Below are positions 1-64,000 of a stretch of DNA of 64,000 nucleotides, piece by piece (the stretch's first letter is position 1; each line of letters starts with the position of its first letter). The stretch spans positions 62,001 to 126,000 of the forward strand of contig NZ_JACIGI010000002.1 in NCBI RefSeq assembly GCF_014197795.1, read 5' to 3'. Source of the stretch: Roseospira goensis (GTDB lineage: Bacteria > Pseudomonadota > Alphaproteobacteria > Rhodospirillales > Rhodospirillaceae). Made by a program: the position numbers and the translations under genes. The notes beneath the pieces were generated by a model. The model saw only the letters and a list, made by a program, of their open reading frames with translations, was not told the DNA's origin and did not search any database.

Positions 1-2
1 GC

Positions 3-404
3 GCGGTGTACGGCTACGCCGTCGGCATCGACCTGACCCGCCGCGACCTCCAGGCTCGGGCCAAGGCCGCCGGGGAGCCCTGGGACGCCGCCAAGGGCTT
101 CGACCTGGGCGCGCCGGTGGGGGTGGTGTCGCCGTGCGAGAGCCTGGACGGCCACCCGACGCAGGGCCGCATCCAACTGTCGGTCAACGGGCAGGTCCGA
201 CAGAGCGGCGACCTGTCGCAGATGATCTGGTCGGTGGCGGAGATCATCCATCACCTGTCGGGCCTGTGGGAGCTGCGCCCGGGCGACCTGATCTTCACCG
301 GCACGCCGTCGGGCGTGGGCGCCTGCGGTCCCGGCGATCATCTGGAGGCGGTCATCGCCGGGCTGGCCTCGCTGGAGGTGACGCTGGTCCCGCCGCGCCA
401 TTAG
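3..404 (+). CDS. Fumarylacetoacetate hydrolase family protein, C-terminal part (5' end outside window)
   Basis: The reading frame is open from the first bases of the window, so only the C-terminal ~133 residues are seen. The segment GDLIFTGTPSGVGACGPGD is the hallmark C-terminal signature of the FAH/2-hydroxyhepta-2,4-diene-1,7-dioate isomerase fold, and the preceding stretches on Asp-Leu-Thr-Arg-Arg and on a substrate-side FDLGAPVG loop also fit. Family members cleave or isomerise acylpyruvates and related diketo acids using a divalent metal; the metal-binding acidic residues lie in the missing N-terminal part, so the substrate cannot be told. The stop is TAG, followed at once by a strong hairpin. 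Confidence 0.88.
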   Translation, partial: AVYGYAVGIDLTRRDLQARAKAAGEPWDAAKGFDLGAPVGVVSPCESLDGHPTQGRIQLSVNGQVRQSGDLSQMIWSVAEIIHHLSGLWELRPGDLIFTGTPSGVGACGPGDHLEAVIAGLASLEVTLVPPRH

Positions 405-411
405 CACGGAT

Positions 412-453
412 CGCACCCCGTCGTGATCATGTCGTGGATCACGACGAGGTGCG
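412..453. terminator. Strong hairpin directly after the FAH-family gene
   Basis: Arms 412-428 and 437-453 pair over 16 bp with a single mismatch (core cgtcgtgatc / gatcacgacg) around an 8-nt loop. There is no T-tract, so this may be a transcript-stabilising or repeat-derived palindrome rather than an intrinsic terminator. Confidence 0.45.
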
Positions 454-481
454 CGACTCCCACTTCGGACGATCGGCTGTC

Positions 482-622
482 CTAAGAGCGGAACGCCCGA
501 ATATGGAATCGCATGGTGATTTCGAATTCGGGCGTTCCGCTCTGAAACCAAACAGATCGCGCCGATTCACGCTCGAAATCGGCCCCACCCCGGTGGTTCC
601 GATTTCGAGCGATCGGCGCTAA
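482..622. repeat. Dispersed palindromic repeat, copy 1 (MITE/REP-like)
   Basis: Two back-to-back palindromes. The first has perfect 18-bp arms at 485-502 and 526-543 (agagcggaacgcccgaat and its complement). The second pairs 559-566 with 612-619 and 571-582 with 599-610 (gctcgaaatcgg / ccgatttcgagc). The whole ~140-bp unit recurs almost base for base, inverted, at 12288-12424. TA lies at both outer ends. The 405-779 interval holds this repeat, the hairpin at 412-453 and the leader of the next gene; no other gene is seen. Confidence 0.85.
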
Positions 623-779
623 CGTGCGTGACCCTGGGGGGCTCCGGGGTTCGTGGCGCGGACGGCGTGACGGGCGGCAAGCCCCGGCGCTGTCTGGGGA
701 CGATGCGGGCGTTCGGGTGCGGTCGGATCCTGTGTCGGACGAGCGCTCGCGCCGCGCTTGCCCATCGAGGGAGGTGGTC

Positions 780-1355
780 ATGACCCGGTCCTGGCGTTGG
801 GGGGCCGTCCTCGGCCTGGTGGGGGCGGTGGCGATCGGAGCGGCGGCCGTGGCCCAGAGCGTGCGGGAGCGCACGCCGGCCGATCTGACGGTGCGCTTCG
901 AGGAGCGCCTGGGCGCCGATCTGTTCCACATCGAGAACACTGGCACCTGCGAGGCGGTGGTGACCGCCGTGACCATCGACCTGCGCGGGGCCGGGGGCGC
1001 GCTGGTGTTCGACACCGAAACCGGCGGCGGCGGGGTCGGGACCGCGTATCCCTTCGTGACCCTGGAGGGCGCCGACAGGATCGTGGCGGCCGAGGGCGGC
1101 GCGGACGGCGGCCACATCCTGACGCTGACGTTGAACGGCCTGGGGCGCGGCGAAAGGGTCGTGCTGTCCATCGACGTGGACGAGCAGGGCCGCGCCGGCG
1201 CACCGGGGCTGACGCAGATCCACGGCACCCAATTCGAGAACGGCACGGTGACCGCCACGCTGGTCAGCCCGGGCGGCACCGAGGCGGTGCACGCCGGGCG
1301 CTTCGACGGGGCCGGCTGGGCCTTCGTCAATCCCCGCCATTGCGCGCTGTCGTGA
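780..1355 (+). CDS. Secreted protein of unknown function (possible 'aggregation factor core'-like)
   Basis: The ATG at 780 is preceded by a good ribosome-binding site (gagggaggtgg, 768-778), giving 191 residues. Residues 1-27 form a signal peptide with a GAVLGLVGAVAIGAAAVAQ hydrophobic core. The mature part is beta-type and Gly/Asp-rich: a first strand with the phrase FHIENTGTCEAVV, then LTIDL-like, VFDTETGGGGVG and VLSIDVDEQ segments. The pattern reminds me of small alphaproteobacterial exported proteins often annotated as aggregation factor core proteins, but this is recollection and not a proven homology. Only two cysteines are present, one early and one near the end, which could form a disulfide in the periplasm. 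It stands alone between a repeat and convergent phoU. Confidence 0.7.
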   Translation: MTRSWRWGAVLGLVGAVAIGAAAVAQSVRERTPADLTVRFEERLGADLFHIENTGTCEAVVTAVTIDLRGAGGALVFDTETGGGGVGTAYPFVTLEGADRIVAAEGGADGGHILTLTLNGLGRGERVVLSIDVDEQGRAGAPGLTQIHGTQFENGTVTATLVSPGGTEAVHAGRFDGAGWAFVNPRHCALS

Positions 1356-1386
1356 CGGGTGTCGCGGCGGTTCGCTCGCGGTCCCG

Positions 1387-2133
1387 TCAGGTCTCGTGCG
1401 GCGGCGCGGCGCGGTCGTCCAGGCCGGCGAAGCTCGTCAGGTCGTGCTTGGGGCGGGCGTGGCCCAGGGTCTCGCCCGTGACACGGTAGCAGGCCAGTTC
1501 GGCGATGTTGGTGGCCTGGTCGCCGATGCGCTCCAGGTTCTTGGCCACGAACAGCAGGTGGCTGCACACGCCGATGTCGCGCGGGTCCTCCATCATGTAG
1601 GTCAGCAGTTCGCGGAACAGGCTGGAGTGCACCGCGTCCACCTCCGCGTCGGCCTGCCACACCGCGTGCGCGGCCGCGGTGTCGCGCGTCAGGTAGGCCC
1701 GCACGCTGCGCCGCATCAGGTCGCCCACCATGCGGCCCATGCGCTGCACGGACGCGCCGCTGCGGCCCGGCGGCGGGGCGTGCTCGGCGATGCCGCGGCG
1801 CGCGGCACCGGCGGCGTAGTCGCCGGCCCGTTCCAGCATGGTCGCGCAGCGCAGGCCCGCGACCACGCTGCGCAGGTCGTCGGCCTTGGGCTGGCGCAGC
1901 GCCAGCATGCGCACGGCCTGTTCATTGACGCGCTGTTCCAGGGCGTCGACCGCGGCATCGGCGGCGGACACCGCGGCGGCGCGGTCGGCGTCGTGGTCGG
2001 CGAGGGCCGCCAGGGCCTCGGTCAGGTTGGCGTCGATGCGGGCGCCCATCTCTTCGAGCGTGCGGTCCAGCGCCGACAGTTCGGCATCGAAGGAGCGGAC
2101 GATGTGGGGATCGGGCAGGGGAGCGTCGGCCAT
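1387..2133 (-). CDS. phoU: PhoU-like phosphate-signalling regulator
   Basis: 248 residues from the ATG at 2133, chosen because GGAGG lies 8-9 bases upstream; an open frame continues further upstream but starts in low-complexity Pro/Ala sequence. Two all-helical PhoU repeats are visible: residues ~10-110 with DRAAAVSAADAAVDALEQ, and ~120-220 with MMEDPRDIGVCSHLLFVAKNLERIGDQATNIAE, whose ERIGDQATNIAE phrase is the classic metal-binding PhoU signature (E/D-x-x-x-D). PhoU represses the Pho regulon by linking the Pst transporter to the PhoR kinase. No pst or phoBR genes are next to it, so it is either a solitary copy or the last gene of a group whose other members lie elsewhere. Confidence 0.9.
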   Translation of the reverse strand: MADAPLPDPHIVRSFDAELSALDRTLEEMGARIDANLTEALAALADHDADRAAAVSAADAAVDALEQRVNEQAVRMLALRQPKADDLRSVVAGLRCATMLERAGDYAAGAARRGIAEHAPPPGRSGASVQRMGRMVGDLMRRSVRAYLTRDTAAAHAVWQADAEVDAVHSSLFRELLTYMMEDPRDIGVCSHLLFVAKNLERIGDQATNIAELACYRVTGETLGHARPKHDLTSFAGLDDRAAPPHET

Positions 2134-2276
2134 GACAGGAGCCTCCGGCGCACCGGCGGGCGGGGGTGGGGCGGTCGGGGTCGCGGAGGCGACACCCGCA
2201 CGACCCAATCCCTATAGCAGACCGCCGGAGTGTTGAAAAACGATTGCCGCCTCCGGACAAGCGGCGGCGGCGGCCG

Positions 2277-2591
2277 TCAACCCCGACTGATCGCCGAATG
2301 CAGCGGCGTCGTCTCCTCGTAGGCCCGCTGCTGGGCCGGCGTGGCCGCGGTCTGATGGCGCGCCTTCCAGTCGGCATAGGGCATGCCGTAGACCCACGCC
2401 TGCGCCTCGTCCTTGCTCAGGTCGGCGCCGCGCTCGTCGGCCGCGGCCTTGAGCCATTTCCACAGGCAGTTGCGGCAGAACCCGGCGAGCGTCATCAGGT
2501 CGATGTTCTGCACGTCGGTGCGCCATTGCAGATGGGCGACCAGGGCGCGGAAGGCGGCGGCTTCGATCTCGGTGCGGGTGGCGGGGTCCAT
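2277..2591 (-). CDS. DUF1244 domain protein
   Basis: A 104-residue protein with the strongly conserved DUF1244 core: RTDVQNIDLMTLAGFCRNCL followed by LSKDEAQAWVYGMPYADWKARHQ. The family is known from proteobacterial structural genomics targets but has no assigned biochemical role; the CRNC motif gives two closely spaced cysteines. The start ATG at 2591 opens the conserved region directly (MDPATRTEIEAAAF). The gene is transcribed away from a Fur-like palindrome centred 140 bp upstream, so iron-dependent control is possible. Confidence 0.85.
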   Translation of the reverse strand: MDPATRTEIEAAAFRALVAHLQWRTDVQNIDLMTLAGFCRNCLWKWLKAAADERGADLSKDEAQAWVYGMPYADWKARHQTAATPAQQRAYEETTPLHSAISRG

Positions 2592-2722
2592 GGCGGCGGC
2601 CTCCGGGTGGGGTCGGGGATGAGCGGGACCGGGCGGCAGGGCCCGGCCGTCTGGCATGTGGGGCAGGCCGGGAGGGAATGGAACCGGCGGTCGGCCCGGA
2701 TGAGCGCCCGTGTGGCTGGAGC

Positions 2723-2741
2723 GCAAATGATAATCGTTTGC
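2723..2741. promoter_or_regulatory. Fur-box-like inverted repeat
   Basis: gcaaatgataatcgtttgc is a 19-bp inverted repeat with one mismatch and a GATAAT core, closely resembling the bacterial Fur operator. It sits between the divergent DUF1244 gene (start 2591, minus) and a short plus-strand reading frame (start 2803). Other Fur-superfamily members (Irr, Mur, Zur) use different but similarly sized palindromes. Confidence 0.6.
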
Positions 2742-2802
2742 AATTCTGGTCCGCGTCCGTTACCCCAGAGGCTCCCGGATCGAGGAACAGGAGGGCCTTC
2801 CC

Positions 2803-2988
2803 ATGATGATCTGGCGCGGGCTGTCGGCGGCGGACCTGGTTGAGGCGATGCGCGCGGCCGAACCCCCGGCGGGCTCCGTCACCGCGACGCCGGCGCGAAC
2901 ACCGGCACCGGCGCCTCCAGCCCCCGCAGGGCGTGGTGGCCGAGATCCCGCCACGGTCCCGGATGGCGCCGGCGGACGGCGTCGCTGA
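2803..2988 (+). CDS. Possible small protein downstream of the Fur-like box
   Basis: A 61-residue frame beginning MMIWRGLSAADLVEAM, preceded by an excellent ribosome-binding site (aggaggg, 8 bases upstream) and lying ~60 bp beyond the Fur-like palindrome. The N-terminal 20 residues look protein-like (amphipathic helix), while the rest becomes Pro/Ala/Gly/Arg-rich where it overlaps the 3' end of the convergent cyclase gene. I do not recognise it. It may be a genuine small iron-regulated protein, or the 5' stub of a gene truncated by rearrangement. Confidence 0.35.
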   Translation: MMIWRGLSAADLVEAMRAAEPPAGSVTATPARTPAPAPPAPAGRGGRDPATVPDGAGGRRR

Positions 2989-4114
2989 CCACGATGGTCT
3001 CGCCCAGGCGCTTGCTCAGGCCCTCGATGCGGGCGGCGATGTTGGCGGCGGTGCCGATCACGGTGAATTCGAGGCGTCTTTGGACGCCGATGTTGCCGTA
3101 GGTGACGCGCCCGACGTGCAGCCCGATGCCATGGGCGAGGGCGGGCAGGGCGAGCCCCGCCCGCTCGTCGTTGTAGTCGGCCATGCGGGCGCGGGCGTCC
3201 AGGGCGGCCTCCAGGGCGGCGCGCGGCGGGGCCGGGTCGGCGGCCGCGGTGTCGTCGGCGGCGAACGGGAAGATGGCGAGCGCCGCGTCCCCGATGTAGC
3301 GCAGCACCTCGCCGCCGTGGTCCAGCACGGCCCCGGCCATGCAGTCGAAGTAGCCGTTGAGGGTTTCCAGGAAACAGCCGGCGTCCATGGATTCCGCCAG
3401 CGGGGTCGAGCCGCGCAGGTCGGAGAACCAGATCACGGCCTGGAGGGTCTCGCCGTCGCCGCGGCGCACCTTGCCGTCCAGCACCCGTGCGCCGGACTGG
3501 CGCCCCAGGTAGGTTTCGAGCAGGGTCAGCGAGGTGTGGCGCAGGGCCTGGATCTCGACGATGCGTGCCAGCACCGGCATGGCATCGTCGATGACGGCCA
3601 GCGCCGGCGCCTGGAAGCCGTCCGGCTCGCGCGTGGCGAAGGTGATCGCGCTGCCGCGCCCGTCCCCGAACGGCAGCGACAGGGCCAGGTAGTCGGTGAA
3701 GCCCTCCGCGGCCAGGTCCGCGAGGATCGGATAGTCCAGTCGGCGCGCCGGCCCCGCGAGGCGGCGCCGGATGGTGGTGCCCGGATTGTCCATCAGGTCG
3801 CGGAAGGGGCTCAGGAGGAAGGCGTCCTGTTCGAGCAGGGAGAAGGCCCCCTCGCGCCGCTCGACCGCGGCGCCGGGCTGCCACAGGAACGCCAGGCTGA
3901 ACACCTGTGGATGCAGCAGCCGCACCGCAAGATTGATGCGGTCGACCGGCACCGCCATGTCGCGCAGCAGCGGCCCCAGCCCGGCCAGCAGGTCCTCGGG
4001 GGAGTCGCGGCGCCAGCCGGTTTCCAGCAGCCAGCTCAGGACGGCGTTGCGCCGCCAGCTCTCGCCGTAGGGCGCGACCGGGCCGAGCGCCCGCGCCGCC
4101 GACTCTCCATCCAT
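2879..4114 (-). CDS. Class III adenylate/guanylate cyclase
   Basis: 411 residues. The C-terminal half (about 220-405) is a class III cyclase catalytic domain: AVIWFSDLRGST carries the first metal aspartate (D232), EVLRYIGDAALAIFP carries the second (D276), and GLHVGRVTYGNIG and FTVIGTAANIAARIE form the substrate and transition-state regions. The N-terminal ~200 residues form a soluble, mostly helical and GAF-like sensor segment without membrane spans (YLALSLPFGDGRGSAITFATREP). The architecture matches cytoplasmic alphaproteobacterial cyclases that make cAMP. A CRP-type cyclic-nucleotide-binding protein is encoded in the hydrogenase operon far downstream, but no direct link is shown. Confidence 0.9.
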   Translation of the reverse strand: MDGESAARALGPVAPYGESWRRNAVLSWLLETGWRRDSPEDLLAGLGPLLRDMAVPVDRINLAVRLLHPQVFSLAFLWQPGAAVERREGAFSLLEQDAFLLSPFRDLMDNPGTTIRRRLAGPARRLDYPILADLAAEGFTDYLALSLPFGDGRGSAITFATREPDGFQAPALAVIDDAMPVLARIVEIQALRHTSLTLLETYLGRQSGARVLDGKVRRGDGETLQAVIWFSDLRGSTPLAESMDAGCFLETLNGYFDCMAGAVLDHGGEVLRYIGDAALAIFPFAADDTAAADPAPPRAALEAALDARARMADYNDERAGLALPALAHGIGLHVGRVTYGNIGVQRRLEFTVIGTAANIAARIEGLSKRLGETIVVSDAVRRRHPGPWRDLGHHALRGLEAPVPVFAPASR

Positions 4115-4177
4115 CGCCTCTGCCTCCGGTGCGGGTCGGGAGACGACCCGCCGGCGGACGCGGCGCGGCGGGTCGTG

Positions 4178-4660
4178 TCAGCGGGTGGTCAGGGTGGGGA
4201 CGCCGCCGCCGGACAGCACGTTGAGCGACCCCGTCTTGCGGAACGGTACCGGCTCGTTCTGGAAGCGCCCGACGAAGGCTTCGCCGCTCAACACATAGTC
4301 CACGGTCCCCCGGTTGCCCAGGGCCAGCACCTGCTGGACCAGCTCCAGGGAGCCGATCTGGGCGCGCACCGGCACCGTCTGCGTGGACAGCCGCGGCACC
4401 GTCAGCGTCTCGTTGGAGTAGCCGCGCGCCAGCGGGCGACCGTTCAGCTCGACCGCGGCGCGCATGCCGGTGATCGGCATGTCGCGGGTGTTCGGGTTGG
4501 TGACCGACAGCAGCAGGTCGACGTCCTGCTGGAGCAGGCCGGCCTCGATGAAGCGGACGTCGCGCAGGGCGACCTCGGGCGGGGCCAGGTCGCCGGGGGC
4601 GGCGCAGGCGGCGAGCGGGAGGGCGGCGACGGCGGCGAGGGCGGCGCGGCGGGACAGCAT
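4178..4660 (-). CDS. LEA14-like (WHy domain) lipoprotein
   Basis: 160 residues. The N-terminus has a signal peptide ending in a lipobox (ALPLAAC, Cys19), so the protein should be lipidated and anchored in the envelope. The rest is one WHy/LEA type 2 domain: PPEVALRDVRFIEAG, then LLSVTNPNTRDMPITGM, the typical V-x-N-P-N core, and RGYSNETLTVP with a final strand ending FRKTGSL. Such proteins occur widely in Proteobacteria and are linked by homology to desiccation or stress tolerance, but bacterial function is poorly tested. It follows the cyclase gene by a short gap, with no obvious shared function. Confidence 0.85.
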   Translation of the reverse strand: MLSRRAALAAVAALPLAACAAPGDLAPPEVALRDVRFIEAGLLQQDVDLLLSVTNPNTRDMPITGMRAAVELNGRPLARGYSNETLTVPRLSTQTVPVRAQIGSLELVQQVLALGNRGTVDYVLSGEAFVGRFQNEPVPFRKTGSLNVLSGGGVPTLTTR

Positions 4661-4901
4661 GGCGGGCTCCTGTGAGGGGGGACAGAGTCAGGGGGACGGG
4701 GGCGACCGCCTTTTAGACCGAGCGAAGGTGACCAAAATACGGTAAAGCGCATCCCGGGTCGCGATCCCGCGCCCAGGGCGCGCCGTTGGTTTCTGGACAG
4801 GTGGGCCGGCAACCGGCTACACATACGCGACGTTCTCCATCTGCCCGACCTGCGGGTCTGTCCCCCCGACCGCCCCCCTTCACCGGAGAGGAAGAGGCCG
4901 C

Positions 4902-5888
4902 ATGCCGACGTCCAAGCCCCTCGTTGTGGTCACGCGCAAGCTCCCCGAGGCGATCGAAACGCGGATGGCCGAGCTGTTTCGCGTCCAGCTTAACCTGGAT
5001 GATCATCCGTTCAGCCGCGAGGACCTGGCGGCGGCCATGGCCGAGGCGGATGTGCTGGTGCCCACGGTCACCGACCGCATCGACGCGGCGGTGCTCTCCC
5101 AGGCCGGGCCCAATCTGCGCCTGATCGCCAACTTCGGGACCGGCGTCGACCACATCGACGTCGCCTCGGCACATCAGCGCGGCATCACGGTGACCAACAC
5201 ACCGGACGTGCTGACCGAGGACACCGCCGACATGACCATGGCACTGATCCTGGCGGTGCCGCGCCGGCTGGTGGAGGGCGAGCGGCTGCTGCACTCCGGC
5301 AAGTGGACCGGCTGGTCGCCGACCCACATGCTGGGCCACCGCATCTGGGGCAAGCGGCTGGGCATCGTCGGCATGGGCCGCATCGGCCAGGCGGTGGCGC
5401 GGCGCGCGCGCGGCTTCGGCATGGCGATCCACTACCACAACCGCCGCCCCGTGCACGCGGACATCGAGGCCGAGCTGGAGGCCACCTACTGGGACAGCCT
5501 GGACCAGATGCTGGCGCGCATGGACGTCATCTCGATCCACTGCCCGCACACGCCGGCCACGTACCATCTGTTGTCGGGCCGCCGGCTGCGGCTGCTGCAT
5601 CCGACGGCCTACATCGTCAACACCGCGCGCGGCGAAGTGATCGACGAGAACGCGTTGGTGCGCATGCTGACGAACGGTGAGCTGGCCGGGGCCGGCCTGG
5701 ACGTGTTCGAGCACGCGCCGGCTGTCAACCCGAAGCTGCTGGCGATGGACAATGTGGTCGCCATCCCGCACATGGGCTCTGCCACCATCGAGGGCCGCAT
5801 CGACATGGGCGAGAAGGTGCTCATCAACATCAAAACCTTCACCGACGGTCACCGGCCGCCGGACCGCGTGCTGCCCAACCTGATCTGA
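4902..5888 (+). CDS. D-isomer-specific 2-hydroxyacid dehydrogenase (glyoxylate/hydroxypyruvate reductase-like)
   Basis: 328 residues, the usual length. The NAD(P) Rossmann motif is LGIVGMGRIGQA (157-164). R243 in NTARG and H290 in IPHMGSA are two of the three catalytic residues. The third, a glutamate in the LDVFxxEP motif, is replaced: the sequence reads LDVFEHAP, with Ala at 272 where Glu is expected, although an extra Glu sits at 270. Related enzymes reduce glyoxylate or hydroxypyruvate. A hydroxypyruvate isomerase lies at the other end of the window, but not in an operon with it. The start ATG has a gaggaagaggccgc leader with a purine-rich ribosome-binding site. A GC-rich hairpin (5893-5912) follows the stop. 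Confidence 0.88.
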   Translation: MPTSKPLVVVTRKLPEAIETRMAELFRVQLNLDDHPFSREDLAAAMAEADVLVPTVTDRIDAAVLSQAGPNLRLIANFGTGVDHIDVASAHQRGITVTNTPDVLTEDTADMTMALILAVPRRLVEGERLLHSGKWTGWSPTHMLGHRIWGKRLGIVGMGRIGQAVARRARGFGMAIHYHNRRPVHADIEAELEATYWDSLDQMLARMDVISIHCPHTPATYHLLSGRRLRLLHPTAYIVNTARGEVIDENALVRMLTNGELAGAGLDVFEHAPAVNPKLLAMDNVVAIPHMGSATIEGRIDMGEKVLINIKTFTDGHRPPDRVLPNLI

Positions 5889-5892
5889 GCCG

Positions 5893-5912
5893 CCCCGCCC
5901 GAAACGGCGGGG
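5893..5912. terminator. Short GC hairpin after the hydroxyacid dehydrogenase gene
   Basis: ccccgcc (5893-5899) pairs with ggcgggg (5906-5912) across a cgaaac loop, five bases after the stop codon. No T-run follows, so termination is uncertain. Confidence 0.35.
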
Positions 5913-6127
5913 ATCGGGCGGCGCCCGGCGGCGCGGGTGTCGGTGGGGGGGCGTGCCGGCCCGGTCGTCGTTGCGGTCTCGTGGCAGCGGCGTATAGTCG
6001 GATCAAGGGGACCGTGGGGAGTCCCGGCACGGCCGTGCCGGGCTGGATCGGACCGGACCGGCGTGGCAGCCCCGGCGGTACGTCGGCCAGGAGGCTGCGG
6101 GCAGCAGGCTGGGGGCGGGAGGCTGGC

Positions 6128-6619
6128 ATGATCCTGAACGCGCTCTCCCCGGGCTACCCGAAGCTCAAGGAGTTCGTCTCCCGACAGCTCTACGCCCGCG
6201 CCACGACCAACCGGCGCACCTGGGCGGCGTTCCTGAAGTACAGCGAACTGAGCGACGCGAAGGCCCGGGCGGCGCTGACCGACGGCACGCTGCCGCGCCT
6301 GAAGATCGAGCAGATGCCCGGCGCCAACGGGCGCTTCCGGGGCAGCACCGATCCCGACGCCATCGAACTGGCCAAGGCGGTGGCCGATACCTTCGAACAC
6401 AACGCGACGGATCCCGACTGGCAGCTTCTGGTCGAGTCGACGATCCTGCACGAACTGGTGCACTGGGGCGACTGGAAGGACGGCAAGGACCAACCCGGCG
6501 AGGAAGGCAAGGCGTTCGAACGGGCCGCCTACGGCCGTGACGTCAACCGTCCGGTGAAGAGGACCAGGGCGACGGCCGCTCACCCAGCGAGTTGCGGTAC
6601 GCCGACCTGCCGGCGGTGA
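6128..6619 (+). CDS. Tox-MPTase3-like zinc metallopeptidase
   Basis: 163 residues from the ATG at 6128 (gggagg ribosome-binding site just upstream). It matches the domain described as Metallopeptidase toxin 3: YPKLKEFVSRQL near the N-terminus, KIEQMPGANGRF in the middle, then TILHELVHWGDWKDGKDQPG with the HExxH zinc site (H108, E109, H112) and a following EEGKAFERAAYG that supplies the third ligand region. This domain is best known as the C-terminal toxin module of secreted polymorphic toxins. Here it is free-standing with no signal peptide or delivery domain, so it may be an orphan effector, a cargo protein or a domesticated peptidase. The stop overlaps the GTG start of the next gene (GTGA), suggesting coupled translation. 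Confidence 0.8.
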   Translation: MILNALSPGYPKLKEFVSRQLYARATTNRRTWAAFLKYSELSDAKARAALTDGTLPRLKIEQMPGANGRFRGSTDPDAIELAKAVADTFEHNATDPDWQLLVESTILHELVHWGDWKDGKDQPGEEGKAFERAAYGRDVNRPVKRTRATAAHPASCGTPTCRR

Positions 6620-7137
6620 GGACGCGGGCACCCCGGCGGCGCGACCCGCGACCGCCGACGGCCGCCGCGCGGGTCGTGGCGCGGGTCGTGGCGCGGGCCG
6701 CGCTGGGACTTGGAGTGGCGCTGGGCCTGGGGCTGGTGACCGCCTGCAGTCCGGCGCCGAGGGAGACCGACATGACACAGGCATCCGTGGGGCCGCTGTT
6801 CGAGCAGGCCGTGATGCACGAAAGCGTGCAGCCCTATTTCCACATCGGGGCGCAGCCCCGCCGGCTGCCGGTCACCGTGCATAACACGACCGACCTGGGT
6901 CTCGGCCCGTTCAGCCTGTTCGGCCGCCCGGTCGTGATCCGCGAGGGATCCGCCGAGGTGCGGGTGGGGGCGACGGACGATCAGAACATTCTGATGGTGG
7001 ATGCCCTGGAGTTGGGCGACGACCGCGCGCACCTGCGCTTCCGGCACGTGGTCGAGGGCGTGGTGGTCGAGGCCGACTACAGCCGCCGCGACGGCGACGG
7101 CTGGACCCTGACCCGGCTGGAGGCCTACGAGGAGTAG
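6616..7137 (+). CDS. Putative lipoprotein coupled to the metallopeptidase gene
   Basis: 173 residues from the GTG at 6616 that overlaps the preceding stop codon. The N-terminus is Arg-rich, then LGLGVALGLGLVTAC forms a lipobox (Cys44), so export and lipid attachment are likely. The mature domain has a TVHNTTDLGLGPFSLFGRP segment and ends LTRLEAYEE; I do not recognise the family. An ATG at 6772 with gaggga upstream could start a shorter cytoplasmic form. Its coupling to a toxin-type peptidase makes an immunity or chaperone role conceivable, but nothing in the sequence proves it. Confidence 0.65.
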   Translation: MRTRAPRRRDPRPPTAAARVVARVVARAALGLGVALGLGLVTACSPAPRETDMTQASVGPLFEQAVMHESVQPYFHIGAQPRRLPVTVHNTTDLGLGPFSLFGRPVVIREGSAEVRVGATDDQNILMVDALELGDDRAHLRFRHVVEGVVVEADYSRRDGDGWTLTRLEAYEE

Positions 7138-7162
7138 AGGCGCGCCCGCGGCCGCGACCTGA

Positions 7163-7205
7163 AGCCGATTGCGACAAACCGGACTCGCGGCGCGATTACG
7201 GTTCG
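7163..7205. repeat. Short dispersed repeat (about 43 bp)
   Basis: The stretch gccgattgcgacaaaccgg and the following ctcgcggcgcgattacggtt recur with a few changes at about 12503-12543. It lies next to the palindromic repeats at both places, so the two are probably parts of one composite element. Confidence 0.6.
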
Positions 7206-7234
7206 TCGCGATAATAGGCTGTAAAATCAATAAT

Positions 7235-7300
7235 GTAGAGCCGATTCACATTCGAAATCGGACCGCATCGGCGGTTCCGATTTCGAACAATCGGCTCTAC
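7235..7300. repeat. Dispersed palindromic repeat, copy 2 (short form)
   Basis: Arms gtagagccgatt (7235-7246) / aatcggctctac (7289-7300) and ttcgaaatcgg (7251-7261) / ccgatttcgaa (7277-7287) form a nested palindrome related to the second half of copy 1. TA flanks the unit on both sides, and the TAG within the right end serves as the stop codon of the minus-strand gene beside it. Confidence 0.8.
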
Positions 7301-7556
7301 ACCTTGGTCAGGTCGAGGCGGCGGTTGATGCGGTCCACGTCCGCCCGCAGGCGGTCGATCTGGGCCTGGAGATGGGCCTCGGTCTCGGCGTGACTACCCA
7401 AGTCCTGCCGGATGCGAGCCTGCCCAGACTCCAACCGGGTGAGACGCAGGAGCGCTTCCTCCAGCTTTTCCCCCATGGCGTCGGACTTCGCGTCCAGACG
7501 GCGCAGATAGACCAGCAGAGATAGACCAGCAGACTGGTGTCGGGCTCGTCGCTCAT
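7297..7556 (-). pseudogene. Small coiled-coil protein gene, frameshifted by a 14-bp tandem duplication
   Basis: The minus strand starts MSDEPDTSLLVYL at 7556 with a gaggaca ribosome-binding region. The sequence agatagaccagcag then occurs twice in tandem (7505-7518, 7519-7532; plus strand). Fourteen bases shift the frame. With one copy removed, the frame would continue LLVYLRRLDAKSDAMGEKLEEALLRL and on to a long helical segment with heptad-like Leu/Ile spacing ending RRLDLTKV. The intact form would be ~80 residues, a soluble coiled-coil protein like many small hypothetical proteins. The stop codon lies inside the adjoining palindromic repeat. It is either inactivated or phase-variable by slippage. 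Confidence 0.7.
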
Positions 7557-7643
7557 GGGCGTGTCCTCCGCTCTGGCGTGGCGGACCCTGCGCCCAGTAT
7601 ATGGCGCTGGCCGATCCGCCCTCAACGCGCCAGTCTGACCCGC

Positions 7644-8603
7644 ATGAGCCACCCACTCTCCCCCCTGATCCTCCTCGCCGGCCCCACCGCCAGCGGCAAG
7701 TCCGCCCTCGCGCTGGCGCTGGCCGAGGCCTTCGACGGCACCGTGATCAACGCCGACAGCCTGCAGGTGTATCGTGACCTGCGGATCCTGTCGGCGCGGC
7801 CGACGCCGGACGACGAGGCCCGCGTGCCGCATCGCCTGTACGGGGGGCTCGACGGCGCCGAGGTGTGCTCGGCGGCGTGCTGGGCGGAGATGGCCGCCGA
7901 GGCGGTGCGCGAGACGTGGGCGGCGGGGCGGGTGCCGGTGCTGGTGGGCGGCACCGGGCTGTACATGGCGGCCCTGACCGAGGGCTTGGCGCCCGTCCCG
8001 GACATCCCGCCGGAGATTCGCGCCGCCGCCCGCGCGCGCCTCGCCGCCGAGGGCAACGCGGCCGTTCACGCCGCCCTGGCGGCGCGCGACCCGGTGATGG
8101 CCGCGCGCCTGGACCCCGGCAACACCCAGCGCCTCGCGCGGGCCTGGGAGGTGCTGGAGGCCACCGGCCGCTCGCTGGCGTGGTGGCAGGCGCAACCGCG
8201 CCGGGCGCCGCCGCTGGCGGCCCGCACCCTGACGCTGGTGCTTGATCCCGACCGCGAGGCCCTGCGCGCCGCGATCGACGCCCGCGTGCACGCCATGATC
8301 GCTGCCGGCGCGCTGGACGAGGTGCGGGCGCTGCTGGCCCGCGGCCTGCCGCCCGACCGCCCGGTGATGAAGGCGGTGGGGGGTCCGGATCTGGCCGCCC
8401 ACCTGCGCGGCGAGATCGACCTGGACACCGCGGTCGCGCGCATGCAGGCGGCCAGCCGCCAGTATGCCAAGCGCCAGCGCACCTGGTTGCGGGGCCAGAC
8501 GACGGCCGACGCCGTCTTGTCCAGCCCCGATGGTGTGAAATTTTCGGAAAGACTGACGGCGCAAACCTTTGCAATCGTTCGCCGGTTTTTGTTGACCGGG
8601 TAA
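7644..8603 (+). CDS. miaA: tRNA dimethylallyltransferase
   Basis: 319 residues. MiaA transfers the dimethylallyl group to A37 of tRNAs reading UNN codons. The P-loop GPTASGKS (13-20), the substrate-binding INADSLQVYRDL, the VGGTGLYMAAL motif and the C-terminal ASRQYAKRQRTWLRGQ helix are all typical. The ATG at 7644 begins the conserved protein, although the frame is open for 22 codons upstream and no strong ribosome-binding site is seen. It stands just before ilvB, a position found in several alphaproteobacteria. Confidence 0.96.
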   Translation: MSHPLSPLILLAGPTASGKSALALALAEAFDGTVINADSLQVYRDLRILSARPTPDDEARVPHRLYGGLDGAEVCSAACWAEMAAEAVRETWAAGRVPVLVGGTGLYMAALTEGLAPVPDIPPEIRAAARARLAAEGNAAVHAALAARDPVMAARLDPGNTQRLARAWEVLEATGRSLAWWQAQPRRAPPLAARTLTLVLDPDREALRAAIDARVHAMIAAGALDEVRALLARGLPPDRPVMKAVGGPDLAAHLRGEIDLDTAVARMQAASRQYAKRQRTWLRGQTTADAVLSSPDGVKFSERLTAQTFAIVRRFLLTG

Positions 8604-8776
8604 GGGGCACGGACTACGGTGACGCTCCCCCGCGCCGTCGCCGTCTGGCGGCGCGAGCGGGTCGGCTCGCCCGTGCGGCCCGTTGGCCAGCCGCCATGCG
8701 TGCCGAGCCGCCCCCGGCGGGGCTTCTGTTCCACTCCCGTCCGACACCTTCCGTCTGACACCGAAGGATGCGCACC

Positions 8777-10537
8777 ATGTCAGAGACGCAGCTCACCGGC
8801 GCCGATATCGTCCTCAAGGCTCTGGCGGACCAGGGCGTAGAGGTCATTTTCGGGTATCCGGGCGGCGCGGTACTGCCGATCTATGATGCGCTCTTCAAGC
8901 AGAACCGGATCCGTCACGTGCTGTGCCGCCACGAACAGGGCGCCGTGCACATGGCGGAGGGCTATGCCCGCTCGACCGGCAAGGTCGGCGTGGTGCTGGT
9001 CACCTCCGGTCCGGGCGCGACCAATGCGGTCACCGGCCTGACCGACGCGCTGATGGACTCCGTCCCGGTGGTCTGCCTGACCGGTCAGGTGCCGACCTTC
9101 CTGATCGGCAACGATGCCTTCCAGGAGGCCGATACCACCGGCATTACGCGTCAGTGCACCAAGCATAATTACCTGGTGAAAGAGTCCGACAAGCTGGCGC
9201 GGACCATCCATGAGGCGTTCCTGGTCGCCAACACCGGCCGGCCGGGGCCCGTGGTCGTCGACCTGCCCAAGGACATCCTGATGGGCAAGGCGCCCTATAT
9301 CCCGGCCGCGCGGGTCAAGCACCGTTCCTACCGGCCGCAGGTCAAGGGCGACTTCAAGCTGATCGAGAAGGCCGTGGAGATGATGGGCACGGCCGAGAAG
9401 CCGCTGTTCTATATCGGCGGTGGCGTTGTCAACTCCGGTCCCAACGCGAGCAAGCTGCTGACCAGCTTCGTGCGCTCGACCGGGTTCCCGATCACCAGCA
9501 CCCTGATGGGCCTGGGCGCCTATCCGGCCTCGGACCAGCAGTTCCTGGGCATGCTCGGCATGCACGGGACCTACGAGGCCAACATGGCGATGCACGACTG
9601 CGACGTCATGATCTGCATCGGCGCACGCTTCGACGACCGGGTGACCGGCCGGCTGGATGCGTTCGCGCCCAACTCGCGCAAGATCCACGTCGACATCGAC
9701 CCGTCGTCGATCAACAAGAACGTGGCCGTCGACCTCGCCATCGTGGGCGACGTGGCCCATGTGGTCGAGGACATGATCCGGGTCTGGAAGTCGCGCCAGG
9801 TGCGCCCGACCCAGAAGGCGCTGGCCGCCTGGTGGGGCCAGATCGACACCTGGAAGGCGCGCAACTGCCTCGCCTATCGGGACACCGACAGCGTCATCAA
9901 GCCGCAGTACGCCATCCAGCGCCTGTACGAGCTGACCAAGGACCGCGATACCTACATCACCACGGAGGTGGGCCAGCACCAGATGTGGGCGGCGCAGTTC
10001 TACAAATTCGAGGAACCGAACCGCTGGATGACCTCCGGCGGCCTGGGCACCATGGGCTACGGGTTCCCGTCCGCGATCGGGGTGCAGGTGGCCCATCCGG
10101 AGTCGCTGGTCATCGACATCGCCGGCGAAGCCTCGTTCCTGATGAACCTGCAGGAGATGGGCACGGCGACGCAGTACCGGCTGCCGGTCAAGGTGTTCGT
10201 GCTCAACAACCAGTACATGGGCATGGTGCGCCAGTGGCAGGAGCTGCTGCACGGCAGCCGCTACTCCGAGAGCTACAGCGATGCCCTGCCGGACTTCGCC
10301 AAGCTGGCCGAGAGCTTCGGCTGGCTGGGACTGGTGGTGGACAAGCCCGGCGACCTCGACGCCGCCATCACGGCCATGATCGACAGCGACAAGCCGGTGC
10401 TGATGGACGTGCACGTGGACCCGTCGGAGAACTGCTACCCGATGATCCCGTCGGGCGCGGCGCACAACGAGATGCTGCTCGGGCCGGAAGACGGCGCCGG
10501 GACCAAGGTCTCCGATCACGGCATGGTGCTGGTCTGA
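8777..10537 (+). CDS. ilvB: Acetolactate synthase large (catalytic) subunit
   Basis: 586 residues from the ATG at 8777, which has aagga nine bases upstream; an in-frame ATG at 8768 is too close to that site. The enzyme condenses pyruvate (or pyruvate and 2-oxobutyrate) for valine, leucine and isoleucine synthesis using thiamine diphosphate and FAD. The catalytic glutamate is in CRHEQGAVHMAEGYAR, and GARFDDRVTGRLDAF and QWQELLHGSRYSESYS fit the large subunit. The ThDP/Mg motif reads IDIAGEASFLMN instead of the usual GDGSF; alphaproteobacterial IlvB proteins often show this GEAS form. It is the first gene of an ilvB-ilvN-ilvC group. Confidence 0.97.
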   Translation: MSETQLTGADIVLKALADQGVEVIFGYPGGAVLPIYDALFKQNRIRHVLCRHEQGAVHMAEGYARSTGKVGVVLVTSGPGATNAVTGLTDALMDSVPVVCLTGQVPTFLIGNDAFQEADTTGITRQCTKHNYLVKESDKLARTIHEAFLVANTGRPGPVVVDLPKDILMGKAPYIPAARVKHRSYRPQVKGDFKLIEKAVEMMGTAEKPLFYIGGGVVNSGPNASKLLTSFVRSTGFPITSTLMGLGAYPASDQQFLGMLGMHGTYEANMAMHDCDVMICIGARFDDRVTGRLDAFAPNSRKIHVDIDPSSINKNVAVDLAIVGDVAHVVEDMIRVWKSRQVRPTQKALAAWWGQIDTWKARNCLAYRDTDSVIKPQYAIQRLYELTKDRDTYITTEVGQHQMWAAQFYKFEEPNRWMTSGGLGTMGYGFPSAIGVQVAHPESLVIDIAGEASFLMNLQEMGTATQYRLPVKVFVLNNQYMGMVRQWQELLHGSRYSESYSDALPDFAKLAESFGWLGLVVDKPGDLDAAITAMIDSDKPVLMDVHVDPSENCYPMIPSGAAHNEMLLGPEDGAGTKVSDHGMVLV

Positions 10538-12287
<1,750 letters not shown>

Positions 12288-12289
<2 letters not shown>

Positions 12290-12424
12290 CGCCGATCGCT
12301 CGAAATCGGAACCACCGGGGTGGGGCCGATTTCGAGCGTGAATCGGCGCGATCTGTTGGTTTCAGAGCGGAACGCGCGAATTCGAAATCACCATGCGAGT
12401 CCGTATTCGGGCGTTCCCCTCTAG
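12288..12424. repeat. Dispersed palindromic repeat, copy 3 (inverted near-identical copy of copy 1)
   Basis: The reverse complement of this 137-bp unit matches 482-622 at nearly every base. TA lies at both edges; the left TA is part of the ilvC stop codon TAG. The interval 12290-12730 contains only repeats and hairpins, with no gene. Confidence 0.88.
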
Positions 12425-12465
12425 GACGGACGTCGGCGGCGCCCACGCCCGTCTCTTCTGTCGTG

Positions 12466-12491
12466 CGACCCCGCGCCCCGGCGCGGGGTCG
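12466..12491. terminator. 12-bp GC-rich hairpin, likely terminator of the ilv group
   Basis: cgaccccgcgcc (12466-12477) pairs perfectly with ggcgcggggtcg (12480-12491) across a two-base loop. It lies between the convergent ilvC and the minus-strand oxidoreductase gene, and is followed by tt on the plus strand. It could act in both directions. Confidence 0.5.
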
Positions 12492-12502
12492 TTCGCGTTG
12501 CA

Positions 12503-12543
12503 GCCGATGACGACACACCGGGCTCGCGGCGCGATTTCGGTTT
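12503..12543. repeat. Second copy of the ~43-bp dispersed repeat
   Basis: gccgatgacgacacaccggg and the following ctcgcggcgcgatttcggtt match 7163-7205 with a few substitutions. Confidence 0.6.
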
Positions 12544-12580
12544 GCCGCCATCGGCCGCGACTCACACATCCAGGGCGGAG

Positions 12581-12718
12581 TCACGCGATCCGCGCTCCGG
12601 CCCTACATTGAGCGCGATCCGCGCTCCGGCCCTACATTGAGCGCGATCCGCGCTCCGGCCCTACATTGAGCGCGATCCGCGCTCCGGCCCTACATTGAGC
12701 GCCATCCGCGCTCCGGGC
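12581..12718. repeat. 29-bp tandem repeat, about five copies, each with an internal hairpin
   Basis: Copies begin at 12610, 12639, 12668 and 12697, with a partial copy before them; the first three full units are identical and the last is diverged and truncated. Each contains gagcgcg-atc-cgcgctc, a 7-bp stem with a 3-base loop, then a spacer ending ccctacatt. It lies just beyond the 3' end of the fused oxidoreductase gene. There are no unique spacers, so it is not a CRISPR array. Confidence 0.9.
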
Positions 12719-12730
12719 CGCCCGGCCCGG

Positions 12731-15700
12731 CTATTCCGCCGCCTGGTCGGCGCGCGCCCCCAGGGTGTGCAGGCAGCGGTCGATCCAGGCCGCGGTGAGC
12801 TTCTCCTGCGCCGTGTTCTGGCCCAGCCGCTCGTGCAGCGCCTTGAAGTCCACCGTGTCCAGCGACTGGTCCTGATTGAAGCACGAGAACACGATGGTCT
12901 GCCGGCCGGTGACCGGATCCACGTGCGGCTGCAGGCACTGGGCGCAGATTTCCTTCATCATGCACTGCATCGGGCTGTTGATGGAGCCGATGCCCAGATT
13001 GCCCGGCTTCAGGAACGGCGCCAGCACGTCGTGGCGGGCCGTGCCCACGGCCTGCATCATGCGGTCCGATCCGATGGCGATCACCCGGTCGACGTCGGAC
13101 AGTGGCACGGTGGTCTCGCCCAGGGTGCCGTCGCCGTAGGCCACCATGGCCTGCACGATGTTGCCGACGAAGGCCTTGTCCTGCGGCCGCGCCGGCGTGA
13201 AGCCCGGCCCCTCGTCGCAGCACCACACCACCACGTCGGCGGCGTCGTGGATATCATCGACCTTGAAGCGGTCGCGCATGGCCTTGTAGCCGGCGAAGTA
13301 CAGCACCTTCGAGCCGGCCGCCCGCAGCGCCGTGCCGATGGAGAACAGCACCGCGTTGCCGAGGCCGCCGCCGGCCAGCAGCACGGTCTCGCCCGCCGGG
13401 ATCTCGGTCGGCGCCCCGGTCGGCCCCATCACCACCACCGGCTCGCCCGGCTTGAGCAGGGCGCACAGGTCGGACGAGCCGCCCATCTCCAGCACGATCA
13501 TGGACAACAGGCCGGCCTCGCGGTCGACCCAGGCGCCGGTCAGCGCCAGCCCCTCCATCGCCAGCAGGGTGCCGTCGGCGTGGGGTGCGAAGCGTTCGAA
13601 ATTCTGCAGGCGGTAGAACTGGCCGGGATGGAAGCCCTGGGCCGCCAGGGGCGCGCGCACCACCACCTCGACGATGGTCGGCGTCAGCCGCTCCACGCTG
13701 TGCACCACCGGGCGCAGCGCCGCGTTGAGGCGCGCGAAAAGGCGGTCGCGCGCTTCCGTCCCGGCGGGGCGGCGGTCGAGCGCGCGGCTGATCACCGGAT
13801 AGGCGCGCAGGGCCGAGGCAAAGGCGGTCACCACGTTGCCGGCGAACGACGGGTGCAGGTCGCCGAGAAAGCTCATCGAGGTGCCGTCGTCGTTCACCGC
13901 CATCAGCACGTCGGCCTTCGCGGGCTTGGCACGGCGCTCCGGCGAGACCGGGGCGCCGGTCTCGTCGACGGCCTGGAAGAACTTGCCGTCAAGGGCGAAC
14001 TGGCCCTCGTGCTCCCGCGCCAGGGTGGTGTTGGGCACGGTGCCGGCGGCGACGATGATGGAGCGCGCCGGGATGGTGCGGCGCTCGCCGGTCTCGCGGT
14101 GCTCCACCAGCAGGCCCTCGGCGTGGCCGAAGCGGTCCAGTTCCACCCGCACCGGGCTCCACAGCTCGGCGACGGTGATGCCCTCCTCCAGGGCCTTCTC
14201 CACCTCTTCGTGGTTGTTGCGGTAGGCCGGGGAGTCGGTCAGGCGGCGGCGGTAGACGATGCCGGAGCCGCCCCAGGACTGGAGCAACTCGCGGATCCGG
14301 GGCTCGCGGCCCTCGGCGGCGGCCGCCGCGCGTTCGGCCCGGATCGCCCGGCCGTGCGCCAGGAACTCGTCCATGATGGTGCGCTCTTCCTCGCTCCAGC
14401 GGGCGCGCACCGCCGCCTCGCCGCGCTCGGCCACCAGGGCCTCGTGACGGGCGAGGATCTTCTCCACCTGCACCGGGTAATAGGCCAGCGCCTCGGTGGT
14501 GGCGTCCACGGCGGTCAGGCCGCCGCCGATCACCACCACGGGCAGGCGCAGTTGCAGGTTGGCGACGCTGTCGGCGCGCGCCGCCCCGGTGAGCTGCAAC
14601 GCCATCAGGAAGTCCGACGCCTGGCGCACGCCGCGGGCCAGGCCGTTCTCCATCGGGACGATGGTCGGCTTGCCGGCGCCCATGCACAGGGCGACGTGGT
14701 CGAAGCCCATCGCATAGGCCGCCTCGGGCGGCAGGGTGCTGCCGTAGCGCACGCCGCCGATCATGGCGAACTCCGCCCGGCGTTCCAGCAGCAGCCGGAT
14801 GACGGTGAGGAAGTTCTTGTCCCAGCGCACCGTGATGCCGTACTCGGCCACGCCGCCGAAGCCTCCCATGACGCGGCTCTCCAGCGGCTCGCGCAGCGCC
14901 TCGACGTCGCGCACCGGTGTGAAGGGGACGCGGGTGCCCAGCGCATCGACGCCGGACAGGGCGGGGTCCAGCGGTTCGATCTTCAGGCCGTCGATGCCCA
15001 CGACATCGTGGCCGTCGTTCATCAGGTGATGGGCCAGCGAGTAGCCGGCCGGCCCCAGCCCGACCACCAGCACGCGCTTGCCGGTGTCCGGGCGCGGCAG
15101 TGGGCGGCGGATGTTCAAAGGGTTCCAGCGGGTCAGCAGGCTGTAGACTTCGAAGCCCCAGGGCAGCGCCAGCACGTCCTTGAGAATGCGGGTCTCGGCC
15201 TCCGGGATGTTCACCGGGTCGCGCTTCTGCTTCTGATAGATGCAGGCGACCATGCAGTCGTTGCAGATGCGGTGCCCGGTGCCGGCGCACAGCGGGTTGT
15301 CGATGGTGATGATGCCGAGCGCGCCGACGAAGCCCCCCTTCGTCTTGGCCTCGTGCATCTCGCTGATCTTCTCCTCCAGCGGGCAGCCCAGCATCTCGCG
15401 GCCTAGGGCGTTGACCTGGACGGCGCCGGTCTTGCGGTCCTTCAGGCCGGTCGAGCAACTGTCGTTGCCCTGGTGGTGGCAGAAGATGCAGTAGTGTGCC
15501 TCGTCGAGGCCCTTGACCAGATCGGCCCCCGGGTCGGTCAGGGCGAAGCCTTCGCGCCGGCGCTGGTGGTGGGCCGGCAGCCGCACCCGGGGCAGGGCGC
15601 CGTCGGGGTCCGCCTCCAGCGGGATCAGCGCCATCGGGTCGTTCTTCTTCGGCTGCTTGAACAGCACGCCGTCGGCACTGCGGGCGCGCCCTTCCGGCGT

Positions 15701-16279
15701 CAGCCCGGCCCAGGCGGCGAACCGCATCGCCAGGTCGAGGTCGTCGGCGTGGGCGGCCTCGTCCTCCATCCAGGCCATGACCTGGTCGGCGAACCGGGTC
15801 TCGGTCACCGGGCCGCCCAGGCGCGCGGCCAGATCCGCTTCCAGGGCCGGGCCGTCGAGGGCTGCGGCGGCGTCCGGCTTGACCTTCTTGAAGGCGATGC
15901 GCTGCACGAACAGGCGCTTGCAGGCGAACAGCACGGCGAGGCGGTCGTGCTCCGCCGCCTTCGCCCGGATCGCGGCGCCGATGCCGAACAGGAGGCCGAG
16001 AAAGTCCTCAAGATGCGGCGCCAAATCGAGAATCAGCGCGGATTCGGCCTTCCGGTCGAGGGTGTCCGGCGCCTGCCGCGCCGCCGCGAGGCGATCGGCG
16101 AGGCCGGCGTCGGTGCCGCGCAGGTGGTCGAGAAAGGCCGCGTCCACCCGGGCCAGCCCGCCCTTGTCGTACAGGGCGGCGAAGTCCAGGCCGAAGCCGA
16201 GGGTCAGGGCAGTCGTGTCGGCCGGACCGGGCTCCGGGGTCTCGGCCTGTAGGGCGGGGCGCGGAAGGCTGTCGTCCAT
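12731..16279 (-). CDS. Fused FAD/Fe-S oxidoreductase: glutamate synthase small-subunit-like plus PyrK-like reductase domain
   Basis: 1182 residues. The N-terminal ~240 residues are helical and unassigned. A cysteine-rich segment follows (CIFCHHQGNDSCSTG, then CAGTGHRICNDCMVAC), as in the Fe-S-binding N-terminus of GltD-type proteins. A FAD-binding Rossmann motif VLVVGLGPAGYSLAHHL comes next, then a second dinucleotide motif VVVIGGGLTAVDATTEAL. The C-terminal ~270 residues have the layout of a ferredoxin reductase/PyrK module: HPGQFYRLQNF, LLAGGGLGNAV, and CAQCLQPHVDPVTG with a final Cys for a [2Fe-2S] cluster. Such fusions are annotated in alphaproteobacteria as glutamate synthase beta subunit/2-polyprenylphenol hydroxylase bifunctional proteins; the true reaction is unknown. 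No gltB lies nearby. Confidence 0.85.
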   Translation of the reverse strand: MDDSLPRPALQAETPEPGPADTTALTLGFGLDFAALYDKGGLARVDAAFLDHLRGTDAGLADRLAAARQAPDTLDRKAESALILDLAPHLEDFLGLLFGIGAAIRAKAAEHDRLAVLFACKRLFVQRIAFKKVKPDAAAALDGPALEADLAARLGGPVTETRFADQVMAWMEDEAAHADDLDLAMRFAAWAGLTPEGRARSADGVLFKQPKKNDPMALIPLEADPDGALPRVRLPAHHQRRREGFALTDPGADLVKGLDEAHYCIFCHHQGNDSCSTGLKDRKTGAVQVNALGREMLGCPLEEKISEMHEAKTKGGFVGALGIITIDNPLCAGTGHRICNDCMVACIYQKQKRDPVNIPEAETRILKDVLALPWGFEVYSLLTRWNPLNIRRPLPRPDTGKRVLVVGLGPAGYSLAHHLMNDGHDVVGIDGLKIEPLDPALSGVDALGTRVPFTPVRDVEALREPLESRVMGGFGGVAEYGITVRWDKNFLTVIRLLLERRAEFAMIGGVRYGSTLPPEAAYAMGFDHVALCMGAGKPTIVPMENGLARGVRQASDFLMALQLTGAARADSVANLQLRLPVVVIGGGLTAVDATTEALAYYPVQVEKILARHEALVAERGEAAVRARWSEEERTIMDEFLAHGRAIRAERAAAAAEGREPRIRELLQSWGGSGIVYRRRLTDSPAYRNNHEEVEKALEEGITVAELWSPVRVELDRFGHAEGLLVEHRETGERRTIPARSIIVAAGTVPNTTLAREHEGQFALDGKFFQAVDETGAPVSPERRAKPAKADVLMAVNDDGTSMSFLGDLHPSFAGNVVTAFASALRAYPVISRALDRRPAGTEARDRLFARLNAALRPVVHSVERLTPTIVEVVVRAPLAAQGFHPGQFYRLQNFERFAPHADGTLLAMEGLALTGAWVDREAGLLSMIVLEMGGSSDLCALLKPGEPVVVMGPTGAPTEIPAGETVLLAGGGLGNAVLFSIGTALRAAGSKVLYFAGYKAMRDRFKVDDIHDAADVVVWCCDEGPGFTPARPQDKAFVGNIVQAMVAYGDGTLGETTVPLSDVDRVIAIGSDRMMQAVGTARHDVLAPFLKPGNLGIGSINSPMQCMMKEICAQCLQPHVDPVTGRQTIVFSCFNQDQSLDTVDFKALHERLGQNTAQEKLTAAWIDRCLHTLGARADQAAE

Positions 16280-17139
16280 GGGGGTTCCGATGTCTGCCTG
16301 TCGTCAAGACTATGAAGCGCCCCGGCGTGCTGCCGACGGCACGGGCGGGCGAACCGGTCCCGCCGCGACGGTCCGGTCCGGCCGGCCCGTCACGCATCGG
16401 CCAGGCACACAGGGGCGACGCGCGGCCACGCGGGGGCGCATTGACACGCGGGGGCGCATTGAGCGGGTCACGTAAGGGTGCGCGCGCCCGCGCACAAGGG
16501 AGCCCGGCCGTTCGGTCGTGGCACCGCGGTCCCGGCGTGGGTGTTCTGCCACAGCCGTTGGGCCAGGGAAACGAAGAATATGGCCCGGTCGGGACCGGAG
16601 CCCGCCCAGGAACCTCCATACAGGAGCCTCCACACAGGAGCCTCCACAAGAGAACGGGACGCGCCGCCCACAGCGACCGTCCCGTTGAAGTCTGTCCAGG
16701 TTAGGGATACGGAGGACACCGCTCAACCCGACGAGCAGTGGCAGGGGACCGCGTTCGACCTGGGCCCCGTCAGGTCCGACCACCATCGGAACCACCACCA
16801 TGCGGCCGGTCTACCGCCGCCGCCCCGGACCCCTCCGCAGCGCGGCGCCCTCGCGGCCGCATGTCCATCTGACCCTGGAACCGTACCACGCGAGCGGAGG
16901 GGGGCGAGGTGCGCATCGGATTGTCATCCTTTGTTGACACCCGGGCATCGAAGGGGGGAGGTGCGGCTGCTCCATCGGGACGAGGCAGCCCGGGGCAGTC
17001 CGGGCGGTTTCGCGGGTCGGTGGCCGGGGCCCCACCCTTGAGCGGGCCGGGGCGCGCGGCCACATCACGAGGACCGGCCCCTCCGGGCCGCGCGACGATA
17101 CACGGCCCATCCGGGCCTCGCCTGCGCAGGAGACCGCCG
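16280..17139 (+). other. 860-bp region without a convincing gene; short tandem repeats
   Basis: Several frames are open by GC bias, but none shows protein-like composition. Short direct repeats occur at 16424-16460 (cacgcgggggcgcattga twice) and 16608-16650 (variants of caggagcctccacac). An 8-bp inverted repeat aacgggac / gtcccgtt lies at about 16655-16688. A ttgaca at 16934-16939 on the plus strand could be a -35 element for the sugar dehydrogenase gene, but no good -10 follows. Confidence 0.5.
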
Positions 17140-18357
17140 ATGACACCCGTCCGTCCGCCGCGCGTCCGGCCGCGTCGCCGCAGGTCGCCGCCCGCGCGGT
17201 CCGTGCCGTCGATCTGGGTCGCGATCCCGCTCCTGGCGGCGCTCGTCGGCCTGGGGGCACCGGCGGCGGCCGCGCCACTGTCTGCCGGCGAGAGCCGGAC
17301 GGTGGAGTCGGCGCAGCAGACCTTTACCGTCGAGGTGCTGACCGACCACCTGTCGTATCCCTGGGGCATGGCGTTCCTGCCCGATGGCGCCGCCCTCATC
17401 ACCGAGCGAAACGGCACCCTGCGGCTGTGGGTGGACGGGGCGCTGGACCCGCGTCCGGTGGCCGGCGTGCCCGAGGTGTGGGCGTCGGGGCAGGGCGGCC
17501 TGCTCGACGTGCTGGTGCATCCGGACTACGCCGAGACCGGCTGGATCTACCTGTCGCTGTCGCAGCCGGCCGGCTGGGGTCAGGCCCACACCCGGGTGGT
17601 GCGGGCGGTGTTCGACCGCGAGGCCCACACGTTGCGCGCCGTGACGGTGATCGTGGACGCCACGCCGTCGTCGCGCGGCGGCCGCCATTTCGGCTCCCGG
17701 CTGGCGATCGGCGGCGACGGCAAGCTGTACATCACCACCGGCGAGCGCGGTGACCGTCCGCGCGCCCAGGCGCTCGACGACCTGGCCGGCAAGGTGCTGC
17801 GCCTGAACCTGGACGGCTCCGTGCCCGAGGACAATCCGTTCGTCGACCGCCCGGATGCCCGGCCCGAGATCTTTGCGCTCGGCACCCGCAACGCCCAGGG
17901 CATCGCCGTGCATCCCGAAACCGGCGCCGTCTGGTTCCAGGAGCACGGCCCGCGTGGCGGCGACGAACTCAATGTGGCGGAGGCGGGGGCCAACTACGGC
18001 TGGCCGGTCGTCACCTACGGCATCAACTACAGCGGCACGCCGATGGGAGAGGGCACGCACAAGCCCGGGATGACACAGCCGCTGTACTACTGGGACCCGT
18101 CCATCGCCCCGTCGGGGATGCTGATCTACGACGGTGGTGCGTTCCCGGACTGGCGCGGCGACGTCTTCATCGGCGCCCTGAAGTATCAACTGGTCGCGCG
18201 CCTGGAGATGGACGGCACCACGGTGGTCGAGGAGGAACGCCTGCTGGAGGGCGCTTTGGGCCGCATCCGGGCGCTGGAGCAGGGGCCGGACGGGGCGATC
18301 TACATCCTGACCGACACCGCCGACGGACGGCTGGCGCGGCTGCTGCCGGCGCGCTGA
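17140..18357 (+). CDS. PQQ-type aldose/sorbosone sugar dehydrogenase, exported
   Basis: 405 residues from the ATG at 17140 (gcaggaga upstream). The Arg-rich N-terminus and following hydrophobic stretch ending APAAAA form a signal peptide, so the enzyme acts in the periplasm. The rest is a six-bladed beta-propeller of the GSDH family: DHLSYPWGMAFLPDGAALITERNG, VHPDYAETGWIYLSLS, GRHFGSRLAIGGDGKLYITTGERGDR, FALGTRNAQGIAVHPETG and QEHGPRGGDELN. These motifs hold the catalytic base and PQQ and calcium sites in the soluble aldose dehydrogenase (YliI) subfamily. The substrate cannot be read from sequence. Confidence 0.92.
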   Translation: MTPVRPPRVRPRRRRSPPARSVPSIWVAIPLLAALVGLGAPAAAAPLSAGESRTVESAQQTFTVEVLTDHLSYPWGMAFLPDGAALITERNGTLRLWVDGALDPRPVAGVPEVWASGQGGLLDVLVHPDYAETGWIYLSLSQPAGWGQAHTRVVRAVFDREAHTLRAVTVIVDATPSSRGGRHFGSRLAIGGDGKLYITTGERGDRPRAQALDDLAGKVLRLNLDGSVPEDNPFVDRPDARPEIFALGTRNAQGIAVHPETGAVWFQEHGPRGGDELNVAEAGANYGWPVVTYGINYSGTPMGEGTHKPGMTQPLYYWDPSIAPSGMLIYDGGAFPDWRGDVFIGALKYQLVARLEMDGTTVVEEERLLEGALGRIRALEQGPDGAIYILTDTADGRLARLLPAR

Positions 18358-18524
18358 CGGCGGCGTGACGGTCCATCCCGCGGGCGCCGGCGCCGGTGGT
18401 CCCCTCAGAGGGGCGGGCCATGACGACTGGCCCCACAGCGCGGCGGGACTTATACTGCTGCGGGTCCGGGTCGTTGCGCTCTGTCGGCGATGCCCGGTGC
18501 GGCATCGGGCGGCGTGAGGGACGG

Positions 18525-20687
18525 ATGACGGCCGACCAGGCAGGGGAAGACGCGCCGCCGGCGCCGCCGGTGCCACCGATGGCCGGGCTGCCTGGACCCG
18601 GCGACCTTCCGGCCTCCCTGCGCCGCGACCTCATCGTGTTCACGGTTCTGGGGTCCCTGGGCGTCGCCGCCAGCTTTGTCAGCGTCAACATCCCCCATAC
18701 CGTCGTCTTCCTCGACGGACGCTTGGCCTTCGCCTTCATGGGATTCGCGCTGTTGCGGCGCCTGTGGCTGGCCATCCTGCTGGCGGTGCTGCTGTCGCTG
18801 TCGGGGTTCCACGTCCTCGCGCTGCCGACGGCCGTCCTCGGCAACCTGATGATCCAGGTGCCCGCCCTGATCGTGGTGCGCGCGGTGCACGCCGCGCTGG
18901 TGGCGCGCGTGCCGTCCCTGGCGGTGTATGCCGCGGCCTGGCTCGCGCTGGTCCTGCTGGTGTATCAGGCCATCGTCACACCGGTGATCCATGGCGTCGT
19001 GGCGGTCCTCGACGGCGCGGCGCTGGGGCCGGCGGTGCTCCAGGGCTGGCACGATCAGGCGTTCCTGGTCGAGTCCATCCTGGTGGCGAGTGTCTCGACC
19101 GCCGGCATGGTGGTCGCGCGCACCTACCGCGAAACCGACCGGCACCGGCGCGAACTGGACGTAACGCTGAACTCCATCGGCGAGGCCGTGGTCACCACCG
19201 ACATGGCCGGCCGCGTCACCCGCATGAACCCCCAGGCCGAGCGCCTGACGGGCTGGGTGATCCGGGAGGCCCGGGGGCGTCCGGTCGACGAGGTCATGGT
19301 CCTGGTCAACACCCGCACTGGCGCCCCGGTGGAGACCCCGGTTGCCCGGGTGATCGCCGAAGGGCGCACCGTGGGGCTGGCCAACCATACCTCGCTGGTG
19401 GCCCGCGACGGCACCCGGTACCACGTCGCCGACAGCGCCGCGCCGATTCGCGATGCCGATGGCCGGCTGCACGGGATCGTGATGGTGTTCCGGGACGTCA
19501 GCGCCGAGTATGCGTCCCACGAGGCCCTGGCGGAGAGCAAGCGCCAGCTCGATCTGGCGGTGGAGTCCGCCGAACTGGGCATCTGGGACTGGCGCGTCGC
19601 CACCGGCGCCGTGGACCTGGTGGGCCATCAGGCGGCGTTGTACGGTTTCGCGCCCGGCACCACGCGCGTGCCGGTCGAGGCGTTCCGGGCGCGGGTGCAT
19701 CCCGACGACTGGGACGAGACCTGGGCCTTGGCGATCCGGACCGCCGAAGAAGGCGGTACCTTCGACTGCACCTTCCGCATCGTGGAGCGGGACGTGAGGG
19801 AAGGCGAGTCCGAGCGTTGGGTGCGCGCCCTGGGCAAGGCGCTGCGCGACGCGGACGGCGCGGTCGTGCGGGTCATCGGCACCGCGCAGGACGTGACGGC
19901 GCGGACCCTCTCCGAGCGGGCGTTGCGCCAGACCGTGGATGCCCTCAGCCGCTCCAACGCGGAGCTGGAGCGGTTCGCGTCGATCGCCTCCCATGACCTT
20001 CAGGAGCCGGTCCGCAGCATGGTGGCCTACGCCCAGCTTCTGACCTACCGATATGCGCCCCACCTGGACGCCGACGCCCGCGAGTTCCTCGGGTTCATCG
20101 AAGAGGGCGCGAAGCGCATGCAGGCGCAGGTCCTGGACCTGCTGGAATACTCCCGCGTCTCGGCCGGCGACCGCCCGTTCCGTCCGGTGCCGCTGGACGG
20201 TGTGGTGGCGGCCGCCCGCAAGAACCTGGAGGCGGTCATCGCCGACAGCGGCGCCCGCCTGGAGGTCGGGCCGCTGCCGACCGTCCGCGGCGACCGGGTG
20301 CAACTGGTCTCGCTGATGCAGAATCTGATCAGCAACGCGGTCAAGTTCCGCCGGCCCGGTGTTGCGCCCGTGGTTCGCGTCCGCGCCCAGCCGGCCGAGG
20401 ACGCCCAGGTCATCGAGGTGGCCGACAACGGCATCGGCATCGCCCGCGAGGATCACGCCGCGGTGTTCAAGATCTTCAAGCGGCTGCACACCGCGCAGGA
20501 GTACCCGGGCACGGGGCTCGGGCTGGCGCTGGCGCAGCGCATCGCGGAACGACACGGCGGGACCATCACCGTCGACAGTGCCCCGGGTGCGGGGAGCCGT
20601 TTCCGCGTCGCGCTCCCCCGCTGCGGCGGCGATGATCCCGGCGCGGAGAGCAGGGGGGACGAGGACTCTCTGGCGCGCGAGTTGTGA
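18525..20687 (+). CDS. Membrane PAS-domain sensor histidine kinase
   Basis: 720 residues from the ATG at 18525 (gtgaggg upstream); in-frame starts at 18396 and 18420 would add a Cys-rich tail unlike a kinase. Residues ~30-200 hold about six membrane segments (LRRDLIVFTVLGSLGVAASF, LWLAILLAVLLSLSGF and others), a MASE-like sensor region. Two PAS domains follow (about 208-325 and 338-460; the second carries GIWDWRVATGAVDL). The HisKA helix has FASIASHDLQEPVRSM with the phosphorylated His near 489, and the ATPase domain has NLISNAVKF, DNGIGI and GTGLGLALAQRI. The DLQEP form is typical of phytochrome-like kinases. No response regulator is adjacent. Confidence 0.93.
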   Translation: MTADQAGEDAPPAPPVPPMAGLPGPGDLPASLRRDLIVFTVLGSLGVAASFVSVNIPHTVVFLDGRLAFAFMGFALLRRLWLAILLAVLLSLSGFHVLALPTAVLGNLMIQVPALIVVRAVHAALVARVPSLAVYAAAWLALVLLVYQAIVTPVIHGVVAVLDGAALGPAVLQGWHDQAFLVESILVASVSTAGMVVARTYRETDRHRRELDVTLNSIGEAVVTTDMAGRVTRMNPQAERLTGWVIREARGRPVDEVMVLVNTRTGAPVETPVARVIAEGRTVGLANHTSLVARDGTRYHVADSAAPIRDADGRLHGIVMVFRDVSAEYASHEALAESKRQLDLAVESAELGIWDWRVATGAVDLVGHQAALYGFAPGTTRVPVEAFRARVHPDDWDETWALAIRTAEEGGTFDCTFRIVERDVREGESERWVRALGKALRDADGAVVRVIGTAQDVTARTLSERALRQTVDALSRSNAELERFASIASHDLQEPVRSMVAYAQLLTYRYAPHLDADAREFLGFIEEGAKRMQAQVLDLLEYSRVSAGDRPFRPVPLDGVVAAARKNLEAVIADSGARLEVGPLPTVRGDRVQLVSLMQNLISNAVKFRRPGVAPVVRVRAQPAEDAQVIEVADNGIGIAREDHAAVFKIFKRLHTAQEYPGTGLGLALAQRIAERHGGTITVDSAPGAGSRFRVALPRCGGDDPGAESRGDEDSLAREL

Positions 20688-20889
20688 GCCGTCTGCTGCA
20701 CGGCATGCGTTTGCTTGACAGGGGTCCGCTTTCGCATAGGGTTCCAGCACCGGGCCCTGTTGTGGACGTCGCCGGGCGCGCCCCGCCCGGCCCTCCAGGG
20801 CTCTTGAGCGGCCGGGTCCGGCTGGCGCCATTCGGGCGGACCCGGCGTCAACCCATGTCACTTGGACATGTCACAGGGAGACGACATCC

Positions 20890-21348
20890 ATGCGCAACCT
20901 CCTGACTGCCACGGCGGCTGCCCTGCTCGTGGCCGGCCTCGGCGCCCAGCCTGCGATGGCCGCCGACGACGCCGACGCGGCCGTGCAGCACCGCAAGGAC
21001 GTGATGACGATCGCCGGCGCCAGCATGGGCTCGCTGGGCTGCTTCATGAAGGGCGACTGCGCGCTCGACGGCAAGGTGCTGGCGCGGCTGGCGAAGTCCA
21101 TCGCCTTCGCCGGCGAGCTGTCCGTTCCGGCTTTCGAGGTCGATACCCGCGACTCCATGGCCGACACCACCGCGCTGCCGGCGATCTGGGAGAACTGGGA
21201 TACCTTCGAGGGCGGCCTGAACGCCATGAGTGCCGCCGCCGACGAACTGGCGGTGGCGGCGGCCGACGCCGACCCGCAGGCCATGGGGCCGCTGATGCAG
21301 AAGCTGGGCGGCACCTGCAAGGACTGCCACGACAACTTCCGCGACTAG
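20890..21348 (+). CDS. cycP: Cytochrome c' (class II c-type cytochrome)
   Basis: 152 residues with a cleavable signal peptide ending AMAA and an excellent cagggagacgac ribosome-binding site. The C-terminal CKDCH (C143, C146, H147) binds heme covalently, as in the four-helix-bundle class II cytochromes, and RKDVMTIAGASMGSL corresponds to the first helix lining the distal heme face. Cytochromes c' are periplasmic and bind NO, giving protection during denitrification or nitrosative stress; they are common in purple bacteria. Unusually, two more cysteines (C51, C57) lie in a short loop after helix 1, spaced to form a disulfide. Confidence 0.93.
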   Translation: MRNLLTATAAALLVAGLGAQPAMAADDADAAVQHRKDVMTIAGASMGSLGCFMKGDCALDGKVLARLAKSIAFAGELSVPAFEVDTRDSMADTTALPAIWENWDTFEGGLNAMSAAADELAVAAADADPQAMGPLMQKLGGTCKDCHDNFRD

Positions 21349-22406
21349 CGCGGATCACGTCACTCCGCGCGAAATGCATGAGTCGCGGCCGCGTGCACCG
21401 CGGGGCCGGATCAGCCTGGTCTCGGGTCTCGGGAGCGGCGGACGTCGCTGCACGGAGAAAAGACCAAAGCGAGAAGAAACGGGCCGCGCTGCCATGTCAG
21501 GCTGCGCGGCCCGACCGCTTTCGGGACCAGGCTTAGGACTCGAGAGCTATCATGGTCCGGCGATGCGTCGACGACGGGAACGGACATTTCAGGTTACGCA
21601 TAGAGTATATAAAAATTGAAACGAATTCTGCCCGAAGACTGCGCAAAGGCGGCACAATAAAAAACAGTTGCCGTTTCAGGTTTCCACTGGTAGCGTTCAG
21701 ACAGTGGCGGGGTGGTTCCGGATGCAGGACAGTATTGGCCTGTGCGGACTCGATGGACCCCGCAACCAAAGACGGATTCCGCCGATCCGGCCCCGGCCGG
21801 TGCCTGTGCAGTCTCGTCGACAAGTGTCCGGGACGCCGCGCCAAGCCTCGGCTGCGAGCGAAATCCGACGGGAGGCACCCCCCCGACTGCCCCCCAGCCT
21901 CTCGTTGGAGGGAGACCCCCCGAACTCCGTTCGGGGGGTCTCTTTACGCGCCGCACCCCGACACGGCCGCAAGCGAGTCGCCGTGACGGGCGCCCTCCGG
22001 CGGGGCGGCGGCGGGGCGGGCGGCGCGGGGGCGACCGCCCGTGCACGGCTTGCCGGGGGGCCGGATTTTTCCTTGACGCCCCGGCGGAAAACGCAGGATC
22101 TGAGGGCGAACCTCAAGCCCCTGCCCTTGGTAGGGTGTCTGCGCCGGACGCCGCTGCGCGGCGGGTCCGGCGGTCGTGCGTGCCGGAAGGCGTGGCCGAC
22201 GGGGGTGTGCCGCGCGCCATCGCGACCGGCGGGACCGGCGGGTGCGGCCCGTACCGATCCGGCCGGGATACGCGCCTCTGTCGGCATGCGCTCTTGTCCA
22301 TGCGCTCATGTCGGCATGTGGGTGCGTAAAGGCAGGACACCATCACTTCATCACCTCATCGCGTCACCGTGTTGCGTGACGCCACATCGAGCCGTCGGGG
22401 GCCAAG
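21349..22406 (+). other. 1.06-kb intergenic region with two hairpins and an AT-rich patch
   Basis: A hairpin gggccgcgc / gcgcggccc (21481-21489 / 21504-21512) lies after the cytochrome gene. From ~21550 to 21720 the sequence is clearly AT-richer than its surroundings (tatataaaaattgaaacg, aataaaaaacagttgccg), perhaps a remnant of foreign DNA or a promoter region. A strong terminator-like hairpin lies at 21912-21942. A gcgtcac / gtgacgc stem occurs just before the next gene. No convincing coding sequence is seen. Confidence 0.5.
21912..21946 (+). terminator. Rho-independent terminator-like hairpin
   Basis: gagaccccccgaac (21912-21925) pairs perfectly with gttcggggggtctc (21929-21942) across a 3-base loop, followed by ttta. 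The upstream transcript it would end is not clear; the cytochrome c' gene lies 560 bp before. Confidence 0.6.
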
Positions 22407-23183
22407 ATGATCGTTGTGGAAGCCATTCTCATCATCGGGTTGCTGGTCTGGGTGACCCTGCGCCAGCGGGCGTTGCTGCGCGAGATTCAGGAGAGCCAGG
22501 CGGCCCAGGCCGCGGCGGCGCCCGAAGGGTCGGCTGGGGCGTCGGCTGGGGCCTCGGCGGCGCCCGCCGCGCACACCGCGTCGCAGCCGGAGGCGGCTGT
22601 CGCGCCGCGCACCACCGCGCCGTCGCCGGAGGCTTCCCCGCCCCAGCCGGCCGCGCCGGTCCCGCAGGCCGAAGCCCCCGCGCCCCAGCCGGCCGCACCG
22701 ACGTCTCAGGCCCAGGCCCCTGCGCCCAAGCCGGCCGCGCCGGCCCCGCAGGCCGAAGCCCCCGCGCCCAAGCAGGCCGCACCGACGTCCCAGGCCCAGG
22801 CCCCCGCGTCCAAGCCGGCCGCACCGACGTCCCAGGCCCAGGCGCCCGCGCCCAAGCCGGCCGCGCCGGCCCCGCAGGCCGAAGCCCCCGCGTCCAAGCC
22901 GGCCGCACCGACGTCTCAGGCCCAGGCCCCCGCGTCTAAGCCGGCCGCGCCGTCGTCCCAGGCCCAGGCCCCCGCGCCCAAGCCGGCCGCACCGGCGGCG
23001 ACCCCGGCCACCAAGACGATAGCCAAACCGGCCGCGGCGGCGGCTCAGGGGACGGCCCAGGGGACGGCCCAGGACCCGGTCAAGGGCACGGCCAAGGACA
23101 AGCCCGCCGCCGCCCCCAAGAGCAAGGCGAGGGGCGCCGGCAAGGGCAGCAAAGGCGGCGGCAAGGGCGGCCGCAAGGGCTGA
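22407..23183 (+). CDS. Membrane-anchored Ala/Pro repeat protein with Lys/Gly-rich tail
   Basis: 258 residues. An N-terminal membrane helix (VVEAILIIGLLVWVTL) is followed by a short helical segment rich in Arg/Glu/Gln, then a low-complexity region. Residues 84-195 hold eight near-identical 14-residue repeats of the type PTSQAQAPAPKPAA alternating with PAPQAEAPAPKPAA. The tail (KGTAKDKPAAAPKSKARG and glycine/lysine-rich end) is histone-H1-like and strongly basic. The extended Pro/Ala region looks like a periplasmic or cytoplasmic linker as in TonB or PopZ-type proteins, and the basic tail could bind nucleic acid or acidic polymer. No family is recognised. Confidence 0.7.
   Translation: MIVVEAILIIGLLVWVTLRQRALLREIQESQAAQAAAAPEGSAGASAGASAAPAAHTASQPEAAVAPRTTAPSPEASPPQPAAPVPQAEAPAPQPAAPTSQAQAPAPKPAAPAPQAEAPAPKQAAPTSQAQAPASKPAAPTSQAQAPAPKPAAPAPQAEAPASKPAAPTSQAQAPASKPAAPSSQAQAPAPKPAAPAATPATKTIAKPAAAAAQGTAQGTAQDPVKGTAKDKPAAAPKSKARGAGKGSKGGGKGGRKG
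22656..22991 (+). repeat. Eight 42-bp in-frame tandem repeats
   Basis: Each unit encodes 14 residues, in two alternating forms (TSQAQ and APQAEA). DNA identity between units is high, which favours slippage or recombination and length variation between strains. Confidence 0.85.
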
Positions 23184-23256
23184 TCGGCGTCGCGGACGCG
23201 GCTCGGCTCTGTCTCCGGATGGCGCCGCGCCGCGCCGGGCGCCTGCCGCGCCGCCG

Positions 23257-24099
23257 TCAGGCCGCCGCGGCCATCGCCGGCAGCTTGAGCAGGGCGCGGG
23301 CCTCGGCCGGGGTGGCCGGATGGCGATCGTACTGCGCGCACACCTCGGCGGCCCGCCGCACCAGCGCCGCGTTCGAGGGGGCCAGCGTGTGTTTGTCCAG
23401 GCGCACGTTGTCCTCCAGCCCGGTCCGCAGGTGGCCGCCGTGCTCCAGAGACCAGTGGTGCAACGTGAGCTGGTGGCGGCCGATGCCGGCCCCAGTCCAG
23501 GTGGCGTCCGGGGCCAGCCGGCGCAGCGTGCGGACATAGAAGTCGAAGGTCTCGCGGTCGACCGGCACCGCGTTCTTGACCCCCATCACGAACTGCACGT
23601 GCAGCGGGCCGACGATCTCGCCGCTCTCGGCCATCTCGACCGCCTTGAACAGCATGGACAGGTCGAAGACCTCGATCTCCGGCTTGATGCCGTACTCCTT
23701 CATCAGGCCGGCCAGCCAGGTGATGAAGGTCGGCGCGTTCTCGTAGATCCGGGTCGGGAAGTTGCACGATCCGGTCGACAGCGACGCCATGTCCGGCTTC
23801 AGGGCCAGCATGCCGCCGCGCTCCTCGCCGGTGCCGGAACGGCCGCCGGTGGAGACCTGGACGATCATCCCGGGGCAGTGCGCCCGAATCCCCTCGATCA
23901 GACGGGCGAACTTCTCGGGATCGGAGGTGGTGGTGCCGTCGTCGTTGCGGACGTGGCAATGCGCCAGCGAGGCGCCCGCCTCATAGGCTTCGTGGGTGGA
24001 CTCCACCTGCTCGCTCACCGTGATCGGCACGGCCGGGTTGTCGCGCTGGGTCGGCACGGAGCCGGTGATGGCGACGGTGATGATGCAGGGCGTGGTCAT
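23257..24099 (-). CDS. BKACE family (DUF849) beta-keto acid cleavage enzyme
   Basis: 280 residues from the ATG at 24099 with ggaga upstream. The family condenses beta-keto acids with acetyl-CoA and cleaves them in a zinc-dependent reaction; the founding member degrades 3-keto-5-aminohexanoate in lysine fermentation. The signature is visible: ITGSVPTQRDNPAVPIT at the N-terminus, AGASLAHCHVRNDDG with the zinc-binding His-x-His, VSTGGRSG, and NVRLDKHTLAPSNAALV near the end. The actual substrate differs across the family and cannot be told here. The glutaryl-CoA dehydrogenase gene follows on the same strand, upstream of it, which suggests involvement in catabolism of a lysine-derived or dicarboxylic compound. 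Confidence 0.9.
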   Translation of the reverse strand: MTTPCIITVAITGSVPTQRDNPAVPITVSEQVESTHEAYEAGASLAHCHVRNDDGTTTSDPEKFARLIEGIRAHCPGMIVQVSTGGRSGTGEERGGMLALKPDMASLSTGSCNFPTRIYENAPTFITWLAGLMKEYGIKPEIEVFDLSMLFKAVEMAESGEIVGPLHVQFVMGVKNAVPVDRETFDFYVRTLRRLAPDATWTGAGIGRHQLTLHHWSLEHGGHLRTGLEDNVRLDKHTLAPSNAALVRRAAEVCAQYDRHPATPAEARALLKLPAMAAAA

Positions 24100-24217
24100 G
24101 GGAACGTCTCCGGGCGATGAAGGGCTCTGACACAAACAGATGACCCATCATCGACCCTGAAACAAGTGCGTCATCCGCCCGGCGGTTCCCGGCGCCGCTC
24201 GCGGATCGGCCGCGGAC

Positions 24218-25411
24218 CTATCCGGTGAACGCCTGCAACCCGGTCTGGGCGCGGCCCAGGATCAGGGCATGGATGTCGTGGGTGCCCTCGTAGGTGTTCA
24301 CGGTCTCCAGGTTCATGGCGTGGCGGATGACGTGGTACTCGTCCATGATGCCGTTGCCGCCGTGCATGTCGCGGGCCACGCGGGCGATGTCCAGCGCCTT
24401 GCCACAGTTGTTGCGCTTCAGGAGGGAAATGGCCTCCGGCACGGCGCGACCCTCGTCGATCAGCCGGCCCAGGCGCAGCACGCTGGGCAGGCCCAGGGTG
24501 ATCTCGGTCTGCATGTCGGCCAGCTTCTTCTGGATCAGCTGCGTCGCCGCCAGCGGACGGCCGAACTGGGTGCGCTCCAGGGTGTACTGGCGGGCGGCGT
24601 GCCAGCAGAACTCCGCGGCCCCCAGGACGCCCCAGGCGATGCCATAGCGCGCCTTGTTGAGGCAGCCGAAGGGGCCTGCCAGGCCGGCGGCACCGGGCAG
24701 CAGGTTGGCCTCCGGCACCTCGACGCCGTCCAGCACGATCTCGCCGGTGATGGAGGCGCGCAGGCTGAACTTGCCCTCGATCTTGGGGGTCGAGAACCCC
24801 TGCATGCCGCGCTCCACCAGGAAGCCCTTGATGCGGCCGTCGTGGGCATCGGACTTGGCCCAGACCACGGCCACGTCGGCGATCGGGCTGTTGGTGATCC
24901 ACATCTTGGCGCCCGTGAGGCGGTAGCCGCCGTCGGTCTTCTCGGCGCGCGTTTTCATGCCGCCGGGATCCGAGCCATGGTCGGGCTCGGTCAGGCCGAA
25001 GCAGCCGACGGCCTCGCCGGACGCGAGGCGCGGCAGCCATGCCTGCTTCTGCTCTTCGGTGCCGTAGGCGTGGATCGGGTGCATGACCAGCGAGGACTGG
25101 ACGCTCATGGCCGAGCGGTAACCGCTGTCGACGCGTTCGATCTCGCGTGCGATCAGACCGTAGGCGACGTGGTTGACGCCGGCGCCGCCGTAGGCTTCCG
25201 GAATGGTGGGGCCGAGCAGGCCGAGCGCGCCCATCTCGGTCATGATCTCGCGGTCGAAGCGTTCCTCGCGGTTGGCGCTGAGCACCCGCGGCATGAGTTT
25301 GTCCTGGCAGTAGGCGCGGGCGCTGTCCCGCACCATGCGCTCCTCCTCGGTCAGCTGGCCGTCGAAGTCCAGAAGGTCGTCCCAGTTGGCGAGGGGGCTG
25401 GCGGCGCTCAT
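24218..25411 (-). CDS. gcdH: Glutaryl-CoA dehydrogenase
   Basis: 397 residues from the ATG at 25411 (gagga upstream). It is a FAD-dependent acyl-CoA dehydrogenase that oxidatively decarboxylates glutaryl-CoA to crotonyl-CoA in lysine, tryptophan and related catabolism. GcdH features are present: [64 protein letters not shown] for FAD binding, and [19 protein letters not shown], which holds the catalytic glutamate in the GcdH/SCAD-type position. The adjacent BKACE-family gene may share a transcript. The sequence upstream of the start contains a transposase remnant. Confidence 0.94.
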
Positions 25412-25529
25412 GGGCGGGGGTCCTCTTCGCTGCGCGTGGTGTTCAGCCGAGAGAATGGCGCGCGGGCCGCCATTGGTCCAGGCGCCGGCTTCGATGGCAG
25501 CGATCGGGCGCGGTGATGGGGGCGGCGCG

Positions 25530-25714
25530 GGGATGGCGGTGCCGCAGTGGGCGCAGACATCGGCATGGCAGTGCACCACCCGGTCCGGGGTGTCCGCCAG
25601 GTCCCGCGTCGTGCCCGGCCCGTCCCGTGTATTGCGCGGTGTCTTCTCGCGCGGCGGCCGCTTGCGGTTCTGCCCGCGCGACGGCGGACCGCTGGAGCTG
25701 GCCCGGGTCTTCGC
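25530..25714 (-). pseudogene. IS66-family transposase N-terminal remnant
   Basis: On the minus strand, beginning five bases after the stop of the giant gene, one frame reads [19 protein letters not shown], then [14 protein letters not shown] and [18 protein letters not shown]. This is the layout of the IS66 TnpC N-terminus: a Ser/Pro-rich basic stretch, the GTTRxL...TPDRVV segment and a CxxCG zinc finger. Nothing of the catalytic DDE domain follows and no ORF B or terminal inverted repeats are visible, so it is a decayed fragment. The rest of the interval 25412-25718 holds only the gcdH leader. Confidence 0.65.
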
Positions 25715-25718
25715 AGGA

Positions 25719-28700
25719 TCACGGGGCGGGCGCCAGGGGCAGGAACAGGCGCTCCACGGTCAGCAACGGGCGCTGGTCGTCCTCCAGCGCGGAATAGAGG
25801 GTGAGCGAGAACACCCATTCGCCGCCCTGGGCGACGGGCGCCGCCGTCGCGCGCCACTGCGCCACGGCCGATTGCATCACGCCGGCGGTTTGATCCGTCA
25901 ACGGCTGGTTCGGGTACAGATAGATCGGGGTCTCCTCGATCAGACCGTGGCGCGGATCGAGCGGGTCCGTCGCCAGTTCGTAGGCGTAGGAGACCCCCAT
26001 GGTGACGGTCAGCGACCCGTCCAGCGCGTCCGCGCCGAACAGGGTTTCGAACGCAGCCTGTAGGGCCTCCGCCACGCCCTCGGGCTCCGGGCCGGTCTGG
26101 AGCGGCACCCGCTCGTCCCACGGGTTGAACGGGGTGACGACGCTCGCCGCTTCCACCGTGTCGGTCTGGAAGACGAAGGCGGCGTTGGTCTCCGGACCGT
26201 CCGGGCCCAGCAGTTTCTGGTTGCGCCGCACGGCGATCGAGCCGGTGGCGTTCTGCCAGCGGGCCACGTTGAGGTCGGGGACGGTCAGGGTGAACGTGGG
26301 CCAGAGGGCGGGAACCCGGACCCCCTCCGGCACCTGGTAGCGGGTGATGGTCTCGGAGACGGTTTCGGGCGCCAGGGACACCGCTCGGCCGTCCACCGTC
26401 CGGGCCGTCACCTGCGGCCAGACGCCGTCCGGGCCGACGGGGGTCTCGAGGGCGGTCAGAGTCAGGTGGTCCACCTCGCGGGTGCCCGCCTCGGCGCCGT
26501 CGCGGTCCGTCACCCGCGCCCGGAACGCGAAGGTCTCCGCCGCCAGGTCGGCGGCCGCCCGGCTCCGCCGCGCCTGCTCGGGCTGGTGGCGGATGGTCCA
26601 GTGGTCGGCGATCGGGCGGGCCAGATCGAGGAAGGTGCCGGCCGCCGTGCGCTGGGTGGGGGACAGGGGGCCGTCGGTCTCGGCCAGGGTGTCCAGGATC
26701 GCCCACAGGTCGTCGGCGACGGCCATGTAACGCGCGAGCTGCGGGAACAGATCCTCCGTCTCCGCGCGCGCCTCCCGCAGATCCCCGGGCCGTAGGTTGT
26801 AGCGCAGGGTCACGGTGACCTCGTCCTGCTCGGCGTGCTCGTGGGCATAGGTGAAGGCGTGGTCCCACAGCGCCATGTCGGCCAGCGGGACGTCGGTCTC
26901 CGCCCGGACGGTCCCCCGGCGTCGCCGCGCCCGCACCCGGGCACGCGCCGGCGCGTCCAGGGCGGAGGGCGCGGCCGACTGCCCGCGCGCCTCCGGCAGG
27001 GCGGGGAAGACCCGCAGGGGGATGGGAACGGAGACCGTGCCCAGGTCGGAGGACAGGGCGGCGGGACGATGGTCGCCGCTCAGGGGCGGCAGGAAGCTCA
27101 GCCACTGGGAGGACGCGTAGCCCTGGGGCAACCCCGCCGTGACGATGTTCCGCTCCATGTCGGTGATGCCGAAGGCCATGTCCGCCGTCACGGCCCGGTG
27201 GGTGGCCGGATCGGCCTCGCTCAGGAGCATGGTGACGAAGGGCGAGCGGTCGGTGAGCCAGCACTTGGCGGCGGTCATGGTCCAGGAGCGGTCGGTCCCG
27301 GTGTCGCCGGTCACCGTGATGCCGCCGTAGAGGTCGGCCGGGGCGAGCCCGGACTCCGGGTCCTGCCAGGGCGAGGAGACGGTGCGGTCGAGCTGGACCA
27401 GGGCGGCGGCGGACCAGGCCTGGGACAGGCTGACCCCCAGCCGCTGCTCCAGGGTGGCCGCGGCGGCGGCCTGACCCGCGGCCTGCTGCGGATCGTCGAT
27501 CTCCAGAACGGGGGCGAGGCCCTCTGCGATGGCGCCCGCCAGGTCGCGTTTGACCGTGACGATGCCGGCCAGGGTGTCGCGGGTCTCCGCCGTGCGGTAC
27601 AGCGCCGCGGCGGTCCCGGCGCTCAGGATCCGGTCCATGTCCGACAGGAACCGGGTGGCCCAGGGCTGGGTGTCGATGCCCTGGAAGTCGGTGTCCTCGG
27701 CGTGCGGCGACAGCGCGCCATCGGGTCGCAGGGTGCGGATGGACACCCCTTCGCGACCCACCGGGCGGGTGTACAGGGGGGCGAGGGCAAAGAACCGCGG
27801 CTGCGGCCCCGGGGCGCCGGGCACCGTGGTGGTGCCGGCGATGGTGAGCGACCGGATGCCCGCCGCGCCGAAGTCCACCGCCCACAGATCGCGCCGGTCG
27901 TCCGCCGCCCGACCGGTCGCGACGCGCAGGTTGGGCAGGGCGTCGACCAGGGCGGCGATGAAGGCGTTGAGGGTGAGGCCGCCGGAGTCCGCCGCGTCGC
28001 CCGTGCCCTGGGGCGCGGGGATGACGGAGACCACCCGTTCGACACCGCCGCCGGCGCCCGGCTCGAAGTCCGGATTGACCAGGGCCGTGGGCCGGGCCAG
28101 GGACAACTGGACGCGCAGCGAGAAGGCGGGGCCGGGATAGGGACCATTGGCGCCGATCGGCAGGGTGATGCGTGCCGGGGACGGCGGCAGCAATGCCAGC
28201 GCCCCCGCCGCGAACAGCGGGATGTCCCGGTTGGCGGGCGCCTCGGCGAGGGCGGCGGGATCCACCTGCACGCCCGCCTCGGCGAAGCGGACGATCAGGC
28301 TGTTGAAGCTGTCGTTGGCCCGGGTCTCGACCGACACCAGCCCGTCCGGCCCCCGGACGGTGACCCCCGGGGCGATCAGGCCGGGCGTGCCGGCGTTGGC
28401 CAGGGCGAGGGCGCCGGCGCCGAGGCCGAACAGGTCCGGGATGTCCCCCGGCGTGGCCGCCCCGGCGAAGCGGGCGGGGGGACAGATCAGCAGCGCGCCG
28501 GGCTGTAGGGCGCCGGCGTCGGCGCCGATGCCGGCCACCAGGTCGGCCAGGGTGGCGTCGGGCGCGGTCGCGCGGACCTGGGCCAGGGCTTCGGCCAGGG
28601 ACTCCCCGTCGGGCGGCGTGGTGATGGGGACCGTCTCGCCCCCCACCGGGATCTGCAAGGTCGTGTCCCCGGCCAGGACCCGGGGCATGGCGGCGTTGTC

Positions 28701-31700
28701 CGTCGCCAGCGCCAGCGCCGGATCGTCGCCGGGCCAGGCGAAGCGGGGCGCGACGGCGTCGAGGGTGTCGCCGGCCCGCAGGGTGTAGGGATTGCGCGCC
28801 AGGGCGGGATCCGCGGGCCAGACCGCCAGACCGGGGATGGCGAACAGGCCGTCCGCCGGAACGGCCAGGTCCGGATTGGCCGCCAGCAGGAGTTCCCTCG
28901 GACAGGCGTAGGCGTCGGCGAACTGGCGCAGGGTCTGGTCCGGCTCCGGCGTGATCCCGGCGCCGTCGTTGAAGGCCCCCAGGTGGATCAGCGCGCCCAT
29001 GTCGAACAGGTTCGGGGTCGCCGTGTTCAGGGCCGCCAGCTGGGCCTGGGAAAGGCCGCTGCCGGTGCTGGCGAGGGTCTCTCCCTCGGCCGCCACCCAC
29101 TGGGTGCTGGCGACGGTTTCGTCGGCCTGGAACAGGCCCGGACGGTCGGCGTGGGTCTCGCCCAGGTCCAGGGGGGTTACCGTGACGCCCGCGGCGGCGA
29201 AGGCGGCGCAGACGGCGTCGAACGAGCGGATCGGCGGTGTCCCGTCGGGACCGGTGACGGTCACGGTGACCACGGTGTCGTCGGAGACCGCGACGGAGAA
29301 CGTGACCCCCTCCTGCAGGATCGGGGCCGCGGCGTTGTCGCGCGCCAGCGGACCCGGTGTGGTGCCCAGGGCGTCGGCCAGGTCCGCCAGGGACGGCGAC
29401 CCGTCGCCGGTGCCGTGGGTGAGCGGCGGCGAGACCGCCAGGGCGGCGCCGACCCGCAGGGGCAGGGTGCCGTTCTCGGGATCCGCGAGCAGCGCCTCGG
29501 GCTTCACCCGGGGCCAGCCCGCGGGCCGGGTCGCGCCCGCCAGGGTCTCGGCGGTGTCGTTTTCGGCGAACACGGCGAAGGCGGGGACGACGACGGACGC
29601 GCCGCTGCCGAACAGCGCCTCCATGGGCCGGTCGGCGTTGGCGAGGGCCATTTCTGCGGGCCGCACACCGAATTCGGTGGCGATGGATCCCAGGGTGGCG
29701 CCCTCGGGTGCCCGGGCGGCGCCCAACCGGGCGGCGGCGGCGTTGAACGCCTGGGCGGCGGCGGCGAAGCGCCACAGCAGGGCCGGGTCGACGGCGTGGT
29801 TGGCGCTGGTGTCCAGCGAGGTGGTCACCGTGGCGGTGAGCGTCTGGCCGAGTTGGTAATAGGACTTGGCGTAGGCCTCGGCCTGGCGGCCGGCGGCCGC
29901 CGCGGCCGCGTCGCCGGGCTGGGCGGGGCCGGGCATGACCGTTGAGGGGCGTGGATCGACAGAGACGGTGAGCGAGACGCGATCCCCCTCGCGCTGGACG
30001 GTGTACCCGGTGACGACGGCGGGCCAGTCGCCCACGCCAATCAGGGGGTCGGTGTAGCCGGTGGGCATGGCGACGGTGCCCTGGCCCTCCGGTGCGGGGC
30101 CGGTGCGATTGCCCAGGATGTCGTGGAACGTCAGGCTGGCGGTGGCCGTCGGCAGGCTCTGCGCGCGGCCGAAGCCTCGGTACGGATCGTCCTGGGGATC
30201 GGGGAGCCCCGGGACGGCGGGCAGCGCGGAGGCGCCGGCGAACCGGCTGAGGGGCAGGATCTGGTCATAGCGCCACAGGGGCTCGGCCTCCAGGGCCGTC
30301 CGCCGGTCGCGGCGCAGGCCCCGGCGCACGAGGCGCGCGCGTTTCCAGGCCGGGGGCGGGCTCGCCTCCGACGGTGCGGGCGGCGCGGGCATCCCCGAAG
30401 CCGCCATGACGTAGGGTGAGGCCCCGCTCTGCGGGATGGCCACACCCAGCAGGCTGAACAGCCGCCGCAGTTGCAGGACCGCCGCCTCGGTATCGCCGCC
30501 GCCGGGGGGCTGGTCCGGGGGCGCGTCGAGCGCCAGGGTGAACCCGGCGCTGCCCGGCGGAACCAGGGCCTGAAGGATGGTGTCCTGCTCCCCGTGGTCC
30601 TCCGCGTAGAGGGTGTCGATGGCCGCTTCGAGGCCCGGGGCGACCAGGGCGCAGGTGTTGAACGGCAGCAGGGGGCGCCCCTCCGGCGCCGGGTCCTGTT
30701 GCGATCCGGCGATGACCAGAAGGTCGATGGTCGCGATGCCGTTCTCGTCCAGGGCGCTGGCAGGCAGGCCCGCCTCCAGGCCGACCGCATAGCCGACGCC
30801 GCCGACCACGCTGCCTTCCCACAGCAGGGTGACGAAGCGCTCCAGCTCCGCCAGCGAGGCCGCCGGCCGCTCCGGCTCGTCGCCGCGGGCCAGGGCGCGG
30901 GTCCGGCCGGCGGCAATGTCGGGCGGCCGGGGCACGGTTTCGGTCGAGAGGTTGGCCTGGATGATGAAGGTGTCGGTGGGTGCCCCCGGCAGCAGGGCGA
31001 GTCCGGCGGCGTTGCCGGCGTTGGGCGCGGGCCGCGCCAGCACATGGACCACCGTGCCCGCGCCGGCGCCGTCGGCCAGCCACTGCCGCAGGGCGAGGAG
31101 CACCGGGCGGTCCGCCTCGGCCACGCCGTGCAGGGCGAACAGGGTGAGGTCGTCGTTGACCTGCTTGATCCGCACCGGGATCCGGCTGGCCCAGGTGGCC
31201 TCGGCGACGGTCGCCGCCGCGCGGCCGGTGGGTTCGCCCTCGGCGGTGGCGAGCAGGTCGTAGGGCACCGTCGACCCGGCCAGGGCGCGGGCGCGCAGGT
31301 CCTCGGGGAACGGCCACAACGAGGGCTGGGCGCTGACCGGCGGGCCGTCCATGCCGGGGATGGGCAGCGCGATCGGCGTCTGCACCTCGATGCGGTGTGT
31401 CAGGCCATGGGCGCGCGGGCTCCGCTCGGCCAGGGGCATTGCCGCCGGCGGCTCCGCCACGGGGATCCCGTAGGCGGTGGCCGGTCCCATGGCGATGATC
31501 TCGGCGTTGCTGTAGGCGTAGGTCAGCTCCGCCGCTGCGGCGGTGGGGATCACCATCCCCCGGGGCGCCGCGGCGCGGGCGCCGAAGGCGCCGGCGGGCG
31601 CCGTGCCGCCGCCCTCGGACACCGTGCTGTCGACCAGGGTCACCCAGGCGGTCTGGGACGTCAGGGTCAGCGAGAGGGCCGGGTCCCCTCCCTTGTCCGG

Positions 31701-34700
31701 GTCGGTGTCCACGTCCAGGTCGAACTGCTGACCGGTCAGGTCGTACAGTGGCGCCGTCTGGTCCGGGCTGGGGACCACGTGCCCGTCCTGCTCGACCGGC
31801 AGCGGGGTGCGCAGCCCGCCCAGGAGCGAGCGCGAGGCCTGGTTGACCACGCGCGGCAGGGCCTCGCCGTCCAGGATGCCCCGGACGATCCCCGCCACCG
31901 TCATGACCGGCAGTTGGGTCACGGTGAGGTCCGTGCCGATGGCGTAGAGCCCGGGCCGGTCCGCCAGCCGGTCGGCGGCGTCGGCCACGCTCAGGCCGTA
32001 GGTCCGCGACAGGACCGCGAAGCTCAGCGTCCCGCCCTCGGGCGCGCGGGCCACGGCGCCGGGCACCGGCACCACGGCCAGGGGCGCGAGGATGGGCGCC
32101 GCGCCCGCCCAGCCCAGGATCGCCGGCCAGGCATAGGTCCAGGTGCCGCGCGCCGGATCGCTCCCGTCCTGGGTCCAGGTGGCATCCAGGATCAGGCGCC
32201 GCGCCAGGGCCTCCATGCTGTCGCCGGGGGTGACCGGCAGGCCGCTCCAGGCCGGCAGCCCGTAGCTGTTGGCGCCGGTCTCGGTGACCCCCGCGAGGAA
32301 ATCGAGCCAGTCCGGCGCCTGTTCGGGCGCGCGGTCCGGGTAGACCTGGACCAGCGTCAGGGCGGCGGCGATGCGGTCGAGGGTATCGCCGGCCACCGTG
32401 GTGTAGTCCATGGTCGGGGACACGGCGTTGAAGGCCTGGGGCACCTGGAGCACGTGGCCCGGCGGGATCTCCAGGGAGGTCACCACGCGGTCGTTGCCGG
32501 TCAGGGTGGACAGCAGATCGCGGTTTATGTCGTACACCGCCTGGGCGTACCAGGCGGCGGGATCCAGGGACGGCAGGACATAGCGGACATAGGCCGTCGC
32601 CGCGGCCATGAGGCGGCTGTCCGGACCGGCCTGCCAGATGCGCGCGGGCAGGTCGAAGACGCTGCCGCCCCGCAGCACCTGCGTGGCGGCGCCCAGCGGT
32701 CGGTCGCCCCCCGGTCCGGTGAACAGGGCGGTGGCGGAGTCCAGGTTGAACAGCGCGGCGATGCCGTCCAGCGTCTCGCCGTCCGCCACCTGGTGGGGCA
32801 GGTTGCCCAGCGTGACGGTGTCGAGGGCGAAGGCCTGGTCGGCGTTGTCCTGGGCCAGCACCTCCGGGGCGACCCCCAGGGCGATGGACAGCGTCGATCC
32901 CACCGGCGCGGCGGCGAGGCGCTGCGCGAGATCCGGATTGAGGAAGGTCAGTTCGGCGGCGCTGGCGCCGAGCGCGTCGGCGACGCTCTCGACGGTGTCG
33001 CCGGAGCGGACGGCATAGTCGACCGTCGCCGAGGGGAACGTGCCCGCCAGGTCGGCGAGGGTCTGTCCCTGGCCGTCGCCCCCGTCCGCCACCGTGACCC
33101 GGGCCACGGCGAGCAGGTCTTGCGCCTCCTTGACCGCGGCCTTGGCGATCATCAGGCAGTAGTCGCGGAAGATGTAGGTGGGATAGGACTCGTAGGCGGC
33201 CGGGTCGTCGACCGCGGGGCGCGGGCCCGCCGCGCCGCCCACCGGCAGATAGTCCCCCGTGCGCCGTGCCACGCCCCATTCGTACCACGGGCCGACCGGG
33301 TTGATGGCGGCGAAGTCCACCGTCCCGCCGGGCGTGCCCGTGCGGGTCAGGCCCGGCGGCAGGGGGGCGACCATGCCGCCCACCTCGGTTGCGTCGCCGC
33401 CCGGATCCCCGGCCAGCAGCAGGTGGAGGTTGGTCGCGAACAGGCGGTCCAGCATGTCCCAGGCGAAGCCCAGGTCGGCGGTTTCCGGATCGTCGAGTGC
33501 GGCCGTCAGCAGGGCGAGCTGGCCGGCGGTGACCGGATCGGTTTCCGTCGCGGGGCCGTCGGGGATCGCGTACAGGCAATACAGCAGCAGGACCTTGACC
33601 CAGAGGTCCGGGGTCAGGGTGTCGGTGTCCCCGTCGTCGGCGGCCAGGGCGTGCTGACGGGCCGACCGCCGGGACGTCGCCGCCGCGGTCGCCGCCTCCG
33701 GGGTCTCGCCCGAGTTGGCGCACAGCAGGAACGCCACCCGGTAGAGCGGATCGGCCGGCGGGTCGGGCGTGGTCGTCCAGTCCACCGGGGGCGCGCCCAG
33801 CGAGACGGTCGGCAGCAGGTGCAGCAGGGCCTGTCGCGGTTCGCCGTCCGGGAACAGGGCGCGATCGGGGTCCCAGCCCCAGGCCCCGGCGAGGCTCCGC
33901 CCCGGCCCCAGGACCAGCGCCCGCCTCGCCCGGGCGCGCCGCAGGTGATGATCGCGCAACGCGGCCAGCCGGCGCATCCGGTTGCGGCGGGCGTAGCCGC
34001 TGCCGCCGCGGACCAGGGTTCCGCCGGTGCCCAGCAGGCCCAGCCGCGCCGCCGCGCTGTCCGCCCGGAAGGGGGCGGGGTCGCCGCCCGGGGCCACGAT
34101 CCAGGGCGTCTGTTCGGTCGTTCCCAGGACGTAGGTCAGCTCCAGCTCGACGTGGAAATTGAAGGACACCTTGATGAACAGCACCTTCACCTTGGCCTGG
34201 GCGTCGACCGACACCAGCATCTCGAACGTGGTCGGCCGGTAGGCTTCGAACAGGGCGGCGACCTGGGCATAGGCCTCCAGGGTCACGGAAACCTTGATGA
34301 CCTTGAAGTCGACGTAGCCGTAGACCTTGCCGTGCATGGCCGCGATGCCCAGGGCGCGGAAGTACTGCGCCGGGGGCTGGCCCGCGCTGGCCGGGTTGAA
34401 CCAGCCGAGCACGCCCTGGAAGATCACCTGGACCTCGACGTAGGCGCCGCCGGCGAGGATGCCGGCGCGGATCTCGCGACCCACCCCGGCGGCCAGGCCC
34501 ACGCCCAGTTCCAGCACCGGCGCGAAGGTGCCGTTGGTGATGCGCGGCACCTGGCTGGAGGTCACGCCGTCAAGAAGACCGACGTAGACCCCGCCGCGGC
34601 CGATGAAGATGTAGGCCTGCACCGAGAAGGAGCGGGTGAAATCCTGGTTGTATGGGAAGCCCAGGTCGACCTTGAAGTTGCCATTGGTGTAGACCTCGAC

Positions 34701-37700
34701 GACCACCGTCCCCAGGGTGATGGAGGCGACGCCGATCTGGAAGGTCCGGAAGGCGTCCGGCAGCCGCAGTTCGACGCGGAACATGCCCACGTCGTCCGAG
34801 ATCTTCTTGTACAGGATCTCGAAACGCAGCCCCGCCAGCGACCCGGCCTTCTCCCCGTTCAGGCCCACCGACAGCCCGTACAGGATGGGATCGTTGAACA
34901 GGAAGCCTAGATCCACGGTTCCGGCCATCAGGCCGATGTCGAGGCCGATCAGCCATTGACTGTCCGCCGAATAGGCGATCTTGCCGGTGGGGCCGGGCAG
35001 GTTGCCCGGATTGTCCACGGGCTTCATGAAGGCCTTCAGTTCGGCCAGGGTCCCGGCCACGGTGTCCGGCGGGTCCTGGATGCGGATGCGCTGGCCCAGG
35101 CCCAGGTAGCGCAGGTCGACCAGCCCCGTTCCCGTGCCCGGCACGGCGGGCGGCGGGTCGTTGACCACGTCCCAGGCCAGGGCATCGTCGCCGGTGTAGT
35201 CCTGGCCGAGCAGGGCGCCTTCCAGGATCAGCTCCACCTTGCCCGCGCCGCCGTGGCTGTAGCGCACGCCGATGGACGACAGGGACCCGAAGCCCAGGTC
35301 GACCTCGGCCCGGTAGACGAACTCGACCACGTTGCGGGTGGGGTCCAGGGTCAGGACGAAGCTGGACAACTCCACCCGCTTGAGGATGTCCCAGGGGGCG
35401 TCGAGCTGGAACCCGATGGTCGGGGCTGCCAGGTTGACCAGGTATTCCAGCATGTCGCCCAGCGTGGCCCCGCCGAGCTGGACCGAGACCACCTGGTGGC
35501 GCGGGTTGGTCTCGCTGCCCGTCTCGCCCCGCCAGGCGGTGACCGCCTGGACCCAAAGGGTGTCGACGCAGACCTTGAGCAGGTAGGTGGGCTCGTCCAC
35601 GCCCACGTCCATGCCCACCTCGACCGCGATGCGGTTGATCTGAAACGTGCCGCCCAGGCGGCCGTGGGCGGGCGTCTCGGCCGGCGCCGACCCGTCGCGG
35701 GCGATGTCGATGCTGGCCGAGGCCGAGACCTTGAGGGGGGTCCCGAAGAGTTCGGGCGTCCAGCGGCCGGAAATGGTGCCGCCGAGGGCATAGGACCGGC
35801 CTTCCGTGGCGAACCGTACGTCCAGGCGGTCGACGGTCAGGTGGGGCACGGAGGCCGGCGCGGCGCCCAGGCCCAGGAAGCGCGCGACCACGTCCGTCAG
35901 GTCGATGACGGTGCCCTGGTACAAATGGCCCTCGAAGACCCAGCCCACCGGCGTCTCCGGGTCCTGGACCGGGTACGCGGCCGAGAGCATCAGGCGCGGG
36001 CTCTCGTAGTCGTCGGGGGGATCACTGGGGACGAAGGAGAAGACGCCCGACAGGCCGCCGCCGACCTGGCCGTTCTGACTGGCGATCCAGAACTCCACCT
36101 CCTCCAGGACCAGGGTGATGACCACCAGGTCGATGGCCCAGCCCTGGGTGAGCACGGGATCCCCGGTGTCGGCGTCCGTGAACACGACCTGGGTATGGCC
36201 CGAGTAGTTCTGCGCGATGGGGTCGGCCGCGAAGCCCAGCTCCGTCACCGTGGCGGCGTGCAGGCCGCCGACGGCGGGTCCCGGGGCGCCGAAGTAGTAG
36301 GTGAACGCCGCGCCGATGGGAATGCGGTCGCCCTCGCGCATCTCGCCCTGGATCAGCAGCTCGGGCAGGCTGACGGCGACGTCGATGTCGACCTTGGCGG
36401 CGGTCGTGCCCGCTCCGGGACCCGGGGGCGCGTGGCCTTCGTGGCCGTCGCTACCGCTGTCGCCGTCGCCATCGCCGGAGAAGCGCAGGGTGCCGAAGAC
36501 GGCGCCACTGACCGTGCCCGTGGACCGGACCACGCTGTCCGACCCGCGCACCGCGCCCCAGGCCCACAGCCAGCGGGTGCCGACGTTGCGCAGGGTGACG
36601 AAGGGGATCGGGGGCGACCACGCGCGGTCCGAGACGATGGTCACCGCCAGATCCCGCAGGTCCGGGACCAGGCCCCCCGCCGGTGTGGTGAAGGTCAGGT
36701 TCACCTCGCGGAACTTGAAGGTTTCGATCAGCGGGAAGTTGTCGGGCAGGGGCAGGGCGGGCAGGCCGAAGATGGTCGTCAACTGGGCCATGCCCCGAAC
36801 CACGGACGCCGAGTCCGGGTCGAACAGCGCCGTCAGCCGCCACTGGGGACCGGCGACGAGCAGGGGCGTGTAGAGGCGGGCGACCAGGGCGTCGGCCCCC
36901 GATCCCAGCCTGACGGTGCCGGTCAGGTTGACCACGGAGAAGCGGGTCCGCCCCCAGTCGGTTGCGTCCAGGTCGTCGCGGACGATGAACTCAAGGCCCA
37001 GATCCGACAGGGACAGGCCGCCGGGACCGTCGTTTGCCTGGGCGGGGGAGCCGACGGCCAGGGTCGCCGACCCGGCGGCCCGGGCCACCAGGTCCAGGAC
37101 CGGCGGGGTCTCCCAGTCCGGCGGCATCGTCAGGGACCCGTCCAGCGCCAGCGGCCAGGGGGCGAGCATGTCCAGGGCGGGCCCGAAGACGGGGGCCTCC
37201 GGCAGGCGGCCCGACAGGGTCAGCGTGGCGTCCGGACGGCTGTCGGCCTGGAACACGGGCGACAGCAGCGCCAGGTCGGCCAGGATGGACGGCCCCCAGA
37301 TGACCGGGCCGAGCGCGCTGTCGCCGGTGCGTTGGCTGGCGGGAAGGGCGGCGGGATTGAAAAAGCCCGAGAAGGTCCACCCCGGGCTGGTGACCGTCAA
37401 GGAGAGCTGGAAGACGCCGCCGCTGTCGCCCCCCTCGGTGTAGAGCAGGCGGCCCTGCACCGGGAACCGCATGCCCTGCGGGTCGCCGGGCTGGCCGAAC
37501 CGGCCCGATCCGGTCAGCGTCACCCGCTCAAGGCCCTGCGTCAGGGTTGCGTCCGACAGCGTATAGGCGTCGGTGATGCCGAACAGCCCCAGCACGCCGC
37601 GCAGCGGCGCCAGAGCGGTGTCGGCGGACGCGCTCCACAGGTCGATGGTCCCGGCCGAGAGGGCGGCGTTCAGGGCCGCGTATACCGTCGTGACGGACAT
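25719..37700 (-). CDS. Giant 3993-residue protein with beta-rich and LysM-like repeat modules
   Basis: One uninterrupted frame, start ATG at 37700 with a good gagaggtag ribosome-binding site, ~415 kDa. No signal peptide or membrane helix is evident. Residues 1-900 are beta-rich with repeated phrases of the type [19 protein letters not shown]. Residues ~900-1200 form a distinctive region ([60 protein letters not shown]) resembling giant bacterial proteins carrying DUF6603. A basic linker (~1235-1270) follows. From ~1558 to 1930 and ~2660 to 3135 come degenerate LysM-like modules ([41 protein letters not shown]) ending in a recurring NAxxPxLxxxG motif. The last ~850 residues are of mixed type. 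It may be a scaffold or spike-like structural protein; this is inference. Confidence 0.8.
28295..29723 (-). other. LysM-like module block B inside the giant protein (residues ~2660-3135)
   Basis: About seven degenerate units. Each has a GxTLxxIAxxF-like first half, e.g. [17 protein letters not shown] and [13 protein letters not shown], and a [13 protein letters not shown] / [10 protein letters not shown] / [11 protein letters not shown] / [11 protein letters not shown] / [11 protein letters not shown] second half. This consensus is longer than a standard LysM. Confidence 0.6.
31900..33029 (-). other. LysM-like module block A inside the giant protein (residues ~1558-1930)
   Basis: Contains [19 protein letters not shown] (closest to a canonical LysM), [53 protein letters not shown] and [19 protein letters not shown]. 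Canonical LysM binds N-acetylglucosamine polymers, but these lack a clear export route. Confidence 0.6.
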
Positions 37701-37759
37701 GGGCTACCTCTCGGAACCGGGGACGGGGCGGGCACCGCGAACGGTGGTGCGGGGGTGGG

Positions 37760-39151
37760 TCATCGCCGTGGCTCCAGCCGACGGATCGCGCGCGCGGGGC
37801 GGGCCGGCGGGCGGGCGGCGCCGGCCGGCACGGGACCAGCAAGGCCGCCGGGGGCGGGTGCCCCCCGGGACGGGGCGATGGTCTCCCGTTGGAACAGGGC
37901 ATGGAGTTGCGCGGTGGTCTTGGGCAGGCGGTTGCTGGGAATCCCCGCCATCGGGATGTTGCGGGTGTTGACCGAGGACTGGGCGTCGATCTGGTATCCC
38001 CAGTTCATGCCCTCGGTGAACGAAACATCGGAGGGCATTGTGACTTCACTATAGGGCGGGAAGATGAAGTTGCCCTTGATAGTGTTGAGAGCATAATAGA
38101 GGTTGGTATAGTAGTTCTCATTCGAGAGAAACGTATAGTTCTTGTACGGCGTGTCGATGGTGTCCGAGACCGGAACATCGAAGTATGCCGAGACCAGGTG
38201 GTAGGGGGACAGGGACTCGTCCGACCACCACGGGCCCCTGTGGTCGGCGAACGTCAGGAAGGCGTTGATCGTTTCCAGGGAGGGGTGAGAATGCTTGGTG
38301 TCCGCGCTGACCACGATGGTGGCGCCGTAGGTCAGCGAGGCGAAGGTGTTCACGACCTTGCGGGCTTCCTCGCTGATGGCGCCATTGGTCGAGGACAGGC
38401 CGAAGGTCGTCAGGCGGCTGCCGTGGTGGGGCGCCAGCAGCATGAAGGTGTCCTGGAGCCAGACCTTGTGTTCCAGGAAGTGCTGGTTCACGAACTGGAA
38501 GGTCGAAAAGGTGGCGTCGCCGAAGATGACGGCGCCGACGTTGAACATCTTCATGTAGATGCCGAGCGACGTCGAGTTGGCCAGGTCGCCGTCGGGCTTG
38601 GACTTGGCGTAGACTTCTTCGACCAGTTTCCCCTGCGACGTGGCCGATTCCGAGGTGTTCACGGCGATCACGTAGGCCGAGGCATGGTCGCTGTCGAACA
38701 CGCTGACCCAGTCCTTGATGTTCGGGCTGGGAAAGCTTGAGCAGCCCACCCGGAAGTTGCGGACATCCTCGTCCGCGTTCTCCGTCCGCTCCCCCAACTT
38801 GGTCAGCACGTTTCCCTTTGAGCTGGTATACCATTCGCTGCGGCCGCTATGGTAAACGTAGCCGATTTCCATCTCGGGAAGCGCCTCCAGCAGGGACCAG
38901 ATCAGATTGACGTGATCCGAGTCCTTGTGGGAGATGAACATGGCGTCGAGGTAGCCCTTGTCGTCTCCGCTGCGCGCCTTGATGCGCTTGGCGAGGAACT
39001 CGACGGTGGGGCCGCCGGCCCGTCGTTTGCTCTTGCTGGAGCCCAGGTCGAAGAGAGCGTTCGCGACAACGTCGTTTTCCTCGTCGTATTCCTCAAAATA
39101 CGTGCACATGCCCTGGCCGACGTCGAGAGAGTAGAGGCGTTGGTAGCTCAT
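37760..39151 (-). CDS. ComEC-like metallo-beta-lactamase-fold protein, lower GC
   Basis: 463 residues. The N-terminus has LYSLDVGQGMCTYFE, the first strand motif of ComEC/Rec2-type MBL-fold proteins; SHKDSDH (74-80) is the metal motif (H75, D77, D79, H80 instead of the usual H-x-H-x-D-H), GDAT (211-214) and APHHGS (240-245) supply further ligands. Such proteins are nucleases or hydrolases; the membrane channel part of ComEC is absent. The body is AT-richer than its neighbours, while the last ~45 residues switch to a GC-rich Pro/Ala/Arg tail. No signal peptide is seen. It lies between the giant and the 1233-aa gene with short spacers. Its partner or substrate is unknown. Confidence 0.8.
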   Translation of the reverse strand: MSYQRLYSLDVGQGMCTYFEEYDEENDVVANALFDLGSSKSKRRAGGPTVEFLAKRIKARSGDDKGYLDAMFISHKDSDHVNLIWSLLEALPEMEIGYVYHSGRSEWYTSSKGNVLTKLGERTENADEDVRNFRVGCSSFPSPNIKDWVSVFDSDHASAYVIAVNTSESATSQGKLVEEVYAKSKPDGDLANSTSLGIYMKMFNVGAVIFGDATFSTFQFVNQHFLEHKVWLQDTFMLLAPHHGSRLTTFGLSSTNGAISEEARKVVNTFASLTYGATIVVSADTKHSHPSLETINAFLTFADHRGPWWSDESLSPYHLVSAYFDVPVSDTIDTPYKNYTFLSNENYYTNLYYALNTIKGNFIFPPYSEVTMPSDVSFTEGMNWGYQIDAQSSVNTRNIPMAGIPSNRLPKTTAQLHALFQRETIAPSRGAPAPGGLAGPVPAGAARPPARPARAIRRLEPRR

Positions 39152-39188
39152 CGCGTTGCGTTCCCGAGCGGGTCAGAGGATCGGCGAG

Positions 39189-42100
39189 TCAAACGACGGG
39201 CGGGGTCCGCCGGCCGGCGCGGGCCAGGCGCGCGGGGTCCGGCCGGGAGCGGGCGATGGTGCGGGTCCCGGTCCCGGTTCCGGTCCCGGTTCCGGTTGGG
39301 GGCAGGCTCTTTGTCTCCTCGCTGTCCTCCTTGGCGTAGGCGGCGTACCAGCCCAGGGCGGCGCGGGGATTGCCGGGGGCACCGAACAGCAGCACCTCGT
39401 TGTTGCCGGGCGGGAAGCTCCAGGCGAGCACCGAGAGGGCGAAGCGGCGCAGGCGCAGCAGGTAGGCCAGGCGGTCCTCGCCGTCCCGGTAGGTCTCGAA
39501 CTGGAAGCTGCGGAAACCCAGCTTGAGCACCCCTTGCAGGGGCAGGCTGCCGTTGATCGCGTTGGTCATGCCCAGCTTCAGGCCCAGGTAGACGGTTGGC
39601 TCGCCGCCCGACGCCTCGGGTCCCCAGGCGGCCAGGAGCGTGATGTCCAGGCCGATCGCCCCGCTCAGGTCCCCCAGGGTGCCCATGTCCAGGCCCAGGG
39701 CGAGGCCGTACCAGGGCGCCGCCAGGGGCGTCTGGGTCAGGGGCGCGGAAATGGAGGTGAACCCCAGGCTCTCGGGCGTGGCGCCGGTGGGCGGTTCGCC
39801 CGGCGCGGAGAGGTCGGGCGCGGCCACCAGGCCCTGGAGGCGCAGCGGGAAGTTCGCCGCCAGGGACTCCGGTCGCGCCAGCGAGGCGCCGGGTCCGCTG
39901 TCGAAGGCGATCGCCGCCTCGCCGGCCGAGAAGGTCTGGTCGGCGGGGTCGCTCAGCGGGAAGGCCATCGAAACCACCAGACCCTGGAACGACAGATAGC
40001 CCTCCAGCCCGGCCTCGCCGGGGCCGTAGGAGAACAGGTCGAACCCGGGGATGGCGAGGAAGGTCAGCCGGCCCGACAGGGTGAAGTTGGCGGTCAGCGT
40101 CCCGTCGACCGGGGCGGCGGCGGTGTCCATCCGGCAGTCGCGCACGTCGATGCCCACCAGGGCCGCGCCGTCGGTCTGGTAGACATTGTCGCCCAGCAGC
40201 GTGAAGGCGTAGCTGGGCTGGCCGCCGACCCGCTGGTAGGAGCCGTCGAGGATCAGATTGTTGCCGCGCGCGCGGTCCGCCTTGGCCAGCCAGGACCCGA
40301 ACAGCCGGTTGACCATCAGTTCCGCCTGGGCCGAGAAGTCCACCACCCGCGCGTTGTCGAACCGCACCCGCATGGCCAGGGTCTTGAAGCCGAACGGGAT
40401 GGTGGTCGAGGCGACCAGATCATCCGGATCATTGTAGTCGATCAGGCCGAAGGCCGCGGTCTGGCCCAGGTCGATGACGCCGTCCCGGGGGGTGTAGGGG
40501 GTCACGGAAAAGCCGACGTGATGGGCGAAGAACCGCGCCTGATCCACGCCCGCGGCCAGGAAGCGCAGCGCCTCCGGCATGCCCGCGAAATCGACCGGCG
40601 CGTTCAGGACCAGCACGCCGTTCCAGCGCGGGTTGTCCAGCACCTCGTGATAGAACAGGGCCAGCGGATCGCCCTCTGGCGTGTCGGGGTCCACGGCCTT
40701 GAGGCGGGCGCGCCGGATGATGCCCTCCAGCACCCCAAGGGTGGGGGCGAGCGATCCCTCCGGGGATCGGGCCGCGGCGCTCCAGCCCCAGGCCGCCGGG
40801 TCCTGCGCCAGGTCGGTGATCGGTCGGGCGCAGTACTTGATCAGCATCAGGGTCGGCGACAGGGGGTCGGTGCGCCAGGAGCGCGGCGAAAGCTGGAAGG
40901 TCCAGCCCTCGATGTCGGCGCGCAGCAGGCCCGCCGCGTCCTGGGCCTGGGCCAGGTAGTCCCCGGCCGGGGCGGCGACCACGGCATCGAACGCCGCTTC
41001 GGTGGGGAACAGGGGATAGGGCGGGGTCTGGGCGGCGAGGGCCTGGGTGATGGCCTGGGCCTCCGCCGGCGGGACCCCCGCCTGGGCGAGGCGCGCCAGG
41101 GCGGTGTCGGCGGTGAGCTGGTAGGCCACCGAGGAGCCGCCCATGAAGGTGTCGACGTTGGAGACCACCGTGAACACCTGGTTCGCCTGCAACGCCGCCT
41201 GGAACGGAGGCCCCACCGCCGTCAGGGACAGGCGCTGGGTCGCGGACCGGGGCATGTTGGCGAACAGCATCCCGGCCCAGGCGTTGCGGTCCGGGGTGAG
41301 CACGGCGATCAGCCCGTTGGGGGTGACGCCCAGGGGCGCGTCGCCGGCCCCCTCGCCCCGCCCGGAGACGAGCGCGGCCGGCACGGCGGCGGCGGGGCTG
41401 TCCGCCGGCCGCGCCTCTGGCAAGCCGATCGCCTGGCGGCGCCGGGGGGCGAGGGCCGCGGCCTCGATCCGGTCGGCGGTGTCGATGGCCGCTGGTGGGA
41501 TGCGCGCGTAGACCCCCATGGGCCAGGCCGGCGGGGGGGACTCCAGGCTGTCGTGCAGCGCGGGCAGCCGTGCCGCGACCATGGCGAGGTAGGACAGGAA
41601 CCCCGCGGCCGGCGCGGACTCCGCGTCGAACAGCGGTGACCGCAGCGGCTGGGCCAGGTAGTCCCGACCGGGTCCGCCGGGGGTGGCGGGCAGCACCGTG
41701 GCATGCGCCGTGGTGCCCAGGTCGGTGAGCAGGACCCGTTCGACCTCGCCGGCCGGCGCATCGGGGGTGACCGGCGGCACGTAGGCCGCGCCGTTGCCCC
41801 GGAACAGCAGGATCGAGCCCTCGTCGTCCGGCAGCACGACGCATTCCGCGCCCGACGTGCCCAGGATCATCCGCGCCCCCTGGCCGCCGGCGGCCTCTGG
41901 GGCGGAGAGTGCGAACTGGCCGTCGGGGGCCAGGTGGTAGACATAGGCGGCGCTGGCCGCCTCGGGCGCGTGGAACAGCGGCGTCCGGCCGAAGCTGAGG
42001 CGGGCGCCCGGCAGGGCGCCGTTGGCGGCCAGGGGCGTGACCTGGGTCGGATGCCCGGTATCGGTGCGCTGGGCGAACGTGAACACCGGCGGGGTCTCCG

Positions 42101-42890
42101 CCCCGCCGTCGAAGGTCAGTGCGGTGCGCTCCGGCCGCAGCGGCGTGAGCGGATCGAACGACACCGACAGGGTGAAGGTCACGGCGTTGGTCTGCTGCAA
42201 CAGCGGCATGTCGACGATGGACACCGCCGCCGTGGGGCTCGCCGCCTCCACCTCGCCGTAGCGCAGCATCACCCCCAGCCGGTCCGGGTCGTCGCCGGCG
42301 CCGGTCTCGCCCTGGTGGGCCGCGACGGGGAAGGTCAGGCCGCCCAGGTGGGCGCCGCTGAGGGGCAGGCTGCCCGCGCCGCCGGTGGCCGGGTAGACGC
42401 CGCCCGGGGCCGAGAAGGCGAGCCGGGGATCGGTCACGGCGATGGCGTCCGCGCCCGCCGTCAGGACGGCGCCGCCGCCCACCGCCACCGCGTACGATCC
42501 GAGCTGGAAGCGGGCATCGCGCACGCTGCGCCAGGGGCCGGCCGGCTCGCCCGGGGTGGCGGGCAGGGCGTCGATCCCCTGGGTGGTCCAGGCCTGGGCG
42601 GGGGCGTTGGGGTTGGCCAGCCAGAGCAGGCGCAGCCAGCCCCGGGGCGACAGCCGGGGCAGCAGCGCGCGCAGGGCGGCGAGGAACCCGTCGGGGTCCG
42701 CGGGCGCGCTGTCCAGGAACAGGTAGAGCCCGCCCACGTCCGCCCAGGTCTCGGCAAGCGTGGCCTGGTCGCCCAGCGCGTCGTCGGTGCTGGCGGCATA
42801 GCCGGCCCAGTAGTCGGGCAGGCCGCTTTCGGCCCGCGTGCTCAGGGCATAGAGGCCCGGGGCGATCCGGTCGAAGGAAGGGGTGGTCAT
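39189..42890 (-). CDS. Unrecognised 1233-residue protein of the giant-gene cluster
   Basis: The ATG at 42890 lies 23 bases after the stop of the preceding gene, suggesting co-transcription. The N-terminal 80 residues (YWAGYAASTDDALG, WADVGGLYLFLD) look globular. A long beta-rich body follows. The C-terminal third has repeated segments such as GLALGLDMGTLGDLSGAIGLD and YLGLKLGMTNAINGSLPLQG that echo the style of the giant protein's 900-1200 region. A (GT)n-type coding repeat gives a Gly-Thr run near residue 1205, then a basic Arg-rich tail. No signal peptide or membrane span is evident. I cannot name a family; it is probably a structural partner of the giant. Confidence 0.65.
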   Translation of the reverse strand: MTTPSFDRIAPGLYALSTRAESGLPDYWAGYAASTDDALGDQATLAETWADVGGLYLFLDSAPADPDGFLAALRALLPRLSPRGWLRLLWLANPNAPAQAWTTQGIDALPATPGEPAGPWRSVRDARFQLGSYAVAVGGGAVLTAGADAIAVTDPRLAFSAPGGVYPATGGAGSLPLSGAHLGGLTFPVAAHQGETGAGDDPDRLGVMLRYGEVEAASPTAAVSIVDMPLLQQTNAVTFTLSVSFDPLTPLRPERTALTFDGGAETPPVFTFAQRTDTGHPTQVTPLAANGALPGARLSFGRTPLFHAPEAASAAYVYHLAPDGQFALSAPEAAGGQGARMILGTSGAECVVLPDDEGSILLFRGNGAAYVPPVTPDAPAGEVERVLLTDLGTTAHATVLPATPGGPGRDYLAQPLRSPLFDAESAPAAGFLSYLAMVAARLPALHDSLESPPPAWPMGVYARIPPAAIDTADRIEAAALAPRRRQAIGLPEARPADSPAAAVPAALVSGRGEGAGDAPLGVTPNGLIAVLTPDRNAWAGMLFANMPRSATQRLSLTAVGPPFQAALQANQVFTVVSNVDTFMGGSSVAYQLTADTALARLAQAGVPPAEAQAITQALAAQTPPYPLFPTEAAFDAVVAAPAGDYLAQAQDAAGLLRADIEGWTFQLSPRSWRTDPLSPTLMLIKYCARPITDLAQDPAAWGWSAAARSPEGSLAPTLGVLEGIIRRARLKAVDPDTPEGDPLALFYHEVLDNPRWNGVLVLNAPVDFAGMPEALRFLAAGVDQARFFAHHVGFSVTPYTPRDGVIDLGQTAAFGLIDYNDPDDLVASTTIPFGFKTLAMRVRFDNARVVDFSAQAELMVNRLFGSWLAKADRARGNNLILDGSYQRVGGQPSYAFTLLGDNVYQTDGAALVGIDVRDCRMDTAAAPVDGTLTANFTLSGRLTFLAIPGFDLFSYGPGEAGLEGYLSFQGLVVSMAFPLSDPADQTFSAGEAAIAFDSGPGASLARPESLAANFPLRLQGLVAAPDLSAPGEPPTGATPESLGFTSISAPLTQTPLAAPWYGLALGLDMGTLGDLSGAIGLDITLLAAWGPEASGGEPTVYLGLKLGMTNAINGSLPLQGVLKLGFRSFQFETYRDGEDRLAYLLRLRRFALSVLAWSFPPGNNEVLLFGAPGNPRAALGWYAAYAKEDSEETKSLPPTGTGTGTGTGTRTIARSRPDPARLARAGRRTPPVV

Positions 42891-42912
42891 GGCCGCGCCC
42901 TCGCCGCCGTGG

Positions 42913-45900
42913 TCAGGGCAGGTTCGTGGTCACGGAATCCCCCGGCAGCAGGGGCAGGGACAGGGCGGTCCACCCCGGCCCGTAGGCCCCCAGCCCGCTC
43001 CAGTCCAGGCGCACCGGCCACCGCTGATCGGCGGTGGCGGGGGCGGTGGGGTCGAGAACCGCGGCCCCCAGGCTGCGGGTCAGGGTCAGGCCGGTGACCG
43101 GTCCGGGCGCGGCGAACGGCGCCTGGCCGCGCTGGGCGAGCAGGTTGGCGACGGTGGTTCCCACCGGCACCACCATCGGGGCGCCGTCCAGGGTCACCCG
43201 CAGGCAGGGGCGGGGCATGGCCCGGCCCCGGAAGTAGGCCACCGGATCGGCGCCGCCCGGGGTGTTCCCGGCGGTGGTCAGCGCGGTGAAGCTGCTCGCC
43301 GCGGCCAGGGTGACGTTGGTCGGGGTGTCCGTGGGCGTCGGATCGCTGGCCCCGGGCAGGGTGGTGGGCGCGAACAGCCGGTAGAAGGGGGCGACGAAGG
43401 CGGGGAAATAGAGGTCCGCGGCATCGGCCACGCCCCCCATCTGCTCGGTGGTGTCGTGCGACGGCGGGGGATTGACCGACAGGGCTCCCCCGGCCACCAG
43501 CTGGCCGAAGAAGCTGTCCCAGCCCGTGGTGATGCCGCCGGCGCTGTCGATGAACTGGCCGACCTCGTAGTCGACCACCGGACCGGCGACATAGCCGTTG
43601 CTCCAGCGCAGGGCCGAGGAACTCTCCGAGATGGCCTGATAGGGGCTCGCGGCCACCCGCAGGACCATGCCCGGACGCAGGTCCACCGAGCCCAGGGTGG
43701 CGCCGGTGTCCGCCGACGGGACCGTCAGGCCGTAGCCGTAGTACAGGACCTCCGCGAAGGTCTGCGGCAGGGTCCGGGACAGGGCATCCTGGATCGCCAG
43801 GATGCCCCAGGGGGCGGCGCCCGCGCTCTCCAGGGCCTTGAGGAAGTCCACATAGGCGGCGCGCAGGTCGGCGCGGATCGGTTCCGCCCCGAACGACCAG
43901 GGCGAGGGGTCGTCCGGGCCGTCGCCGCCGACGGCGATGGTCAGGGCATAGGGATAGGCCGGCGCAGCCGAACTCGTCGCCAGGGAAAACGGGCCGGCGG
44001 TCACGGGCAGGCCGGACAGCGGCGTGCCGTTGCCCACGTCGGGCACAAAGAGCGTGATGGGCGCCCCGGGGGTGCCGCCGGCCAGGGCGGTGGCCAGCCG
44101 GGCCGCCGGGTAGAGATGGGGGAAGGCCACCGAGGCGGCCGCGGCCGAGGGCACGAAGGCGGGCCTGAACAACGCCACGGGGGCGCTCGGCGGACCCAGG
44201 TTGTCGGCGGTCTCCACCGGCTGGTTGGCCTGGACCACCACGGTATGCGTCGCCGAAGGGGTCGACGGGGTGTAGGGCCAGCGTCCGCCGGTGGCCCCCG
44301 CCGGGGCGGTGAAGGGATCGCCGTCGCGCGTGGTCGTGCCGTCCGTCGTCTGCAACACCGTGACGGTGAAGGAGGCGGCGGCCGGCACCGGGTCCCAGTC
44401 CACGGTGAGCGTGGCGCCGTCGTAGCGGGCCGACACGCCGTCCGGTGGCGCGTGGGCCAGCGTGAAGGGCGCCGAGACCGGGCCCAGGACCGCGCGGCCG
44501 TCCTCGGAGACGGCGGCCCGGACGGTCACCCGGGGCGGAGCGCCGCCGGCCGCCAGGATCCCCGCCGGCAGCGGCGCGGTGGTGTCGTCGGCGTAGAGCC
44601 GCGCGCCCCCCGGCAGGTCGATCCGGTACCCCGAGACGCCGTCCAGGCCGGCCCAGCGCAGGGTGGCCGTGCCGGTCAGGGCGTCGACCGCGAAGCCGGT
44701 CACGGACGGGGCGGCCGCCACCGCCGCGACGGGCGGCGCGGCGGTGTTCAGGGCCGCGCCGGCGCCGGGCGCCAGCGCGACGGTCAGGGCCGGCGGGGCC
44801 CCGTCCGCCACGCCCTGGACCGCGGCCGGCACAGGCAGGGTGGCCGACAGGCCGGCCGCGCGGACCGCGGCGACGGGGGTGCCGTCGGCGTGCAGGGTGA
44901 GCCGGGTGTACTCGGGTGGCACGGTCGAGCCCGGCGCGGTCCAGCACACATCCAGCGTGGTGTTGTCGGGCGCGCTGGTCACGCTGGTCACCGCCGCCGT
45001 GCCGGTCACCACGGGCACCAGGATGCCCTCCGCGCCGATGCCCTCGCCCGTGGCGATGACCTGGGCCAACCAGGTCTGATCGTCGGCGAGTGGGCCGCCC
45101 AGCGGGATGGTCCCGTGCGTGGCGGTGCCGCCGGAGACGCTGGCCGTCATGGCCTGGCCGGTGGTCTGCGAGAACACCTGAAGGGTGAAGCCGCTGACCG
45201 CCGCGTTGGCGGCCATGTGCCAGGTCAGGGCCATGGTCTGGCCGTCGTAGGTGGCGCCCTTGATGCTCGGCAGGGTGGCGATGAGGGGTGTGCCTGGCGC
45301 GGACACGCCCGCCCCCGCCGCGCCCACGGCGGCGACCCGCAGCAGGACGGGTTCGGTCTCCGGCAGGGGGGCGGGCAGGGCCAGGGTGCCGTTGGTCGCG
45401 CTCGCGGCCAGGGTGATGGCGTGTTCCGTGCCGGAGTTGACCCCGATGGCGCTCAGGCGCACCGAGTCGACGCCCTGCGCCGGGGGCGCGGACCAGCGCG
45501 CGACGATCGCCGTGCCCTGGCGGTAGAGGCTGCTCGCCTCCAGGGTCGGGCAGGCGAGGGGTTTCGGGAAGGCCGCCAGGTCGGCGCGCGCCGACGCGTT
45601 CCCCTCCCCGACGGCGGCCACCGTGATGACCCACTGCTGCGCGGCGTCGAGCCCCCCGCCCATCTGCGCGGCGGTGATGACGCCGGCGGTGGTGTCCATC
45701 CCGGCGACGGGGGTGCTGTAGGTCAGGCCGCTGTCGGTGGAGAAGACCACGATCTCGTAGCCGACCGCGGCCTGCCACGAGGGCGCCCAGGTCGCGTGGA
45801 TGTCCGATCCGTCATACAGGGCGGAGACGAGGGCCGGGCGCGCGGTCGGCAGGATGACCGGGGCGCTGGCCTGTCCCGGGGTGTCGTCCCACAGGGCGCG

Positions 45901-46164
45901 GACCACGACCTGATAGGCCACATCCGTGTTGAGCGGCTCGGGCAGCGTCAGGGTGCCCCGGTTCGTGGTCCGCCCCGGGATCGGATCGCTCTCGTGGGTG
46001 ATGACGGTGTCGCCGCCGCCCAGGTAGGCCAGGAGGATGACGTAGCCCGTGACACCCGTGTCCTGGGACGGGGTCCAGGCGGCCCGGACGCTCGCACCGT
46101 CGTAGATGGCGGACGTGATCTTGGGATCGTTCGGATCGGTCTGGTCTTGATCGGTGGCGGCCAT
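42913..46164 (-). CDS. Fibronectin type III-like repeat protein
   Basis: 1083 residues; start ATG at 46164 with ggaggatc just upstream. The first ~680 residues hold about seven FnIII-like modules, each opening with a phrase such as SAIYDGASVRAAWTPS, SALYDGSDIHATWAPS, GATYDGQTMALTWHM or SARYDGATLTVDWDP (Tyr-Asp-Gly, then a core Trp) and continuing with a Gly/Tyr strand. The C-terminal ~400 residues are of a different kind (RADLRAAYVDFLKALESAG, VDYEVGQFIDSAGGITTGW), ending in a beta segment with VTLDGAPMVVPVGTTVANLL. No signal peptide. FnIII modules usually mediate protein or carbohydrate binding, often at the cell surface. Confidence 0.75.
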   Translation of the reverse strand: MAATDQDQTDPNDPKITSAIYDGASVRAAWTPSQDTGVTGYVILLAYLGGGDTVITHESDPIPGRTTNRGTLTLPEPLNTDVAYQVVVRALWDDTPGQASAPVILPTARPALVSALYDGSDIHATWAPSWQAAVGYEIVVFSTDSGLTYSTPVAGMDTTAGVITAAQMGGGLDAAQQWVITVAAVGEGNASARADLAAFPKPLACPTLEASSLYRQGTAIVARWSAPPAQGVDSVRLSAIGVNSGTEHAITLAASATNGTLALPAPLPETEPVLLRVAAVGAAGAGVSAPGTPLIATLPSIKGATYDGQTMALTWHMAANAAVSGFTLQVFSQTTGQAMTASVSGGTATHGTIPLGGPLADDQTWLAQVIATGEGIGAEGILVPVVTGTAAVTSVTSAPDNTTLDVCWTAPGSTVPPEYTRLTLHADGTPVAAVRAAGLSATLPVPAAVQGVADGAPPALTVALAPGAGAALNTAAPPVAAVAAAPSVTGFAVDALTGTATLRWAGLDGVSGYRIDLPGGARLYADDTTAPLPAGILAAGGAPPRVTVRAAVSEDGRAVLGPVSAPFTLAHAPPDGVSARYDGATLTVDWDPVPAAASFTVTVLQTTDGTTTRDGDPFTAPAGATGGRWPYTPSTPSATHTVVVQANQPVETADNLGPPSAPVALFRPAFVPSAAAASVAFPHLYPAARLATALAGGTPGAPITLFVPDVGNGTPLSGLPVTAGPFSLATSSAAPAYPYALTIAVGGDGPDDPSPWSFGAEPIRADLRAAYVDFLKALESAGAAPWGILAIQDALSRTLPQTFAEVLYYGYGLTVPSADTGATLGSVDLRPGMVLRVAASPYQAISESSSALRWSNGYVAGPVVDYEVGQFIDSAGGITTGWDSFFGQLVAGGALSVNPPPSHDTTEQMGGVADAADLYFPAFVAPFYRLFAPTTLPGASDPTPTDTPTNVTLAAASSFTALTTAGNTPGGADPVAYFRGRAMPRPCLRVTLDGAPMVVPVGTTVANLLAQRGQAPFAAPGPVTGLTLTRSLGAAVLDPTAPATADQRWPVRLDWSGLGAYGPGWTALSLPLLPGDSVTTNLP

Positions 46165-46284
46165 GGGATCCTCCGAGAGGGCCTGGACGGCCCGGACAAG
46201 GGGGCCGGAACGCGGATCGGCAGGGCGACCGGCCCGGTCCGGGAGGCGGTCCGGGAGGCCGGGGGGGCGCCGCCGGCGCGGGCG

Positions 46285-48144
46285 TCACTGGTGGTTGTCG
46301 AAATCCTGGTGCCAGACCTCGGGCAGGCTCTCGCGGATCTGCGCGGGGGAGCGGGCCAGCGTGCGGTTCGCGATGGTGGTCAGCGACTGCTGCATGACCG
46401 CGTCGCCGGTCAGGATGCCGCCGGCGAAGAAGGTGCCCGCGCGGCCGCCTTCCTCGACGGTGAGGTTGTGGACCACGCCCTCGTAGGTCTCGGGGGCGAT
46501 GGCGGTCACCGTCGCCGAGCCCTCCAGGGTGGTGACCCGGTCGCCGACCCGCAGCGCGCGGGCCTGCACCGGCACGCCCTCGGCCAGGATCACCGGATGG
46601 GTGCGGGTCATCAGCACGTCGTGGCCGGCGTCGGTCTGGATCCGCAGCATGGGATGGGGCTCGCGCCCCTGGGTGGTGCCGCGCACCAGCCGCGTCTGGC
46701 CGTGGGCGGTCTTGACCCGCTCCTGCTGGTTCGCGGTGAAGGCCTCCACGGGGCGCTCGCCGCCGTCGGCCAGGGCGATCGGGGTGCCGGCGGCCAGGCA
46801 GCCTTGCAGGATGGTCAGCGGCGGCACGATGGACACGCCGGGAACGCCGATCTGCGAGCGGTCGCTGGTGAAGTTGATCGTGCCGAACGGGGGCGGTTCG
46901 CCGCCGCCCGAGCCGTTCAGGGCGACATAGGCGGTGACCCACAGATAGGCGGTGGTGGCGTCGTAGTACTGGATGCAGTCGCGGTTGTTGGGAAAGGCCG
47001 CCGCCGGGTAGTTCCAGGAGATCTGTTTGTCGTCGACGGTCCAGTACTGAGGATCGAGGACCTCGCCCTGCTTGTAGTAGACGTTACAACCGCCACCGTT
47101 CGGGTTCTGGATGTAGATGGTGACCACGCCGGCCGGCGGCGAGACCACCGTGTTCGGATAGGAGACGGAGCCGGAGAGCGGGAACACGAAGTCGGTCGGG
47201 TGCGAGGTGGAGTTCCAGTAGTCGCACTCCTGCTGACTGCCCCGGTACCAGCAAATCTTGATCGGTGTTTCGTTGGCCTTGGTGTTGGTGCAGCTCGTCT
47301 CGTAGGACCCGGTGCACTGGCCCGCATTGTTCCGAACGCAATAGTTCGGTTGTTCCATGCAGGCTTGCGTCGGATTCAGGGTGTCCTGGAAGGTCTGGAC
47401 GTAGACCACTGGTTCCGTGTCCGCGGCCGCCGCCGCACTGCTCTTCGGATAGTAGACGAACAGCCCCTGGGCCCGGGTCGTGGGACTGCCGGCGTCGGGG
47501 GGGACCTGGCCCTCCACCTGGACGCGGAAATCGGTCCCCTGGCCGTACTGGGTCTCCGACTGGGTGGCGTAGACGTGGCCGCTGTCGGCCTCGTACAGCT
47601 CCATGACGATGGAGGTGGTGGTCGTGCCGTTGACGACCGACGAGATCCCCGTGGCCTGATAGCCCACGGGGGCGTCGTCTTCGCCGCGGGCCATGGCCAG
47701 GGCGGCCGCCGCGTTGTCCTCGGAGAAGGTGGCGATGAAGTTGAGGTCCTGGGGCGTGCCCGTTTCCGCCACGACGGCCGCGAGCGTGGCCTGCGGCGCG
47801 GGCGTGCCCGCGGCTTCGAGGCGCGCTGCCCGGCGCTCGTGGGTCTCCCGCAGGCTCTGGAACAGATACGGTGAGCGTTCGGGGGTCTCCCCGCCGCGGC
47901 GCAAGGCGGCCATGGTCACGCGGTAGTGCAGCGGGTTGCCCAGGTCGAGGCGGTGCGGCACACCGATCGCCACCTCCGCGTCGAGGGCCCGCAGATCGGC
48001 CATGTCCGCCTCGGACAGGACCGGGGCGCGGCTCGTCCCGCCATCTTCCGCGGCGGGCGCGGGGGCGCTCCAGGCGACGAGGGCCGCCAACAGCACGACG
48101 GGGGCAAGGCAACGGGTCATCCAGGGGGCACCATTGCGGATCAT
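46285..48144 (-). CDS. Secreted protein with C-terminal Hint (hedgehog/intein) domain
   Basis: 619 residues from the ATG at 48144 (ggag upstream). A signal peptide ends near APAPAA. Residues ~260-308 have six cysteines in a compact region (NYCVRNNAGQC, ETSCTN, KICWYRGSQQEC), expected to be disulfide-bonded in the periplasm or outside. Residues ~448-580 are a Hint domain: CLAAGTPIALADGGERPVE starts it with the nucleophile Cys, TRTHPVIL is the block B His, and YEGVVHNLTVEEGG plus FFAGGILTG close it. The usual terminal His-Asn of inteins is missing, as in hedgehog-type or bacterial Hint domains that cleave without splicing. About 40 residues follow the domain. This is the first gene of the five-gene block. 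Confidence 0.82.
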   Translation of the reverse strand: MIRNGAPWMTRCLAPVVLLAALVAWSAPAPAAEDGGTSRAPVLSEADMADLRALDAEVAIGVPHRLDLGNPLHYRVTMAALRRGGETPERSPYLFQSLRETHERRAARLEAAGTPAPQATLAAVVAETGTPQDLNFIATFSEDNAAAALAMARGEDDAPVGYQATGISSVVNGTTTTSIVMELYEADSGHVYATQSETQYGQGTDFRVQVEGQVPPDAGSPTTRAQGLFVYYPKSSAAAAADTEPVVYVQTFQDTLNPTQACMEQPNYCVRNNAGQCTGSYETSCTNTKANETPIKICWYRGSQQECDYWNSTSHPTDFVFPLSGSVSYPNTVVSPPAGVVTIYIQNPNGGGCNVYYKQGEVLDPQYWTVDDKQISWNYPAAAFPNNRDCIQYYDATTAYLWVTAYVALNGSGGGEPPPFGTINFTSDRSQIGVPGVSIVPPLTILQGCLAAGTPIALADGGERPVEAFTANQQERVKTAHGQTRLVRGTTQGREPHPMLRIQTDAGHDVLMTRTHPVILAEGVPVQARALRVGDRVTTLEGSATVTAIAPETYEGVVHNLTVEEGGRAGTFFAGGILTGDAVMQQSLTTIANRTLARSPAQIRESLPEVWHQDFDNHQ

Positions 48145-48954
48145 GGCGGGGTCTCCGGATTGAATGGGCGTCGGCGGCACTGATAGGGCAGGTTGAGAAG
48201 CCCGCCTCGACAATCTTATGAGAGCCCCAGCTTGTCACTCGGTTTCTAGGGTTGTCCAATCAAATGTTCCCGGCCCGCCATGTGAAAGAATCAAGATGGT
48301 CTGATATATCTAGTATTTTTGTAGTATTTGTGTTGTGGGCGGTTTGCAAAATTGGAGCCATAGACCGAAAATCATAGTTAATAAGGTGATCGTTGCAAAA
48401 AATACGATGGTTCTTATGGTGCTTTCGTCTTGTGTTTTTTGCTGTTTCATGAATATCAATTAAGGGGTGTTGCCGATCCTTTTTGCGAGGACCGAGCGCG
48501 GCGCTTCCGTCCCGGGGCGCCACAACCGAAGCTATGCTTCAGGGGCGTGATGCCGGTTCGACGGGTTTTCGCGGAAAGGAGGTCTCCGGCGCGGCCTGGT
48601 GACGGCCGATCGCGCGGCCGGAGGCGCCGTTCCGCGTCCGACTCGGTGACGCCCGCCGGCTCCGATCGGGGGCACGGCGGCCGCACGCGCGGCCTGACCC
48701 GCAGGTCTCACTCGTCTCGGTCCGATGGTCCGGTCGGGCGGCGCACGCGGTCCGACTCTCGCGCCCACGGCGCGACGGCCCCGCGCCCTGTGTGGGACCG
48801 CCATCGAAAGGTGTTGGTGTAGGCCGGCTTGGAGGCGCAGGATGAAGGAGCGGCGTTGGCCGCCGGCCGGCGCCGGGTGTTCCCGACTCTGCGGGCCCGA
48901 CTCCCCTGGCCCGATTGCACTGGCCCGATTCCACTGGCGATGGACCGGACCGAC
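48145..48954 (+). other. 810-bp divergent intergenic region with AT-rich tract
   Basis: From about 48260 to 48480 the sequence is markedly AT-rich (catttgattgg and tgtgttttttgctgtttc type stretches), unlike anything else in the window except 21.6 kb. It separates the divergent Hint gene and the hydrogenase operon, so both promoters should lie here. The remaining part to 48954 is GC-rich with the direct repeat actggcccgatt at 48910-48936. No credible gene is seen. Confidence 0.5.
48446..48459. promoter_or_regulatory. FNR/FixK-like half-matching palindrome
   Basis: ttcatgaatatcaa reads on the other strand as ttgat-attc-atgaa, nine of ten bases of the FNR/FixK consensus TTGAT-N4-ATCAA. It lies ~300 bp before the Hint gene and ~500 bp before the hydrogenase operon, so it is not ideally placed for either. 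Confidence 0.3.
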
Positions 48955-50097
48955 ATGACGCAGACAGGCTCGACAGGCGTCATTGACCGGGACGCCCTCC
49001 AGGCGCTGTTCGACGCGGTGATCGCGCGCGGCTACGTGCCGGTGGGACCGACGGTGCGCGACGGTGCCCTTGTGCTCGATGAACTGACGGGCGTGGCCGA
49101 CCTGCCCGCCGGCTGGACCGAGGACCAGGAGGCGGGCACCTATCGGCTGCGCCGGCGCGACGATGCCGCCCTGTTCGGCTTCACCACCGGTCCCCAGGCC
49201 TGGAAGCCGTACCTGTTCCCGCCGAAAACGAAGCTGTGGGCGGCCGAGGCGACCCGGGACGGCGGTTGGGCGATCCACAACACGCCCGACGACGCCCCCG
49301 ACGACACCCGGCCCTTCGCCTTCATCGGGGTGCGGCCCTGCGACCTACACGCCATCCAGGTGCAGGACCGGGTCTTCCTGGATCCCCGCCATCCCGATCC
49401 CCTCTATGCCGGGCGGCGCGAGCGGGCGCTCGTGATCGTGGTGCAGTGCGGCCAGGCGGCCGCGACCTGTTTCTGTGCCTCGATGGACACCGGCCCGCGC
49501 GCCGAAAGCGGCTACGACCTGGCCCTGACCGAGGTCTTGGAGGGCGACGCACACACCTTCGTTGCCGACGCGGGCAGCGCGGTGGGGCGGTCCCTGCTGG
49601 CCGAGGTGCCGCATGACGAAGCCGGCGCCGACCATCTGGCCGCCGCCGCGGCCTGCACCCAGCGCGCCAGGGACCAGATGGGGCGCCGGATCGACACCGC
49701 CGGGCTCCCGGATCTGCTCTCCGCTGCCTACGACAGCGACCGCTGGGACGCCCTGGGGCGGCGCTGCCTGGCCTGCGGCAACTGCACCATGGTGTGCCCG
49801 ACCTGCTTCTGTTCGCGGGTCGAGGACGTCACCGACCTGACCGGCGACCACGCCGAACGCTGGCGCGCCTGGGACTCCTGCTACACCCTTGATTTCTCGT
49901 ACATCCACGGCGGCAGTGTGCGCCGGACGATCGGCGCGCGCTACCGGCACTGGCTGGTCCACAAGCTGTCGACGTGGCACGACCAGTTCGGGACGTCCGG
50001 CTGTGTGGGCTGCGGGCGCTGCATCACGTGGTGCCCGGTGGGCATCGACCTGACGGCGGAAGTGCCGCTGATCCGGGACCGCGGATCCAAGGCCTAG
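48955..50097 (+). CDS. hydB: Sulfhydrogenase-type hydrogenase beta subunit (4Fe-4S)
   Basis: 380 residues from the ATG at 48955; an ATG at 48940 would add five residues, and neither has a strong ribosome-binding site. Homologous to the beta subunit of group 3b hydrogenases that passes electrons between the [NiFe] core and the flavin subunit. [14 protein letters not shown] and [18 protein letters not shown] are family-specific. Two ferredoxin-type motifs bind [4Fe-4S] clusters: [16 protein letters not shown] and [14 protein letters not shown]. First gene of six that overlap or lie very close, in the order beta, CNMP protein, gamma, small, large, protease. Confidence 0.9.
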
Positions 50098-50113
50098 CAG
50101 AAGGACCACGCCG

Positions 50114-50602
50114 ATGGTCAGTATCAAGCCGATCCGCACGCTGCTGGCCGAGAACCCGTTCTTCGCGGGCCTGTCGGACGATCAGTTCGAGACCATGTCC
50201 GGCTGCGGCACCATCGTCCATTTCAAGGCCGGCGCCTTCCTGTTGCGCGAGGGCGGCGCGGCCGACACGTTCTACCTCATCCGCAACGGGGTGGTGGCGA
50301 TCGAGAGCAGCAGTCCGGCCGGCGGGCCGTTGTCGGTGGCCCGCGTCGGTGCCGGCGGCATCGCCGGCTATTCCTGGCTGTTCCCGCCCTATCGCAACGC
50401 GTTCGATGCCCTGGCGATCAGCCATGTCTCCGCCGTGGCGCTCGACGGCGCCTGCCTGCGCGGCAAGGCCGAGGCAGACCACGAACTCGGCTACCAGCTC
50501 ATGAAGCGCTTCGCCCAGGTCATGCTCGACCGCTTGCAGGCGACGCGCCGGCAGATGCTGGATGTCTATGGCAACGTCAGGACCACGGATGACACCGGCT
50601 GA
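50114..50602 (+). CDS. Cyclic-nucleotide-binding domain protein of the hydrogenase operon
   Basis: 162 residues. The CRP-like beta-roll is visible: NPFFAGLSDDQFETMSGCG, FKAGAFLLREGGAADTFYLIRNG and VGAGGIAGYSWLFPPYRN. No DNA-binding helix-turn-helix follows; the C-terminus is a single helix (LMKRFAQVMLDRLQATRRQML), so it is not a transcription factor of the CRP type. Similar proteins are encoded within group 3b hydrogenase operons of other bacteria, where they may regulate or assemble the enzyme. It starts 16 bases after hydB and its stop overlaps the next start by 14 bases. Confidence 0.85.
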   Translation: MVSIKPIRTLLAENPFFAGLSDDQFETMSGCGTIVHFKAGAFLLREGGAADTFYLIRNGVVAIESSSPAGGPLSVARVGAGGIAGYSWLFPPYRNAFDALAISHVSAVALDGACLRGKAEADHELGYQLMKRFAQVMLDRLQATRRQMLDVYGNVRTTDDTG

Positions 50603-51449
50603 TCGTTCCGCCCCCCTGCACCCGCGGCCCGTCCGCGTGCTGGAGACGCGCGCGGAGATGCCGGGCTGCACCACCCTGCGGGTCGCGCCGGCGGATCCGG
50701 CCGACGCGGCCGACCCGGCGGGCGCCTGCGGCTTCGCGCCCGGGCAGTTCTACATGGTCTACGTCTTCGGCCTTGGCGAGGTGCCGATCTCGGTCAGCGG
50801 CGACGCCGCGCGACCGGGCGAGCTGACCTTCACGGTCATGGCCGTGGGCGCGGTCACACGGGCGCTCTGTGCCGTCCGGCCGGGCCAGACCCTGGGCCTG
50901 CGCGGCCCGTTCGGCACCGCCTGGCCGGTCGAGGCCCTGACGGGGCGCGACGTCATCGTCATGGCGGGCGGGCTCGGCCTCGCGCCGCTGCGGCCGGCGA
51001 TCTACCACCTGCTGCGCCACCGGGACCGCTACGGCGCGGTCGCGCTGCTCTACGGCACACGCCAGCCGCGCAGCATCGTCTTCGCACCGGACCTGACCGG
51101 CTGGCGTGAGGCGGCGGCGATCGACGTCGCCGTGACGGTCGACAGCGGCGACCGCGACTGGTCGGGCCACGTCGGCGTGGTCACCGAACTGCTGAAGGGC
51201 CGGCGTCTCGACCCGGCGCGAACCGCCGCGCTGCTGTGCGGGCCGGAGATCATGATGCGCTTCTCCGCCTATGCCCTGCGGGATCGCGGGGTCGCGGCCG
51301 GGGCCATCCACGTCTCGATGGAGCGCAACATGAAGTGCGGCGTGAGGATGTGCGGCCGCTGCCAGTACGGGCCCTTCTTCGTCTGTGACGACGGGCCGGT
51401 GTTTTCCTTCGATCGTGTCGAACACCTGTTCGGCATCCGCGAGGTGTGA
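50589..51449 (+). CDS. hydG: Hydrogenase gamma subunit, FAD/NAD(P)H and [2Fe-2S] binding
   Basis: 286 residues. It belongs to the ferredoxin-NADP reductase/PyrK superfamily: [21 protein letters not shown] binds [22 protein letters not shown] and LLYGTRQP bind the nicotinamide nucleotide, and [17 protein letters not shown] near the end holds a [2Fe-2S] cluster. In group 3b hydrogenases this subunit exchanges electrons with NADP(H). The ATG at 50589 overlaps the previous gene; the stop codon TGA at 51447-51449 shares its last base with the next ATG. Confidence 0.93.
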
Positions 51450-52226
51450 TGACCGACAAACCGACACTCGCCGTCTGGAAGTTCGCGTCGTGCGACGGCT
51501 GCCAACTCACCCTGCTGGACTGCGAGGACGAGTTGCGCGCCGTGACGGAGGCCGTGACCATCGCCTCGTTCCCGGAGGCGAGCCGCGCGGTCCTCGACGG
51601 ACCCTACGATCTGTCCCTCGTGGAAGGGTCGATCACCACCCCGGCGGACCGGGCGCGCATCCAGGCGGTGCGCCAGCAGTCGCGCACCCTGGTCGCCATC
51701 GGCGCCTGCGCCACGGCGGGCGGCATCCAGGCCCTGCGCAACTTCGCCGACGTCCAGGCGCTGCTGGAGACGGTCTACGCTCGCCCGGAGGACATCAGCA
51801 CGCTCGCAACGTCGACGCCGATCGCGGACCACGTCACTGTGGATTTCGAGTTGCGCGGCTGCCCGATCAGCAAGACCCAACTTCTGGAGGTCATCACCGC
51901 GGTCCTGGCCGGGCGCAAGCCGAACGTCTGGCCGAGCAGCGTCTGCCTCGAGTGCAAGGCGCGCGGCACCCCGTGCATCATGGTCGCCCACGGCACGCCC
52001 TGCCTGGGGCCGGTCACACAGGCCGGGTGCGGGGCCATCTGCCCGGCCTACGGTCGCGGCTGCTACGGCTGTTACGGGCCGATGGAGACGCCGAACACGG
52101 CCGCGCTGGTGGACTGGTTGCGCGGTCTCGGTATGGCGGAGGCCGCGATCCAGCGCCTGTTCCGGACCTACAACGCCGCGGCCCCGGACTTCCGGCAGGC
52201 CGGGGACCGGCTCGGGGAGGGGCGTC

Positions 52227-52234
<8 letters not shown>
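51449..52234 (+). CDS. hydD: [NiFe] hydrogenase small (delta) subunit
   Basis: 261 residues. The proximal [4Fe-4S] site begins [15 protein letters not shown] (C15, C18), continues with [11 protein letters not shown] and RGCPI, and the C-terminal part has [13 protein letters not shown] and [19 protein letters not shown] cysteine clusters typical of the soluble group 3 small subunit. No Tat signal peptide is present, so the enzyme is cytoplasmic. Its start codon ATG overlaps the TGA of the preceding gene (TGATG). Confidence 0.95.
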
Positions 52235-53554
<1,320 letters not shown>

Positions 53555-53558
<4 letters not shown>

Positions 53559-54010
53559 CCGGGCGGGGCACGCTGATCGTGGGGGTGGGCAACCGCGATC
53601 GCGGCGACGACGCCGTCGGCTGCGTCGTGGCGGCGGCGCTCGCCGGGCGTGTGCCGGCGGGCGTGGCCTGCATCGACCACGACGGCGAGCCCCTGGGGCT
53701 GATGGCCTGTTGGGAGGGCGCGGCGCGCGTCGTGCTGGTCGACGCGGTGGCCTCGGGGGCGGCGCCCGGGCACATCGTCCGCTACGATCTGGCGCGCGAG
53801 CCGTTGCCGGCGGACGTCGCGCCGTGTTCGACGCATGCCGTCGGTCTGCCGCAGGCGGTGGAGCTGGCGCGCGTGCTGGGGCGATTGCCGCCGGCGATCC
53901 GCTTCATCGGCGTCGAGGGGGCGGCCTTCGACGCAGGACGGGGGCTGTCACCGCCGGTGGGGGAGGCGGCCGAGGCGGTCGTGACGGAGATCCTGGCGGG
54001 ACTAGGGTAG
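53555..54010 (+). CDS. Hydrogenase maturation protease
   Basis: 151 residues; the start overlaps the hydA stop (ATGA). The HycI/HyaD-type fold is seen in [16 protein letters not shown] (Asp19 is a nickel-sensing ligand), LVDAVASG (Asp62 region) and [13 protein letters not shown] (His), the three conserved metal ligands. The family cleaves the C-terminal tail of the large subunit once nickel has been inserted. Being encoded directly after hydA, it is most likely dedicated to this hydrogenase. The stop TAG is followed at once by another dispersed palindrome fragment. The hypA-F accessory genes are not in the window. Confidence 0.88.
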
Positions 54011-54180
54011 ATCGCGCCAAAATGGAATCGTGCCGCGGTCCCGATTTCGAACAATCGGCTCGAACGAATACCGGCCGACGGAAGGGCGGACCTCTCCGTC
54101 GGCCGGTATCTACACGTTGCGCGGATCGCGATCACTCGGAACCACGCCGTGGGTCGGAGTGATCGCGTCGATTCGCGCTA
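54009..54180. repeat. Palindromic repeat composite after the hydrogenase operon
   Basis: Contains a truncated copy of the dispersed repeat (ccgatttcgaacaatcggct at 54041-54060), then a perfect 15-bp hairpin ataccggccgacgga / tccgtcggccggtat (54068-54082 / 54095-54109), then gcgatcactc / gagtgatcgc (54128-54137 / 54157-54166). The right edge (gcgcta) contributes the stop codon of the minus-strand cold-shock gene. Confidence 0.75.
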
Positions 54181-54387
54181 GGCGACGCGCAGGTTCACGG
54201 CCGAGGACTTGCCGCGACGGCGGTCCACCTCGATCTCGTAGCTGACGCGCTGGCCGTCGCTGAGGTGCGCCAGACCGGCGCGCTCGACCGCGCTGATGTG
54301 CACGAAGACGTCGGGACCGCCCTCGTCCGGCGCGATGAACCCGTAACCCTTGGTGCTGTTGAACCACTTGACCGAACCCGTGTTCAT
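54178..54387 (-). CDS. Cold-shock domain protein
   Basis: 69 residues, the normal length of CspA-family proteins. RNP1 is KGYGFI (13-18) and RNP2 VFVHIS (27-32). It starts [15 protein letters not shown], as in alphaproteobacterial Csp proteins. It binds single-stranded RNA/DNA and removes mRNA secondary structure in cold or stress. It lies ~100 bp downstream of the DEAD-box helicase gene on the same strand; the two could be co-expressed. The start ATG at 54387 has a ggagagacc purine stretch upstream. Confidence 0.95.
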
Positions 54388-54488
54388 GTCGGTCTCTCCT
54401 TTTCTTCGTGGATGAAGGACTGTCTTGGGGTGAAGGCGGAGCCCGGACGCCGCCGCGCGCGGCGGGGGCCGTCCGGGCGGTGAAGGAC

Positions 54489-55802
54489 TCAGGCGCCGGC
54501 GGCGGCCGCGGCGGCCGGACGGGCGCGTGACCGGGACCGGCTGCGCCGACGCGGCGGGCGTCGCTCGGCCGGGTCGCGGGGCGCCGCCGCGCGCGACGCG
54601 GGCCCGGCGGCCCGACCCCGGCGCGATGCCTCGGCCGTCGTTTCGGCCATCGTCTCGGTCCTCGTCTCGACACCCGCGTTGGCGGCGCCGTCCGGGTCGA
54701 GGGTGCGGCCGATCAGGCGCTCGATATCGCGCAGCAGGCTGCGCTCCGCCGGGTCGCACAGCGAGATGGCGACCCCGCTGCGGCCGGCGCGGGCGGTCCG
54801 CCCGATGCGGTGCACGTAGGCCTCGGGCACGTTGGGCAGCTCGTAGTTGATGACGTGGCTGACCCCGTCGACGTCGATGCCCCGGGCCGCGATGTCGGTC
54901 GCCACCAGCACCGTGACCCCGCCGGCGCGAAACGCGGTGAGGGCGCGTTCCCGCTGGGACTGGCTCTTGTTGCCGTGGATGGCCGCGGCGGACAGGCCGG
55001 CCTCCTGGAGGTGGCGGTTGACGCGGTCGGCGCCGCGCTTGGTGCGGGTGAAGACGATGGCGCGCTCGACCGTGGGGCAGCCCAGCAGGTCGATCAGCAC
55101 GCCGCGCTTGGCGGGGCCGTCGACGTGCCGCACCGACTGGTCGATGGTCTCGATCGGCCGGGCGGCGGGGGCCACGGCGACCTCCACCGGGTCGGTCAGG
55201 AAGTCGTTGGCCAGCGTCCGGATCGCCTTCGGCATGGTCGCAGACAGCAGCAGCGTGCGCCGCTGCTTCGGCACCGCCGCCATCAGCCGGCGGATGGCCG
55301 GCAGGAAGCCGAGGTCCAGCATCTGGTCGGCCTCGTCCAGCACCACCGTCTCGGCGGCGTCGAGGCGCACGGCGCCGGCGCCGAGATGGTCGAGCAGCCG
55401 GCCCGGGGTGGCGACCAGGATGTCGACGCCGGGCGCCAGGGCGCGCACCTGCGGTCCCGGACGGGCGCCGCCGATGACCAGCGCGGTGGTGTGGCGCACA
55501 AAGCGGCCGTGGTCGCGGATGCTGTCCGCCACCTGGGCGGCCAGTTCGCGGGTCGGCACCAGGATCAGCGCCCGACAGCCACGGGCCGGCGCCCGCCGGG
55601 GCTCGGTGGCCAGCCGGTGCAGCAGTGGCAGCACGAAGGCGGCGGTCTTGCCGGTGCCGGTCTGGGCGATGCCGACGACATCGCGACCGTCCAGGACGGT
55701 GGGGATGACGCGGGCCTGGATGGGCGTGGGATGGGTGTAGCCTTGCGTCGCGATGGCGCGCAGCACGGGCTCGGCGAGGCCGAGATCGGAAAACTGAGTC
55801 AA
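54489..55802 (-). CDS. DEAD-box ATP-dependent RNA helicase (RhlE-like)
   Basis: 437 residues if the TTG at 55802 is the start, giving [17 protein letters not shown]; no ATG or GTG fits near this conserved beginning, and gaaag lies ~9 bases upstream. Q-motif GYTHPTPIQ, Walker A AQTGTGKT (46-53), PTRELA, DEAD (156-159), SAT (187-189) and [10 protein letters not shown] are all present. The C-terminal ~70 residues are Arg/Ala/Pro-rich, a basic RNA-binding tail as in RhlE. It is likely to remodel rRNA or structured mRNA, often needed at low temperature. Confidence 0.92.
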
Positions 55803-56228
55803 ATGGGAACTTTCGTGGGCCGTCGACCGCGTCCGGGGCCGCGCGAAGCGGAGGCCGGGGGCTACACGGCAGCAGTCTCTTTCGGTGGCGCGCGCGCGGA
55901 CCCGTCGCCGGTGGGCGGGTGCCTGTGCACCCCTGTCGTGGCCCCGACCGTCACGGATAGTCCGACACGGATGGTCGCCGGGACCGCCCCCCGCCGGCAC
56001 TCCCCTTCCCTGAAGCAAGGTGCCTTCCACGCGCGGGACCATGCGGCCCTCCTGACCGCCTAGAGACCACAGATCCGGACCGCTGGCAACTGCTTTCTGC
56101 GTGCACCCGTTGCGGGGAGCGATCGGGCGGGCCACCATCACCGGGGCCGCCACGCCCCGGGGGCAGCCCGGAGATAGCCCCGGAGATCGCCCCCGGAGAT
56201 CGACCAGGAGATCGACCAGGAGACCGTC
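55803..56228 (+). other. 426-bp intergenic region, no gene
   Basis: It separates the divergent helicase and ACT-domain genes. The last 60 bp have the direct repeat ggagatcgaccaggagatcg before the ACT gene. Nothing else is recognised. Confidence 0.4.
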
Positions 56229-56648
56229 ATGCGCTGCTCCCCCGCCCTGACCCTGCATGTGCTGGCCGAACGCCTGGCGGTATGCCGGCTGCCCGGCTGG
56301 CGGCCGCTGCCCGACTGGGTGGACCTGACCGACCGGCTGGTCTCGGTGACGCGGTGCGGCGACGAACTGTCGATCGTGTGCGCCGAGACGCGGGTTCCCG
56401 TGGCGGCGGCCGAGGATTCGGCGCTGGAGGTGGTGCCGGGGTGGCGGGCGCTGCGGGTCGTGGGGCCGTTGGACTTCGCGCTGATCGGGATTCTGGCCGA
56501 TCTGGCGTCCCGCCTGGCGGCCGCGGAGGTCAGCCTGTTCGCACTGTCCACGTTCGATACCGACCTGATCCTGGTGCGCGAGGGTGATCTCGGCCGCGCG
56601 GTGGCGGCGCTGGAGCACGCTCATACCGTGCTGCATGCGGGGGTCTGA
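56229..56648 (+). CDS. ACT-domain protein (CASTOR-like family)
   Basis: 139 residues. The family signature is LPGWRPLPDWVDLTDRLVSVTR, then DELSIVCAETRVP and GWRALRVVGPLDFALIGI and SLFALSTFDTDLILV. These tandem ACT-fold small proteins bind amino acids in other lineages (the fold used by arginine sensor CASTOR1), but their bacterial role is unproven. It is probably cytoplasmic and monocistronic. Confidence 0.85.
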   Translation: MRCSPALTLHVLAERLAVCRLPGWRPLPDWVDLTDRLVSVTRCGDELSIVCAETRVPVAAAEDSALEVVPGWRALRVVGPLDFALIGILADLASRLAAAEVSLFALSTFDTDLILVREGDLGRAVAALEHAHTVLHAGV

Positions 56649-56950
56649 TGCGAATGGGGCAGACCGACTCGACCCCGCGGCACCGCTGCGGGGCCTGACA
56701 GGGGGCGTGCACGGGTCGGGTCGCGCGATCGCTCCGGTTCCGGCGGCTCCGAAAACGCGGTGCTTGGGCGACCGGCTTTGAGGCCGGAACGATAAAGCGG
56801 ACCAAGTCGTTACCGAAAGTTCTTCATAAAGGTGTCGAAGTTGGGAGGGCGCCACCAGCCGTGGCGAGTCTTGACCCCTCGCCGGCCCGGCGTATGTTGA
56901 AATTGTAGGGTATTTGAGGCGGCTTTGCGCCGAAGTCAGAGGGGTCTGTC
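56649..56950 (+). other. 302-bp intergenic region with promoter
   Basis: Contains the sigma-70-like promoter at 56871-56898; nothing else is recognised. Confidence 0.4.
56871..56898 (+). promoter_or_regulatory. Sigma-70-like promoter for the following small membrane protein
   Basis: ttgacc (56871-56876) and tatgtt (56893-56898) are spaced by 16 bp, ~50 bp before the gene start. Confidence 0.45.
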
Positions 56951-57349
56951 ATGACGAGGAAGCCTGCTTTCGGTCGTCGGGCCCCGCTACGCCGGGGTGG
57001 CGTTGGCGGCGCGGCCGGGTCGACCGAGCCGACGCGCGCGGAGTTGGAGCGTGCCTACTCCGAGACCGAGGCGTTCGCCCGCGCCATCGTGGCCGCGGAG
57101 CGGCGGGACCGGCGGCCCGGGCTCAGCCGGGGCCTGCTCGGCGGCGTCGCCGCTGTGGCGGCGCTGGTGCTGGCCCTGCCGTATCTGGGCGGCGTCATCG
57201 GCGGCACCGGTGATGGGGCCGGCGAGACCCAGATGGCCGCCGTCGACGTCGAGGCCCTGTCGCCGTCGGAGTTGGCCGACCTGGCTCCGGCGGCCGGCGG
57301 CGCGGCGCCGTCGGCCCTCGAACGCTGGATGCGCGACCTGCTGGAGTGA
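56951..57349 (+). CDS. Small single-span membrane protein, unknown function
   Basis: 132 residues; agagggg eight bases before the ATG. The N-terminal ~65 residues are Arg/Ala/Glu-rich and likely cytoplasmic (ELERAYSETEAFARAIVAAERRD). One membrane helix follows (LLGGVAAVAALVLALPYLGG), then an acidic, Ala/Pro-rich C-terminus ending ALERWMRDLLE. No conserved family is recognised. It is preceded by a good promoter candidate. Confidence 0.65.
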   Translation: MTRKPAFGRRAPLRRGGVGGAAGSTEPTRAELERAYSETEAFARAIVAAERRDRRPGLSRGLLGGVAAVAALVLALPYLGGVIGGTGDGAGETQMAAVDVEALSPSELADLAPAAGGAAPSALERWMRDLLE

Positions 57350-57442
57350 GCGGCCGGCGCACCGGTGCGTAACTGGTTGGCCCGAGCCGCCGGGGCGGCC
57401 CCAGCGGCTCGGTCTCGCGCGCCGGGGCGGGAGAGCCCGGTG

Positions 57443-57979
57443 TCAGGCCGCAGCCTGGGCGGCGCGTCCGCGCAACCACGTCAGCATGGTGTCGGCATCG
57501 GAGACCTCGAAGGGGTCGGTCGGGCAGTTGTCGTCATAGCCCGGCTCGACGAACATCTTCTTGATCTCACCGTCTTCCACATACATGGAATAGCGCCACG
57601 AGCGCATACCGAAGCCCAGGTTGGACTTGTCCACCAGCATGCCCATCTTGCGCGAGAACTCGCCGTTGCCGTCCGGCAGCAGGAACACCTTGTCGGCGCC
57701 CTGGCTCTTGCCCCACTGGTACATGACGAAGGCGTCGTTGACCGACAGACAGACCACCGCATCGACGCCGAGCGCCTGATACTCTTCGTACAGCTCCTCA
57801 TAGCGGGGCAGGTGGCTGGTCGAGCAGGTCGGCGTGAAGGCGCCGGGCAGCGCAAACACCACCACCTTGCGGCCGCCGAACAGCTCGGCCGTGCTGAGGT
57901 CCTTCCACTCGAACGGATTCGGGCCGCCCAGGGCCTCGTTGCGGACGCGGGTCTTGAAGACGGTGTGGGGAACGCGCAT
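57443..57979 (-). CDS. Peroxiredoxin, Prx5 family
   Basis: 178 residues from the ATG at 57979, with gagaggg upstream. The peroxidatic Cys52 lies in [20 protein letters not shown], the Prx5 signature; Cys152 in [18 protein letters not shown] is a possible resolving cysteine. It reduces H2O2 and organic peroxides using thiol donors in the cytoplasm. It is divergent from the tadA gene. Confidence 0.93.
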
Positions 57980-58083
57980 GAAACCCTCTCTTTCGTGATG
58001 GTGTTGTGCAGGTGCGAGATGCGCCACACCCTGACGGCTCTGCGGCGCCAGGTAAAGCAAAACAAACCGAACGGATTGATCGC

Positions 58084-58560
58084 TTGAGTCTCTTGAAACG
58101 CAGCGTCGGGCGCTCGCCGGGCGACGCCATGGCGCTGGCCTTGGCCGAGGCCCGGGCGGCGGCGGCCCGGGGCGACGTCCCCGTCGGCGCCCTGGTGCTG
58201 GATCCGGCGGGCGCGGTCCTGGCGGCGGCCGGCAACCGCGTGGAGGCCGACGCCGACCCGACGGCGCATGCCGAGATCCTGGCGTTGCGGGCGGCGGCGG
58301 CCCGGCTGGGCACCCCCCGGCTGGTCGGCTGCACCCTCGTGGTCACCCTGGAACCCTGCGCCATGTGCGCGCAGGCGGCCGCGCTGGCGCGGGTGGACCG
58401 GCTGGTGTTCGGCGCCTACGACCCCAAGGGCGGCGGGGTCGAGCACGGCGCCCGGGTGTTCGAGCGCGCCACCTGCCACCATCGGCCGGCGGTCGTCGGC
58501 GGTGTGCGGGAGAGCGCGGCGGCGGACCTGCTGCGCGCCTTCTTCCGCGATCGGCGGTAG
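58084..58560 (+). CDS. tadA: tRNA-specific adenosine deaminase
   Basis: 158 residues if started at TTG 58084, which places 15 residues before the conserved Met, as in E. coli TadA; the ATG at 58129 would give a 143-residue form starting at that Met. Neither has a clear ribosome-binding site. The zinc site is HAE (in [11 protein letters not shown]) and PCAMC (in [11 protein letters not shown]). The enzyme makes inosine at the wobble position of tRNA-Arg(ACG) and is normally essential. Confidence 0.9.
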
Positions 58561-58565
58561 ATCGG

Positions 58566-59854
58566 TTACCGCATCGACCGGCGCAGGCGCTGCACCGCCT
58601 CCATGGCGGCCCACATCATCTTGGGGCTGCGCACCAGGCAATAGTCGCCGCGCCCCCGGCGCTGGCGGCAGATGGAGCGCGCCTGGCCGGGGGAGAGAGC
58701 GGCCACGAAGGCGTGATGGCGCACCAGCCCGCCGCTGCCGACCGGTGCCGTCAGCGGCTTGCCGCCATAGACCCGGGCGGCCCGGGTGGCCAGGCTGCGG
58801 GCCTGACCGCGGCTGCGGAAGCTGCCAAGGGTGACCGCCCAGCCGCCGGTGTAGAGGCCGCCGCAGCCCTCGACGTCCGGCGCCGGCAGCCCCCGCAGCG
58901 GCCGGGGCGTGGTCAGGTGGGCCAGCCGCAGGGGGCCGCCGGGCGGGGCGACCACCGGCGGCGGCGTGCCGTCGGCCGCCGGGCCGCTACGTTGCGTCGC
59001 CGTCTCGACGTAGGAGAGGCGGGCGAAGCCGGCGTCCATCAGCCGTTCGATGGTGGCCAGGCAGTCGGCGCCCGAGGCCGCCCCCATCACCACCGCGATC
59101 ACCCGCCGGCCGTCGCGCATCGCTGTGCCCGCCAGGTTGTAGCCGGCGGCGCAGGTGAAGCCGGTCTTGAGGCCGTCGGCCCCGTCGTACGCGCGCAGCA
59201 GCGGGTTGTAGCTGCGCAGGGACCGTCCCCGGAAGGCGAAGGGGTCCACCGCGAAGGCGTCGAAGCGGTCGCGGTGGTCGCGCCACAGCGCGACGGCCAG
59301 CCGGGCCATGTCGCGGGCCGTCGTCACGTGGGCGTCGTCAGGCAGGCCGGAGGCGTTGCGGAAGGTGGTGCGGGTCAGGCCCAGATCCGCGCGCGCCACC
59401 CGGGTCATTTCGTGAGCGAACAGGGGTTCGGTGCCGCCCAGCAGTTCCGCCACCGCGACCGCCACGTCGTTGGCCGAGCGCGCGATCAGGGCCGGGATGG
59501 CCTCCGCCACCGTCAGGCTGTCCCCCGGCGCCAGGCCCAGCTTGACCGGATTGGCCGCCGCCGCCGTGGCGGAGATCGGCACCGGCGTGTCGGGCGTGAC
59601 GGTCCCGGCGTCCAGCGCCCGGAACAGCATCAGGACCGTCATCATCTTGGTCAGCGAGGCCGGGTAGCGCAGGTGGTTGGGCTTGTGCGCGTCCAGGACG
59701 ACGCCGCTGGCGGCGTCGACCACCACAGAGCTGGTGCGGTCTTCGAAGGCGCGCGCCGGCGGCCCGGCCGCCAACAGTGCCAGCACCGCCAGCAGCCCCA
59801 GCAGCAGCACCGCCAGCCCCCGCGCGGGGCGCCGGCCCCGCGGGAGCGCGGGAC

Positions 59855-59858
<4 letters not shown>
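58566..59858 (-). CDS. D-alanyl-D-alanine carboxypeptidase with SPOR domain
   Basis: 430 residues from the GTG at 59858, which overlaps the xerD stop codon (GTGA) and has ggggagg upstream. An N-terminal signal peptide ([22 protein letters not shown]) sends it to the periplasm. The active site has SLTK (Ser68, Lys71), SAN (128-130) and KTG (231-233), as in PBP5/6-type low-molecular-weight penicillin-binding proteins. The C-terminus carries a SPOR domain ([20 protein letters not shown] and following), which binds denuded glycan and targets proteins to the septum. Confidence 0.93.
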
Positions 59859-60796
<938 letters not shown>

Positions 60797-60877
60797 TCCG
60801 GGCCGCCCCCCTGTCGTGTCTGCCCGCTCCACGAAACCCCATCCGGCGCGGCCTGTCCAGGGGCGCGGGCCACCGCG

Positions 60878-61585
60878 TCACCCCACGGGGCGGCCGCCGC
60901 GCACCACCGGGGCGTCGGGGTGCTCCGGCTCCAGGCGGAACCAGCGCCCGAACGCGGGCAGGCGCAACGCATGGTGCGGTCCCTCGCCGACGGCGCGCAG
61001 GCGGCGGCGGAACTCGGCCTCGGGGATGTCGGGGGGCAGGCGGCACAGGGCGTCGAAGTCGGCCCGGCGCCGAGCCGGGCCGCCCCAGGCGGCGCCGATG
61101 GGCGGCAGCGGGCGCGACAGATCGGCCAGCGCCGGGGCCATCGTGCCCAGCAGGTGACGGGCCAGGCGACGGCTCAGGGTTTCCAGGGCCAGCCGGTCGA
61201 GGTCGGGGGGCAGGTCGATCTCGTTGGCGCCCACGATGGGGCCGGCGTCGACCTCGGACGTCATCTCGTGCAGGGTCACGCCGAAGGTGCTGGCCCCGTC
61301 GTACAGGGCGAACACGGCCGGGAACAGCCCGGGATAGGCCGCCGGCCCCGGGTGCAGGTTGTAGGCCGGGCCGGCCAGCGCGGCCAGCACGTCGGCCGGG
61401 ACGATGATCGGCGAGCACACGGAGAGAAGGCGGGCGTCCGGATGCGCCGTGACCGCATCACGCAGCGCCGCCCGGTCGCACACCGGCACGATGGTCAGCG
61501 CCGGGTCGGCCGCGCGCAGGGGCGCGGCCGCCTCGGCCTGCTCCTCCGGCGGCGCCAGAAGGAGGAGGGTGGGGGGCGATGTCAT
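60878..61585 (-). CDS. Formyltransferase-fold protein
   Basis: 235 residues from the ATG at 61585. A formyltransferase-like catalytic region is seen in [21 protein letters not shown] and [17 protein letters not shown], the NxHPS/G-x-x-P loop used by GART and Fmt proteins. The rest is shorter and more diverged than Fmt. Such proteins may modify amino sugars or small metabolites with formyl groups, but the substrate is unknown. It sits between xerD and hemN on the same strand. Confidence 0.8.
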
Positions 61586-61657
61586 GGGGCGTCCTTTTCC
61601 GGTCCGCGCCGGTCCCATGATAGCGCGGATCGCGTCCGGACGCCGTCGGTTCGGTTC

Positions 61658-63010
61658 CTACACCGCCTGACTGTGCCGCTTCTCGCCCACGTTCAGGTAC
61701 TGGTCGAACTTGGCGGCCACGGCGCGCACCAGCGGCCGGCCCAGCTCGGTCACCCGCAGGCGGCCGCCGTCGCGGATCACCACGCCGTCGCTCTCCAGGT
61801 CGGCGAGCTGGTCCAGTTCGCGCTGGAAGTCCGACGCCTTGGCGCCGTACTCGGCCGCCACCGTCTCCAGGTCCACGCCCATGTCGCACATCAGGCGTTC
61901 GATGATGGCGCGCCGCAGCTTGTCCTCGTGGCTGATCGCGAGGCCGCGGGTGATCGGCAGGATGCCGGCGCGCACCGTGCGCTTGTAGGCGCCGATCTCA
62001 CCTTGATTGCCGACGTAGCCCTGCGGCAGCGACCCGATGCCGGAGGCGCCGAAGGCGATCAGCGCCGGTGCGGTATCGGTGGTGTAGCCCTGGAAGTTGC
62101 GGTGCAGGGCCTGCTTGTTCAGCGCCAGTGCCAGTTCGTCGTCGGGGGCGGCGAAGTGGTCCAGGCCGACGGTAACGTACCCGTTGTGGGCGAAGCGCTT
62201 GGAGCCGTTGATGTACTGGCTCCAGCGTTCGGGCACGCTGGGCAGCGCGTCCTCCGGGATCATCTTCATGTGGGTGCGCATCCACGGCACATGCGCATAC
62301 CCGAAGTACGACACCCGGCGCGGCTTCAGGGCCAGGGCGCGGTCGATGGTGTGTTCGATGCTGGCGGTGGTCTGGTAGGGCAGGCCGTACATCAGGTCCA
62401 TGTTGATGTCGGTGATGCCGTGCTTGCGCAGCCAGTCGATGACCTGGGCCACCATGTCGTAGGGCTGGACGCGGTGGACCGCCTCCTGAACCTTCTCCTC
62501 GAAGTCCTGCACGCCGATGCTGGCGCGGGTGACGCCCACCTCGGCCATCGCCTGCACGTAGTCCTCGGTGGCGGTGCGCGGGTCCATCTCCACCGCGATC
62601 TCGGCGCCGTCGAGCAGAACGAAGCGGTCCTTCAGATGCCGGATCAGGCGGGTGAAGTCGTCCGCCGACAGGATGGTGGGGCTGCCGCCGCCGAAGTGCA
62701 TGAACTTGAAGCCCATGCGCGCCGGCAGCGTCTCCGCCACCAGGTCGATCTCGGCCAGCACGGCCTTCAGGTAATCGGCGATCGGGTCGTACCGCTTGGT
62801 GATCTTGGTGTGGCAGCCGCAGAACCAGCACATCTCCTCGCAGTAGGCGATGTGGGTGTAGAGCGACAGCGGGGTGGCCGGGTCCAGGTCGCGCAGCCAA
62901 CCGGCGTAGGTCTCGGGGCCGACCTCGGGCGAGAAATGCGGGGCCGTGGGGTAGGAGGTGTACCGCGGCAGGCGCAGATCGTACTTCGCGGCGAGGTCCT
63001 GTATGGTCAT
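61658..63010 (-). CDS. hemN: Oxygen-independent coproporphyrinogen III oxidase
   Basis: 450 residues, the HemN length. The radical SAM cluster is in YCEEMCWFCGC (C57, C61, C64, with C66 also conserved in true HemN). FMHFGGGSPTILSADDF, SIGVQDFEEKVQEAVHRVQ and DLMYGLPYQT are hallmarks. It decarboxylates coproporphyrinogen III under low oxygen for heme or bacteriochlorophyll. No clear FNR site is seen upstream. Confidence 0.96.
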   Translation of the reverse strand: MTIQDLAAKYDLRLPRYTSYPTAPHFSPEVGPETYAGWLRDLDPATPLSLYTHIAYCEEMCWFCGCHTKITKRYDPIADYLKAVLAEIDLVAETLPARMGFKFMHFGGGSPTILSADDFTRLIRHLKDRFVLLDGAEIAVEMDPRTATEDYVQAMAEVGVTRASIGVQDFEEKVQEAVHRVQPYDMVAQVIDWLRKHGITDINMDLMYGLPYQTTASIEHTIDRALALKPRRVSYFGYAHVPWMRTHMKMIPEDALPSVPERWSQYINGSKRFAHNGYVTVGLDHFAAPDDELALALNKQALHRNFQGYTTDTAPALIAFGASGIGSLPQGYVGNQGEIGAYKRTVRAGILPITRGLAISHEDKLRRAIIERLMCDMGVDLETVAAEYGAKASDFQRELDQLADLESDGVVIRDGGRLRVTELGRPLVRAVAAKFDQYLNVGEKRHSQAV

Positions 63011-63120
63011 GATGGTCCGTCCATGCTGTCCCGATGGGCCCTACTGTACCGCGCCCGGGGGCGCAGAATACCTATATTTTCCGGATTGTCGCGCCGGTCA
63101 ACAGGGAGCGTCCGCCCCAC

Positions 63121-63906
63121 ATGCCCCGCTTCGCCGCCAACCTGTCGATGCTGTTCACCGAGGTCCCCTTTCCCGACCGCTTCGCCGCCGCGGCCGGGGC
63201 CGGCTTCCGCGGCGTCGAGTGCCAGTTTCCCTACCAGTACGCCGCGGAACACCTGGCCGACCTGGCGGCCATGAACGCGCTGACGATGGTCCTGTTCAAC
63301 GCGCCGCCGGGCGACTGGGCGGCCGGCGAGCGCGGCCTGGCGGCGCTGCCGGGGCGCGACTCGGAGTTCCGCGACGGCGTCGAGCTGGCGCTGGACTACG
63401 CCGACATGATGGACTGTCCGTGCCTGCATGTCATGGCCGGCGTGGTGGCGGAGGAGGACTGGGCGCCGGCGCTGGACACCTACCTGGACAACCTCGCCGC
63501 TGCCGCCGACATGGCCCGCGACCATGGCGTCCGGGTGCTGATCGAGCCGATCAACCCGGTCGACATGCCGGGCTACTTCCTGACCCGGCCGGAGGACGCG
63601 CTGCGGGTGATCGAGACCCTCGATCACCCGAACCTGGGATTGCAGTACGATATCTACCATGCCCAGATGGAGCGCGGCGCCCTGACCGACACGCTGGAGG
63701 ACGCCCTGGACCGCATCGGGCACATCCAGATCGCCGGGGTGCCCGGCCGTCACGAGCCCGACGCCCGGGGCGAAGTGAACTGGCGCTACCTGTTCGGACT
63801 GCTGGATGCTCACGGCTATGATGGCTGGGTCGGGTGCGAGTACCGGCCGCGCGCCGGCACACTCACGGGCCTGCGCTGGGCGAACGACTGGGGAATCGGC
63901 GGGTAG
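63121..63906 (+). CDS. hyi: Hydroxypyruvate isomerase
   Basis: 261 residues from the ATG at 63121 (cagggag upstream). It has an AP endonuclease 2-type TIM barrel with NLSMLFTEVPFPDRFAAA, FRGVECQFPY, LFNAPPGDWAAGERGLAA and IEPINPVDMPGYFL, as in Hyi/OtnI, which interconvert hydroxypyruvate and tartronate semialdehyde. Metal ligands are expected in the Glu and His residues at LIEPIN and YDIYHAQ. The gene is divergent from hemN. Confidence 0.93.
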   Translation: MPRFAANLSMLFTEVPFPDRFAAAAGAGFRGVECQFPYQYAAEHLADLAAMNALTMVLFNAPPGDWAAGERGLAALPGRDSEFRDGVELALDYADMMDCPCLHVMAGVVAEEDWAPALDTYLDNLAAAADMARDHGVRVLIEPINPVDMPGYFLTRPEDALRVIETLDHPNLGLQYDIYHAQMERGALTDTLEDALDRIGHIQIAGVPGRHEPDARGEVNWRYLFGLLDAHGYDGWVGCEYRPRAGTLTGLRWANDWGIGG

Positions 63907-63942
63907 CGGGCGGGTCGCCGCGCGTAGGCGCGGGCGCAACGC

Positions 63943-63971
63943 TTGTCGCCGCCTCGGCGGCGTGCTGATAT
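63943..63971 (+). promoter_or_regulatory. Possible sigma-70-like promoter at the window end
   Basis: ttgtcg (63943-63948) and tgatat (63966-63971) are spaced by 17 bp. The gene it would serve lies beyond the window. Confidence 0.35.
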
Positions 63972-64000
63972 GGTTGCTGTTCTCTGGCAATAGCACCTAT

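Follow-up and report, generated by a model that had tools for sequence, protein, structure and literature searches.

The 64,000-nucleotide stretch of Roseospira goensis DNA analyzed here (the window) contains a ~22 kb unit of five large genes, and sequence comparison indicates that its defining pair is a core protein, P3, together with a giant protein, P5. Because the order of this core is kept across four phyla and most of the unit's length lies outside existing protein families, a whole machine has perhaps been missed. The anatomy of the unit as set out here (its parts, order and modules; Table 1) we regard as very probable. The original prediction left open a surface structure, an intracellular scaffold or a weapon; the evidence now leans, tentatively, toward a weapon-like complex.

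A check of the ORF list recovers the five minus-strand frames that had been described, with spacers of 120, 22, 37 and 59 bp from P1 through P5, within the predicted 22–120 bp. The GC content at third codon positions (GC3) is 0.86–0.95 across the five genes, and neighboring genes have a similar range. Chance or spurious frames are ruled out because the proteins share 50–68% identity with those of four Pseudomonas genomes; relatives also occur in four phyla. The P1 frame (46285–48213) encodes 642 aa counted from a possible TTG start at 48213, although the ATG at codon 24 (48144) is the better start. Promoters and terminators were sought in 37500–48900. The promoter-like site 5' of P1 consists only of two overlapping consensus matches, and of three further matches inside the metallo-beta-lactamase (MBL) gene (38070–38121) one is on the minus strand, so there may be an internal promoter ahead of the giant gene. 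Terminator-like sites in the same interval number zero (3.1 expected in shuffles). Hydrogenase genes adjoining the locus are common to three sister-genome stretches, in which no empty insertion site was found and sequence beyond the hydrogenase genes did not align.

Table 1. Features of the five-gene unit, in window coordinates.
Feature	Coordinates	Strand	Description
Promoter-like site 5' of P1	48371..48399	-	Two overlapping consensus matches
P1, candidate Hint-domain protein	46285..48144	-	Signal-like N-terminus, Cys-rich middle, C-terminal putative Hint plus conserved tail
Hint/intein-like region of P1	46525..46800	-	Residues 472-563 counted from TTG
P2, FnIII arm and anchor	42913..46164	-	1083 aa; exchangeable FnIII arm joined to a constant C-terminal domain
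P2C, C-terminal anchor of P2, conserved	42931..43875	-	Present in 12/22 stretches
P3, core protein	39189..42890	-	1233 aa; alignment of 17 sequences
P4, MBL-fold enzyme	37760..39151	-	463 aa; slot between P3 and giant
P5, giant	25719..37700	-	3993 aa; three conserved blocks, with P3 in 18/22 stretches examined
GC1, best-conserved giant block	34092..35666	-	Second half predicted as long amphipathic beta-strands
First LysM-like spacer	31926..33017	-	4 units; Pfam LysM 4.1e-9 plus HMM units
GM, second conserved giant block	29814..31997	-	Conserved across loci
Second LysM-like spacer	28200..29711	-	8 units; short or missing in many relatives
GE, C-terminal conserved giant block	25740..28130	-	Conserved across loci

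Comparison of gene order in other genomes, a check suggested by the original prediction, finds the complete order Hint-FnIII-P3-MBL-giant in Pseudomonas, Tistrella and Embleya. The proposal of one unit is borne out by this recurrence, but the five genes are linked to different degrees: many loci lack the Hint and FnIII genes, and the MBL gene is replaced or missing. Conservation of the genes apart from each other, which would have spoken against a unit, was not seen for the core, as the giant accompanies P3 in every full-length P3 locus whose downstream sequence was examined. P3 and all three giant blocks are collinear and share a strand in 18 of 22 stretches. The remaining four comprise one whose sequence ends ahead of the third block, one viewed only downstream of P3, and two with a truncated P3 and no giant. 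Among 249 Pseudomonas genomes the giant is present in four and P3 in five, with all four giants accompanied by a full-length P3 and the fifth P3 truncated. Distance matrices for P3 and the giant blocks correlate at r 0.949–0.965 (none of 2000 permutations as high) and those for P3 and P2C at r 0.972, marking P3 and the giant as a co-evolving pair.

The alignments resolve the giant into three constant blocks linked by variable, LysM-like spacers. The Pfam LysM match (36.7 bits) is above the gathering score of 20.9, and the window giant has 12 LysM-like units against none in its reversed sequence. Among relatives the giant is 2100–4400 aa long, with 0–20 units detected in each of the 17 giants given; column occupancy falls to ~0.31 across residues 2701–3100, the region of the second spacer. 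With modest confidence, the second half of GC1 is modeled as long amphipathic beta-strands: a 371-residue module (mean pLDDT 62, pTM 0.42, with residues 143–197 under 50) has six predicted strands of 17–23 residues, three with hydropathy alternation of 4.5–5.0 and three of 1.9–2.6 (95th percentile 2.8). A larger model of 1200 residues from the N-terminal part of the giant was useless (pLDDT 36.6). Foldseek returned no match to the GC1 model at E ≤ 0.001, and the best structural look-alikes are the sheets of apoB/MTP and outer-membrane barrels, which we treat as tied because their scores lie within 1 Z unit. Membership of the DUF6603 family was considered and rejected: both are large, beta-rich proteins, and one of 15 GC1 members matched at 0.0074, but the cut-off and the profile comparison both failed. 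The best score of PF20248 against giants in 16 genomes or records was 15.8 bits (cut-off 27), and hhalign aligned only a short segment of GC1 with the DUF6603 profile at a probability of 1.3%.

P2 likewise resolves into a constant C-terminal anchor joined to an exchangeable, adhesion-type arm. Pfam fn3 matches the window P2 at 6.2e-6 (26.8 bits, gathering score 25), and six FnIII-like modules are detected, with none in the reversed sequence. The arm has 15 such modules in Embleya and 5 in Tistrella, is built of laminin-G in Nostoc and is nearly absent in Pseudomonas G583; carriers of the anchor include cyanobacteria as well as G583. The description of the giant proteins as repeat-built fits P2 and P5, but not P3 and the MBL protein.

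FnIII and LysM, as predicted, thus exceed their Pfam gathering scores, whereas the Hint identity of P1 is suggestive only. The NCBIfam intein_Nterm profile TIGR01445 matches P1 at E 0.0032 (18.4 bits, cut-off 24.5), the Tistrella orthologue scores 17.2 bits (cut-off 29.7), and phmmer relates the region to chain 6rpp_A, which we take to be an intein structure, at E 0.083. Orthologues of P1 share 59–65% identity in Pseudomonas and are weaker in Embleya and Tistrella. Hydropathy agrees with the claim that only the first protein has a signal peptide: the sole obvious signal-like stretch in the window unit is at the N-terminus of P1, with no export signal in P2–P5. The Pseudomonas P1 has a similar stretch, and none is obvious by hydropathy at the called starts of the Embleya and Tistrella P1.

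The gene between P3 and the giant occupies a slot with variable content. Among 19 loci with P3 and the giant, the slot holds an MBL in six, an EEP protein, which has no kinship to the MBL, in four and neither in nine; the two never occur together. The motifs SHxDxDH, GDA and PHHG[SA] are found in 10/10 MBL copies scanned (the L005 copy lay outside the scan), and SHxDxDH, GD and PHHGS are presumably the ComEC-type metal-binding set of the MBL-fold hydrolase superfamily. The expected ComEC-like MBL fold is therefore upheld for the motifs, although the match of P4 to ComEC itself is weak (0.027). Matches of P4 to defense-type MBLs range from 9e-7 to 2e-5, under the curated cut-offs where these are given: RTasMBL at 8.8e-7 (26.4 bits, no cut-off given), LmuA at 1.3e-6 and 6A-MBL at 1.8e-5 (24.1 bits against 220), with Avs1a at 9.9 bits against 420. 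EEP slot enzymes have GDFN in 4/4 and SDH in 3/4 by pattern, the fourth SDH being seen by eye; we take N, E, H, GDFN and SDH to be the catalytic motifs of the EEP (DNase I-like) family. Three EEP proteins match PF03372 at 1.2e-4, 2.4e-4 and 6.7e-3, all below the cut-off. The G517 protein has no PF03372 match at 0.1 and is assigned by motifs and by a profile of which it is itself a seed, the same profile that gives the assignment of G561. For the Azospirillum lipoferum gene, the sequence record itself carries an EEP annotation. Both families appear to retain their metal-binding or catalytic motifs, and the slot enzyme is probably nucleic-acid-cutting. On the P3 tree the EEP carriers lie in three places and the MBL carriers in one 100/100 clade. 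The ancestral enzyme could be EEP, replaced once by MBL, with less swapping than the slot implies. The GC3 of the slot enzyme is below that of P3, GC1 and GE in 8 of the 9 loci given (10 have a slot enzyme), most clearly in Nostoc (0.24 versus 0.37–0.50), with G561 the exception.

An ordinary known family does not account for the unit: apart from LysM, FnIII, MBL-type, weak Hint and scattered weak sub-cut-off matches, searches of Pfam, NCBIfam, PADLOC and PDB sequences were empty. No description of it was found in the open-access PMC literature, the text to which the search was confined, in agreement with the view that no described system has this combination. Tc (ABC) toxin complexes are built of a few very large subunits. 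A Tc toxin is reported to be released via a phage-like lysis cassette (PMC10847046), and the toxic enzyme to vary between species (PMC6868009). The locus resembles these in its few very large proteins, exchangeable enzyme, surface-binding modules and large parts without classical export, but none of the five proteins matches the TcA, SpvB-TcB or Rhs/YD families of Pfam at E ≤ 1, the enzyme has a gene of its own between the core genes where TcC has it as a C-terminal part, and no lysis genes or cassette were recognized among 19 flanking window ORFs scanned, some of which are not real genes. In polymorphic toxin systems Hint domains are processing parts. Exchangeable toxic enzymes, standalone toxin cassettes and LysM/laminin-G adhesion modules are described for these systems in PMC3482391. 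The locus likewise has exchangeable enzymes, LysM/laminin-G modules and a putative Hint region, but its enzyme is encoded apart from any trafficking protein, and the MBL-giant gap, at 59 bp, is too short to hold an immunity gene. Unlike eCIS and phage-tail-like particles, the locus has no sheath, tube or baseplate genes in P1–P5 or the 19 flanking ORFs. P4 shares what we take to be one MBL motif set with 6A-MBL, Avs1a, RT-associated MBL, LmuA nucleases and ComEC; unlike the MBL defense systems, it falls far under every curated cut-off given, and P3 and the giant match no PADLOC family.

The reading we favor, and hold tentatively as a whole, is that of a released, toxin-complex-like particle delivering the MBL or EEP enzyme. 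The locus proteins would form one self-contained multi-protein complex, and we infer cytoplasmic assembly followed by release because P2–P5 of the window have no export signal by hydropathy. The FnIII or lectin arm of P2 would bind the surface of the target, the giant would insert into or cross a membrane by its amphipathic beta-strand module, and P3 and the giant would carry the phosphodiesterase/nuclease into the target cell, which may be a competing bacterium, protist, fungus or invertebrate. The putative Hint protein would be exported here, and could mature by self-cleavage. Pfam, PDB-sequence and other profile searches gave no match to toxin-delivery families. The broader proposal is slightly more doubtful: a cross-phylum class of giant-protein delivery particle in which P3 and the LysM-spaced giant form a membrane-crossing shell of amphipathic beta-sheet with exchangeable FnIII/lectin arms and an MBL/EEP load, and which has no sequence kinship to Tc, contractile or polymorphic toxins. 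If delivery is true, the unit would be a further, independent route by which a folded nuclease enters a second cell.

The same FnIII, laminin-G and LysM modules, the signal-like N-terminus of the Hint protein and the variable number of LysM-like units would also suit an adhesive peptidoglycan- or glycan-binding scaffold, with the phosphodiesterase acting on extracellular DNA or lipids. We think such a surface or matrix structure unlikely, since hydropathy shows no export signal on P2–P5 of the window, and a rare locus with enzyme exchange is more what one would expect of a weapon than of a structural component. Those modules point outside the cell, as do the Cys-rich P1, the signal-like N-termini of the window and Pseudomonas P1 and that seen by eye in the G583 EEP protein, and in this they oppose an intracellular anti-mobile-element defense, in which P3 and the giant would sense phage or plasmid and activate the MBL or EEP as nuclease effector. 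Such a defense would add a new sensor-effector system of large size, and is consistent with the rare, patchy distribution of the locus and with the closest named families of P4 being defense-system MBLs (6A-MBL, RTasMBL, LmuA). Conflict-type genes lie near some loci (Cmr and SIR2 in A. lipoferum, a nucleotidyltransferase and E2 in Lysinibacillus, a caspase-like gene in Nostoc, GAP1-N1/EAD1 in Pseudomonas G561), perhaps by chance. Neighboring genes scanned in the window, P. bharatica, Embleya and Tistrella have metabolic, regulatory or unassigned roles, which may equally be chance. No ATPase or nucleotide-signal enzyme is recognized in the unit, and we rate defense slightly less probable still than a surface structure. 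A lipid-handling machine, its amphipathic sheet carrying or bridging lipids like apoB or MTP, would represent a bacterial equivalent of those large carriers; it is improbable, given the tie with porin-type barrels and a modest GC1 model, and would leave the LysM, FnIII and nuclease-type enzymes unexplained.

P3, GC1, GM, GE and P2C provide searchable signatures. P3 itself has no Pfam match above cut-off (Penicil_amidase is weak and under cut-off, at 0.02) and none in NCBIfam, PADLOC or PDB sequences. Profile comparisons gave no convincing sign of internal duplication or of shared ancestry between P3 and the blocks of the giant (best GC1 versus GN, probability 6%). Relatives of P3 are present on eight plasmid records, and no P3 match was found in the phage collection. 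One of three viral-contig scans gave a relative, a 69-kb IMG/VR contig, which may be prophage, plasmid or host DNA, carrying P3 and a split giant, with an invertase (~2 kb), a primase (~7 kb), an integrase (~11 kb) and an endolysin (~16 kb) upstream of P3.

All five minus-strand genes lie where the original prediction had placed them, separated by spacers of 120, 22, 37 and 59 bp. They code for the Hint protein (P1), the FnIII protein (P2), a 1233-aa protein (P3), the metallo-beta-lactamase-fold protein (MBL; P4) and the 3993-aa giant (P5). Above the Pfam cut-off these proteins match only fn3 (P2) and LysM (P5); P4 has weak matches to MBL nucleases in NCBIfam and PADLOC. For P3 and the greater part of P5, Pfam and NCBIfam give nothing above cut-off, and PADLOC and PDB sequences give no match at all. 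The core proteins are outside every named family in the libraries searched.

Positions of the five-gene unit, its flanks and minor features (window, or other sequence stretch as named)
Feature	Sequence	Position	Strand	Remark
Acyl-CoA dehydrogenase	window	24218-25579	minus	flank of unit
Five-gene unit	window	25719-48144	minus	P1 start most likely the ATG at 48144
First 1200 bases of MBL gene	window	37952-39151	minus	low GC
Promoter-like matches	window	38070-38121		three clustered
Hydrogenase operon	window	starts near 48829	divergent from unit	flank of unit
Small slot protein, cyanobacteria	L008	14313-14828
Small slot protein, cyanobacteria	L009	14671-15264
Small NYLxxW protein, Mycetohabitans	L015	389-1147		just upstream of P3
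Small NYLxxW protein, Azospirillum B510	L017	15000-15680		just upstream of P3

The five-gene unit is real: as had been proposed, the genes belong together, and all five recur in the same order in four Pseudomonas, Embleya and Tistrella. A genome scan with P3 returned eight loci, the four in Pseudomonas with five genes in order and four in cyanobacteria (Leptolyngbya, Adonisia) with P2, P3 and the giant. Plasmid searches added the five-gene order in Embleya and Tistrella, the giant of the latter being two genes, and further loci in Mycetohabitans, Nostoc, two Azospirillum, Lysinibacillus and Paenibacillus; genome searches brought in more Pseudomonas, together with genomes of the genus to which the Tistrella record belongs. 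Using profiles of each part we compared 22 stretches; among both the cyanobacterial and the Tistrella-type loci there are three that nearly duplicate one another, so the stretches are not all independent. P3 and the three conserved blocks of the giant (GC1, GM and the C-terminal GE) are present on one strand in the order P3, GC1, GM, GE in 18 of the 22, including two where the sequence ends inside GE and Azospirillum lipoferum, where the match covers only the second part of GC1. As for the others, LeptoSIO has P3, GC1 and GM before its sequence ends, the P. putida stretch is a downstream piece only, and G185 (L055) and G696 (L047) have a truncated P3 with no giant beside it and are apparently decayed. 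The conserved C-terminal domain of P2 (P2C) is found in 12 of the 22, always upstream of P3, and directly so except in the Pseudomonas locus G583.

P3 and the giant also travel together. Among 249 sampled Pseudomonas genomes P3 is present in five and GC1 in four (both counts take in the genome used as centre); all four are common to both, and the fifth P3 is a truncated copy. Over 18 loci, the pairwise P3 distances are correlated with the distances for GC1 (r = 0.949), GM (r = 0.963) and GE (r = 0.965), and over 12 loci with the distances for P2C (r = 0.972), with 0 of 2000 permutations reaching each r; this is partly the shared ancestry of whole loci, as a unit predicts.

The distribution of P3 is rare and patchy. 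It is present in 5/289 genomes of the window's class, a count that takes in the window's genome itself and a truncated copy, in 1/244 cyanobacteria, that one being the centre genome itself, and, with a single-sequence query, in 3/398 genomes of the phylum, own genome included; MBL was found in 0/98 sampled relatives. Named carriers belong to the Pseudomonadota, Actinomycetota, Cyanobacteriota and Bacillota. P3 relatives occur in 8/72,556 plasmid records, which denotes presence on plasmids rather than enrichment, as the collection is made up of plasmids only. One 69-kb IMG/VR contig (L086/L088), which may be prophage, plasmid or host DNA, carries P3 and a split giant downstream of genes for an invertase (~2 kb away), primase/helicase (~7 kb), integrase (~11 kb) and endolysin (~16 kb).

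The slot between P3 and the giant is variable. In 19 loci with P3 and the giant it holds MBL in six, an EEP-type enzyme in four and neither in nine, and no locus has both; MBL is also present in three additional Pseudomonas loci, and two Tistrella-type genomes have two copies. MBL motifs are intact in 10/10 copies scanned, and the GDFN motif is present in 4/4 slot EEPs. G583, one of the nine, has between P2C and P3 an EEP-like gene whose product has a signal-like N-terminus and does not match the profile of slot EEPs; Paenibacillus has, upstream, a gene for a Nal1/trypsin-like protease. In the P3 tree MBL carriers form a single clade (100/100) and EEP carriers fall at three places, one a long branch, and therefore EEP could be the older enzyme, with MBL brought in by one replacement. 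GC3 of the enzyme gene is below that of P3, GC1 and GE in eight of nine loci (of ten with a slot enzyme, G1133 being left out), Pseudomonas G561 being the exception, and protein composition may contribute. The low-GC part of the window's MBL gene has a GC of 0.53-0.63, distinctly lower than the 0.69-0.75 of other unit genes; of the promoter-like matches within the gene one precedes the giant on the minus strand, and the cluster could reflect an internal promoter or chance matching where GC is low. The cyanobacterial small slot proteins (171-197 aa) resemble, by eye, the N-terminus of the cyanobacterial giant.

The arm joined to the conserved P2 C-terminus is likewise exchangeable, with six FnIII-like modules in the window, six in P. 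bharatica, 15 in Embleya and five in Tistrella (reversed sequences gave 0), none detected in cyanobacterial P2 (that of Nostoc has laminin-G) and an arm that is nearly absent from G583. LysM-like units, scored in 17 giants (reversed sequences again 0), number 12 in the window and 20 in G583 and were not detected in Nostoc, Lysinibacillus or A. lipoferum. The giant is two genes in Tistrella, Paenibacillus, Mycetohabitans and the IMG/VR contig, split in the interior at at least three different places, and these differing split points suggest that its pieces assemble without need for one chain. The Pseudomonas bharatica giant (L003/L040+L041) is two overlapping frames in the assembly, through either disruption of the copy or a fault of assembly; a P. 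putida genome has the giant as a single 3951-aa open frame.

Because the core is constant, the enzyme and adhesive arm are exchangeable, and the large parts are without export signal, the likeliest reading, tentatively held, is that the unit encodes a released toxin complex. Tc toxins, one of which is released through a phage-like lysis cassette (PMC10847046), provide the functional comparison, but none of the tested defining features of Tc, Rhs, contractile and polymorphic-toxin systems was found. That the proteins build a surface structure seems unlikely. A defence function, towards which the nearest families of MBL and some locus neighbourhoods (noted without a control) point, seems slightly less likely still, and a lipid carrier is improbable. 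The unit was not found described in open-access PMC text, and it could be described elsewhere since that was the literature searched.

On the Azospirillum lipoferum plasmid AZO_p2 (L019) a SIR2-family gene borders the locus on one side and a type III-B Cmr cluster on the other, amid IS elements. Embleya and Leptolyngbya PCC 7375 each have three separate DUF6603 proteins elsewhere in the record or genome (L079-L082, L084, L085), with open frames of 1006-1613 aa. The small proteins of Mycetohabitans and Azospirillum B510, without a match in a Pfam search at 0.1, have the NYLxxW motif in common.
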